Notes under the pieces: generated by a model
The model's input: the letters and a program-made list of their open reading frames with translations, nothing else
What the model was told of the DNA's origin: nothing
Database searches by the model: none
Source: Pipra filicauda
Lineage: Eukaryota > Chordata > Aves > Passeriformes > Pipridae
Assembly (NCBI RefSeq): GCF_003945595.2
Contig: NW_024104428.1
Span: forward strand, 1,140,106-1,204,105
Direction of reading: 5' to 3'
DNA length: 64,000 bases
Translations under genes and position numbers: made by a program
In this document: one piece after another, positions 1-64,000 of the stretch
Numbering within the stretch: position 1 is the first letter of the stretch
Layout of the letters: each line of letters begins with the position of its first letter

Positions 1-1189
1 TGAAGCATTTGGAACAATTTTTCATTTCTTTCTAAGCCAAAAGGTCTTAAATCCTCATAGATGGAATAAAGAAAGTGAAATACATGGCTTTTCCTCTTTG
101 CTTTGCCATGTTTCAAGTTAGTTCATGTTTTCCTAATTTACTGTCCTGACAGGGTGTTGCCAGGAGTTGCCAGTTGCTGCATCCTGCCGAGTTTCCAGAG
201 CAGAGGAATGAGTTGCTCACAGCTTCACTACCCATGGGCTCTGCTGCAGCCCACACTGCCCCATCCAGACAGCCCCCCAGCTTTCTACCAGTGTTTCTGC
301 CCCAAAAGTGCCATTCTTACTTTTCCACAGATCTTGTGCAGGGCAGCCCTTTAACCAGTGCTGTGCTGAACAAGAAAACTGTTTCCTCGGCGAGGGTATG
401 AGCAACGTAAGCTCCTCTCCTGCATTTTACCAACAGGTTATTCCCACTGGAATGCTATTCTAGCCTAGTAGCTTCTCTGGCCTTTCCTCCAGAAACACGG
501 AGCAGTTTGTCAGTATGGAGCTGGCTCTGGGATGCCTGAGACACACAGCACCATAGGGGCTGCCTGCAAGCCCACCCTCCCTTGCCCACTGCAGCAGAGT
601 CCTCCTCTGCCCCTCTCCATAGCCCATAATCACCAAGCACCACTGCCAGCATCTGAATTGGAAGTTTACAACCCGCCTAAATTGCTTTGCACTCCCCACA
701 GATCTCATTCAGCATTTCCACCGTCACCCTCTCGCTGGGTATCTGTTTCAGATTCACTGCCAAGGATGGGGCAGCCTGCATTTGTCTGGATTGTTTCCTG
801 CCCAAGCTGCTAACCTCAATAGATACAATTTTTTGAAAAGGAGTGCATTGGCAGACCATCAGAAAGGAAAACTCCCTGACGGTGCAATTATAGTTTAATG
901 TGTAATAGCCATCTGGGAGACGCTGGGAAAGCCCAGGCATTTTGGGTGTGTGAAATGCAACTTGCTGCTACACATGGAAAAAAAAGAAAAACCCACCAGA
1001 GAGGACTTTGCAACAGCCAGAGGTGAACAGATTCTGTGTGAACCAATAGCTCATGTCCATCTCCATCACTGATGCCGTGGGCAGGGAAGGCTCATAAAGA
1101 GAAATGTAGGCCAGTGCAAGAGAGGTGGGGACACCAGCGGGCAGGGAGAGCCCTTCCTCTTGGCGACGGGGCTGAGTGAGAAAATAACA

Positions 1190-1700
1190 CCGGCTTGCCC
1201 TGATCTTCGGTTCGGTGGCGTTGATGGAGGGATTAATTCAAACTGATTGACCACAACTTCAGACTTCACGTCGCTGTCACATACGATTAAAGCTGATCAA
1301 ATTGCTCAGTGCAGATAAATCCCCCGACAAGCGCAGCCCCGTTATCTGTCCCCGAATTATCAGCCGGCAGCCTGTCTGCTCGCGGGCGGGCTCGCTGCTC
1401 GAGCGGCTGTGACAAGCGGCTTGCGTGGAGGCATTTTAACATATGGCTTAGTTGGGGGCCTCTTGCTGAAAATATCCTACTCCTCACTCAGCATTTATAT
1501 TGTGCCACTGGTCACGTAAGTCATCCTGTGTCGCTTCCAGTTAGGCACCGTGCTCCGTGCACGGGAGGAGCGTCCTCTCCTCATCGCGAGTTATTTGCAA
1601 TCACACCGAATTGTTCCACGAGCCCATTATGCAACTGATAGGGCTCTTCAAGATGGCTTTGGGAACAACACCAGCCTGAGCGTTCTGTTGTATTCATTCA
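1190..1700. promoter_or_regulatory. Candidate conserved non-coding element
   Basis: A non-repetitive stretch with moderate CpG, homeodomain-like AT cores ('ggattaattcaaa', 'gattaaagctgatcaaattg') and bZIP-like 'cacgtaag'. No coherent open frame and no transposon match. Its texture resembles deeply conserved enhancers, but conservation cannot be tested here. Confidence 0.25.
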
Positions 1701-2789
1701 CATTACTCTAAAGGATAGCTTGCTTTTGTGAACATTTTTCTGGGTAGAAAATTTTTTTTTCAACAGAGTGTTTGGGAATAAAATGGGTCACAATCACTAA
1801 GGAAGACAGGCTGCATGTTTTATTCACAAGCACATTTTGTGAACGTTTATTGCTACATACACCCAGCTCTAGTGAAGATGGACATCCCTAGTTTTCCTTC
1901 TCCTTTGTTTCTTATTTTTGTCTCCGTGTATTATCTGCAACATATTGACATTTTCAGCTGCCAGCTGGAGGAGGAAAAAAAAAAAGAAAAAAAAAAAGAG
2001 TTTCTGGGAAACTATGCAAAAGAAAAAGTTTTTTCCCTCCTAAACCTTTTCCTTAAATTCAATTATATCGCTCTCATCCGCAACAGTCTAATGGCCATTT
2101 ACGGAGTCCATATCAGATGCAGCCACACAGTTTCTGCTGAGTGAAAATTTCTCTGGCAAAATGCCACTTCATTTACTGGTAAGTTGTTTGCTCAGTGCAT
2201 CTCAGCTTGAGAGATTTTCACCAGCTACCACACAGGATTGCCAGGATGAATCCCTGGCCCAGTCACATCCTTGATCCTCAGGGGAGTGCCAGGGACCCTC
2301 TTCTGTGCTATCAACCCTGGGAGCTCTCCCAGCCATTTGGCTTCCCTGGCCAGGTAGCAGCAGCTGGGTGTTTGTGGAAAATTTCTGTGCTGAGTTCTCA
2401 CACTTCCAGGTTTCTGTCTTACCCAGCTCTCTTCTCTAAAGGCTGTTCTTTTCATCTTCCTCAGAAAGGTCAGTATGGAAAAGGAAAATTATTTTTTAAA
2501 AACAGCTCTAAGATAAAGATGAATTGGCAAAATAAAAAGTCTCACTTAAAAAAAGGGGGGAAAAAGGAGGTGGAACAGGGAAAAAAATAAATAAATAGCC
2601 CCTTGGTTTTTATTTTACTACCCTGCCATCCAAACAGGCCACCCAGCATCTCCTTTCTACCAAGTGCAGGGGAAGAAGACAGACTGGCAATGCTCCTGCC
2701 ATTGAAAACACAACACACTCCTGCTGCCCCTTCTAGATGAAGGTCTGTGAGCATTATGGAAATCTTAATTTGTTAAGCAAGGCCCGCAG

Positions 2790-2885
2790 CTCTTCTTTGA
2801 GGTACTGAATTATTATTTCCATTTTACAGGCAGGGGAACAAGAATGGAGTGAGTGAGGGTGTTTGTGCGAGATCCCAGATGTTCT
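2790..2885 (+). repeat. MIR-like SINE relic
   Basis: 'tattatttccattttacagg' followed by 'caggggaacaagaatggag' and 'gcgagatcccagatg' follows the MIR core order (ttatccccattttacagatgaggaa). Diverged. Confidence 0.4.
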
Positions 2886-3784
2886 CCATTACGAACCCTT
2901 GCGCTTCCTGGCTGCAGCATGACCTGACTGAAGTGCTAAATAACATCCAGCATTTGTTCCTTTCATACATCCACACCAGCCAGTAGCAGGAAGCACAGTT
3001 GCAAACTCATGCAAACCTGGGAGGTCTGGGGAAGGGTTTGGGTTCATAAGCACATGTGCCCTGGGACCCAGAGAGCAGAAATGCCGGACAGATTAACCTT
3101 CTGTGCGACAAGACACACCTCCTGCCAAGGGGGGGGCAAGGGCATGACTGCTTCTGGCTAGCAGGAGCATTTGCTTTGTAAAGAAGCAGGTTTCTAAGCA
3201 CCTTGCTTTACTCCCCTGGCTGCAAAAGGGTGGGAGGAGAGGTGTGCAGGACACTGTCAGAAGAAGGGAGCAGCAGCAGAAAGGCAAAACCACCACCACG
3301 TGAAGCCACAAACAGCAGTGGTGGCCTCCCCACAGCTTCCATGTGTGCTGCCTCACACACTACATTCTCTACCACCCTTTCACCACAGGGTCCAAACAGT
3401 GTGTGGTGTTTATGCTTCTTTTACTGCACTGACATATAGTCACTGCAGAGGGGGAAAGAGGCAAATATTTACCCAGCCAAAGCAGGGAGACCACAGCCAT
3501 GATGACAGGCGCAGAGCACACTGCCCCAGACAGATACAGCAGTGAATGATGAAGGTAGAAGAGTTATCCATGACAAAGTGAGGAATCATGCTTGAACCAG
3601 CACCACCACCCTTCTGGAGGGTGACGTGCACATACAAGAGTCTGTATGTGGTCCTCAAACAAACCAAACTCCTGACTCCTCTTAAATTACCACAAAAGTC
3701 CCACTGAACCCCCCAATAAGCTAAGATTTATTTCCAAAGTTCTTCTACTCAGAAATATGACAATGCCTTGCAGTCTACCTGTTT

Positions 3785-3870
3785 CATTTGGGGGTACACT
3801 GGGGATTGGAGTAGATGGCCTCCAGAGGGGGGTCCCTTTCAGCCTAAATTAAGCTTTGATCCTGCAGTTC
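3785..3870 (+). mobile_element. Short CR1 LINE 3' relic
   Basis: 'ggattggagtagatggcctc' and 'cctttcagcctaaattaag' correspond to the 'ggactagatgacctccagaggtccc' tail of CR1. Very short and diverged. Confidence 0.55.
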
Positions 3871-6800
3871 TCCAATTTTAAGGGAGATATCTGAGCCAAA
3901 GCACCACTCAAGCCACAACACTGGTCTTCACCACATAATCACTTTTATCCTCAGTGCATCTTTGAGGGAATTGTTCTTGGTTTCAGCTTGTAAAAACAAC
4001 ATCCCTGTGGAGATACAGCTGCAGCTGTGTTAATATGGCTGGTCACCCAGAAGCTTCTAAAGGGAAGCTGAACCATTTCAACTCACTTCACTAAGAGGAT
4101 GCTGCCTCACCCTCTGCTTTTGGCCTCAGAGCCATGGCAATGGTATGAAGGAGGGCTTTCAGTGTGTGAGCCAGATTACCCCCCACACACACATGCAGAG
4201 CCCAACTGGATTTCATAACAGGCTGAAAAGCTGTGGCCTCCCCATTAGCATCAACAAATCACCCTGCTTAACACACGGTATCTGTAATCACATCCAGTCC
4301 AGAGCACAGATTATGTTAGAAACGACCTTTTAAATCCAAATCACCTCCTCAAGATGCAAGGGGTTGTACAGAAGAGATTTTCTCTCCTTGGGTAGCCTGG
4401 ATGCTTTCCTGTTACACAATGTCAGTCCAGAAGCAAAGGGAGGAGCTGTGCCTTGGGCAGCGTGTGCAGCTGCCCATTCACCAGGTTTTGTGCCTTTCGC
4501 AGGGCATGTAGAACTGCAGGTGACAGTAAGCTTGTGCAAAGACCCACCCAATGCTTACAAATAGCAATATGCTGCACTTATCAGGCTCTTGAAGCTGTGG
4601 GGCTTCCAACATCCTTTTCCTTTTCTTTCAGCTTGCCTTGGAGGTCACTCCTCAAAACGTCGCCGAGCACCATTCACCCACATCCAGCCATAGCCGCTCA
4701 TCTTCTCGGCCACAGGACAAACAGTGTGCTCCAGCCTTGGCTCACCCTTCCCCTCCACATCATCTGGGCTGACCTCTTGCCTTCCCACGCAGAACAGCTG
4801 GCTCCATCCGATCTGACATGTTTCCTAAGGACCTTCTGGGGGCTGCACCAGTTTTCCACTAACACCGCACTTTGTTTATGCCCAGAGGTCTCCAGGTCAG
4901 GAGGCTGCTGGGGGTGGAGAGCCAGAGCCTTTGCTTTACTGCACACACAGAAGGAGAGGCAGAGCAAGACAAGCTGGAGATACTCCCCTCATCGTGGCAG
5001 CACCAGCTGCCATCCTCTGATGGAGCAGATGAGAGAACTCGCTGAGAAAAAAAACAGCTTACACAAAACCTGGCTCTGTTAGACATACATATAACTGCTG
5101 TGACTCACCACAAGTTTGTGATGAAGGGATGAGAAGAGGGAAGCAAGTGGAAGTAGCACTGCTGTCACTGCTCTGAGGAGGCTGTCCTGGACCATGCAGG
5201 ACGTGCAGTACATCTGCTGGACACTGCTTCCTACCTCATGCCTGTTCTGAACAGTAAAGAATAAATAAGAAAGGGGGAAAAAAGCAAAGAGCATATGCCC
5301 AGTTTAGGACCCTAACCCCAGTGAGAGACCCAGCAGACTGAGATCAGTAGTGGAGGAGATTGGGTTCAGTATCAAGGAGGCTGCTGGCACAGCACTGCAG
5401 GGACAAGCCATGTCTTTGAACAACGTATTTCACTCAAAGGTTTTTTCCCTGCTATGGGGAAAACTCTCATGGCAAAAATGGTGCTTAGTACAAGATGCTG
5501 CCACCCTCTGGGGCACTACAGATCCTGGCCATGTCAAAGAGACATCCTCAAAACTCAGCATTCCCTTCCACACCACGTCACATCACACCACATCCCTTTC
5601 AGGCGAGTTGATATCCATTCATCCCCCTTCAGCAGAGCCTCCCATGACACATGGATGCATTTAGGGTCAATGAAGATGGGGAAGAGCACAAGTGCTTTTG
5701 CTGCATGTTGCCTGAGCATTAAGACAGGACACCACTAGCATTCGGGTGTGCAAAGTCAAAAGCTGTTTTTGCACCAGGCAAACCACTTACCTCCTCACAG
5801 CCCTGGTCTCTCAGTCTGAGGTGATTCACTTTGAGCAGCAGGAAGCTGTTATTTAAACACAGAACACAGCTGGGGAAGCACCTGAAATCTGGCAGGGGCT
5901 GAAGCCCTTGCCCCAGGGCTCGGGCCCTGCCCCTATGCAGAGGCTGGTGGCTCTGGGCAGGAAAACCCCAGCACTTGCAAAAGCCCCAGCAAGGCTGATC
6001 CTCGAGAGCCCCAGGCAAACCAGGCAGCAGTCAGGTTTAAAAAAGCTCCCCAGGAATGGCTGGAGTGCAGTGCTTAACACTCAGTGTGGGGGTGAGGGGA
6101 GACCCTCATGATCTCCCCTTCCCTGGTGCTGCAGCGCAGCACAGCCTGGCCTCCTGCTCCCATTCCATCAGCTGGGACCCCCTACTGCAAGCTGTGCCCT
6201 CCCCAAAGCCACAAACCTTTGCTGATGCCAGCAAAGAGCCTCTCCTGTCCACTCAAGAACCCACACCACTCGCTGCTATCACTTGTTGCACCCCAGCTTT
6301 CCACTGCTCCCTCAGCTCTGGCATGGGAACAACCCACCCTACCCCCCAACAACTGGAGCAGGAGCACATCACCCAGGGCCAGGGTGTGCAGGTGAGCTGG
6401 ATGTGGCCACCTGGTCCATCCTGGCAACAGCAGGGTGTTTGCAAGAGCAGTTGTCAGGGTTTTTGCTATTGCAGAGGGGATGGATACTGCACCTCCACCA
6501 GGGAAGGTCCAGTGCCTTGGCCCTTCATCACAGAACTTCATCCCACTGAAGGAAAATGTTTCATCAAAACACTGCATTTTGTACCCTTAAAATGGAGTAG
6601 GGGGGCTCACTGAGGGAGCACACACAGAGCCCAGTTTAACAAGCCACACGTCACCCCAGGAAAACACCCTGGACTAACTTGATTTCGAGTGGCACATCTG
6701 CAGCACCTTGCAGCTGAGCTGACAGCCTGAACAAGCAGGAGAGACAGGCATTAAGGAAAACAGAGTCAGAAACAAGGGGGGAAAGAAAGACCAGAGGAGC

Positions 6801-7488
6801 AGAGACAGCCTAACAACAAAGGCTTGTCTGTTCCAGAGGAAGGAAAGTAAGTGTGTGCGTGTGTGCCTGTGCAAAGAAAACGAGTATTTTTTTACTTGAA
6901 GTTGTATGGACTATGTGAGAAAGGTGCCTGCATACACACAATCTAAGTATGAATTTATTACAGAACAGTCAGTGTCTCTGTGCTTAATCATTGAAGATGA
7001 AGACGTAAGTGTGAGTTATATGTGTGCTATCTGGGCACAGCTAGAGAGGATGAAATGTTTATTGCATCATGCGCTGACTAAGAGAGGGGGTGCTCACCTG
7101 AGGAAGGGAGTTGCAGGGTAGTGATGCAATTAGGGCGTAAGTTTATACAGCAAAGCCACATAGCAGAGCGTGTTAAAAGCATTTTTGGTAGAGATTTCAT
7201 GCTTGACTCTGTAAGCACCCATGAGTAGTAAGGAGGAAACAGCCCATGTTTGGGGGCTGGGAGTGAAAAGAGTCCAACTCTGCACACGTGAAAGAGGGAC
7301 AGACCATGGGATGCTCACAGTCCCAGAAGGGAAGCAAGGCAGGGATGCTGCAATGTGATTGTATGTGTCAAAATTCACTCCAAATGGATGCCAGGAGCTT
7401 TATAATCTGGCTAATGTTGGTGTTGCACCCAACCTTCAGAAAACACAGCTTTTCAGGGAGCAACATTCAAGTATTAGCACAAAGAATA

Positions 7489-7700
7489 AGAGTCAGAGAG
7501 TCATTTAGGTTGGAAAAGACCTCTAAGCTCATCGAGTCCAGCCATTAACTCAGCGCTGCCAAGCCCACCACTAAACCGTGTCCCTAAGTGTCACATCTAC
7601 ATATCTTTTAAACACCAGAGATGACGATTCAACTACTTCCCCGGGCAGCCTGTTCCAAAGAGGGCCAGGGTGTAGAGGTGTCTCAGAAACACATCCAAGC
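7489..7700 (-). mobile_element. CR1 LINE 3' fragment, minus orientation
   Basis: 'tcatttaggttggaaaagac', 'ctcatcgagtccagccatta' and 'gggcagcctgttccaaagag' are the reverse complement of the CR1 3' end. Truncated; only non-coding sequence remains. Confidence 0.85.
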
Positions 7701-7824
7701 CTGGCACTGCTTTCAGCCTGATGTTCTTGCTTGCTGAGGTGGGGTGTTTTCCTCCTTCCTGCAAGGCCTACCGTGGTTTGAACACGGGTGCTGTTTTACT
7801 GAAATCTGCACATTTCAGGAAGCT

Positions 7825-7955
7825 TTTCAGAAAAACAAAACAAAACAAAACAAAGAAAACAAACACCAAAACAAAACCAACCAAACAAAAAAAAAACCAA
7901 AAAAACCCACAAACCAAAAAAGAAAAAAAAAAAAAGAAAAAAGAAAAAAAAAACA
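7825..7955. repeat. A-rich low-complexity tract
   Basis: Long runs of 'aaaac' and 'aaaaag' units, probably slippage-derived. Apparent reading frames here are meaningless. Confidence 0.9.
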
Positions 7956-8039
7956 TTAGGTTTTGGCCCCTGAATGGCTGCGTGGTGACAAAACATTTGC
8001 ATGTGCCCGTGTGTTTTATACATGAGCACATTGCTGGGG

Positions 8040-8258
8040 GCGCGCATGGGCATGTGCGCGGAGCGGGGGAGAGAATTTGGGGCAGGAGGGGAGGGGGACG
8101 GCGGCGGGATGTAGGCGGGAGAGGCGCCCTCGACTGCTGCCCGCACACCAAGCGGGGCTTTGTGCTCTCCTTCCATGGCAGGAAGCTACGAATTCCCAGG
8201 AAAATGAAACCGGCTTCCAGGGTTCATGCAAGAAAAACGTGGTTAGAGGAGGCGGGGG

Positions 8259-8295
<37 letters not shown>

Positions 8296-8524
8296 AGAGG
8301 CGAGAGCCCCACAGCAGAAACAGGCACGGCCGTGCACAGAACAGTTGTTTCCAGGTGCCCTCTTCTGGCTTTGCGGGAGCTTCTCCTCGGGACCGCTCCG
8401 CCCGCAGCCGGCACGGCTCGGGGCACCGGGGCAGCCCCGCCCCGGGCATCGGGCACCTCCCGGGGGGCTGGAGCGCTGAAACGGGGTGCTCTCGCTGACA
8501 ACAGCCTTCCGCGGGCAAACACTC
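8040..8524. promoter_or_regulatory. CpG-rich island without a recognised gene
   Basis: The block contains dense CpG ('gcgcgcatgggcatgtgcgc', 'gacggcggcggg', 'ccgcccgcagccggcacggc') and GC boxes such as 'ccccgcccc', against CpG-poor surroundings. This is typical of a vertebrate promoter island. No coding exon is recognisable next to it, and a CR1 copy starts at its right edge. It may drive a non-coding RNA, be a distant first exon, or be a GC-rich CR1-associated or enhancer sequence. Confidence 0.45.
8261..8293. repeat. Poly(A) tract of about 33 bases inside the CpG-rich block
   Basis: An uninterrupted A run flanked by 'gaggcgggg' and 'ggagaggcgagag'. It interrupts otherwise GC-rich DNA. Confidence 0.95.
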
Positions 8525-9045
8525 GGCACTGGTGAGGCCGCACCTCGAATCCTGTGTTCAGTTTTGGGCCCCGCACTCCAGGAAAGACACTGAGGTGCTG
8601 GAGCGTGTCCAGGGAAGGGCAGCGGAGCGGGGGAAGGGTCTGGAGCACAGGTCTGATGGGGAGCGGCTGAGGGAGCTGGGGAGGCTCAGCCTGAAGAAAA
8701 GGAGGCTCAGGGGTGACCTCATCACTCTCTACAACTCCCTGAAAGGAGGTTGTAGCCAGGTGGGGGTCAGCCTCTTCTCCCCGGGTAACAGGTGACAGGA
8801 TGAGAGGAAATGGCCTCAAGTTGTGCCAGGGGAGGTTTAGATTGGATATTAGACAAAATTTCTTCACCGAAAGGATGGTCAGGCTTTGGAATAGGCAGCC
8901 CAGGGAAGTGGTAGCGTCACCATCCCTGAAGGTATTTAAAAGATATGTAAATGTGGCACTTAGGGACATGGTTTAGTGGTGGGTTTGTGGTTGGACTCGA
9001 TGATCTTAGAGGTCTTTCCAAACCTAAGTGATTCTATGATTCTAA
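8525..9045 (+). mobile_element. CR1 LINE copy, well preserved 3' half-kilobase
   Basis: It reads 'tggtgaggccgcacctcgaa', 'tgctggagcgtgtccaggga', 'gacctcatcactctctacaa', 'aggggaggtttagattggat' and 'actcgatgatcttagaggtc', ending 'gattctatgattct'. This is the full order of a CR1 3' region and the longest and least diverged CR1 in the window. It starts right at the end of a CpG-rich block. Confidence 0.95.
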
Positions 9046-12000
9046 ATGTGTTTGGGGCGCTTTTTTTTTTCCCCTCTTTTTCCTAACCCCCATATCATCC
9101 CCATGTGTGGAAACAGAATCTTACCAGGACCTTCCTCTACTCACCATCAGCTTGCACCACTGAGCTTCTGTAGCCACCACAGTGGACACCATGGGCTGGA
9201 ACCAGGGGGCAAGGAGTGATTTACACAGCAGAACAGAATAAGAGAAATAAAGTTATGAGTCCTTTAGAAACTGAACACTTAAATGTATTTATGCAGATGC
9301 AACCTGCAGGTTAATGTGCTTCCCCAAAAAGACTAGGAGAGGGGCAAGAAGAGACTAACAGCACGTGGGTTGTTCTATGGTTCTATTTAAAATAGGGTTA
9401 GGAAATCCTTGCATCCTTAAAAACAAAAGCAAGCCAGTGCTGCTCATTTGGGAGAGTGCTTTCGGTTCCTTGTTGCCTCCTGCCTGTCTGGCGTCCCCGT
9501 TCCAGTTCCTCCACCAGAATTAGCAGTTTCAGATGTTCCAGCACCCCTGCTGCGTGAGGAACAAGGAAGCACATACAGGACAAAACCATTAGAAGCTGGG
9601 AAAGACCTAAGACGAGCTGCAAGGCCCTACTCTCACCTCTGCCCTTCCATTGCCACTCAGCCCCAAACACATCCCGAATGCTGAGTCTCTGACACTGGGT
9701 TTTGACTTTCAGAAAACACGTTTTCTCAATGCACTCTCTGGGAAAATTCGAGGCAGCAGACAGGGAGGTTTGACACATGTTGTGGAAGTGGCAGGACACA
9801 TCTGAGCAGCTGCAAGAGGAACAAAAACCTGATTCTGATTGTAGGGAAGATCACAGACAGAAAATAGCAACTCGTGTTGTGTTTCAAACACAAATAACAG
9901 AAATCAGGAGTTTAAGAGAAGTCTCTAGTAATGACCACTCTCCTTGGGGGCAAAACAAGGTCTAAATTAGATGGGCAGTTAACCATTATTCTATCTGTGC
10001 ATAGGGCTGATCTCTTCTACAGTCACAAAATGCACTCTACTGGGGGAAAGTTCATGAGGGCCATCTGAGTTCATGAGTTTGAATGAGCTCCCTTTAAGCC
10101 TGGCCTGTGATAAACAAGCCTGACATAAACTATATATAAAGCCTGTAACAATAACAGCTTTTCCACTGCCTATTCTAGGGAAAAGCTTTATGGCCCCAAA
10201 ATACTCCCAGGCCTATTAGTCGGGATGTAAATTAGTGCAAGGAAGGAGTAAAAGGCATGGGAGGAAGGGCACAGAGCCGTGGCTGAGCTGTGCTCATGTG
10301 GTCCCACTAGATGACAGCACCAACATGTTTTTGTCACCCCGTGCTCACACCAGCACCAAGCAGGCTGCTGCAGGCAGGACACCTGCTGCCTCCTCTCCTT
10401 GACCCTGGAGACAGTCAATAGCCCAGCTGAAGGAAGCATTTGGGTCAAATCTTCCCAGACAGGGCATTGCACAGGAGCTGCTAGATAGTTCTGTGATGTA
10501 AACTGCCTTCCCTGCCTAAAGGTGTGCACCAAAAGCTGACTAATAGGTGCTGTATTCTGCATCCCTAAACTGTTGTCTTCGTTGTATGGCCAGCCCACAA
10601 ATTCCTCTTCTCCAGGGAGTCCAAGAAGCCATCAGCTCCCTGAGCAGCAAAGGTCTAGCTGCCCCTTGAGCATGAGTCTGGCTTTGTGTCCCCTCCTCGA
10701 GCCACAGTGTTCACCACCCAAGGTAGAGACTTTAGCCCAAGACCACTGTAAAAGGGCAGCTCTGGCTGTAAAAATTCCCATGCTTCATGCACACAACTCA
10801 CCTCAGGGAATGCCTTCAGCAGCATGTTTTAGGCAGGCATCCGTCCTGGCCCGCTCTGGGCTGTACCTGACCAAAAGGCTGACCCTAAAGTGGTGGTGGC
10901 TTGGTGTCCATCCTGCTGAAGCTGGCGAGAGACCCATGGCAGAGATCCACAGCCCGGGTTCCTGGCTGGCTGCCACACCATCTGCAGACAAGTTCCTGCT
11001 TCCAAGGCACGACTGCCCCATGAGACCGTCCGCTCGCTCTTCACGCGCCCACGGGACACTTGGAGCTGGGACAAGGCGCGGAACAGCCGTCCCACACTGG
11101 AGGTGAGCCAAGTGCTCCAGGCTCACACAGCTGTGCCCATCCCCAGGCTCGGCCCACGGAGGGTCAGTGCCTGCAGTGCAGTCTGCAGAGCTGGGCTAAG
11201 CCTCACCTGTCCCACAGTGAAGTATCACCTATGTCATTTCTTTCATCCCACCTTCCTACAGGAGGGGTTTTTTTCCCAAAAGGATGAAGCATCTTCCTTT
11301 TATACCTTGGAGAAGCAGAGCTTTTGCTTCCCTTCTGGTCAATCTAGGCCTGTAAACCATTCTTCTATACTATTTCCTTCAGCAGCTCATGCCCTTTAAA
11401 ACTCCAGGAGAAGGAGAGGGCCAGCAGTTCTCGCTGCTTAACATGTGTGTACATATGTTGAGTCAGTTGAGACAGCTGCTTTGGTGCCCGCCAGTAGTGG
11501 TGCACTTTTTCATCTCCAGATAAGATATCATGCCTGCATTTGCCTAAGGTGCTGTCAACAGATGTTCTTCTCTGGCACAGATGCTTTGAGACAAAGGAGA
11601 TTCACAGCTGCTTCTTTTACAGTTGCCTCTCCTCACATGTTGACATACCCTCTAACCCTGGCGCCTGTGGCTCTTCAGAGATGCAATTTAGTGGTTTTCC
11701 AGTGTAAGGGAAATCCAGTTTTCCTGATGTGATGCTGCCAATATCAACAGAGATGTCTACTGCAGGTAACATTTGATATTCAGACACGTAATATATCCAG
11801 CCTCTTTTCCCTAGAATATACCAGATAAGCTGTACCTGTGGTACAGGGATGCCACAGAAGAGGGGTGGGATGGACAAGAACTAACCTGATAAGAGAGTGT
11901 AGCTTGGCAGCAACAGTCAGGGACATATTTGCTGTTCTCAGCAGCATCAGACTAGGCAGCCCGTATGTGGCCTAAATTTCTAGGCAAGATGAGATGTCTG

Positions 12001-15000
12001 ATAAAGGAAGAGGGTGGGGGCACCATTTATTTCCACCCCTTTTCCCTTATTAAGCAGACTTCCCTTTGGAAAACCTTGGATCCTAGTAACTCCTCCAATA
12101 GTCAGTATTTAATTTCCACTGCAAGGCCTAAAGGCTCCTACAGGTTCACTTGCTGTGCAGACAAGTTTCCTTCCCAACAGCACTTTTTTAAAAAACTCCA
12201 CGTTACCCAGTTCCTCTTTTGCAGTGGCTAGCTTTAGGCTAAGCCTGCCTTTTTACAAATGGCTAAAAGAAAAACAGAGTCTATAGAAACCATGAGCTCA
12301 GCAAAAGGGTTTCAGAGGTTTTGCTGGCTGAGCTTTGGGTTTGAGGTACAGGCTCTTCCCTTTTAGAGTAGGATCCACGTCCTCATTCTGCCATTCACTC
12401 ACGATGGCCCTGGCTACTGAAATCACCGAAGCCAACTGAAACGGAAGGTTTGGCTGCTACGGTGACTGGTGTATCTGCAGCACACCGGCCTTGCAGTCAC
12501 CCTTGCCATTCGTGCACAGCCATTCTCGGAGACACAGCTCCCTCAGGTGGTGCCTTTAACAGCTGTAAAACCTCCAGGAAAGCAGAGATGGAAGAAAACA
12601 GCAGTGCCAGCATAAACCTACAAGTACTCCCTTCTCATACAAGTGGAGAAATCAGCATCCCACTCCCAGCAGGAATATTAACAGGAGCATCACGGGAGCA
12701 TCACAGGCCTACAGACCATCCCTTGCTCTCCCACTTGACAGGGCAGGGCGAGCCACCAAGGGACAGGCAAGACACACTGTCATTGTGAGATAAGGGATCA
12801 GGAGTCAGAACAGAGCAGGGGCAGAGCAGGGCAGGCCCCCAGTCCCCTGGCACAGAGTTTCTTTCTAGGGCAGGAGCTTAGTGAGTTTCTTCCCAGCAGG
12901 ATCCTCCAGAAAACCTGCCAATAAACACAAGGGGTCTCTGGGGCACCCAGCCAAATGGGGAGTGGGCTGAAGCAGGCTTTGGGAAGAGCCCATCATGGAA
13001 GCACTTGAGGTGCATGCATGTTTCATGAAAGAAAAGCTGGAGACCAGGGCACCCTCCCATAGGAACTTGTTGGCAAACAAGAACTCCCTTATTTCATTCC
13101 CACTCTTCACAGGAAAGCTCATTTTGCCTTTAACAGAAGAAGAAGGGGTTTTCTAACTCCAGTTGCTAACAGCAGCAGTCCTGGACGTTTCATCCTGTGG
13201 CTCTTCAAGGGCCAGTCATCCTAATGCACCAGCCTTACCACCTGTCCCCATTTCACTGGTGTTCAGCCAGGGAGTGCCAAGCACAGGAATACTGTTTTGG
13301 GATGCCTGCAGGCAGGTTTGTTTCAGAGCTGTTTCCCTGCAGGGGTTTGCAGTGGCCATGCCAAGCACATGTCTACTCACACCCCTCTGCTTTGCACCGT
13401 GCTCGCTCGCCTGCCCCACGCCACGGGAAAGGGCTGGGAAGGAAAGCAGGTATTTGTGTGGGAGGCCAGGCAGCAGCCCGAAACACTTGCCTGCTGTTAT
13501 TGTGTGGGCATAGAAAGCGTGTGGGAAATGCAACCAATGAGCATCTCTGTTGTGGGGTTATCTCTTCCTGTTATCTCAAAACTACATTTCGGATACACCG
13601 AAGGCAGAAACTGTCGAACAATGTCACCCACACCAAAGGCGGGTCAGGCAGCGGCTCCTCAGTGCTGCTGACACCAGGTGGGCAGGATAAACCTCCCCTC
13701 AGTCATTTGTCTGCCCTAGTCTTTGCTTTCTCCTTCCCTCTGCAGGTGTCAACTGGCAGATCACTCTGGTGATGCAGTGGCCAGGGAGGGAGAGCAGGGC
13801 CTGCCAGCACTGTGGGCTCTGGGCCGATGGCACTCACCACATGCCCAGAGAGACTCAAAGAAGGGGGAGTTGGCATCAGCTGTGCACTCCCCATGCCAGA
13901 AGGCAGCAAAGAGGTGTAGTACCTCTGTCAGAGCCAGGGATCACTCCTGACAGCACTGGCAAAGGCTGCCAACAGCAAAGCAACCTGAAGTAGGGCTTCT
14001 TGGGGTAGGCACAATCACGAGGCATGATCATGATCATGCTTTGAAGCCATGAGGGCACCTTGGAAGTCCCCTCTCCTCCCTTAGGCTGACATGTGCATAG
14101 GTGGAGTCCTGAGGTGTCGTTTGAAGAGGAAAAATAAACTGCTCAGAGTGGGTGTTTTGTAGGAAAGGAAAGCTAGAACAGACAGTATTGCTGCAACAGT
14201 GCTGCCTGAGGAAGGGTAACAAGAGGTGAGAACAAGGCAGCTGGTCCTCAGATTAAAAAGGGAGGGGGAAGCAGGAGGCCCAGCAAGGCATGCAATGCAT
14301 GCCCCTGCCCAAAGGGTAAATCCCAGTTCAGATGAGAGCTCTGCATGGAAAGACACATTCCAGGACTGCAAGTCAGTGTCTTTTCCCCATAGCATCATTT
14401 CAGCAAACATCCCAAAAAAGACATTTGTACTAGCCACGGTTTCCTTCTCTTCCTTTGACTGGTTCAGAGTTTTATTTTCGTTCAGCCTGGACAGGCTAAT
14501 ACCCAACTGACACACAAGCAGGTCTTGTCTGCTTTACTAGAAAGGCCAAGTTTGGGCAGCAAGTGCTGCTGATACCACATGGACTAACACTGGGGTAGAA
14601 GATTTGTATCTTCTACAGAACCAACCATTTTTGTGTGCGTGCCTGCTCAGCCTGCCCATCTGGTGAGCACTGCAGAACCACAGCACGACTACAGACCTGC
14701 TTTGGGCACGGGGCTGCACTTCCCTCCCATTCCTTCAGCGCTGGCTCTGCAGCACACCACCAACCAAAACTGCCCCCTGCTAATACCCAGGCAGCATGAA
14801 CTGCATCTCTCTGAACAGGGAGGATGAGGCAGCACATGGATAAGGACAAGCCCAGCATGTCAGTCATCTTATCTCATCCCCCTTAAGAGAATGGGAAAAA
14901 ACTCCTCACCTCCTGTGACTCACTTGTGGATGCATCTACGAAAGAAGAACCAAGAAATGCTACAGCAAGCACCACCAGAGCCAAGCACTTCCTGTTATTT

Positions 15001-16934
15001 CTTAGGTCCCGATGTCAGCTGATTTTCCAGAACTGAAACATCCTCTACAGCATAAAACCTGAGATTTGAATGCTCCATGACACACATTTCAGAAAAATTG
15101 CTGACTTATCAAGGATGCACCAAGTGGAATTCACACTGTACAAGTATCACCCGCTGCAGCAGGTCAGGAACAAATATGAGGCATCACAAAAACAATGGTG
15201 GCTATCAAAGAAAAAGGCACCCATCAAAAATAAGTATTGCCCTGGTGAGTTTTCCATTGCACAGGCATACTCTGTGCTTGTAGCACTTTCTTGCCTGACA
15301 AGGACTGTTTTTTGGTATAAATTCAGCTCTTCTTTGTTTAGCTTTGAGCCTCTTGGCATGTAAGATGGAAACATTCAGCTGAAAAAAAGTCCCATAACCC
15401 AGAAGAGCCCTCAATGAGTTGGCTGAGGCTGGTTACAGCAACGGGGTGGAGGGCAGCATTAAGACACACCCCTCTACACTTCACTCATGCCCACTGCTGT
15501 GGCCTCTGTCCTGCCCTGTACTCAGAGTGCCCACTGGCAGCCCTGCTCCCCAGGGAGGTGAGCCAAGGGCAGCTCTTGGGTGTGCTCAGCCCTCCCATGT
15601 CTTAAGCTGAGACAATAGAGGTTTCCACAGTTCATAGGGTTGTCTCAAGCACAGTCTTGAAGGCAGGTTTAGACCCAGTTTGTGACTTACAGTGGAAAAG
15701 CTTCTTGCCTCCCATTCCCACCCTGGACATGACTTAGCTTTGTGCTGCAGTTCCTTGCTGGAAAATCAAGCACAGCTTTGTGCCGGGCCAGAGTCACCCT
15801 GACATCACCTCACACACACACACACTGGTGCTCCCCCACAAGGAGCTGTGCCAAGTGTCACCCCACCAGCCCCAGGCAGAGGAGGGCCCCACACTCAGGT
15901 GGCAGCCAGTACCTCCCAGGGATGATGTGAAACCTCCTGCAACCAGGATTCTGTGGCTCAGGGACCAGAACGGTTTTGTTGCCTCCTTTGTGTCAAAGTG
16001 AGATAACAGATACTAAAGTACCAACCAGCACAGGTGTGGACTAAGATCCTCTCCACCCAGTCTTTCTTTATTCATTCGCTGCAGGGATATAGAGTATGGT
16101 ATGTTACAAAATAAACCGTGAAATGTTTACCAAGTGCAGCTTTAACAAGTGAAAGCCCTAAAACAAGCTGCAGGAAGCTAAGGCAAGAGCAAGTAACACT
16201 CCCAGGGCTGTGTCCAGTGTCAGAGTTCAAGAGAAGTGACTGAGTTCTGGAAGAGGCAGAGACCTCCTTCTCCTGACAAGTTACTTCCCTTCCCTTATAC
16301 CAGAAGAGTATACCAGTCAGATTTCTGAGCAGAAACAAAGGATGTCTGGTTTATCTCCACTGGAATGTGTAGGATAGTCAAGCCTGCAAGAAGTATTATG
16401 TGTTCTTCTGCCTGACACCAACAAACTAGCTGGATGTCTCATACTCTGTGTCTCTCACAGCTCTCTCCTCCTTCACCTGCGCTGCCTCTTACACCAGATG
16501 GGCCAGTGTACCCATTCAATCCTTGCTCTGAAAAAGGCCTGTCCTCTCTTGGCCCCTCAGCTGTAGAGAAGGTTTATGATCATCCCCAAGGACCAGAGGA
16601 GTGAGCAGTGTCCAGCACACAGAGGGTGATACAGCTACCATAGTTCAACCTCTCCCTTTGAGAGGGAGGTCTCTCAGCAGCTCTCTGTCATCACCTTGTT
16701 GTATGTGAGGTGTTTCTCAGCAAAATGAAGAAAAACGGTCTCTTCACTCTGAGCAGGAGGACCTGTGACAGAAAGCCATGAGAATTCAGACAATGCCACC
16801 AGTGAACTGCTTGGCAGTTCATAATGCTTGTTTCATGAGCCAACAGGTACCAGAACTCTTCTAGGAGAAAAAAAAAAAAGTTGTCTGGATAGCTAAACAG
16901 GCATGCTGAGAATAAAGGTTTGTTTTATTTGCCA
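9046..16934. other. Gene-free stretch downstream of CD2
   Basis: Unique-looking sequence with no recognisable exon, repeat family or RNA gene, apart from a short CA repeat near 15.81 kb. It lies beyond the predicted 3' end of CD2. Confidence 0.6.
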
Positions 16935-17330
16935 ACAAGTCACAGAAAACTGAGCTGAAACAGTCATTGGAAGGGCATTGTAGCATGTTCTCCTGGCCCT
17001 CAGCAGGACGAGGATGCTTCACAGACAGTTGTCTCATCCACCCTTTGAAACCCCCAGTGCTGGAGATCCTCTCCCAGAGGAAACACTATTTCAGTATTTC
17101 ACCTAGAAAAAAAAATATCCTGACCTAACTCTCCCTTGCTGCAGTTTAAGCCCATGGTTTCTTGTTCTAAACACAGTGGAGAAAGGGAAAAGTTTATTCC
17201 TTTCCCACTTGTGTTTTTCCCACGCAGGTGCTTCAAGGCTCTCATATGTCCTTTCAGTGTTTTCTTCTCTGCATTGGATGACACTGATTCTTTCAACTTC
17301 AGGCAAGCATTTAATTACAGACAACTATTT
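16935..17330 (-). mobile_element. Diverged CR1 LINE fragment, sense on minus strand
   Basis: On the minus strand the text around 'acaagaaaccatgggctta' and 'aactgcagcaagggagag' matches the 3' untranslated part of old CR1 families. It goes on to the 'ggagatcctcccagc'-like section. It lies just past the CD2 coding end and overlaps the candidate CD2 polyA signal. No clear end repeats, as usual for truncated CR1. Confidence 0.7.
17193..17198 (-). terminator. Candidate polyadenylation signal for CD2
   Basis: AATAAA on the minus strand, about 620 nt past the CD2 stop codon; it is the nearest canonical hexamer I found. It lies inside an old CR1 copy in the same orientation as CD2, so the transcript may end within a transposon. 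Other AATAAA copies lie further away, for example near 16925 and 16070. Confidence 0.4.
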
Positions 17331-17660
17331 TTTGGTCCAGGAGGTCATATATTTGTATTTGATGCTGAAGCCAGAGAGCTGTCCTAATGAGTGGCAGGAG
17401 GAATATACATGACAAAACCCTGTAAGATCCATGGGTCCATTTTTATCAAGGAGAGCTTTCGCTTCTTCTTGGTATCAATCATCCAAAAGGCACGAAGACA
17501 ACAAAGTGCGGTAAAACCAAGTGAACCACAGAAAGACACAGGCTTCAAGGCTCAATGCTCCATACCCTAACATGGAGACACATGAAGAAAAATGGCCACA
17601 GGGATGAATGCCCATCACCTTGAATCTCCTCCACCGGGTCTCTTCATCTCCATTTGATGC

Positions 17661-17677
17661 TCTCTCTCTCTCTCTCT
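17661..17677. repeat. (CT)n microsatellite in the predicted CD2 3' UTR
   Basis: About eight uninterrupted CT units on the plus strand, read as GA on the CD2 transcript, located between the stop codon and the candidate polyA signal. Confidence 0.8.
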
Positions 17678-17819
17678 AATTTTCTGCAACAAAAGCTGTT
17701 GTTTCATAGCTGAGCATTACGCAAGGCTGGGCGGGAGGCGCTCCCGACTTTTGGAAACTTCCTTTCCCCGGTGAACGGCGGAGCAGAGAGACGACCATCC
17801 CTCCTCCCGGGATGCGCGT

Positions 17820-18028
17820 TTAAGGTCTTTCTTTCGGGTGGTTCGGAGTCCGGGGCTGAGTGCGGGGCCGGGGCCGCGGGGGCTGTGGCTGCTGCTGCCC
17901 CTGGGGCTGCGGCAGCGGCCGCTGCTGCACCCGCACCTGCTTCGGGGTGGGAGCGTAGGGCGTCGGGGGCAGCTCCCGCGTCGCCCTGTCACACTCCGCC
18001 GGCAGGGTCTGCATCATCCGCTGCTCAT
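17820..18028 (-). CDS. CD2: CD2 exon 5 (proline-rich cytoplasmic tail)
   Basis: Acceptor GTCGTTGCAG precedes ATGAGCAG; the frame runs 68 codons to TAA at 17822-17820. It is very rich in Pro, Gln and Arg: PPTPYAPTPK, RPLPQPQ and PPRPRPRTQPR. The PRPRPR run fits the PxPxPR type of motif bound by CD2AP/CIN85-class SH3 domains and resembles human PPLPRPR. The PPPPGHR motifs bound by the CD2BP2 GYF domain in mammals are absent. The local GC and CpG richness reflects proline and arginine codons. Confidence 0.9.
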
Positions 18029-21000
18029 CTGCAACGACAGAAGGACCCCGCGCTCAGGCACACGCTAAGAAGTCAAACAGCCAGGGAAATGTCCTTGGCG
18101 CCAAGCAGGAAAAGGCCAAGTGTCGATCCTAACCTGCTGCTCTCAAAGGTTTTCCTGCTACCCCAGTGAACAAGGAAAACCACCTCTCCCTGCACATCCC
18201 GGGACAACGTGGAAGCTTTTTTTTAATCTGCCTGGCTGAGATCAAGGTACCTGGAGCATTTGGGGCAGCTCTGCCCTGTCCATTGCGGGAATCAGCTTTG
18301 TCAGGGAGGCCCCAGTGGTCATCGATAGCCTGAGCTGCTCTGTCCTCTTTTGGAGGCTACTGAAGGGAAAGTGAGATGTAACACCAGGAAGCTACATCAA
18401 AGCACTCTGCCCTGCCATTATCCATGCTGGGATTTCCAGACACCTGGAAGCCAGAGATCCCTTTTCCCAGCATCAATTTTCTCACATACAGAAGAAGTAA
18501 ATTCATGCCAGCTGACTTCTGATCACTGACTGATCATTCTGAAATGTCACTCGGCTTAATTTAGGGACTGAGGGATTTACCTCTTGGGACGCTGAGTTGG
18601 CCTTAAGCACACACCAAACTGTTTCAAAGAGGCTGGTCACCCTCTTACAATAGTTCTCATTTTTCTAGATGTGTTTCAAAGAGGCTAGTCACCCTCTTAC
18701 ATTAGTTCTCATTTTCCCAGACTCGTTTTCTTAATTCTTGCTGAATCCAGACCCAAGAATTGAGGATATGGTGTCACTGCACAACTGAAGAAGTAATCTA
18801 TACCACTCAAATGGGAACAGCTATAATGTAAAATAACACTCAGATGGCTCAGCTCACACCAGCATTGCACTCACAAGGTATAGCAAAACTTCTGAGGCAA
18901 CATCCCGTGCTTGCAATGTTGTGAGCTCTCTCAGAAAATAGGAAAGCACTTGCCTGTTCTTCACAGTCATAGCTTTAGGGAAAGCAGGAGAGCCATGGAA
19001 AGTTGCCTGTGCTCAGGTGTGGTGAGGTTGCTCTTACCTCAGCCATGGGACTGATCATGCTCACCCTTGTTGTCAGCCTGACCATTGGCATCTTTGAGGT
19101 ACAGCTGAGGTTTCCTTCAGGCATTGCCCTCTTTATCTTGACAAAGGCTGCTGTGGTGTACAGAGCAGCTTCTACCCCCATTTTATAACTCAAGAACTGA
19201 CTGACACAGAGACTAGCTTTTTTTTGAGACCACACAGGAAGCCTCACACAGTGTGTGAGGGAAGAACTCAGAAAAAAGGCTTTAAACAGCCTCTGCCAGG
19301 GCAACCTCCCTCCTGCTGTAGCCTCCAGGTAGGCCAGATGACTCTTCCTGAGCAGGAGCCCAGTGTCCTCTGCCCACCCAAACCAGCAGTAATGCCCAGG
19401 CTGTGTGTAATTCAAAGCAACCTGTCTGTCAAGTCTGAGAGCCCACTCTCAGAGAGGACTCTGGCAGAGTATTTCCTGTGATCTGAAAGAAGCATGAATT
19501 TTGGACAACAGATGAGACCTCTGCACACTCTGAAAACTTCAACACTTTAAAAGTGCCCCAAGTTGGACCTCCAGTGTTGACAGGCCTCCAAGGACATTGT
19601 TTGCAGAGGGGACAAACTGCTGTGAGATGCCTGAGGAAACACATAGAAAAGCTGAGCCCGTCTTGCCCCTGCTCACTATCTAGACTACTTCTGCATGTTA
19701 CTAATGTTGTTAAGGATCTGAATTTTATAACACATAAATTGAATGAAAAAAAAATCTGCTGACAGACTATCTAAGTGTATATTTTAGCCCCATGGATGCT
19801 CCTGACTGGTGACCTTGGCCAAGTTTTAGAGGAGCAATTCTTCCCCCACAAATAAACAAAAGGGCTTGAGAACAAGAAGTCCTTTGTTCAAGGCATTTAT
19901 CAGAAAGTGAGACTGGCAATGCCAGCTGATCTGCTCAGATTCACCATATGCTAAAATCAGGTTATTGCTCATGACAAGGCAGAGAGCACACTCCTGACCA
20001 CAGGAAAGTTCAGCGGGAAGCTCTAAGATTTTAGGTGTCTGGGTAGCAACATAAAGCCCCTTAAACACTTACCATCACCTTCACGCCTTTTTGCTTTCCT
20101 CCTCCTGATACAATAAATAAGCCAAATCACAAAGATGACAAAAACGAGTGCACCGCCCGCTATGCTTAAGATGAGATAAAGGTCCAGCTTGCCTAGTTAA
20201 GAGGATGAAAGAGGATGTTAGATAGAAGGAAATAACTTGCACAACATCTACTTAGAATTCTGTATTTTCTTCCATTGACTGTAAAGGCAGAGTATGCCTT
20301 TTCTGGAGAATTTTGATTGCTCCATAATGGATTCGAGTTCTGCAGAAAATTGAAACCAGAGCATTCATGTGTGCCAGCTCATCTTATTTTAATTACCACA
20401 AATGCCTGGTTCTTGCTAGCAATGGACCCATTTACGGACAATGAGCATCCAGGCAGTACTCAACATCTAACAAAAATAAACTTCTTAAGTACTTTCTACT
20501 GAGCTGGAAACACTGAGACTAGCTTGCTTTCACAGTATTTTGGTACTTCCTCTTCAATTTTTGGCTGTACACAAATTAAAAAAAAAAAAAAAAACAGTAA
20601 AAAGGAAAAGAACATAACCAAATACATCACAGCCTCAAAACGAGAGTTTGGTTTGCCTGTATGCAAAAATTTATATGAGTCTTCCCGTTCCTTCACCACA
20701 GAAGGTTTGCTGGATGCTGGCCTTCCTTCACCACCTCCTGCTCGGGCTGTCCTCCTGGCATTCAGTGGTAACACTGGAGCACAGGTGCCATGGAGCTGAA
20801 CCCAGCAGAAGTGCACCTTCCTTGGCTTATTAGGGCACAAAGCTCCAAAGGGGGCACCACCACTGGTACCACCCTTATCATTCAGTGGGCGTGCACATGG
20901 AGAGCAAAGAGCAAGGACACAAATCTGAGATGTCTGCACTATAAAGATCACCATCAGCCTGGGCTGCCCCAGTGGAGAAAAAAAAAGGATGAGTACCCTC

Positions 21001-24000
21001 AGGGATGTGGTTATTCTCACCTGTTTTAGCTGCAAAAGACACCGAGGTGTATTTTGCCCTTTCTGTGCCTGTTTCTCCCAGCTGACTGTAAGAGGAGCCC
21101 AGGCAGATTCACATATTTTCATACACTTTTCATACACTTTTCATACACTTGTATGAAAAGTTAGCTGAGCTGAAACCCACCTGAAGCATGCCTTGCTTGC
21201 TAGAAGTCAAAATTCAGGGTGATTGGCTTTAATTGCAGGGCCGAGTGTTCAAAGAGGATAGCAGGGTTGGAAAGAGGTTCGACTGCAAGGTGAGGGATTT
21301 TTAATCCACTATGGATCTGGCAGACTCCTGCCACCACACAGAAAGGTTTGAGGGGTTTTTAGTTTGAGGAGGGAGGGTAGTGCTAACTGGGTTTAGAGTT
21401 TTTTTGGTGTCTGAGAAATGCCATATTTGTACCTTAAAGATCAGTGTGGCAAACCTTTCATTTCCCTGTTAATAATGTGAGAAAAAACAAACTCTCCCAC
21501 CCAACTCACCTTGTGAAAGAAGAGCATTTTTCAAGGGTGAGAAGGAGTGAAATCTATGTTATCTAGCTGATGGCTAACATCTGCCTATACCAGCAGTACA
21601 GGTGGGCCTGTTCTTGCCTGGCTTGTTCCCTGGCATAGCCAGCTTCTGCCAGCATTTCCTCATTAAGACAAGGTGTTTGGGATAGTTTGCCCTGCTGTAA
21701 ACAGCCCTAATCCAGCAGCACACACTCATACCTCTCATCCCTTCCCAATGCTAGCACTGTGCAGTCCATCAGGTCAGGCAGCTCATGCAGCAGCAAAAAA
21801 CCCACCTTGTTCAGCTATATTAGACATCAGGAGGGTTTCTCAGGAGGCAAGGGCATCACCAGGGAGCAGAGACCACCCTGTCCCTCAGCTCTGTGCCCTT
21901 CAGTCAACCTCAGCAGTAAAACCTATATACCTTAGGGCTTGTTCCCTCCCTCCTCACACCATGGGCTGACCTTCAGATTTGGACTTTCCCTAGATTCACT
22001 GTGGCAGAAATAGATGGATATTGGAAATACTGAGCCAGCTCTCTCAAGCCTGCCCCCCACCCCCCTCCACTAGCTCCAGCGGGAACCTGGAGCCAGGGAA
22101 TGCTTCAAGCAAAGCCCTTGAGATTGGGTGGGATGAACCCAAGCCCAGCAAATTCAAGGACTTTTCCCCAGTTATGCACTGGAATTCTGAACTTTGAACG
22201 GAACACCACATCCGGTGTCATACCAGTATAATCTGTCCTTTGTTTCTGCCTTAACTTTCAGAACTTTTACTGGGGGGAGGAGATGAATCACACAATGACT
22301 TCTTTTGCCTATTTAATAATTTTTCAGCATGACCCTGACCATTTAAAATGCAATCCCTTCAGTCCTTTTGCTGCACCTGTGATTTAGAAAGATGATACTT
22401 CAACTGAGTAAGAAAAACCATAGAAAGATCACACTTCACCTGAGTGAGAGAAACCAGGGTACACTTGAGCCATCCTCACCTGAGCCATGCAACCCCAAAG
22501 CTTAGCTACATTCTCCATAACTTCTCTCCTGATTTCTAGGCCAAGCTGGAGAGTTCAAGCAGCTTATTTTTCCCCTTGTGAGAACGCCCTTCCACATCCA
22601 CATGTGGCAGGCAACCGCCACCTTCATAGATATGATTACGCAGAGGAGAAAACACACAGGTGATTTCTCAGTTATGAGGATGTAAATCAAAAGCAAATCC
22701 TCTGAAATCAATGTTGTGGCTCCATATACACACGAGAAGATCCCAGGCCATATTTTCCAAAAATAAACTGTTAATTTATGTTGTGGTAGTTTGTGTAGTT
22801 TTATACTATATTACTGAAGACAACTCTTTGGCTCTGAACCACTTGACTGAAGTCAACCTTTGGGAAGCACCATTAGTTTTAAAGGAATAAAGGAGGATAA
22901 AAACTAAGAGGAAAGTGCTTTCTGCCTTTTGCAGACTGCTGTATGTCATTAACACACTTTCAGGCCCACTTCCCTGCTTTCTTCTTTACTTCATCGGTCT
23001 ACCACTAGTGGTGGTCAACACCACTCAAGTCTATCAGGAAGCTGACACCAAAAAGTCTGTTAGGGTACTTCTGGCAGCTTTTGGCAGAAGAGTCAGCAGT
23101 GATGGAGGGGAGGGAGAAAATGATGGGATAACCAAGGATCTCTCTCTGATTCGTTCACCCTGAGACAGCCTGATCTGTCTGGGAGGCTGAAGTTTCCCTC
23201 AGAAGACTTCACCTTGAGTGGGAGCAGCACTGCAGTGCGTCCTGGAGACCTCATTACCACCCACAAGGCTCTTGATTCCAGAAAAACCTGTCCCACTCTT
23301 CCTGCAACCCCCAGACCTCACTCACATCCCGGCTGCCACAGCAGCATCAGCTCCCAGTAACTGTGCCAACATTAGGCTCCCAGTACCGAGTACCCAGGAC
23401 CATCAGTGCTCCTGGCACCTGGACCAGTCCTATGTGTCTGTGCAACTGCATCAGGCTGTGTGGGTCCTCCCTAGCAGATTCTGACAAAAGAAAGCTCTTA
23501 CCTGAGCACTTAATTGCTTTTTCAACCATTTTTTCACTGACTTGGTTCTTAACAGCACATCTGAATGTCCCAGAATGCCGTGTCTGCAATTCCAACATGG
23601 CTGCATTCTTTTGGATTTTTCTGCCATTAGGTTGAGTCAGTTCTATAGTAAATTCTTCACCTTTAGCCTTGTGGTCCACTTCACACTTGACAGATACAGT
23701 TTTATTCAGGCATTCAGTGCTGAGGATTGGCTGAGGGACAGGCTCTGAAAAAGAAGGGAAGGGACAGGCACATCTGAGATGGTTTCTCCTTTTGAAAACC
23801 TCCATTATTAAGCAGAACAGAGAATTAACCCCAAATAACCAGATAATGAGAATGAACCTGCTAACAGAAGAATGAAGAGCAAATTAGGCCTCTACTGCAG
23901 AAGTAGCATGACCATAATAAAGAAAGTGCAGTGCAGTAGCCTACATATTTGGCCCAGCAAAGCAGAGCTGCACCACTGTGGCTGGGCTGCTTTCAGTCTC

Positions 24001-27000
24001 AGCCTGGCTCACAGCCAGCCAGGCAGGTGAAGGGAGGAAGCTGGGATTCCAGGGAGGCAGTGGATGGCAGGTGCTCAGAGCCACAGCCCCCTCCAACTCC
24101 AGCCCCCGTGTCTTGGTGAAAATGAAGTTGGCCCTGCTCTGCCTGTGCCCATCGGGAGAGATTCTCTCTAAAGCAGGAAAAACAACTGCTTATGATGCTC
24201 TGTGTACTACCAACAGCACTCAGCCAGCTCAATAGCCACAGCATGAAAGCCCATCAAACCAAAATGGAAAACACAAAACAGACACCTCAGCTCTCAGTGA
24301 GGTTGTGACAGAGAAAACTGATTTCTGTCTTTTCTTATGCCCTGCAAACAGCCAGTTACATTTTGGTTCCAGTTTCTCTATCACTGGTGGCATTGAAAGA
24401 GCCAGAAAAACCTGTGGGATTTTTCTCGACTAGGGAAAACTGGCAGGGACAGCAGATGGAAAAAAAAATATTTCACAGAATATTCTGAGTCAGAAGAGAC
24501 CCACAAGGATCATCAAGTCCAACTCATAAGTGAATTGCCCCTACAGGGATCACACCCACAACCTTGGCATTGTTAGCACTGTGCTCTCATCAACTGAGCT
24601 AATCTCAGAGTCCACCTGTTAGACCAAGTAAATAAAAACCTGCCAGGGTCACCTTTAGTTACAGGCAGTGTAAGTTATGGAGATCATAAATTTTAAAGCC
24701 AGTGAGGGCCGTTCATGGCACATGCAGTTTGGGTTCACACATGACATCTGCAGCCACGCTTTCCCTGTTAAGTCCACTCCTCTTCTGCAAACTGTAACCA
24801 GTTATTCAGCGTGAAACACTAGAGTCCAGGTGCTGGTGATGGAGTTGTGTTAGGATATCATTGAAACTGTTTTGTTTTTTTTTTAACAACTGTTTGCCCA
24901 GCCCTAGTAACAAGGGGGTAAACCTCACTGACAAATTACTCCAGCGCCCAAGAGTTACTACAGGACTTTACTTCCAAAAATGCGTGTCAGAGGTAAGGCA
25001 ACCTCTCTGCACAGTACTGCTGCATAGTAGAGGAAATGATGCAGCACACAAGTGGGTTGGAACATTAACCTTAACCTGAAACAAGGACACCCCAATGACA
25101 GTTCAGTGGCTTAAAACATGAGCAAACAGCATCAGGCCCTGATGACTTTCTGAATCTGTTTGCAATAACAGTTCTCAAAGTAATGAGACACCCTCACTGC
25201 TCAGCAGCCCCTTAGACACAGGGCTTCCCATTGCACAGAAACCCTGCTAAAACCATTCCAGATGTCCTTGCTGCCTCATCAGGGCATCATTTCTGTAGTG
25301 CCAGCTGGTGCCCAGGAACTTGAGAGGCTGGCAAAGGTGCACATGCTGGCTGAAGAAGGACAGAGCAAAACTATCTTCTTTTGGGGGAAAAAATACCTGC
25401 TGTCCTACAGCTTAGAGGCCTGGAGAGGTGGTAGCAGCCATAAAGGAGCAGAATAACCATCCCCCATCTTCCCTGCTCATCTGAAAAACTTTGGGCTGCT
25501 ACTGCTCTGATCCCTAAGGACAAGATTCAGCAAAGGCTGCCTTCGTGCTTTGAGCCTATGCAGCTGAAATCCCCAGGTGTGTGCTTAATTGTGCTTTGAA
25601 CAGCATCCTGCTTCCAGAAACCTCTTGTGGGAACCCAGCAGCCTACGTGAGGTTTCTGGAAGCAGGATGCTGCCGGGAGCCCAGCCCCCCTCACAGGGTG
25701 CTACCCCAGGCCAGGGTCCCAGCACCACTGGTGGTGCTGCAGTAGGGCCGACCACACCCACCCTGCTCCCCACACAAATCTGCTCACAGCTGCTTTCTTG
25801 GGCACTTGCAGAAATCTGGTGGCTGACAAGCAGGGGAGCCAGAAAGAAGGCAGGGGTCTCAGGCTGTCTATAAGAGCAGGAGAAGGGAGAAGAGAGGCAG
25901 ACAGCTGTCAGTGGCGGGAGGAAGAAGGTATGTCTTACAGAAGTCCCCCTGCCCCCATATCAGAAAGGAGGGCAATGAGTAGGAAAGGCTGCAGGAGAGA
26001 AGAAAAAAAAAAAGGACCAAATCTTATTCAGCTATGCTGGGAATGGTATAGGAAGAGCAAAAACTCACCCTGAACAAAGAAGCTTGTCTTTTCTTCTGCC
26101 TTCCATTTTCCATCCCGCTCATAAACAGTCACTGTGTAATTTCCACTGTCCCCTTTCACCACCTGACGTATTTGCAGAGTCCCATTTTGGAGTATCTTAC
26201 ACCTGCACTGGTCCTTGTTCACAAAGTACTTAACATCATTATCTTTGAGCTGAACCAGCCTCTGTCCATCTCTCTTCCATATGGCATGGTATATGCTCCC
26301 AGGAGCAGTGATGTTGAGAAGAGCCGTCTCATTCACTGCCTTGTAAAGCCGGTTGATGACAGAGCCTGTGAAGGGAAGCACAACCAGCCCATCAGTGGTC
26401 TCCAACAGCCCTCGCTGCCATGCTCAGCAGCCACAGCAGTCACCCAAAAGGTTGTCATTTGCTCCTCCCCAGGTTGCCTGAGCCTCTTTGCATTACCGTT
26501 GCCATCTTCTTCCCCTGCTCCAAAGCACCTCTTGGTTGTTCGCTAGATAAATGTCAGCATCCAGTTTGATTCTGAGAGGCAAGAAAGCTAGGAGTCCAGC
26601 TTTCAAAAGCTGACTTTTTATACCCTGGCTGGCTGACTTGGAGTGACTCTGGATGCCAAGATTCATGGCTGCCTATGTATTTAACCCTGAACTTAACCCT
26701 TCCTGAAAATAAGGTCGCTTTGGTGTGTTTTGCACATGGCACATGCTGGTACCTAGAGCACCCACCACTGCAAACATTGCTGCAGGCAGCAAGAACACAG
26801 ACCAGCAGTGTCCCTGGACGTAGGATCTGTTCAGCAACAGCAGTGATAACAATAATTATAACAACAGTGGCCTGTGTCAAGCAGTAGTGAGTGTAAGGCA
26901 CTGAACGGAAGGCAGACCCACTGCAGTGCCCCCTCCTCAACCATCCCAGGCACCCTTCCCCACTGGAATGTATCCACTTGATTTTCCTAGCACTCGACCC

Positions 27001-29231
27001 TGGTGGGGCAAGTAAGGCAGGCAGAAACAAGCAGCCACTCACATCCTGTGAACTGACGGGGTGCTGGAAACATTACGAGATAAGCAAAGGTGAAAAAAAC
27101 CCTTTTCTCTTTACAGGTCTCCTTTGTTGACAGCTGCCTTCTCCAGAGCAGCTCAGAGTAGGAGCTTCCCAAAGGACTGGGAAACACTTGAGCATGGGGC
27201 TGCCAAAGGGGATATTCAGGAAAGCCAAGGATGCTAAAAGTCTACACCAGAGGGGACGACAGGCCCTTCGGGCCATGCCCAGGCGTCCTGCCCGCTCCCC
27301 TCCAGGCTGCTTCACACACGGCCCTTGCAGGACCCACCCCACACTTTCAGAGTGCAAAATTTGTTGGGAGGTCATTTCAAGTACTGTCCCCACCCCCGAG
27401 GCAGGTGGAAAATCTGCAGGAGGAGGTAGAAACCTGCGTGCAAGTGTCAGGTGGGATAAGCTCACCGGCAACAGACCGTGCGCTCAAGGCCACGGATTAT
27501 TTCATTTCTCATTTTCTGATGCTCATTCCCCCTCAATTTACGGGATGAAACCAATCAGCAGGAAGAGCTGATTCTGCTCTAATTTTATATACTTTAAGCA
27601 CTTTTTCCCCACAGAGAGAAAAACTATGCTTTTGCGTATTTTTTATTACAGTGCTTTATTCCTGGTATCTAGGATAATGACAAACTGACCCACAGAGGGG
27701 AAACTGAAATCCAGTGGCTATTTCATTAAACTAACAATATTAGATATAATCAAAGAACTAAAATGCTGTGCCTCTGCAACAAGAACATTAATGCTGTAGT
27801 GCTTCTGGGCACATTCACCTAAATTCAGTCTAAAGAGAGGCTGTTCTTTCTGCATTGCCTTTCTTACAAAGTATTTGACATATCTAATGAAATATCCTGA
27901 AATCAAGCTATCAACTAAACAGCCTTGGAAACAGCTATGACCCACATAGGCAACACTACAGATTATACCCAAATATTTGAATTCTGACATTTGTTTCTGC
28001 TCAGTCATGAACAACTATTTAGAGCTAGTAACAGGGTTTCTTTGCACAACAGAAACTACTTATATTTTCTCTCTGAAAGTAAAGGAAAAAAGTAATCTGG
28101 GTTTTCAAAGATAATTCAATGGCACCTCTGTGAACAGACCACCGAGACACAACTATCTGATCCCTATAGTTTTGCTAGTGGAAAGCTGAGTATCCCACAC
28201 ATATACTAAAAATCTGTTTAGCTAGTGAAACATTTCTGTTAAAAAAATGCCAACTGAAATGTGCTCCAAGGAGCAGAAAGATCTGAACTGAGAGCCCAGA
28301 GCTCACTCACAATCACAAGAAAGAGTTAGAAGTTCCCATAGTAGCTTTAGAGAAGGAAGTAAGTCTTTGAAACAAGTTTTCCATTCAAGGGAATAGTCAT
28401 CATTTCTGCTGGGGAACGTTTCATAGATCATGTACATTAAAAAAAAAAATCCTTATTTATCTATTAATTTTGTTCTGAAGGAAAAGCAAAGCATTAAACA
28501 GCCATACATACAATCTGCATTGGAATGAAACAGAGAAAAAAAAAGTTATGCATGCTTGTGTTGTCTCCATCTCTTATAACCTTCTCTAATCTATGAGTTA
28601 ACACCCTAATTAAGTTTTTAGATTAATATTTTAAAAAATAATGAGAACAATAATGTGCAAAATATATAAAAGATACATTTATTTGCTTGCTGTTTTCACA
28701 TTTTAGACCTCAACTCCACTGAAGACACTGAAATACATCACTCTGTTAATATTTATGGAAGAATATAAATTACGCTTTCAAAAGATTTGCGCATCTTCGA
28801 TAAGAAAAGGAAATTACATGCGATAATGCACAGCGAACAGAGGATCTCTAATGTAGTACAAGCTACCTTGAGGGCAGAAGGAAAACTGCATGCTGACATT
28901 TCTCATTATACATGTGTCAAATTAAGGCTCATTAACTTAAAACCAAAACTCTTTACAGCTTATTATTATAACTGGAATATGAAACTCAGGTCCTGCCCTC
29001 CCCCCGGCTGAAAATTAAATCAAATAATAATAGCAATAACTCAGATGTCTTCACTCACTGGAAAAGTGGAACTAGTGTCTTATCAGTAACAGCTCACCAA
29101 GTTGTAAATGGCTTAAAATGCAATTTTAACGTTAGCCCAAAAGAGAAAAAAAAGGGTAAGAAAAACTCACATTTTACACTGGAAAATAAAAGCAGCAAGC
29201 ACTTGACTAGGAAAATCCTCCCAAAGTTCAT
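17820..29231 (-). CDS. CD2: CD2 T-cell surface antigen, complete 5-exon gene
   Basis: Coding exons are 29231-29171, 26365-26069, 23744-23502, 20192-20073 and 18028-17820. They join with GT/AG sites, all in phase 1, to give 309 residues (mammalian CD2 is about 350). Order: signal peptide 1-20, V-like Ig domain 21-119 lacking the usual inter-sheet disulfide, C2-like domain 120-200 with four cysteines (131, 140, 182, 199), TM about 206-229, basic stop RRRK, proline-rich tail to 309. The V domain has the family NGTL motif and an SGNY F strand; the TM exon starts LDLYLI, like mammalian LDIYLI. CD2 is a T/NK-cell adhesion and costimulatory receptor whose V domain binds CD58 (CD48 in rodents) and whose tail recruits SH3 adaptors. 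Sequons lie at 32, 38, 81, 96 and 133. Odd points are a short tail and two extra V-domain cysteines (74, 76). Identity is secure from domain order, motifs and gene structure. Confidence 0.95.
18619..18721. repeat. Two-copy tandem duplication, 52-bp unit
   Basis: The block beginning 'gtttcaaagaggctggtcac' at 18621 recurs at 18673 with only a few changes (ggctggtc/ggctagtc, caatag/cattag). It lies in CD2 intron 4. Confidence 0.9.
19165..19265 (+). repeat. MIR-like ancient SINE relic (intron of CD2)
   Basis: 'ccccattttataactcaag', then a shortened 'gacacagagactag' and 'gaccacacagg', follows the order of the MIR/CORE-SINE core (ccccattttacag...cacagag...tcacacag). Short and diverged. Confidence 0.4.
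20073..20192 (-). CDS. CD2: CD2 exon 4 (transmembrane segment)
   Basis: Acceptor CTTAACTAG; donor GATG|GTAAGT; 120 nt, phase 1 to 1. It encodes KLDLYLILSI, then a glycine-bearing hydrophobic span through YCI, followed by RRRKAKRR as the stop-transfer. The LDLYLI...AGG pattern parallels human CD2 LDIYLI...CGGG, the most direct single piece of homology in this exon. Confidence 0.95.
21112..21162. repeat. 12-bp tandem repeat with hairpin arm
   Basis: Three copies of a 'ttttcatacact'-type unit, directly followed by 'tgtatgaaaag', the inverse of the unit, so the block can fold back. It lies in CD2 intron 3. Confidence 0.8.
23502..23744 (-). CDS. CD2: CD2 exon 3 (membrane-proximal C2-like Ig domain)
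   Basis: Acceptor CTTTTTCAG precedes AGCCTG; the donor is CTCAG|GTAAGA; 243 nt, phase 1 to 1. It encodes residues 121-200 plus split codons. It begins PVPQPIL, like the human 'VSKPKI' junction. It has the four-cysteine arrangement of CD2-family D2 domains (TEC, VKC, FRC, IKC), expected to make two disulfides. An NKT sequon is at 133. Confidence 0.95.
24471..24610 (-). mobile_element. CR1 LINE 3' fragment (CD2 intron 2)
   Basis: 'cacagaatattctgagtcag', 'agagacccacaaggatcatc' and 'caactgagctaatctcag' are the reverse complement of a common CR1 3' end. Truncated, no coding part. Confidence 0.85.
26069..26365 (-). CDS. CD2: CD2 exon 2 (ligand-binding V-like Ig domain)
   Basis: Acceptor TTCACAG precedes GCTCTG; the donor is CAGG|GTGAGT; the length is 297 nt, phase 1 to phase 1. 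It encodes residues 22-119. The B strand reads ALLNI, the C strand IYHAIWKRDG, the E strand NGTLQI and the F strand GDSGNYTVTV, where the position usually held by cysteine is not Cys, as in CD2-family D1 domains. The NGT sequon at residue 81 sits where human CD2 carries its well-known N-glycan. Two cysteines in 'QCRC' (74 and 76) fall between C'' and E and are unusual. Confidence 0.95.
29171..29231 (-). CDS. CD2: CD2 exon 1 (signal peptide)
   Basis: ATG is at 29231-29229. It opens a 20-codon leader starting MNFGRIFLVK with a leucine core and ending SSVK, followed by T and the donor GTGAGT (phase 1). The 61-nt length and phase match the first coding exon of the CD58-like neighbour. The T joins GC of exon 2 to make Cys21, near the predicted cleavage site. 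The exon was chosen because it is the only leader with a matching phase-1 donor that I found upstream of the V exon. Transcript data would settle the start. Confidence 0.85.
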
Positions 29232-29392
29232 TTTCAGGGTCAAAAAAAAAAAATCCACTGTCTCCTTGTCTAATGACAGCTCCTGGCAGGTGAAAGGATT
29301 GTCTGCTGTGAGCAGTCATGGGACGTGTCAGTACAGCCCTTGTGCCCTCCTCCCCTCCTCCAGCTCTCACCCCGGCACTTCTTGTTTCTAGC

Positions 29393-29430
29393 ACACACAC
29401 ACACACACACATAAAAAAAAAAAAAAAAAA
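29393..29430. repeat. (AC)n plus poly(A) microsatellite upstream of CD2
   Basis: About ten CA units run into an A run. It lies about 160 bp upstream of the CD2 ATG, within or close to the probable promoter. Confidence 0.9.
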
Positions 29431-31894
29431 AGGGGGCAGAAATACCACTCAAAGGAGGGTTTTATCAGAATGGGGACGATGTGTAGCAACAAAGAAAATG
29501 TACATTCAAGGCAGGAACACCCCTGAGGCTTGCCCACCCAGCTGGAGGGTCAGCTGAGCCCTTGTCCTCTTCAGCGCTCACCCAAAGAGTTCAGCTCCAG
29601 CATCCACGTGCCACCATCCTTAAGAGATGGATGCAAGTTTTGGGTGGAGTAACGATGGAAATCCTTCTTCTCCCCTGCAGTCTTAGCAGCAAGTGGACAG
29701 CAAGCCCAGGACCCCCCGTGAGGACCAGGTGCCTGCTGGCTGTCGGACAACGTTTGCAAAGGAGACACACTTCTCTTGGAAACCGTCAGGAATCAGCTTC
29801 ACATCGACACCTGATCCATGAGGGGCTTGCCAGTGCCACAAAGGCATCCTGCAGTCAGGGCCAGCATCTGGGCAAGCTGTGAGAGACGGATGAGCATGGA
29901 AGGGGATGAGAACACAGCCTTGGATGTAGCCATGAACCATCCCTGAAGCTGGCTGGTGTGGGAAGGAGCACGAGGAAAGAAGCTGTGAGGAGGCAGGGGA
30001 GCTAAGTGCAAAAACACATGAGAAGATAATAAAATCTTTATTCCTGATTCCAATATGAAACAGATGGAGTGGTGAGGATTTTGAATCTTACCCTCCTCAG
30101 CACAATTCCTCTGGCTACAGTGGCCACTGAAATCTTCCAGCTTTTTATCACAGGTGTAGACCAAGAAAGAAGACAGAAGAACAGCTGTGGTACAATATTA
30201 GATAAATCTTTCTTGTTCATTCATGCCATTCTTCTTCCTTGAAGTTAAAGGAAGGTCTTGTGAGACACCTCCTCTTCTTCAGCTTCATCATTTTTTAACC
30301 GCTACTAATGAGGTAAAAAACACCTCTTTTTGCAAAAAAGGAGAAAAATTTATCTAAGGTAAAGTGCACTAAAGTCACAGTATTGCTGCCTCTAAACCAA
30401 GCTTTTCTTCCTTCTTTCTGTTATTATTTCCTCACAAAGAACGCACAACAGAGGTACACACAAGAGGAGAGAGGAAACAACAGGAATGAGATGACATTTC
30501 TGTGCCTGACCTCCATCCTCTGCGGCAAAAAGCAAGCTGAGGGCAGGGGCTGCCATGCCCAGGTATCTCCCCAGCCAAGAAGGTTGTGTCAATCTCTTGG
30601 ACACATCTGCTTCCAGCCCAAGTGCTTAAATGACTTTGAGCAAAAGGCAGCAACACCAATCTCTCCTGCCTTTTTTTTGTTTTCTTCTTTCTTTTTTTTT
30701 TTTTTGCTGTGTCCATCAAGCAGAGTGGAGGGAGGCCCCCACCATGCTGAAACCACTGCCACACTTTGCTCAGCTCCTTTTCTCCTCAGGGAAACATCCC
30801 TCAAAGCCACCACCGGCTTCCCGTGTCCCCCCTGCGTGTTGTCAGTTTGTCACACGCTCGTATTGTGAACATGCTGGGGCAGGGTCTGTCCTTCTGCTCT
30901 GAGCACACACAGCCTGCTCAGTGCCATCCTGCTCACAACAAGCTGCCTGCTGTGGAGATGCAGGCAGAAACTGGGACTGGTACAAATCAAACACAAATGG
31001 AAAGATACGTGTGTGCGTGAAGAGAAAAGTGAGGTAAAGCTCCATGGCAGTAGGACAAGGTGTAAAAGGATTCCCTGTATTAACAATGAAGGCCATGACT
31101 TCCAGTGAGTCAGTTTGTCAGGCCCACTCATGCTCTTGCAAAATGACAGCTGAAATGAGTCAGACTGAAAGCCCCTGTGCTCCAGCAGACCAGTTACAGC
31201 ACACCAAACATCCTTGTTTCTATTACAGCAACAAGTAGATTGGAGCGGGAAACCTGAAGGGTCTGTTCAAAAATGTGCACAAGGGCACACCTCTCATCTG
31301 CAGCAAGGATTCCCTGGGAGATCCTGGCATGTGCATGGTCCATCCCACCAAGCATCAGAAACCTCCTGCACCATCAGACCCAGCTGGACAAGGAGAAAGC
31401 AGCCCATGTCTCTAATCTCGGTCTTCCTGCCAGATGAGAAGTGGGGAAATGGCAATATCCTGCCAGCTTTACCCTCCCTCCCTTGAGGAGCAAGACAGTG
31501 CCATGCTGCAGTCCTGACCGGGCTTTAATTCCAATTTTAGAAGAAGAAAGGGATTTTCTGGACGTTACTGGGAAGGAAACACTGTAAGTCCACGCACTGA
31601 TGTCTCTGTTTCCCCCCAAGGGAAGGCATTAAGAAGAAGGTGTCTGCGGGTATCTCTGGAAAGCACAGCAGCTTTGGGCTACTGCCACAAAGGAGCTCTG
31701 GAAGCCAGTGTGGACTTTCAGTAACGTGGCACAAGATGCACATCCTGAAAAAAACATCTACAGCAGAGACCACTGGCAGAGCAGCTGGTGATCCCCCCCA
31801 AGGCAGAGGGACAGGCATGGAGAGAGCTGTGGCCTGAATCTGTGTGTGGCCACAGCCCAGACACTGCCCCAGGCTGTGCTGGGCAGGATGAGGC

Positions 31895-31943
31895 GAGGTC
31901 TGCCAGGAGGTGAGGTCTGCCAGGAGGTGAGGTCTGCCAGGCC
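31895..31943. repeat. 17-bp tandem repeat, about 3 copies
   Basis: The unit 'gaggtctgccaggaggt' occurs at 31895, 31912 and 31929, the last one incomplete. The copies are identical, implying recent expansion. Confidence 0.92.
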
Positions 31944-33490
31944 TGTAGATAACTGTGCTCTCACACTCTTCTGCTCGCTGCAGACGCCCTCTCTCCCACC
32001 CCTCACACAGGAAGTAACACCACTGGGCTAAACAAGTGCCAGCTGCAAAACCAGGGCACTGATACAAAAGTAGATGTGTCCCAGTGCACTGGTGCTGGAC
32101 CTGCCTTCAGTTAGACCTGTCAGCTGAGGATGCTTGACCCCTGTTTACCCCACTGCTTTGCTAGAGACCTCCACCTTCTGACACACAGGAGAGCAGAGGG
32201 CCAAGCACAGCCTTGACAATGGGGTGGTACTTTGCAGGCACTGTGAGCTCTGTGGTATTGTTTCCACTGCAAAAGCCACAAAGCATTGTAGTCATATACA
32301 GTTGCTTCTGCGGCTTGCTCTCTCTCTTTTACTCTTCTGTTCTTTGTAATACACTACACAGTTTCCTCACAGGGAATGTAAGTTATCATACTTACATTTC
32401 CACGTAAAAGTGACAGACTCCCACACATCTGAAGGCAACATCTCAAGAGACAACATGCAGTTGTTCCCAACTCTTAAGTCTTCAACTTAGTGATGAGCCA
32501 ATAAACATTCATGCCTGAGGCTTATTTAAAAAAAAAAAGAAAAAGAAAAAAAGATTGTTATTTGATCTACTAGAAAAGGAAGACTACAAATACACTTGGC
32601 ATGTTCTGAGAGTTTGCAGCATCTCCTGTGGTATGAAGCTTAGGTCGTAATAAATGGCATTTGCACAGGAGTTAGACACCTTGCACTCACCATGACCACC
32701 CAGGACCTTCACCATGAAAAGTGACAGGAATGTTGTAAATTCATACTCCTAAATTTCTCACGAGGACAGGCCTTTGGTGAGGCACAGTGTGTGAGGAGAA
32801 GAGCGAATGTGATCCTCATTGGAATGCCGGACGGGACATATATGGAGGGGAAGCTTTGGGTTAGGGTAACCTTACTCTTGGGAGCTCTCCTGGCTTTGCA
32901 CCCCAGCCTGCAAGACTAACAGCTGAGCCCTGGCTGGGTTACCCTGACTGGTAGCTGAGGGTTTCACAATGGTAGCTTTTTCCAGTACAGGGGGAATTGC
33001 AGGCACTGGCTGGAGTGGGGAAGAAGTAAAGTCAGTCCTGGCAAGGGGAGTTGCCCCTGCACTATGACATGCCAAGGAACTGCTGGCTTCCACAGACAGT
33101 TTCAGCCATTTGGCTGATGAAGGACACATACTCCCTCCTCTTCACTTCTGCCTTGTGCAGGGCCAAGAAAGGAAAAACTCCAGCTTGAATGAAGTGGTGC
33201 AAATATGAATATCATGAACTCAAAATAGAGCTCTGGCCAAGGTTTTGGCAGGGATGCTGACTCAGAGCCTGTTACGTGGAAACTGATAGCACTGATTTGC
33301 CTGTGTGCAATGGAAATATCCCCGAAATAGTGACACGCAATACCGACATTGAAACAGTTGCCTGCACAAACGGTTTTATCCTTCTCTAAAGAAATGTAAA
33401 TGGAAGCTTTCAAACCACGAGTCATGCAGAATAGTCTTCAGGTGGTTATTTGAAGAGAAATGGCTCCCTTGTGATGTCCATAATCCCACG

Positions 33491-33745
33491 TAGAACCATA
33501 GAATACCCTGCGTTGGAAGGGACCCACAAGGAACATTGAGTGCAACTCCGGGACCTGCACAGAACCACCCCAAGAATCACACCATGTGCCTGAGACCATT
33601 GTCCAAACACTTCTAGAACTCTGACAGGCTCAATGCCATGGCCACTTCCCCAGAAAGCCTGTTCCAACACCCAACCACCCTCTGGGAGGGCTTTTTTTCC
33701 AAATATATAACCTAAACCTTCCCTTATACAGCCTCATGCCGTTAA
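33491..33745 (-). mobile_element. CR1 LINE 3' fragment, minus orientation
   Basis: It begins 'agaaccatagaataccctgc' and 'gttggaagggacccacaagg', and continues through 'cctgttccaacacccaacca' to 'ccttcccttatacagcctca': the reverse complement of a CR1 3' end. It lies between CD2 and the CD58-like gene. Confidence 0.9.
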
Positions 33746-35794
33746 AGCATTAGCCCCAGGTGTTCTCTCTCAGAGTCATTTTCTTTTTTTCCACCTGTAA
33801 GCATGTGTCAACAGCCAAACCTCACAAAAGACACCCACTTTAATTCTGGTCTGAAGGAATGTAACCCCCACAGACCAAGCAGTCTGGCAATCTGTGGTTC
33901 ACAACAACGACTGAGGCTAGAGCAGATGTCAGCATTCCATCAGTTGTTCCTGCGGATGGTGCCTTTCAGTCTTGCTGATGATTTCCATCATCTGTAATGA
34001 TCCTAGATTTAGGATCTAACTTTCAGCACCTTGTTCCAGTAATTTCAGTGACATAACTACTGCTGCAAAGCAGTCCAAGCACGTTTTCTGGCATGATGCA
34101 ATCAATCTGTTTTATACAAGAAGCCAGATAAATGAACAGAAAAGCCTCTTCCAGTCTTAGCAGTGGTAAATACACGAAGACCTGTATTAACTACAATATG
34201 CTTCTTCACCACAAGAGAGTGGAGAGTGCAGCTACTGAAGAAAAATATTAGAAGAACAGCTGCTCTTAGAAATATATTCGGGAAAGACAACTTCTTACTA
34301 CCATCTAAGTAATCTTTTGCTCAAGATCTGACACTCTCCAGAAATCATCAGCTTAAAAAGTTTATGTATAATCGATATTTTGTACAATGTTTTATTCTAT
34401 CATAGTATTATAAATTCAGAGAGGGGTGAGGGACACTCCAAAATGGGTAGGTGGGAGGATTAGAAGTGATCCAGGAGACTGAGCACAAACCACTGGATAA
34501 TACATTTCAGTACTAAAGGCATTTATTCCCAGGAGTGGCCCTGAGTAGCCTTTATGCAGTTCCCACACAAAAAGGATCTTCACTTCAAATGCAAGACATT
34601 GTTGGCATTTGTCCTACTAATACAGTCCCTGGGATTCATGTATGCAGGCATAAAATGTCCTTTCTCCTAGAAGACCTGGATAAGCCTCTCTGAAGCATCA
34701 CTGTGGATCCCAAAATTGCTATCAGCTGTGCCTGTAGTTTATTTAGAAGACAGTGAACCTATGATAGCAAATGAAGGCTCACTGTGTGGTCTCATACATA
34801 CATATAGGGAGGTTTGGCCCTTATCACCAGGAAATTAAGAAGTAAACTTCTCAGAAACATCCCAGTGACCTGTCACCACAGTCTTGCTGCTGCTCACTGA
34901 AGTGAGAAAAAGAGCGTTCTGGTGTCTTTCACATCACTTGTACAGATGCTCTTTGCACCACGTACGTCTGGAGCCACAAGATCCAGCACAGCACACACTT
35001 TTCCTGCTCAGTGCGGATCCCGACTTAGCAGCTCAGTTTCCCCTGCTCCTCCTCTGGTCCCACAAGTTTCCTGCGCTCTGTGAACCTGGTTTTGGCCTCT
35101 CTGATGTTTGTCTGTTCCTACACACAGCCGTTTCGATGCACCACCCCGCCTAGTCCTGCCAGCTAGCCAGCCTCGCCGTGCAGGGACAGTAGGGTGGCAG
35201 GATGGGCTCATCCCCATCCCAGCCGGGCTCGGCTCTGCTGCCAACACACCACACCTGCTTCTGCACAGGAAGCGTGGGGCGGCTGCAGCGGGGTGTTGGC
35301 AGAGAGCAGGCCTTTCCCACAGCAGGGGAAGGGACAGGCCCGGGTTTCTAAACATTTCCACCCCACAGCTGCCGTTGTCAGCCAGGAGTAGTAATGGCTA
35401 AGGTGCTGTGTCACTGCGCTTCCGAGAATTGCTGGTTTTTAAGACCTCGGTGAGGCAGGCACTGGATGTTCTGTGCAGCACACGTGGGCACCGGGCCATT
35501 GGAAGGAGGCTGCGGCTTTCCACGGTGTTTCTACCAGGGCAATACTTGCAAGCCAGCTCCTTCTGTTGCACTCCTGGCAGTCAGAAGGAAACCCCGCAAG
35601 TTAGCAAGGTTAACCAGAGGCAGCATCCACTGGAATATCTTTTGTAAACCTCCTTCCTCCTGTCCTGGGCAGTCAGACATCCTGTGGCAGCTGGAGCACA
35701 GTGCTCGCTGCAGCCCGTATGGACCCTGGCACCTCTTGGGCATTCCCAGCTCCCAGCCATGCCCACACACAGGTACAAGGTGCTGCTGTGGATC

Positions 35795-35995
35795 AGCCAG
35801 GATTGAGCCCATTTTACAGAGCAGGCCTAGGTGATCACCCCGGGATTACAGGTGGGGAAATGAGGCAGAGGAGGTTGATGTGGCTTGCTAAGGTCATCCC
35901 ACCAGTCCAAAGAAAGCCAATAACTGGAACCAGGTGAGTCCTGGCTCCCAACTACCTGTCTACAAAGCACCATTTTAAAAGCACCTTCCCTTCAG
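35795..35995 (+). repeat. MIR-like SINE relic
   Basis: 'gagcccattttacagagcag', 'tggggaaatgaggcagagga', 'cttgctaaggtcatcccacc', 'aactggaaccaggtgagtcc' and 'tggctccca' run in the order of the MIR consensus. It is the best-preserved relic of this type in the window. Confidence 0.55.
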
Positions 35996-37487
35996 AGCAC
36001 CTTTTGTTGCAAGCAGAGTCGCAGTGGTCAGGCTCAGGATGTTGTCACCATTCTTTTCAGCTGCTTCTTTTCCATCATGGAAGAGTGGCCTTTTTGTTGA
36101 CTACCTGTCTCTCATGTTGCCTACATACACCACTTTCAGGAGCTCAGAAAGGATTTGCTGAACTTCAGTGGGCGCTTTGTAGAGCTGCAAGTTTACAATG
36201 CAGCCCCAATGGAAAGTTACTGTGCATGCCTTGTGCCCACACGGGTAAGATGCACTGGGCTGGAACTACAGCTGCCATGGTTACCTGTGTTATCTTGGAT
36301 GTTCCTTTAACCTCTGCAGCACCATTAATTTGGCATAAACACAGGTATCTACCTCCCTCTTATGCTGAGACTGTTTAACCATTGGGTTTTTTTAAGATAG
36401 GTGAGATAAAATTCACAGAAGCTGTTGACTCCTACTGATCTTCTCTCCAGCAAAGAGGAACCTCTCCATCTACATCTGGTTCTCCAGAGAAAGCTATAAA
36501 CAGGTCTTTGTATTGGCCAAATAGCAAAGCTTTAAGCTCTCAACAAAGGCAAGAAAACAAAACTCTTTATCAGAAACTAAATCATCTGAAGAAAAAGAGC
36601 CTCAAGCCCTCAACAGCTGGGCAGCAATATGTACAAACAGAAGCTGAAGTTGCACAGCTTTCACAGTGGCCTCCTCTGGCAGCAAGAGAAATCCTGATCC
36701 AGCTTGTGCACCGGAAAGAAAGGGAACTGGCCTGTTCTCACCTCTATTCAGGGCATCTAAAAAGCTGGCTGGGGTCCCACCTTCCCATCACCCTTCTCCC
36801 ATCTCGTCTGGCAAAGCCCATATCAGAAAGTCACATCAGAAGAAAAATCCTGACAAGTGTTGGCTAGAATGAGAGGAGATGGGGGAGAAGAAAAGGTTAT
36901 TTCCTGTTTGCTGCTATCAGAAGATTTGTGTTTTCTCCCCTTCACGGGCTTATCAAAACTAGAGCAGCGCATTCCCTGCAAATTGCTCATCATGAGAAAG
37001 ACAGGGAGGACTAAGAAGTCCCTAATGCCCCAGGCAGAGCATTGCCTGAGGGGCTCAGGGGAGCTGGGATCTACCATCAGCAAGGAAGTGCATCTGCCTA
37101 GGGAACAGGATTCATGCAAAATGTCAGGGAGAGTATATGTGAGGAGGAAGAACAGCGGCTACAGCTTTCTGGAGGACAACATTTTATACTGCAGGATGAT
37201 GGAAGACAGACCCTTCAGCCTCCCCACCTAATCAAGGGAAGGATCAGCATCTACTTCTGCCATTACTCCCCACCACTTCTGTACCCTCAGTCACTAAGCC
37301 TGCACCCTTTCTTCCCCTTGGATCCTCCACAGCAGTCACCCTATCTCATCGTTATCCTCCCTCTCTCTCTGTCCTGCTGTCACAGTTCATCCTGACATGA
37401 CAGACACAGAAGCAGCAGAGGCTGTCCCACCCAGCAGGTAGCTCCTGCTCCAGGCTCCATGTGCCACCTTGGCAAAGCCTCCACTCC

Positions 37488-37508
37488 CCCCCCCCCCCCC
37501 CGCCCCCC
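37488..37508. repeat. Poly(C) tract
   Basis: About 20 bases of almost pure C, in the intergenic stretch between CD2 and the CD58-like gene. Confidence 0.85.
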
Positions 37509-38207
37509 GTGGTCTGCTCAAGGTGAATTGAGGCTGACTGCCAAGCAGTTGACTCCTCACTCACACACATCTCTGAATCCCACCCCTGCTGTCCCAAATT
37601 CCCTCACTATAGGTTTATCTGTTGTTTCAGAGGAGAAAGCTGAGGCCTATTGCTCTGTGACTGAAAGCTTTCGTGTTCTTCACTCCAAGTCATGCGGTTG
37701 ATGTCACTGCCGCAGTTCTCTTCACACAGACAAAAACAGCATCACAACAACTTTTTCTTTCATTTCTTTGTTTGTCTGAAGGTATCTTGCTACGTGACTT
37801 TTGTTATCAAAGAAAGCTTTTAAAACAGCTTCACTCCTTAGTTTTGGAAAAATGTGTTTTGCCCTCAAAGAGGAACTTTTATAAACCAAAGCCAAGACAG
37901 CAATGCTGGCTAGAGGATAGACACTTAGCTGCATTTCTTTATTCCATTTGCATACGATATGGGAGAAGACAATAATTCTCTCTAATGTACCACATTTGCA
38001 ATTCCAAAAGATTTGCTGAAAATTGTGCCTCCAAGTAATTCTTGGTCTGTAACACATCTAGTTTCCACAGCGTTAGACAATACTAAAACTACCACTAGCA
38101 GTCATCAGTTCAGGTGAGTTTTAAAAATCCTGCATAGAATTTCCAATGTTAACTATATTTATATTAACTATAAAATACACACTTTATACTACAGCCCCTG
38201 CCAGCAA

Positions 38208-38485
38208 GGACACGTAGTGATAGCACAAGGGGTAATGGCTTCAAACTGAAAAAAGAATAGGTTTAGATTAGATATCAGGAAGAAATTCTTTACTGTAAGG
38301 ATGGTGAGGCTCTGGAACAGGTTGCCCAGAGAAGTTGTGGATGCCCCATCCCTGGAAGTAGGCCAGGTTGGACAGGGCTCTGAGAAACTGGGTCTAGTGA
38401 AAGATGTCCCTGCCCACTGCAGGGCAGTTGGAATTAAATGATCTTTAAGGTCCCTTCCAACCCAAACCATTCTAAGATTTTGTGA
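38208..38485 (+). mobile_element. CR1 LINE 3' fragment, plus orientation
   Basis: 'aggggtaatggcttcaaact', 'tttagattagatatcaggaa', 'ctggaacaggttgcccagag' and 'aaggtcccttccaacccaaa' follow the CR1 3' order, ending 'cattctaagattttgtgac'. It lies between CD2 and the CD58-like gene. Confidence 0.92.
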
Positions 38486-41400
38486 CTTGCTTGCTGGAAA
38501 AACACAAATATTCAGAAGGGCTTTGTCTAAGGGCCTTATAGGTTCTCAGTAAAGACTCCCCTGCTGCCTCCAGCCACATCCCCTGCCTGATGAGAGATGA
38601 GTCATGTAATCTTGCAGAAAGGAGCTGCAGCGTTTATTGTGAACAAAACCAATGCGGGACGCGGTCGGGGGTTGTCTAAGGTCGCAGGGTCCACACTTGG
38701 TGATCATGTTGCTGCTTCCCAGCCTGCTTTACACCACAGAACCAGAGGAGAGCATTTTGTATGCTCAGGGTGGTGAAGTACAGGCAGGGCTTGATTGCAC
38801 CCAGGCACGGAGCAGCCTGGCAGAAGGCACAAGCAATATCCAAATGCTAATCCAAGCTTCTGCGGTGACACACCACCAAGTCTGCTTCCACCTCAGACAG
38901 ATATTGGTGATGCTGCCTTTCTTGCCCTCTTCTGTTTACCTATGGAAATCTGTGGGGCATCTCACCTCTGCCCACCTGGTGTTAGTAATACCTGCACTTT
39001 AGATCTTACAGCACCACCAGAATTTGTTGGGTCATGTTAAGGAAATGGTTTTAAAGATATCTATCTGTGACACTGCCTTCTATAGCTGAGTTACACACAA
39101 ACTTCTTGTTTGCTTGTTTTGAAATGAGCTGCAATAATTCATAAAAAGTGACACAAACTTACCATGTACATGCCTCAAATATAGAAGGTTTTTTTAACCA
39201 TGACTGTCAGACAGCCCCAGCCTGGAAAGTGTCCCAGCTATTGCCTGGGTGATGCAGTGCCATAGTCAGGCTGGAAAACAATTGCAAATTCATGCGTGTG
39301 GCTTCTCAGAGTGCTGGGTTCATAGGCTGCAGGACAGGATCACCCATGTCCAGTCACACCACTGTTCCAGGGATAACCCTGTAATGGCACAGTCAAGGGA
39401 TTTGATATCACCAATGATTCTGCGATTCTGTGACATTGGTTTTACCCACCATCGGGGACCACTTCTCTAAAGGTGAGCATGAACCACCTCCTCCTTGCAG
39501 AAGGTGCTATGCAGTTTGGCATCCTCTCTCACACCTAAGGTGGCTTAGATGTCTCAAAAAAATTATAGATGGATAAAGATAGGCAAACCCTCATTTCCCT
39601 TCCCTGCACCTCACAGTTCAGGCAAGACACCAGAGCAGGGCTTGGTGAGCTAATGATGCACACAAATGTACTTGCACATTAACACCCACACTCCAGCAGG
39701 GACTAGTTATATGCCATTGTCCTACAGCTTCTTCTGGGCTGACTCTGTTCCCTAGACTGCCCAAGTCAGCTCTAGTCAGCAGTAACTTGTTACCAACTCT
39801 CCTTTGTTTGGCTGTGCAAAAACTTGAAAATCAGCCTGTACTTGCAGTGAAAACCAGAATGAAACAATTATTAAATAACAAAACTTTAACATTTCCAAAA
39901 CAAGTTAGAAAACACATTTATTTTTTTTTTGGGGGGGAACAAAACCATGGCAAGGAAAGGGAGGGGAACCACCAGAAAGGAACAATAGCTAGGCACAAAC
40001 ACATACAGTTAAAGGAAGAGCACAGGCTGCAACACTTCTGACCCCAAAGTTACAAAACTTTTGCCCCATTGCTGAATGGCAGCTTCAGTGGGAAAGGACA
40101 GAAAACCAGCCGTGTCCCATCTGCCTCATAAAGACCTCTCACATCTCAGACTCCCATCTCAATGGGAAAAATCCTTCCCAGACTGGGGTTACTCTAGTGG
40201 TGGTGTTAACAGCCCCCAGGCACCCCCAGCCCTCCCAGGGCTCACAGCAGGAAGGCGGCACTGGAGTGAATTGGACCCGGGATGCACCAGCCCGGCAGGA
40301 CAAGGCTGGCTCAGCTCTCTCCCCCTCAGCACCTAAACACTGCCACCTTCCCCACTGCACCTCAGAGCACCCTTCAGCCTTTGAAGCATATGCTGGAGTC
40401 GACTGTCCCCTGCCTGCCCCTGCCAGAATGTGCAGAAGTAAAGCAAAGCTGCCTCTGCCCCCCCATTTTGGTGACACTGACCCACTGACAGTCTCCACCC
40501 AGCTGCTCCTGTGCTGCCTGCGGGCAGCTGCCACCCCAAGCACTCAGCCTCACATGTTTGTCACTCAACTCATAGCCTTTGAGGAATGTTTGTACTGAAA
40601 GGAGACAGTGCAGCACCATAAGGAAAAGAATTATCATCTCACTCCTACCGTGGAAAATCCGATTCCTGTGGCAGCCTTAAAAAACAGAGACAGGCTGAGT
40701 CACCACCAACACAGCTCACAAGATCCAAAAATCTTCTAAAGAGAATCACAGGACAAGGAAACAACAAGAACAACCACCCATGGTTGGGTGTCACTGATGC
40801 AGAGCCTTGACACGAACACAGAGATAAAGGACTCCCAGGGAAGTGTGCAGCCATCCCACCAGCTCCCTCACCTGGAAAAGAAGCGTTCAGTTTACCCTGC
40901 ATTTTGCTGGGGTACTCACAGACCTCGTTGGATGGTATTTACAAGGCACATCTTAAATCCGTTTCCGAGGGATTCACAGCACAACGTCAGCGTGGTATAA
41001 AACAGGGGCGAAATGACAAGGGAAGAGAGGGATGCAACATACACCTCCCCATCCCTTTTGATCCCAACATGTGCCATATGCAAAATATGTTACTCTACCA
41101 TGCATTTCTAGCTCATTGGGCTAGTTTAACATCAACATGCCTCGCTTCTGACTGTCAAAGTTGTCTTATGTGGTAAATACCTTGCTCCTGCAGCGCTACC
41201 TGCAGCCCCAGGGCAGCTGTGCCAGGGACTCAGCTACCTGCTGCCAGGGACAGAGCCCTTGCCCTCTCCTCACCTCATCCTTCTTCCCTGCAGGTCTACC
41301 CCAGCTGCTCCACGTGCAAACCTCCCCTGAGCAGAACAGGACATGCGTAGCAGCAAGACTTGCCTAAGAGATGCTATAAATTGCTGCTGTCTGTGCAAAC

Positions 41401-42294
41401 AGCACAGCACCAAACAAGCCTACATGCACAGGCAGATGGCCAGCTTCAGCTTGCAGTAGCTAAACCATTACACTGAAGGCACTAATGCTTGCACTGATAA
41501 ACAATCTCAGCACTATAATCAATGTTTCTGCCAAAGTTGTACACCCAGGCCCCAGGCACCCTCCTGCTTCAGGAGGCCAGCTGGTGACGGTGCTGGTTTA
41601 GCTCACAGGTAATCCAAGCAGGACCCTGGTGAAAGGGCACCAAAAGGGGAGCAAAGCCAGTTATCACCCTACAGCCCCCACCACTGTCCTGGTCCCAGGC
41701 AGCAAGCAGTGAGGGCCAGATCACGGAGGGTGTGGAGCTCAGATAAACACCCTGCACACAGATCCCTGGCTGAAACCTCCACTGAGTTTCTTCTGCAGGG
41801 CCTGTGAAAAAATGCCTTGAAATCTCCTAAGAGGAGATTTTTTTTTTCTTTCTCAGGAAATTTCTGGCAGGTCCTTAGTTTATGTCTGGGACTGGCAGGC
41901 CACCACAATCCCCCTGTCATGCCTGTCCTTGGCTGGCAAAGACATGGCAAAGACATTGGGTGGGCAGGGAGCAGGAGGAACTGCCCAGCTTGTTTCAAGC
42001 TGTCACCTGGGGCTCCACAGTTTAGCTGCAGCACTGTTATCAGGCAAAGCATCAAGGAGCTGCCCAGTTTTGTTTGTTAGTGAACCTGTCAGCTCGTGGC
42101 AGTGCGGCCTTGAAGCCACGGGTGTGCTTTTCCTTATATTTTCTTTTTTTCTTTTTAAATGAGGTTAGAAGGTCTGACACCTCATGTCTTTTCCCTGCTA
42201 AAATTTGCCAGACCGATTCTTACACACAAATGAGACTATGGGATGCAAAGGACAAGTGTCACAGGCTTCAGGGTGGAACAGCAAGCATGTCAGG

Positions 42295-42455
42295 TCAGTC
42301 ATCAGTTGGATCCGGGAAACAGTCCGAGGCATCTTCCTGGCTTTCCGCATCAACTATGACCTCAGGGTCTGGCAGTTCCTCAGCTTCTATCTGCACTGCT
42401 AAGTTTTCTTCTGCCAGTGGCTGGGGCTCAACGCCTTGACCAGTCTGGGCAGCAT
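42295..42455 (-). CDS. CD58: CD58-like exon 6 (acidic C-terminus and stop)
   Basis: Acceptor CTTTTTCCAG precedes ATGCTG; 52 codons then TGA at 42297-42295. The product is strongly acidic (EELPDPEV, SQEDASDC, DPTDD) with no aromatic signalling residues. No canonical AATAAA follows closely; the nearest one I found on this strand is at 39922-39917, about 2.4 kb on, so the 3' end is unclear. Confidence 0.85.
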
Positions 42456-45400
42456 CTGGAAAAAGGAGAAATGGTTTATATTATTGCCCACGCCATGGCT
42501 CGCTGTCCTGGAACTGTTCATTTATTGAGCTGTCCATCGTGTCTCCAGACTCTTGGGCACTGAAGACCTCTGGCCTCTTAGTACTGAAGTACTTTAGTAC
42601 TTCTAGTACCAAACCCTTAGTACCAAAAAAGCCAAATCTATTCACTTACATCTGAATAATTAAAGGTGGCTAACAGCACACATTTAATATATTCTCACCT
42701 ACTTTCCACATGCACCTCCACTTTTTACTTCATTGTAAAAAATTTAAATATGGGCTACTTTTTTAGTCAAACTGACAATGTGTTAATTTTTTATTAAAAG
42801 ATCTACACTTGAAGTATATTAATATTAAACAGTGACCTGAAAGGCTTTTTTTTTTCTTTCTTTCTTGCTCTGTGTTCATGAGTAGCTTTTAATATTTTGA
42901 AAGCAGAGTAAAGCAGCATCCAAGGTTAGACATAAAGCACAGCTGAGCTGCTGGAGGCTGTGCACGGTACAGTGAAGGACATCAGAAGTGGAGACAGCAG
43001 TGCTGAGACCAGGCTATGACCTATGTAATATTGCTCCAGTTCACGATGTCTCTGCTAAACCTACTTCAGCTCATGACGGTGCATTAGTAGGGAAGGTGTT
43101 GCATTTTTGTTTGTGAAACAAAATCGTGGGAAACATAATGCAAAAAGTGGGAGTATTAATATCAAGCACTTCCAGAACAGGAGATTTCTGAAGGGTTTTT
43201 ATCGCTGCGCTCTCTTGACCATATTGTGCTAAAGCTGTAGGGGGTTTATGCTCGGTTTCTTTGAAGAATTAAAAATATTCCCACTTTAGTCTCAGTTTAA
43301 GGAAATACACAAGCCTCTGGCTCTGATGGGATTTAGCTGTGTTTATAGCTCAGCATTTTTGGTTCATGCTGTCTTGAAGATGAGTGCTTACAAAAACAAT
43401 GCTGATTTTTATAAAATGTTACTGATGAGAAGGGGAGAGGGGCGATAAAATTGCAGGAAAACTGCTAAGTTTCGAGGGGTTGCTGTTTTTGAGATATGTG
43501 TTTTAGCACAGGTGATCCTGGAATAGATAGCTACTGGCAGTCCCCTCTATGGGGTGCTTATGGGATGGCTGCTGGTACATCTCAGAGCTGAGTGGGGGTG
43601 AGAGTTACCCCTGTGCAGGAGCTGAGCGAGAGTAAGGTGCTGATAAATGACTTGCTGCGGCTTCTGTCATCTGGGCAAGATGCAGCACCTTCCTTGCGCC
43701 CCAGACTCCTCTCTACAGTCACCTCCACCCCCACCACCCACAAACATACACTGTGTCCTTCATCCTCCTAAACAGGGTATCTGCCCCACTTCAGAAAAGT
43801 CGCTGGACGCACCAGGCTTTGGAGGGCGGTCAGCTTGGGCAGCTTGAGCCTCGACGTGGTCTCCATTGGGGGGGCTCTTCACACCTTCACTGGACACCAC
43901 TGACATGGTTAGTCCGTCATCCTTCTCCTCCTCTGTAAAGCCAAAACTGCAGACTTGAAGGAAAGAGGCCCCCCACAGCCCTCCAGCCTCAGCATGTCCC
44001 TTGCAATGCCAGACCACCAACACCTTTGTGCCTCCTCCTCATGCAGCACTGGCTCCCTTCCCAGAGCAGACAGATGCCAAGGACAGAGGGACATTGCCAA
44101 CCTGTCACAGACCAGCTTGGCCATGCTGGCAGCTTCACAGCTTGAGGTGGCCTCACAGGGCATGGGCAGATTGCACTCAGGGACTGGTGCTGACAGAGGA
44201 CTGCCATCAGAAACCTTCGGGTCATTCCAGGATCAGACCGGAATGAGGCTCAGTTTTCTTGCCCATAGAAAAGGTTTTGCTGTGGGTTTTGTCTGGCCAG
44301 GAGCACATGGCGGCAAGTGTGAGGTGAATAAAGGGAAAGGAAGGTTTGATTCAAGATCTCCCTGGCCATAACAGTTGCCTATCAGCAAGCAGATTACTGC
44401 TCCTCCAGGTCGAGGGAGGACGGGCTGGAGGACAAGCAGCCACCCAGCAGAGAGCAGTTTATTCTGAGGCTGTGTCAACCCCAGCCTGCATAAACACAGT
44501 CCTCTCTGAGACTCATCCCAGGGGGTCACAGCAATCTCCACTCACCTGAGGGTACAGGGATGAACTTGTGTTTCCTCTTCACGCAGCAACATATGACTGA
44601 GGGCACAACCACCAGCAGGATAAGCACACCCACTGCACACCCTGCCAGGATGTAAATGAACCATGGGTACTGCAGCAGGTCTCCTGCAAGAAGGACATGG
44701 CATTGTTAGGCACCAGAGTGGACAAGTTTCTTTCTTCCAGGGGGAGAAACCCTGCAGTTGGACTAAAGCATGTGGGCAGCACTGTTGCTCTGGGTTGGAT
44801 CAGGGAAGCTGGTACAGTGAACTGTGGCAGAGCATGAGTTACATCACAGTGTTTAAGTATGGTGTGGAACTTTTCATTAGGAGAACAGGCCCGTGTGACT
44901 ACGCTGTGTGCCTTATTTCTGCCTGCTCTGATCAGCAACATCTGAGATAATTTCTAAGTTTTAATCAAGGTTAAGAGGGAAGGTGGTGGTTTAAAAGACA
45001 GTACATTTCAACAAGTGTTATGGAAACAAGCAGCTGAGAAGAGGAGGGAAACCTGGGGAGTCATCTCCTGCCGAAGGAAAAGATGCAGTCTACCCTCAGA
45101 GCTTGTATTAGGCCCAGAGAATCCGCTCAGGACAGCCATGAAAGGACTGCTCCAACCTCAGAGCAGGTCTGAGCAGAGCCTGCACTCCTCAGGCACCAAA
45201 GGCTGCAGCCACCAGAGCCAGGGCTGTAGGAAACCGACTCCACTGCTGCTCGGAGAAGGATTTCTCTCTGTTCCGCTGCCCAGCCGAGATGATGCAAAGC
45301 CGCCAGCAGGAGGCGAAGGCTGCAGATGGCTGAGCAGAAGGCCACGCACAAGTCAGTGGTAATTATTACCCAGCTCAGCGTCGATTGCTCAGGGTTGCTT

Positions 45401-48400
45401 TGACGGGTCAGACCTGCACGTTCGCTGCTGCTGAGCAGGGGAGCTGGTAGGGGGCATCACACAGTTGCAGGAAAGAGAAACTCATCCAGACTTGCTCCTT
45501 CACCGAGACAATTTGCTCCAACCGGGGGCAGCCAGGAGGAAAACTCTCCTTCTCATATGAAAAAACCCCATGCAATTCCACTATTGCTGCAATATAAATT
45601 CCTTAAAACTCCTTAGGTAAGCCTATGCCATCCTTTTCTGAATCATTTAACTTGTTTTCAGCTGCACACATGCCTGCACAGCACAGCACTGCAGCAACCA
45701 ACAGGATCATTTGGAGCTTATTTTCAAGCCCTCCAAAGCACAAATTGCTCCATATCTCCAGAGGCTGGGAAGGATTTCAAATGTTCCAAGTCATACTACA
45801 TGCTGTCATAGTCAACACAACTCACCAGGACAGTAAAAACAACAGTGTGTGCTCCTGTGTGTGAAACCACATGTACTCATGGTATTTTCAAAGTCCTTTT
45901 TCCAGTCTCTTTTGCCAAGTTAAAAAAAAAACATACTCAAGAGAAATCTTTAAGCAAATCAGAAATAATTTCCATAATAATTTTATTTCCTTTTTGATAA
46001 AAGCTTAGAGAACATTATCAAAAGTATGAATATTAGTTGGATTTTTTCCTGAATTTTTTTTCCTAAAAATTTGCCATTCGTTGAAAAGGTCTTTTTGAGA
46101 TAAAATATTGTGTTAAAAATAAGCAATAAACAAGTAATGAATCAATAAATGTCTTTTATATATGTTGACTTGTTAAGTTCTGAACCCTCTTCTTTAGATC
46201 TCGAGTGTTCAGAGCCCTTTAATGCCTGGAAAGTTCACAGCATTTCTGCCAAACTGTTTTATAGTAACAATTATTCAAAATCAATCATCAGTCAACAGGT
46301 TGCCCAAATAAGTGTTTTTACATAGATCTTCCACCTACAGTGGAAAAGCTAAATTCAGCCCTTGGCCTGGAGGAAATAATAACCCACAAAAATAATTACT
46401 TAGTCATTAATTAATTTACGTGAACTCATTTCTCCATTCTTTTTACTAGCATTTAGAATTGCTTTAGTTCACGTTTTACAAATGTGGTTGCATTTGGTGA
46501 CTAAAGTAGAATCACTGCTGCTTTCTTTCTCTCAGAGCCTTCCAAATACACGTTCATGAGCACGTCCATCCCAACAGAGCCACCACTGAGTTCCCCTGGG
46601 GGCTCTTCAAGAGGAAATGGGGAACTGATATCGCACCCAGGGGGCTGGGCAGCCACCCAGAACCAACGATGGCGACTGTCAGCACTCACATGGTTTGTCA
46701 CAGGGCTTGACTGAACAGCTCACGGGCATTCACATCCTTGTTCCCCAGTGCCGCGGCCAACTCAGGTCCGGCTGCGCCGAGCGGCCTCCGGCCAATTTCA
46801 CCGGACAAAACCGGGATCGCTGCTCCACAACCACAAACGCCAAACCTGCACAGACTGGCCAGCGGTGCCAGTGTGACCAGGCACAAACAGCCCATGGCGT
46901 TTCTGCTGGATGCCAGCATGCTGGATATGGGGTTTGGGCCAGTAAGTTTGCTTTCACACCAACTGTGTGCCAACCACAGAAGAAAAGACAGTATCTGCTG
47001 CAATGCTGGAGTGTCTCTGACAATTTCTAAAATGCTGGGTGCTATTAGAGAGTGCAATTTCTCTAGCAGCAGGTAATTAAATTAATTACGGCTAAATTAG
47101 TCAAAAACCTTGTGGTTAAATTATGCATGTAGCTCTGATGTAACTCTTGATAACCATCTTTGCTGCCACAGAGCAGAATAACCTTCTCTACTGCAGGTGC
47201 AAATGAAATTATACCCAAGGATCCAGATTTTCTGTCTCATTAAACTATGGCCCCACTCGAGCATTTATGAATAGTTTGCAAATGGATAAAGTCCCAGCCT
47301 TCTCGCAGTGCTACATATCTGAGCAGGGACATTCCATAAGTAAAAATGACTTGTGTCTTTACCCACTTCTGATGGTGTGGGGCTGATGGAGAAACATTTG
47401 CACAGACTCACAAATCGTTGTGTTTCTGACCTAGATAGGCAAAACACCTTAGCTGAGTCCAGGAGCAACAGGGCTGAACTAGCAGAGGTGTTTTTATAAG
47501 GATGCATAGAAACTGGAAGGCCATCAGGGTCATGGATGAATGTCGGAGTAGAAAGCAGCATGTGTTTCTAAACTGGCACTGAGAATCAGTGCACAGAAGG
47601 GTGCAAGGTCTCTATCACTGGGAAGCAGGAAAACAGACAGAGAGAGATTCATCCTTGCTGCAGAGCTGGGTAAAAGGACCTCCTGAAAAAACTTTCATCC
47701 CATCAGTGATTTTAGGCTGTGTCAGTCCAAGACACAGGAGGGAGAAGGAAGTCAAGAGGTCGCTTTCTGAAGGCAGGATGTGCTAAGTCTGGAAGGCAGC
47801 TGCCAGGGGACAGAAGAGTTCAGCATTTTGAGGACACTGACAACTCCTCAGTTTGCTGCTGGAAGAGACCAAGAGGCAGATTTTCTGGTTACTCACCGTA
47901 GCTACAAGACAGTGCAACAGGCCTGGTCCTCGTGACGCTGCTCCCGTGGGACACCACGCACACAAATTCCCCGGGCACGGTTTTGTCCAGGCGGACCTTC
48001 CTCCCACCGTCCGTAACACAAGCCCCGGGGGCGCTCAGCTCTTTGCCGCTCAGCTGCCACCGGAAGGTCATGCTCTCGGTGCTGGTCGCGTTGCAGGACA
48101 ACTCTGCAGTCCCATTAGGGAAGCACTGGATCCCAATGGTCGGCTCTGGTCACACACAGCATGGGACAATGTGAGCGGGGAGGAAAGAGAGAGGTGAGGC
48201 GCGGACTCAGCAGCGAACACGAGCTGAACAGGAGCTTCTCTTACCAGCAGTCTCAGTGCCACTGCATTTACTGTAGCCAGGAAGCACAAAAGTAGGTAAC
48301 CAGACCCTTCAGTGCCTGCACTCAACCCTGAAATGCTTAACAGTGCCCTCTCCCTAACCCTGCTAGGGACTCTTTGGTCCCTATTTTGGGGATGCGACAA

Positions 48401-51297
48401 AAATCTGGCATCTCTTCATTTTCCTTACTGACACTGAAAAAACCTCCAAAAATAAAAGCCCCTGATCTGAGAGAATTGTGGAACTATCCAGAGAATTTGC
48501 CAGCCAGAGGCTTTCTCTGAAATCAGCAGATAACCATAGCTTCAGAGCACACTCAGCCCTTTCCTCCACCAGAGGTTTGTACTTTTGCTATCACTCTGCC
48601 TCTTCTTCCATTGTAGAGAGGAACTAGTGCAAATCATGCCCAACATGGGAACCAACACCAGATAACTGCGGTGAGAAAGGATACCCAGACTATGACTTCT
48701 TAAAATGAAGCAATGCACCATTGCTCTTACTACATTTCCCTGAATTTCTCTCTTTCAGTCTACTACAAGGAGCAAACCTGTTTCCTACATTTGTCACTTT
48801 GCAAATACAAATTAGACAGAGAAGTGGTGTGGTTTTTTGACAGCAGGAGTAAAATTAGAGAACATCCATCTGTGCAAATAAGCTCAGAAATCACTTTCTT
48901 CAACTGGGACATCATCTTCAGTTAAAACTCATGCCTCCAGGAACACCTTTGCTGTGAAATTGTTTCCCTGCCTTAGGTGTGCCAACAGAACACAAGGAGG
49001 AAACAAAAGCCCCAAAAGCAAATCCACTGAAATGGAGGTTAAACCCAGGACTTCTGTAGTCTTTGCCTACTTCCAGTCTAAGCTCCTGATCTTCATGCCA
49101 AGAAGTCACATCTTTGACCTGCTCTCCACCGCGGTTCTGCCTGTTTGCACCCAAAAGGGGGGAGCGTTCATTTGTCTTCACTGAGATCAGTTTGCTCAGA
49201 CATTTTCATTACAGTTTCATACGCTTCAATTTGTCTTGGAAGCTTGTGTAAGTGAAAGCCCTGCAAAAGAACCGGTGGAGATGAGGACCGGAGCCATGGT
49301 CGCTGGCTGCCTGGACCATCATTCAGCAGGGGGACAAACCCATTTAAGCCTTCTCCTTATTACCCCAAGCAATGAGCTGGATCCTGTACAGAAGTGACTT
49401 TTTTTCTGTCTTCACAACCTGCAAGTGGATGAGCAGGCACAAAAGGGAGCAGGAATTCTGAGGCCACAAGGAGAACAGTGGGGAGGCTGGCATGGGTGAG
49501 GGCTCTGGACAGACCCAGAAGATGCTGACCTCCAAGCTGCTCAGGGGTAGCTAAGAATCACTCATAGATGCCTTTAGCATTTTTCCTCAGCTGCATGAAG
49601 CAGGGGGAAACCCCAGCACACCTCAACCCAGACCTGCACAGAAGTCCAGTCCCACTTTCAGAGCCAAGTCAGGCAGGGTTAACTCCTTAGGGAAGCGTGT
49701 CCACAGGCAGCAAAATGCTGTTGGTCAGTGGGAGCTTTTGTGGGAGCCATCAGGAATAGCGCTCTGGAAACAGACTGAAATCTCCAGCTACATGTCTACG
49801 TAGCATAAGCTCAACTTTACAAACACTTCACACTGCTGCCTCTTACATCATGGAAAATAGCCCAGAACTCAACTGACTGGCTACTTCAAGGAAGGATCAA
49901 CAGACAGGAGAGACAAAGAGGATGCAAAGAGCACGTCTTAGTTTACACTGACTATTACTGCTCTCTGAGTGTGCCAGAAGCTTTAAAAAAAGCTTCTTCC
50001 GGAGGCATCTATAGCTCCTGCAGGCTCAAGCAATTCCTTAGGAGGAATTTCAGGGCACCAAGCTTCCAACCAGGCTCACAAGTTCAAAAGCTATTTGTTG
50101 CTAAGAAGGCCACTTACCAAATACTTCCAGTGCAAAATAACTGGTGGCGTTGGGAAAAACAAATTCGTATTTTCCTTCGTCCTCTTTCTCCACACTCTTC
50201 AGCTCTAGGGAGCCATTCAGCCAGTTCAGGCACCTACTGGCAGAATTGCCGCACTTGGCCAACAAAGCATCATTTAAGACAGTTGTCGAGCACACCCCGT
50301 CCCCCTTGCTCATTCTGGAGAGGGTCTGCAGGCTTTGGTTTCCCACAGAAAAGACTGCTGAGCCGCCGCTGAGCACACTGATCTGGGTGGCAGAGCCTGA
50401 AAGGAGAGGCACAGAGCGTGGGCAGCAAGCTTGCCATGTCCATCCATCCCCTCTCAGCTGCCTCCCAAAAAGGCAAATGCCCAGGTGAGACGTAAGAGGC
50501 ACAGACCCAACCCTAGTGACAGGTTGGATCACCAGTGATTGAAAATCAGAGGAGTGGGAAGCCTTCTGTAAGGGTCAGCTTCCCCCCACCTGAATAACAC
50601 AGGAATGGTGTGCACAAAAAGGGAAACAAAAGGCTGAACAGCTGATCCTTTCTCTCCCCAGATTTAACATGACTATCTACCACCCCCCATCAGAGATGAG
50701 AGACTGTGCAAAGAAAGATCCTCAAGGCATCAATGCCATGGATCCTGTACAGAGGGTAGCAGAAACAACAGCTGCCTGCACAGCTGCTTCTCCCCGAAGA
50801 GTAAGGTCACAGCTTTAGCTGGAACAAGTCTCACAGTCCCCTGACACATTATTAAGTTGCTGTCTGCAACTTAAAATTCAAAAGATGGCAGGGCAAGAGC
50901 AGCTCAGGGACTAACCCAAGGTCACACCAAGAATTAGGAGCAGGACCACATTGCTCTCCAGCCAGCCCTGTGTTGTACAAGGACTTTACACTCTCCGCTG
51001 AAATGCTCTCACGGATGCAGTACACCCGGAAAGTACAATTCTGTTCGTTATCATTCGTTTACCAAAAAAATAATCTGTCTTACTTTGGTCTGACTGCCCC
51101 GTTCATGCATTAGCGGTTACACTGTTTGATGTCTCCCCAAACCTGGTGGAGTCCTTAAAAGATCTTGGAGCAAAATTAAGGCATCTGCTTGTCTAGACAA
51201 ATCCGTGCCAACTCCACAAAGAGAAATCCCACTTACCATGAGTAACAGTTATTATCACCAGCAAGCACTGCAGAGTCAAAGGAGAGCCGAAATCCAT
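42295..51297 (-). CDS. CD58: CD58-like receptor of the CD2/SLAM family, complete 6-exon gene
   Basis: Coding exons are 51297-51237, 50396-50118, 48145-47897, 44683-44546, 43932-43813 and 42455-42295. All junctions are phase 1 with GT/AG sites, giving 335 residues. Order: signal 1-20, V-like domain 21-113 without the canonical disulfide, C2-like domain 114-196, TM about 204-231, tail 232-335. The V-domain end has NGSLEL, then EDEGKYEF, then PNAT, then FALEV; human CD58 shows the same order (GSLTI, DEDEYE, PNIT, FFLYV). CD58 is the adhesion ligand of CD2, and the CD2 gene lies 13 kb downstream on the same strand. Sequons are at 40, 81, 103, 124 and 132. The tail of about 100 residues is acidic and has no tyrosine, so no ITSM, unlike signalling SLAM receptors and much longer than the short human CD58 tail. 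Membership of the CD2 family is firm; the name CD58 is probable, and CD48-like or another SLAM relative is the alternative. Confidence 0.88.
43813..43932 (-). CDS. CD58: CD58-like exon 5 (cytoplasmic, acidic)
   Basis: Acceptor GGCTTTACAG; donor CCTG|GTGCGT; 120 nt, phase 1 to 1. It encodes EEEKDDGLTMSVVSSEGVKS and then a proline/alanine-rich part ending DRPPKP. It has no tyrosine and no known signalling motif; serines are frequent. The exact match of length and phase to both neighbours supports it as real. Confidence 0.85.
44546..44683 (-). CDS. CD58: CD58-like exon 4 (transmembrane segment)
   Basis: Acceptor CCTTCTTGCAG; donor CTCAG|GTGAGT; 138 nt. It encodes DLLQYPWFIYILAG, a valine/leucine-rich span, then CCCVKRKHK. 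The three cysteines at the cytoplasmic membrane edge (228-230) are candidates for palmitoylation. A TM exon, rather than a GPI signal, shows the product is a type I membrane protein. Confidence 0.92.
47897..48145 (-). CDS. CD58: CD58-like exon 3 (C2-like Ig domain)
   Basis: Acceptor GTGTGACCAG; donor TACG|GTGAGT; 249 nt. It encodes residues 115-196, starting PTIGIQCFPNGT with LSCNAT, C-strand FRWQL, F-strand GEFVCVVS and ending ALSCSY. Cysteines at 121, 131, 176 and 194 make the two-disulfide pattern of CD2-family D2; Cys156 is extra. Sequons are at 124 and 132. Confidence 0.92.
50118..50396 (-). CDS. CD58: CD58-like exon 2 (V-like Ig domain)
   Basis: Acceptor CTCCTTTCAG; donor TTTG|GTAAGT; 279 nt. 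It encodes residues 22-113. The A'/B region is ISVLSGGSAVFSV, the E strand NGSLELKSV, the F strand EDEGKYEFVF and the G strand YFALEVF. The F strand has Phe where a V domain normally has Cys, matching CD2/CD58/CD48 D1 domains. Three other cysteines (56, 69, 76) lie between C' and E. The sequon at 81 aligns with the CD2 sequon at 81. Confidence 0.9.
50895..50985 (+). repeat. MIR-like SINE relic (intron 1 of the CD58-like gene)
   Basis: 'ctaacccaaggtcacacca' followed by 'aggagcaggaccacattgct' resembles the MIR segment with 'cttgcccaaggtcacacag' and 'gcagagccaggattcgaac'. Diverged and short. Confidence 0.5.
51237..51297 (-). CDS. CD58: CD58-like exon 1 (signal peptide)
   Basis: ATG at 51297-51295 begins MDFGSPLTLQCLLVIITVTH, ending CATG|GTAAGT in phase 1. 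The 61-nt length and phase equal those of CD2 exon 1, and both leaders start M-x-F-G (MDFG, MNFG). The hydrophobic core is short but adequate for secretion. Confidence 0.88.
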
Positions 51298-51353
51298 TTT
51301 AAAGAGCGCCTTGCATCATATGCTGAGAGGACGATCTGGCTACAGAGCTCAGT

Positions 51354-51380
51354 GAATATAGTGTTCAGGAAATGATGTCA
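51354..51380 (-). promoter_or_regulatory. Probable core promoter of the CD58-like gene
   Basis: Reading on the minus strand, TGACATCA (CRE/AP-1-like, 51380-51373) abuts TTTCCTG (Ets-type GGAA core on the other strand, 51372-51366). A TATA-like CTATATTC follows at 51361-51354, 57 nt before the ATG. The spacing suits a short 5' UTR. Ets plus CRE/AP-1 pairs are common in leukocyte promoters; the assignment is by motif and position only. Confidence 0.45.
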
Positions 51381-51399
51381 GAAGCAAGAGTGGGGGGAA

Positions 51400-54300
51400 A
51401 AAAAAAAAAAAAAGAAAAGAAACTCCATGGTGGACAGATTGAATGATGGTTCAAAATAGACCTGCAAGGTTTTGGGTGACTGAGCTCGGGCTGAACCAAC
51501 ACAAGCCACAGTGTGCTCTGCAAAGTCCCGCAGACTGGAGATAACTGCGTGTGTGAGAATAGGGCTGAGTGGAGAGGAGAGACGAAAATATCTCCTGGTC
51601 AGCTCACCCCACTTAGGAAGATGCTAACGCCAAGACCTGGTAAAGGTGAAAAAAAACCTTTTCTCTCATCCTTTTCTGGTTTATCGAAGTACAGCATCCC
51701 CATCCAGGGAAGAGAAATCAGTGCAGTCAGATAAAGCACTGCACATGCAGACCAGCTGGTTTTCTGAAATACTAGCAAGACTCACTCATGGAGGGTCTCA
51801 CCAGCAGAGAGGAGGTGTGGGACAAGGCTTACCCTCTGTTCCCAAAGAATATGTTGCCAGCCTGAACTTTGCTGGGCTCTTCTGGTGACCAAATGGTACC
51901 TGACACACAGGAAAGAGCTCCATGCAGCCACCCCAGGCAAAGAATAAAGGTTATGGGAAGTTAAATTGCATTGCAAAACTAAACTGAATGCAGCCTGAAA
52001 GACACCACAGCTCTGTTGGGAGTGCAGATACCAGAGACGAGATTGAAAAGCCAGTCCTGAAGAACCCCTGTAAACCAGTTATCTACAGGGACTGGTAGGG
52101 CCAGATACTCTGTTTGCATCCTTTGAGGTGGCTTAAAGCACACTGGTGTGTTGCACCAAGTGCCAAGGTGTGCTACACAAACAACACAGCACAAAATGTC
52201 TCGCTCACTGGAGAAAGGAAACTGGTATAGCATTGGAGCCAACACCTGGATTTTGTTTAGATGCACTCAGCAGATGTGCTGAGGAGTAACTAAAACATCA
52301 GCTGAGGATGCAACTGGGAACCCTATACTTTTGTGCTGTTTCTCTGGGCACAGACAAGGACACCGCCCATTAAGGGAGCTCCACATGGTGGAATCACATG
52401 TACACACTCATATCTGAGAAATGGGTAAACCCATTATCTTGTGATCTGCCCTGTTTTTCCAACAATTTGGCTATGCTCGATAAATGTCGCATTCCAGCCA
52501 CTGGTTCGGCCCCTCTGACTTCTTATCCATGACAATCACATCTTACCTCTTGCTCCCAGTGTCCCAGACTTGCAAGTTTGTTCAAGACTATCACAGCAAC
52601 ATCCTGTCTCTATCATATGTGCATAGGACAGGCCTAAATTGATCTGAGACAGAAATAGACTTCTCTGAGAAAAGCAGTGAAGTGAGTCTTCAGATACTCA
52701 CAGCAGTGCAGAGGAAGGGGGAGAGAAAAAAGTATTTACAGTAAGAAACACTTTCATTTCCTTCTGTGCTGCTGAAGTAACATGAAGAAAATCTCTCTCA
52801 AATACCCCTGCAAGACTGGGGCTTGCCATCTGCCTCGGATGTGCACATTCAACCTCTGTTCACCTTCATGCTTGAGGGGCAGGCTGGTAGAGCTTAGGGT
52901 TGCAGTGCTGTGCTGGAGACACGAGACAGAACAGACAGCATGTGCAGCATTGCTCCAAAATAGCACCCCAAAATGTTCAGAATGTCAGGGGAAAAAAAAA
53001 AAAACAAGATGCAAAAGGGGTCTGCACACAGACTAATCCAGCAAAAGTTCACCTTCTCCTCCAGCCAATGAGAGCAGCCTCAGAGAGCTCATTTACAGAT
53101 TTGCAGTAAAATACAAGGAAAATACGGCCCTTTTGCTGTCACTGTGTTGTTACAGAAGTGACTCTGCATGACTGTGACATTGCGGTGTCCTGTATTTAGT
53201 CTCCCTCTCAGTGAGTCCAGGGCAAATGAGTACATTTATGAGTTCAATATTTCTGTGTTCAAGTGCCCCATACATCACCCAGTATATGAAGTCCCATTAG
53301 GCTTCTTCTGTCCCTCACATCCTCACTAGCTAAAAGAAAAAAAAAAAACCAAAAAGGAATCACAGCCAGGATAAAGATGACAGCACACACACAATCTGTG
53401 TTGTCATCAATCAGCAGCCTCTTTTAAGAGCAACTCTCTCAAGTTTCACATATAATGAAGTTTTTAGATGAGATTAGGCACTAATTTCTGGCACTGGCTA
53501 ATAAATGCTCACAAGAGCCTTGGCTTGCCAGAGAATTCACTTCCCCTTTTTATATAACGACACAGAGATTTGTGTGATTGGATTGCTGCGGACAAAAAAC
53601 ACCTTGCGAGGCTTAACAGAAAACATAAGTAGAAAAAGGGAGAAAAAGAGAAAACAGATCAAAAAACCCACAAGAATTTGTAGCTGGAAGATGAACTAAA
53701 ACCTTTTTGACTTGGTGAGGTGCAAGCTCACGGGGCCATTTTGCCCTTTCAGCCTGAAGGCATCATGAAAGGAGAATGGAGATTCACTCCTTACGTGACA
53801 TGAGGCATTGATGGAGCATGGGAGATTGGAAAACCTGAGTTAGCAAGTAAAGAAGGAAATAACCCGTGGAATATTATGAAGAAATCTGTACATATCCACT
53901 CTGCACATCTTCCTTTCCATAGGCTGGTAAGCAGTGCACCTATTTTTGCTGTCATTAATGTATGCCAGCGCTCACCGGGGAAACACACGGGCCCAGTTTC
54001 ATTTGGAGGGAGCTGACAGAGCTAAATGCCAGAAACTCAGCAGAAACAGAAAATAAGTCTGCAGCTCCAGTAATGCACAGCTGCAGTCATCCTTCTGTCC
54101 ATCCATCCCTTGTGGTGGAGCAGCATGGTTACACCACAGGCTGCCAGAGCAGGTACAACCAGGACTGGACAGCACTGGGAGGAGGGAGAGGTTTGCAACC
54201 TGTCCAGTCCACACCTACAGCTATTCATGCATGAGACATTTTCTTTGAAACAGGCTTTGAGTGGCTCTCAGGAGAGTTTAACTGTGCAGCCACAAAGCAG

Positions 54301-57230
54301 GAATCGGGGGCACACCTGAGAGATGCCTCTGTGTGGGGCAGCAGGACCCCAGAAACTGATGAAGACTCATATTCATATGAATTCTTTCTTTGTCAAATTA
54401 AACTCTCCAGAGAGCTATGCTTGAACTCTGAACTCTTGCTCGATCAAAGAAGTAGCAAAAGCAACCAAAACGACAGCAAATGCTAATGTCAGAGCCTCAA
54501 GTACAGGTGACAGGATGTCTCCCTGTGACAGGGACATTTAAAGTAGCCCACAAATTAAAAAAAGGACATTGCAGAAACATGCTGACATCAGGAACCACTA
54601 CAGAAAGGCTCTGGGCCTGATTATGGTCAAGGTACACATGGTTTTCTCCAGACTGTGGTACCTCCGGGGAAGATACAGTCCAACACATGCAAGAGTGAGG
54701 GCCAGGATTTCTGGAGCTCCTGGAATGCCCCCATGGGGACTGTCAGATCTCTGGTGAGAGAGGCCAATGGAGACACACTCTCTTCTTCAGAGTATCCATG
54801 GGTATTTTCAGCTTTCTCTTGCCAAGAGGTGGAAGGAATCTCCAAGGTCCTGCAAACACAGATGAGGACTTGGTTGTGTTGGGGGCTTAGCAACTGGGCT
54901 GTAAAAAAGGAAAACCTGTACAGATACCCACTGTGATGCACAAAGACAAACCTGGGAGACCTCCCTGAAGCAGGTCTGCTGCGCCTCAGGCACCTCTGGT
55001 GAGTCACACACCACTGGTCCTGGTCTCACACTTCCTGCCACAGCCTTTGCTTTTGCTGTTTGATGCTGAGGTTACCTCGGACCCAGAGAATCAGATGCTG
55101 CTGTTCTGACTAAAAGGTACAGCACAAGTAACAGTGCGTGGCAGGAAGGATCCTGAAGGGACAGAGAAGATGATGAGACTCTGCACAGGACCCAGAAGCA
55201 AACAGAGGATCCAATCTGCAGAAGATCTCTGCTCAAAGTAACCTAAGCAGAAAAGCTTGCAGAAGCACCTTGATGTCATGCACTTGGTGCCCCCCTGCCT
55301 CATGCTCTGAGACAGCCCTGTAATGCACAGCAGAGCAGTCCCATGCCTTAAGAATACAGAAACAACAAGCTGGACAGAGGTCTTCTTCATCTCCCATTTC
55401 TGACAAGTTAAAACCCAGGTGCTTGTCACAGATCCCATAGTTCATGCACAAGCTCCCCTCTCCCAGCTCTTTCTCAGATGCTAAACAAGACCAGCCAGGA
55501 TTACAGCAGTTGATTCAGATTTCTGCTCGTCTGCAAGTTGCTGTCACCCTCAGGATTTCTCTTCTTCCTCCTGCTGTATCTATGGGGGCTTCTCCCTCTG
55601 CCCCCAGCACCAGGAATTTCAGGGGGAAAGTCATGAATTCACTCCCAACTCCACCACTGCTCAGCAGCTGTGGGGGAGAGATCCAGACAGGTCCCCAAAA
55701 AGAGCAGAGATGTGGAGTAGGTGCTGTGCTACGTTGTCATCCCATCTTGGCAGTCATCAACCACCCCACTGCAAGGTGAGAGGAACGAGAACACAAGGAT
55801 CCCAGCTGTCCAGGCCAAGCACACCAGCCACATACAGTTTCTCTGACATGGCTCTCCTAGTTTGGTCCATGATGACAAGTGAAAAAGAAGAGCCCATATA
55901 TGGAATAACTGCTAGAAACTACCCAATTTATATTTAGCATCACTGTGTGCAGGGGGAAATGCTTTGCATTTGCTTGAAAAAAAAACCAAACCCAAAAGCC
56001 CTTGCAGAGCTATTCAGACACATGGATTCAATTACTCTGCTACGTGAACAAAGCTTAACTGAGGGACAGCAAGCACAGCACCACAGCCTATGAGCTTTGG
56101 CCAGTTTGGCTGGAGTTGGAGGAAAATCTGTTTCTGTGAATGGACAACAAAGGCCGGTGAGGATACAACCTGCCACAGATTGGTGCAGGACAACTGTGCT
56201 TTTTTGCTGTCATCTCTAATGAATGACTCTCTTGCTCATATTCTCCTGTTTCTCCTTGCTTCATTTTGGTGAGGGGAAAACAGACTTCGCTAAATCCCAA
56301 CTCGGAAGACGAACTTTGGAATTTGCACGAACGTTGCCATCTTCAAACTAATCATATAAGGATTGTTTACAAAGGCAAAGAGATTTCATAAATTAAAATT
56401 CCCTGCAGGATTCACTTAACAATGTTTGAGCAATACATCTGCTGTGGTTACGAGGTTAATGCCAGACTCATTTAAGAAAGTCTTTCAATATGGCACAGAA
56501 TGGGGACAAAAGCCACCAGAACAGCTTTACAACCACAAGATTGCAGGTGGTTATGACAGGGATCCCCTATCTTGTCACACTCCAGCACATGAATAACCTA
56601 ATGTGACAGTCAAAAGACTTGAAAAAGCAGCAAGAAACACAGGTCTGTGCCTTTTCCTGAAGCTTTGCTACCAGACACAAGAAACTGCAACCCCTGGTAC
56701 CTGCAGCAAATGAAAGCATTCATGAGCTTTAAAAAGCAGCACAGACACATTCTTTGATTAAACAAACAAACAAACCAACCAATCCCAGGTCTTTTAACTT
56801 TGTATTGCTTACTAGAAGTGCTTAGCCAAGGAGACATTTAGGATAAGAGCTGTCTTATCAGCAGACTGAAATTCATTGTATAGGGACCAGCGTGCCACTG
56901 AAAAAAAGAATTAAGGGGTTAACAAACTGAAAGAGGATGAAAAATAGTGTTTTATAGGATCAAAGCTGGAGGTACAGCTTCAGCAAGACAATTAGAACTT
57001 AAAAGGCAGATTGCAAAGTCCTTGGTCATGACTGTCTTTAACAAGGTAGCCCTGGCTGGGGCCAAGGCAGCAAAGAAATGAGGCCCTTCCAGAGTAGATT
57101 AAATTCCTGCACACCCTGAAACAGTGAAATGAGTAAGATTTTCAGAAAGTGCAAGCCCCTATGAAGGAAATTTCTGACAATGTTCTAAAAGTAGCCCCTG
57201 GACCCTGAGCAGTGTACAGATCCAGCTGAT
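51400..57230. other. Stretch upstream of the CD58-like gene
   Basis: A-rich runs occur at 51.40 kb, 52.99 kb and 53.34 kb. I recognise no exon and no clear transposon. If a third family gene exists on the minus strand, its C2, transmembrane and tail exons would be expected here, but I could not identify any. Confidence 0.5.
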
Positions 57231-57250
57231 ACTCACCCTGGTTCTTTATT

Positions 57251-57465
57251 CTAGAGCTCTTCCTCATACACATTTATCTTTATCTCCTTGGAGACTGAAA
57301 TCTGGCAGTATTTACCAGAAGTTTGGAGATGGGGGTCTCTCCAGGAACAGAAGTCATAAAAAAAAGGCAACAGACTGGAAAGACTAGCTTTCACAGCCGT
57401 GATTGTGTTCAGAATCTGAATATTTCTGCCAAATAACACTCCTACTGGGTTAATCTCAGTTTATT
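57251..57465 (-). pseudogene. Possible second degraded SLAM/CD2-family V-like exon
   Basis: An open frame contains VGVLFGRNIQILNTI (A/B-strand-like) and ends with SGKYCQISVSKEIKINVYEE, resembling the F and G strands at the end of SLAM-family V domains, where '...VYE' is typical. It is only about 60 residues where a V domain has about 95, lacks convincing C to E strands, and hits TAG. The strong donor AGG|GTGAGT (57232) lies just beyond but in the wrong phase. It could be a relic of the same gene as the exon at 58.6 kb, or chance. Confidence 0.25.
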
Positions 57466-58441
57466 TGGCCTTCACAGCTCAGGGGGAATGGAAGGAGTGG
57501 CAGAGACAAGGGGAGGCAAAGGAAACAGAGACACATCTACAGCATCTGCCTGACCTTGCATGATTAGCAGTGACTAAGGAGATGCCTTGGGTTCTCATTC
57601 TTTACCTTACTCTTATAAGACTGGCTTGTCTAATTGCCAGTAGGTCTATCACGTCACCAATTATCCCAAACATACCAAAAATCAATTTGACCTGGGAAAA
57701 GGTCTTCCTTATTAGCTTTAAAATGTGGTCAAAATTAAAACTGCCCACTGATGGTCACTTTTGGTCTCTAGTCCCAAAAGCGGTCACAGCCAGACAGGGA
57801 GTTTGACACGAATCTACAGCCCTTTTTCTTGACAACCCATGGGTTCCCAACAATTTCGCTCCAATTATTCCAGATTTCCAATAATGAAGTACCTTTCACT
57901 TGACTTTGTCCCGTTTCCAAAGGGAGTGAATTATGTAGAATTAGAGAGATTCAACTCGCCACCACTTCCCCTCACTTTTGCCCTCTCCCATCACACTCGG
58001 GACCTTTGCAGGGTTCTCAGACACGCGGTCCTGCGGTGCCTCTGCCGCCCGGTGGCTGACGCAGGAACTTCTGAGCCCCTTTGCCTGGGGACTGGGACTC
58101 TCAGGAGGGCAGGGACTCACTACAGGATGCTCTGTAAGGAATTACGGGAAGCTGAGCTGAGAAACATCCTCCATGAGGAAGGATCTTCTTTAAAGCAGAA
58201 AGCAAACAGAAATGTCTGCTCACAGCTGAAGCTAAGTTTCTACAGTTATTAGATTTGTATGTTTACTGAAAACTCAGAAAAAGTGTAAATTGAAGTCGTG
58301 CCTCTCAAGGAGAACATCTGAGTTTCATTTCACTTTACCCACTGCCCCCATCACTTCCTACAACTACAAAACACAGCAGGAAAGGAGTCCAGGGGGACAC
58401 ATCTGTTGCCTGAACCAGCCAGTTCACACATGATGCAGTGC

Positions 58442-58750
58442 TCAGCACCCAAATGCAGGAACCATTCCTGTCCACAGATCTTCATATACAGATCTCCCAT
58501 CTCCGTCATTTGCTGCTATGAAGCACCTGCCAGTGTCACGTTCCTGGATCCTGTCTAGTCTGAGACAGACTAGAACAGTCTCAGAACTGTTCACATATTC
58601 CTCGTGGTACCAAAACCATGAACCATTTGTCCAAGCCATTTCTGTGTTTTCTTCCTCCCCCCCCCCCACCGAGTGTTTCAGCTTTCTCTGTTAGATTCAA
58701 GAATGTGGATTCACCAAGAAGTTCTGTGATTTCTTTAAATGCTTACATTC
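58442..58750 (-). pseudogene. Degraded Ig V-like exon, frame broken at a G-run
   Basis: A strong polypyrimidine/CAG acceptor lies at 58760-58751. One frame then reads ITELLGESTFLNLTEKAE, like the A and B strands of a CD2-family V domain. At the 11-base G run (58667-58657 on minus) the frame must shift. The next frame gives MAWTNGSWFWYHEEY, VNSSETVLVCLRL and DRIQERDTGRCFIAANDG, an Ig C-to-F sequence with the DTG hallmark. An in-frame stop follows the acceptor in the expected phase and no clean donor ends the exon. It is either a pseudogene exon or damaged by a homopolymer error. It lies 3.1 kb from the leader exon at 61.9 kb, similar to CD2 intron 1. Confidence 0.4.
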
Positions 58751-59425
58751 CTGAGGGGAGAAAAAAAAATACCTGCTCATTATTGGGATAATTTACATTC
58801 TACAGACAGTGACCACAATCAGGGATATTCCTTGTATCCCTTGTTAATTGGAAATATTCTTCCTTTACTGTAGTTACTTGAAACACCAGCCTGAAACCAA
58901 TACAGAGAGATTCACTGTAAGAGTGGTTGAATATATTTACTTGTTATACAAGAGCTTGTTTTCATTTTAATAGTGTTTCTTCCATTCCACGTGCTTACGC
59001 AGATTTTCTTCGCTACAAGACGTGCCCAGGGTGGGTAAGCAAAAGTTTATTGGAACTCCATGCAGCCTTACACACTCATTGATGCTGTCTGCCCAGGATA
59101 CACGTAAATTCCTATACTTCTACTTTTCCCCTTGCTGGTAAGTAAACCACAAGCATGGCCTGGCACAGGGGGAAGTGAACCTCTATTGGCTCACCATCTT
59201 GTTGGAATTCAGAAGCCAGAACACAGACCCTGGACAAGGAAACCTGCCAGAGTAGCTTACACCACCCAAGTGTTGTGTTCGGGACTTGCCAAACAAACAA
59301 GTGCATCTCCTTATCCCGCCACCCCCAGCCAAACTAAACTCCTAGACTTCAATCCTTCAAAACAGTTACCCTCAGAGAATGGAAGGGAAGAAATGTGGGA
59401 ATTTTTCTCTGGATGCTTCATACCT

Positions 59426-59545
59426 GGACAATGCTCTCAGGAACACGGTGGGATTCTTGGAGATGTCCTGTGCAGAGCCAGGAGTTGGACCCATGATCCT
59501 TGCGGGTGCCTTCCAACTCAGAATATTCTGTATGATTCCATGTGT
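59426..59545 (+). mobile_element. CR1 LINE 3' end
   Basis: 'gacaatgctctcaggaacac', 'gccaggagttggacccatga' and 'ccttccaactcagaatattc' match the terminal part of a common CR1 family. It lies between the leader exon at 61.9 kb and the V-like relic at 58.6 kb. Confidence 0.88.
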
Positions 59546-61204
59546 GATTTACTTAAAGGACGTACAGGAGATCACATGTATTTGCTTCCTGAAATCTCCT
59601 ACTACCTCGGAAGCATTGTCACACAGGTTTACAAATTATCTACTGAGAACCTACATGCAGTCAGAGCTTGCTTTTGAGAAGGCAGCAGGTAACAAATGAA
59701 GCCCCTGAACAATTTCCCCACCATGAGAAGGTCCATTTCCTTGTCATGCTGAGGAAGTATTGTACTTGGATTTGATTTAGGAAGAGAGAATCCTACTGGG
59801 AAGTCACAAGTCACAGCAAGAGTGTATTTGGAATCAGCATCCATCGTAACTACTAACGCCTAGGGACACATCTAGAATATTGTCTTTGACACTGTGAAAA
59901 GCTCAAACAGTAATTTTTAACAGTTTCCATACAAAACTGGATCCTGACATTTGCAACAGCTGCTATGTCAGAATTGGAAACTAACTCTAGGCCTTTTGTC
60001 ATAAGAGGAATTTGGCATGTCTGAGTTACAAAATTACTGCAGTCTGAATGAAAATAACTCCCCTACAAATGATAATTGCTTGCTACTAAGAAGCTAACTG
60101 CTTCTGGGCAAAGACTGTTTTGTCCTGGCAAGTAAAGATCCTGCCCACATTGAAACCGCCTGCCATAACATAGCTGAGTCCCCCAGCCATCTCAAAATAA
60201 AGACAGGACACATCTCAAACAGCCTAAACCCCTCCTGGTCTCTCTGTTCTGTCTTCCCAGATAAGGTAGAAGGAAAAGGATTTCTCCGGTTCCTACCTCC
60301 AGGAAACAGAGGGAGGGCACTAAGGGGCACAAAAACCAAGTCACTCCATGCAGTGGGGTCATCAGAACCCATTTTCTATCCCACGTTCCTGTGTTGTTCT
60401 GGCTTGAGTTGGAGACGGCAAGTTCAAGCCACTGAAGCACGAAACATGAAACTGGCTTCGACATCCAGGGTATCAGGAGGACAGGGCAGCTGGAGTGCCC
60501 TGCTGGGCACTGACAATATCAAGGGAGCAGTGGAAGGAGCAAAGTCATTCCCATCCTCTACTCCTGGCTGTGAAATGCAGGAACTAGAGGGAAAGGCAGC
60601 AGGGAAGACAAGGAGTCACTAGGAAATACTTATTTTTGTGGGCCCTCCAGCAGCCCTGAAAGCACAAGCAGAGGGGGTTGCTAAGACTGAGGGAAGCAGG
60701 AGGGCAGAACAATGCATCATTCTCAATCTCCTGTGCCATAGTATTCCTGAAAAACTCTAACATCTTGATGGTCAGGATGCTCAGAATTGGGAGGAGAGTC
60801 CGAATCAGTATTTTATAGGTCCCAAAACCTCCACATTATTCCACTGTGGGTCAGACTTCATGAAGGTTAAGGCAGCTTTCAGTAAACCTTGCTGGACTGG
60901 GTTGACCTCAATATCTATGTTAACACCTATTTCAAAATAAAGATCTAATTTTTCTAGCTGGCAAATTCAAGCACTGGATAGAGACAAAAAAACCCCCAAG
61001 ATGTGAAACAGTCTAAAATTAGCACCCAATAACTAAGCAAGGAAGCTCAATAAGAGCTTGGCACATTTAGGAGCTTAAATGGTTGGGTTTAAAAGTCTTA
61101 ACTGTAACATCTTGTTTTTAGACTTGTAGCAGAAGCATAGATGATAATTGCAAGTGTAACAAACCTTAAATATAACATGCAAGTGTTCTGATTTAGATTA
61201 TCAC

Positions 61205-61478
61205 ATGAGCTCAAAACGAACTCAGATGAAATTTTGCCACGAGAGGTTCACATTAGATATTAGAAAAAAAACAAATTCACTGAAAGAGTGGTCAGGCATT
61301 CGAATAAGTTGCCCAGGGAGGTGGTGGAGTCGCTGTGCCTGGAAGCGTTCAAGGGGCATCCGGATGTGGCACTTGGGACATGGTTTAGGGGTGGTTATGG
61401 TGGTGCTGGATTGGTGGTTGGACCACACGATCTTGGTGAGGTCTCTTCCAACCTCGATGATTTTGTGAAAAACAGAGG
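61205..61478 (+). mobile_element. CR1 LINE 3' fragment
   Basis: 'aggttcacattagatattag', 'gaaagagtggtcaggcattc', 'ttgcccagggaggtggtgga', 'gggacatggtttaggggtgg' and 'ggtctcttccaacctcgatg' give the CR1 3' order on the plus strand. It lies about 370 bp past the leader exon at 61.9 kb. Confidence 0.92.
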
Positions 61479-61850
61479 CAGAAGCTGCCACCATTGGATA
61501 TGTAATATATACATCCTAACATAAACTAGTGTCTGATCCCTGCAGAGATCAAGACATGGACTTTAAAATGAGAATTTACACCCGCCATACGCACCTATCT
61601 GAAATTCTCTTTGGTACAGACAGTGCCGAGAGAGCTGTTGCACACCTGTGCTGTCCTGCATCCTCCTTCCCCACCACACGGAGCCCCAGCCTCTGTGTCC
61701 AGAAAAACTTGAATATTCTGACCATGCCCAGTGTTGCTGTGCTGTGAGGACCTACATCCCTGGTGCCAGCTGATCCAAAAAGGCTGCTCTAACGGGATAG
61801 TCAAGGTCAAAAATAACAGTCATACACTCTCCCGTTTGTCACAGACATAC

Positions 61851-61920
61851 CACTGTGAGCTGAGGACACAGCACACAGAAAAAAAGTCACCAACAAACAG
61901 TTCAACATGATTGCAGCCAT
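61851..61920 (-). CDS. Signal-peptide exon of a third Ig-family gene (partial)
   Basis: ATG at 61920-61918 in a good context (CAGCCTGATGG) opens 23 codons, starting MAAIMLNCLLVTFFLC and ending AVSSAHS, then G and the donor GTATGT (phase 1). The n-h-c layout with a small-residue end is a textbook leader. The phase-1 donor is the same as in CD2 and the CD58-like gene. It lies 10.6 kb upstream of the latter on the same strand. It may be exon 1 of a third tandem member whose later exons are degraded, or an alternative first exon of the CD58-like gene. No complete downstream gene was found. Confidence 0.5.
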
Positions 61921-62149
61921 CAGGCTGAAACTCTGGCAATGAAAACATCTGGGCTTGAAAACATCACCTGGGGGCTGGGACTGAAGACTGGAAATTGGGA
62001 TTCGCTTCCAAATCCAGCTACTGAAGTGTATGATCTTTAACTAATCACTAAACCCCAGCTTGTCCAAGTGCCACAGATGGTTTTGTACTGGCCTTCCTCC
62101 TTAGCAGCTTCATAAAGCTTAAGTGAGAAATTTCTTTGAACGTCTGTAA

Positions 62150-62540
62150 AAGACTTTTTTTTTTTATGAAATAAAGCCACAAATGGCATAAGCTGATACT
62201 TGTTAAAAAGCATTGCTGACAGCTAATGAACCAGCCATTTTTATTCTCTGTAAATACTAAGACACAACTCTCGACTCATGCTCAATTAATAATACATAAT
62301 AAGCCAACTCTGTCAAATTATATTTGTTTTATTAGTATTATCTTGCTAGAGTTTATTACAGCGCTCCTTCAAACATTAAATCTTTAAGAGGAAGCTGCAA
62401 GCTTAATTAATTAATATTCTATTTTTAATTGCTTGCCTTTTTCATATTCCAAATGCACTGACGTAATTCCATTAGCTGAGGTCTTTTATTTCCCAGTGGA
62501 ATTAATTTCAAGCAGAAGTTACTTAACAACAGCCAGTGCA
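62150..62540. promoter_or_regulatory. AT-rich candidate conserved non-coding element
   Basis: Repeat-free AT-rich DNA with many homeodomain- and POU-like cores ('gcttaattaattaatattct', 'ctcaattaataatacat', 'tgcactgacgtaattcc' with a CRE-like TGACGTAA). Such dense AT-core sequence without low-complexity runs is common in vertebrate developmental enhancers. Inference only. Confidence 0.25.
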
Positions 62541-64000
62541 GCATGCTAAAACACTTTGGGAACATAATTTTGTTTCAACCCAACACTCAAATGTTATCCT
62601 GGTCCTAAGGCTAATAAACCCAGAGCCTAAACCTCTAAGAACACTTCCATACCAAAGCAGATATTCCATCCCAGATTAGCATAAAATCATGCTGCAGCTA
62701 GGGAATTACTAAGAATTAAATCAATTTTCTTACGATCAAGAACAACAAGTGCACACAATGGAGGCTGTAATAAATAATATTTAATATTTACAATAATTGC
62801 TATAAAACAGGAGTAATTCTAAAATAATTCTGCAATAGGAAAAATAGGTAACACTTCAGAAGTGACCTTTTCTTTGCTATTATCTATACACTTCTTCATG
62901 GGTTTGTTCACCAGGAAACCTTTAAATCCCATTATCATTAGTGAATTATATGGCTTGAAGCTAAGTGACGAGAAACATTTAAACTACTCTTGCATGCTAA
63001 TCATTTCCTTACTGAACCTGAGCAGAGAAATTTTAGATATAATGGCTATTTTATTTTTAAAAAAAATCCTGTATTTCAATGACCATCAGAGCAGTATCTG
63101 CTAAGAATTTGTGGGTAAGTTTCCTTTTTGCCGTGCCACAGGTGCGACAGTGGGGGCTGCCACCACCAGAAAATTTCTCACAGGAAAAAGAAATCCAAAG
63201 GTGTAGCTGCAGATCAGCCAAGGAAGATGAATTGATGGAGAGGGACTTGCATGTCTGGACTCGCGACTTCTCCTCTGGCCCTTGGCAAAAAATACTCCAG
63301 CACTGTGAAAGCTCCTGTTTGTGTCTGGTAAGGTGCATAACTTCATCATCAGAAGTGCGAGGATGTCTCCAAAAAAGAGCTGCAGCACAGTTACCTGCAG
63401 CATCAGATCCTTCCCCGAGGAAACAAAATGTACGTAGAACAGTGCAACACCATGCAGCAACCCAAAGACTTCAACTCCCTAGAGAAGCCTCTCTGCCAGC
63501 TGAATAGTCACCTCAGAGGGTAAGCTTATTTCTGGAGTTCACAGAATCTGATTTCCCAGCCTGACAGGCAGCCCATAAATCAGGGTGAAGTTTCCCTTTG
63601 CAGCACATGCACTGCACCGAGGCTGCAACTTGAGCAGCAGATTATGGATTGAACCTGTTCTTTGCTGCCTCCCGTTTTCCCACAAATCACTACCTCTACT
63701 TCAACAAAGAACAAGGAAAACTGCACGCAGTGCAGAGCTGACACCCAGGATAAGAAACAAAATGGACATAACTTCTGGGGAGGAGAAGAGGCTGCCTCCT
63801 GGCTTGTCAAGCAACGCCTTGGACCCCAATTCTGCAAGTACAGGGTCAGAGAAGAACATACATCCAAGAGCCTTAAAATGAAACAAATGTCAGCTGACTC
63901 ACAGTGACTATCCCAAATAACTACTTGCTGTTGTTTACAGTCCTATAGAAATGAGAGAGAAATCTCAGAGGCAACCATCTGAAAGATCTTAACCTAACTA
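62541..64000. other. Right-hand end, no gene recognised
   Basis: AT-rich sequence to about 63.06 kb, then more balanced DNA with open frames on both strands at 63.08-63.51 kb that match no family I know and lack paired splice sites. Confidence 0.5.

What the first reader, a model, noticed from the sequence alone, without database searches (positions are those of the whole stretch)
17820..51297. CD2 and a probable CD58 ligand gene in direct tandem with matching exon architecture
The sequence shows two complete CD2-family genes on the same strand, 13 kb apart, with all introns in phase 1, identical 61-nt first coding exons, leaders starting MNFG and MDFG, and sequons at residue 81 in both V domains. 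In human, CD58 and CD2 lie near each other at 1p13 with IGSF3 between them and opposite orientations. A direct head-to-tail receptor-ligand pair supports origin by local duplication and may preserve an ancestral layout.
Basis: partly seen in the sequence, partly recalled or inferred. Interest (0 to 1): 0.75.

Follow-up and report, generated by a model that had tools for sequence, protein, structure and literature searches.

The report
Bird CD2 gene beside Bu-1 gene
In this bird the T-cell adhesion gene CD2 lies just downstream of the gene for Bu-1 (chB6), the classic bird B-cell marker; the pairing is already known in chicken, and it makes CD2 a good but untested candidate for Bu-1's missing partner.

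Summary
Two complete two-Ig-domain genes lie head to tail on the minus strand, 13 kb apart: CD2 (17820-29231) and gene B (42295-51297); all 9 internal joins are phase 1, both first coding exons are 61 nt, both proteins have a sequon at residue 81. Gene B is the ortholog of chicken Bu-1/chB6: 64% identical over full length, with the published CCC (228-230) and PxxP (279-282) motifs in place. chB6 beside CD2 on chicken chromosome 1, within the CD2/SLAM family, is already published. Orthologs in crocodilians, turtles, tuatara and geckos, and a green-turtle gene model running from chB6 into CD2, make gene and order old. CD58 orthology is undecided. V hairpin length and C2 cysteine spacing match CD58, and the CD58/CD2 chimera 1ccz is fold hit 2 and 1; but trees do not resolve it, C2 shows no CD58 profile signal, and predicted bird CD58 proteins are mentioned elsewhere. 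Best mechanism: B-cell and macrophage glycoprotein that may be a CD2 counter-receptor (about 0.4; untested).

The parts
51237..51297 (-). gene B (chB6/Bu-1) exon 1: leader, 61 nt, MDFG start
50118..50396 (-). gene B exon 2: V-type Ig domain, sequon at residue 81
47897..48145 (-). gene B exon 3: C2-type Ig domain
44546..44683 (-). gene B exon 4: transmembrane segment and CCC (228-230)
43813..43932 (-). gene B exon 5: acidic tail with PPKP at 279-282; skipped in 3 of 81 database proteins checked
42295..42455 (-). gene B exon 6: end of acidic tail and stop
29171..29231 (-). gene A (CD2) exon 1: leader, 61 nt, MNFG start
26069..26365 (-). gene A exon 2: V-type Ig domain, sequon at residue 81
23502..23744 (-). 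gene A exon 3: C2-type Ig domain
20073..20192 (-). gene A exon 4: transmembrane segment
17820..18028 (-). gene A exon 5: proline-rich tail (PPRPRPR) and stop

Best explanation
The window holds the bird chB6(Bu-1)-CD2 tandem: chB6 upstream, CD2 downstream, same strand, an old sauropsid arrangement. Shown here: CD2 is a type I protein with V, C2 and a proline-rich tail; chB6 is a type I protein with V, C2, CCC and an acidic PxxP tail. Taken from papers on chicken: chB6 is on B cells, a macrophage subset and some intraepithelial cells, lies near the B-cell receptor, and its cross-linking activates integrins or triggers apoptosis. Inferred: CD2 on T or NK cells binds the chB6 V domain on B cells and macrophages as mammalian CD2 binds CD58, and the chB6 tail signals back through SH3 proteins. 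The confidence below is for identity, arrangement and age; the CD2-chB6 binding step I put at about 0.4.
For: Gene models and coordinates. Gene A: CD2 as best solved relatives. Gene B: 88 relatives; chicken 'B6.1 precursor' 64% identical over the full length; CCC 228-230 and PxxP 279-282 as published for chB6. Chicken chB6 lies within 20 kb of CD2 and adjacent to it. Orthologs in tuatara and geckos. Green-turtle gene model P0083 joins chB6 exons to CD2 exons. Expression on B cells, macrophages and intraepithelial cells. For the binding step: linkage, C2 cysteine placement of the CD2/CD58 kind, and the CD58/CD2 chimera 1ccz as Foldseek rank 2 and 1 of 350,542 chains.
Against: No binding data. 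The PxxP is not at its place in tuatara and in 5 of 5 gecko rows. V net charge is below zero in only 7 of 12 chB6 rows, so opposite charge to CD2 is not general. The turtle order rests on one predicted protein. In the family-profile comparison chB6 scores highest with the SLAM set. A homotypic role is raised by Funk and chB6 is reported as a disulfide-linked dimer.
Confidence: 0.9

Rival explanations
1. Gene B (chB6/Bu-1) is the one-to-one sauropsid ortholog of mammalian CD58, with a signalling tail that mammals shortened, and it is the CD2 ligand.
For: V F-G length 17-18 in 12 of 12 chB6 rows and 17-19 in 9 of 9 CD58 rows, against 23 in 4 of 4 CD2 and 21-23 in 6 of 6 SLAM/CD48 rows; 9 and 10 residues between the first two C2 cysteines, against 6 or 8 and 5; C2 tryptophan kept by chB6 and CD58, absent in 4 of 4 CD2 rows. 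chB6 against CD58 alignments: 190 columns, E 4.3e-7, probability 92.7. 1ccz as Foldseek rank 2 and 1. chB6+CD58 not rejected by AU tests, p 0.46, 0.38, 0.20. Neighbourhood of CD2.
Against: C2 profile match to CD58 scores 10.9, no better than column shuffles (mean 10.4, max 13.8), while CD2 scores 26.5; V+C2 scores are SLAM 73.0, CD2 58.9, CD58 54.7. Of 5 CD58 rows compared singly, 3 score in or below the SLAM range. C2 tree joins chB6 to CD2 at 84/81; V tree joins CD58 to CD48 at 90/80. The chB6 profile scores CD48 V above CD58 V against PDB. Predicted bird CD58 proteins of other lengths are mentioned in PMC5990624.
Confidence: 0.35
2. chB6 is its own old CD2-family lineage, sister to CD2 or to the whole CD2/CD58 group and missing from mammals; its partner may be itself or another family member.
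For: chB6 rows form one clade at 100/100 on a long stem (1.92) with open placement; C2 tree chB6+CD2 84/81; residue-81 sequon column shared with CD2; bird CD2 is the best single-sequence hit of the chB6 ectodomain profile; disulfide-linked dimer reported.
Against: The two length characters shared with CD58 only.
Confidence: 0.5
3. Gene B belongs with the SLAM/CD48 branch.
For: Highest profile score with the SLAM set; best CD2-family hit in PDB for the chB6 profile is CD48 V, 25.4 bits; chB6+SLAM not rejected, p-AU 0.44; NTB-A chains at ranks 3, 4 and 8 for the gecko model.
Against: First C2 cysteine at index 7-11 of the domain in chB6, CD58 and CD2 rows but at 19 in 6 of 6 SLAM/CD48 rows, with 5 residues to the next; linked to CD2, not to a SLAM cluster (the SLAM locus is recalled).
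Confidence: 0.1
4. The two genes arose by a recent local duplication in birds.
For: Same strand, same exon phases, 61-nt first exons, similar leaders (alignment z 5.6).
Against: Nine blastn hits of only 15-40 columns between the gene regions; V and C2 of A against B give z 4.2 and 4.8 only; orthologs of B in geckos, tuatara, crocodilians and turtles.
Confidence: 0.02

Closest known systems
chicken chB6 (Bu-1) next to CD2 on chromosome 1 (PMC4031500, PMC11882424)
   Same: Gene B is its ortholog: same length, CCC and PxxP positions, 64% identity; CD2 adjacent.
   Different: Another bird; PPKP instead of PPMP; no G3+ quadruplex motif in intron 2, where chicken has one.
mammalian CD58 (LFA-3)
   Same: V+C2 type I layout, short V F-G hairpin, 9-10 residues between the first two C2 cysteines, linkage to CD2.
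   Different: No tree support; C2 has no profile signal; chB6 has a tail of about 100 residues, an acidic PxxP motif and a glycosylation sequon in the CD2 column.
mammalian and turtle CD2
   Same: Gene A: CD2 by sequence, exon number and proline-rich tail.
   Different: Tail has PPRPRPR where mammals have PPLPRPR, and no PPPGHR repeats (mammalian motifs recalled, PPLPRPR also).
SLAM family and CD48
   Same: V+C2 type; highest overall profile score with chB6.
   Different: Late first C2 cysteine with 5 residues to the next.

Membership tests
CD2 (gene A) | closest known relatives are CD2 | tested here: met
   rat and human CD2 first, E 3.4e-10 and 1.1e-9
CD2 (gene A) | five coding exons; V without canonical disulfide; C2 with four cysteines; proline-rich tail | tested here: met
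   exon number
CD2 (gene A) | binds CD58/CD48-type ligand on other cells | not testable with these tools
   needs protein
chB6/Bu-1 (gene B) | full-length similarity to chicken chB6 | tested here: met
   64% over 100%
chB6/Bu-1 (gene B) | CCC at 228-230 and PxxP at 279-282 | tested here: met
chB6/Bu-1 (gene B) | next to CD2 | tested here: met
   chicken
chB6/Bu-1 (gene B) | B-cell expression | not testable with these tools
   no expression data for this bird
CD58 (gene B) | groups with mammalian CD58 in a tree | tested here: inconclusive
   not found, not rejected
CD58 (gene B) | CD58-type C2 domain by profile | tested here: not met
   score 10.9 against shuffle mean 10.4, max 13.8
CD58 (gene B) | short V F-G hairpin and 9-10 residues between the first two C2 cysteines | tested here: met
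   characters chosen after seeing the alignment
CD58 (gene B) | position beside ATP1A1/IGSF3 | tested here: inconclusive
CD58 (gene B) | binds CD2 | not testable with these tools
   needs protein
SLAM/CD48 (gene B) | late first C2 cysteine with five residues to the next | tested here: not met

The most novel reading that the evidence does not exclude
Bu-1/chB6, the old bird B-cell marker described as having no clear mammalian counterpart, is the sauropsid CD58: the CD2 counter-receptor, kept head to tail with its receptor since before birds and turtles parted, and carrying a death-signalling tail that mammalian CD58 lost.
Probability: 0.3. Interest if true: 0.8.

Novelty: already known. Interest (0 to 1): 0.45.

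Why it matters
The pair is published for chicken, so the tandem itself is not new. [quoted passage not shown] If the linked CD2 is that partner, an everyday reagent of bird immunology becomes a CD2 ligand, and a simple staining test decides it. The turtle gene model and the tuatara and gecko orthologs also give a layout against which the mammalian CD58-IGSF3-CD2 order (recalled) can be judged rearranged or original.

Tried and rejected
Exon phase as kinship evidence: rejected, since phase-1 joins are general in Ig-domain genes (recalled). Recent duplication: rejected. A third CD2-family gene or ATP1A1 in the window: none by tblastn, best other hit E 0.019. A pattern scan for Ig F strands found gene B's V exon and three unlikely frames, but it missed gene A's exons and gene B's C2, so it is a weak negative. 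RNA families: 0 matches at gathering score. tRNA genes: 0. Single-sequence PDB search with gene B: 34 rows, no CD58, CD2 or CD48 row. Human CD58 as protein query: 16 rows, those with names all mammals. A bird CD58 distinct from chB6 did not turn up; those searches need shared five-letter words, so absence is weak. VIA-align shows 50 rows without a CD2-family chain, which excludes nothing. V-domain charge: 4 of 4 CD2 rows above zero, 9 of 9 CD58 rows below, chB6 mixed. Papers: 10 searches in an open-access library; chB6 with CD58 and Bu-1 with CD58 gave 0 papers each; CD58, chicken and CD2 gave 56, of which 20 were listed and passages of 2 read.

Rows dropped: the two turtle V2 rows were left out of the V+C2 and C2 trees and of the profiles, and the Emydura V-only row out of the V+C2 and C2 sets. 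The two length characters were picked after seeing the alignment. The SLAM set is six human paralogs and the CD2 set four rows, so the profile scores compare sets of unlike breadth.
Full report
What is there. Splicing the minus strand by GT-AG sites gives two intact genes whose ends are exactly those of the finding. Gene A, 17820-29231, has five coding exons and 309 residues; gene B, 42295-51297, has six and 335. B is upstream of A on the same strand; B's stop and A's start are 13.06 kb apart. All nine internal joins are phase 1, both first coding exons are 61 nt, and both proteins have a sequon at residue 81. The closest public protein to B is from a tyrant flycatcher, Empidonax traillii, 95% identical, so the window is probably from a suboscine passerine (inference).

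Gene A is CD2. Its best solved relatives are rat and human CD2 (E 3.4e-10 and 1.1e-9), it has the five exons given for CD2 (PMC5990624, passages), its V domain lacks the canonical disulfide, and its tail is proline-rich with PPRPRPR where mammals have PPLPRPR. Chicken CD2 is listed as down-regulated in birds infected with chicken anaemia virus, next to CD8A and other T-cell genes (PMC4526643, passages).

Gene B is Bu-1/chB6. A protein search gave 88 relatives; those with names are from birds, crocodilians and turtles, many called uncharacterized. The chicken one is named B6.1 precursor and is 64% identical over the full length. The chB6 papers place cysteines at 228-230 and an SH3-type PPMP at 279-282; gene B has CCC at 228-230 and PPKP at 279-282, and the chicken row has PPMP in that place. 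The same papers already put chB6 in the CD2/SLAM family and next to CD2, within 20 kb, on chicken chromosome 1 (PMC4031500, passages; PMC11882424, parts 1-3 of 4). So the tandem is known in chicken. [quoted passage not shown]

How old. A profile search added orthologs from tuatara and geckos, alignable through the tail. In 50 aligned orthologs the residue-81 position is a sequon in 43 (42 NGS, 1 NDS). A green-turtle gene model, P0083, starts with chB6 leader, C2, membrane and tail parts and goes on into CD2 V, C2 and tail; a predictor can do that only if chB6 lies upstream of CD2 on the same strand. The order is therefore probably as old as the split of birds and turtles (inference from one predicted protein). 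Between the two gene regions blastn found nine hits of 15-40 columns, the best 25 bp. A recent duplication is out.

Is B CD58? For: two length characters, picked after seeing the alignment, are shared by chB6 and CD58 only. The stretch from the V F-strand tyrosine to the domain end is 17-18 residues in 12 of 12 chB6 rows and 17-19 in 9 of 9 CD58 rows, against 23 in 4 of 4 CD2 and 21-23 in 6 of 6 SLAM/CD48 rows. The residues between the first two C2 cysteines number 9 in 11 of 11 chB6, 10 in 9 of 9 CD58, 6 or 8 in 4 CD2 and 5 in 6 SLAM/CD48 rows. The chB6 alignment matches a CD58 alignment over 190 columns at E 4.3e-7. Models of a flycatcher and a gecko ortholog have 1ccz as Foldseek rank 2 and rank 1 of 350,542 chains, though CEACAM chains score almost as well. 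By its alignment 1ccz carries a CD58 V domain on CD2-type C2 sequence, so it holds no CD58 C2.

Against. In maximum-likelihood trees chB6 is a clean clade (100/100) but its place is open: the V+C2 tree sets it beside CD2 at 48/54; chB6+CD58 has p-AU 0.46 and chB6+SLAM 0.44. The C2 tree joins it to CD2 at 84/81 (chB6+CD58 p 0.20), and the V tree joins CD58 to CD48 at 90/80 (chB6+CD58 p 0.38). With family profiles, C2 against CD58 scores 10.9, no better than eight column shuffles (mean 10.4, max 13.8), against 26.5 for CD2 and 17.7 for SLAM; V scores are SLAM 54.7, CD58 41.6, CD2 35.7; V+C2 scores are SLAM 73.0, CD2 58.9, CD58 54.7. Single sequences give bird CD2 60.6, two CD58 rows 58.4 and 49.1, three CD58 rows 30.9-38.3, and six SLAM/CD48 rows 27.1-39.4. 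The chB6 profile against PDB puts general Ig chains first, then CD48 V at 25.4 bits and CD58 at 17.4 and 14.6. The residue-81 sequon column is shared with CD2, not CD58. PMC5990624 (passages) mentions predicted CD58 of ostrich, zebra finch and great tit, 121, 112 and 56 residues longer than human; if counted on whole length, as its zebrafish figure suggests, these would be 371, 362 and 306 residues and not the chB6 proteins seen here (ostrich 336). Birds may thus hold another CD58; none turned up. Outcome: C2 cysteine placement is of the CD2/CD58 kind and unlike SLAM/CD48, while CD58 itself is unproven.

Mechanism. The best-supported reading is a two-sided adhesion and signalling pair coded side by side: CD2 on T or NK cells, chB6 on B cells, a macrophage subset and some intraepithelial cells. 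Linked receptor and ligand genes are a habit of the CD2 family (CD2 with CD58, CD244 with CD48; recalled). The chB6 tail is reported to need its SH3 motif for cell death, to bind caspase 8 in pull-downs, and cross-linking to activate integrin-dependent binding, so contact with CD2 could tune or kill the B cell. Binding is inference at about 0.4. Homotypic binding, raised by Funk, is the main alternative.

Limits. Ten requests to the window's own genome did not complete, so IGSF3 and ATP1A1 could not be placed. No expression or binding data exist here.

Noticed in passing
window 41000-58000, both strands: Chicken BU-1 has a G-quadruplex motif 3.5 kb downstream of its start in intron 2 and another 3 kb upstream, used in REV1/DT40 work (PMC4282387, passages). 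No four-run G3+ motif with loops up to 12 lies in this stretch here, so neither is conserved in this bird.
   Followed up: partly
window 43813-43932 (exon 5 of gene B): Three of 81 database relatives checked (P0060 stork, P0061 pigeon, P0066 zebra finch) go from exon 4 straight to exon 6, dropping the 40 residues that carry the PxxP motif reported as needed for cell death. All joins are phase 1, so the skip keeps the frame.
   Followed up: partly
database proteins P0072, P0073, P0075, P0076, P0079-P0083, P0105 (turtles): Several hidden-necked turtle models (P0073, P0075, P0076, P0079) have a different V domain with a long F-G hairpin on the chB6 C2, membrane and tail; others skip the chB6 V (P0080, P0081, P0083) or have an odd one (P0072), while side-necked P0082 and P0105 keep it. 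A V-domain swap or a neighbouring gene merged by prediction.
   Followed up: partly
window 27086-27110 and 51642-51666, minus strand: A 25-bp stretch, 24 of 25 identical and T-rich, lies in CD2 intron 1 and about 350 bp upstream of the chB6 start codon.
   Followed up: no
window about 8016-8972, 38189-38545 and 61222-61515, minus strand: Open frames that read like ends of avian CR1 LINE copies (likeness recalled, not searched).
   Followed up: no
[quoted passage not shown] here 5 of 5 gecko rows keep CCC after the membrane segment and tuatara has CCY, while the PxxP is not at its place.
   Followed up: partly
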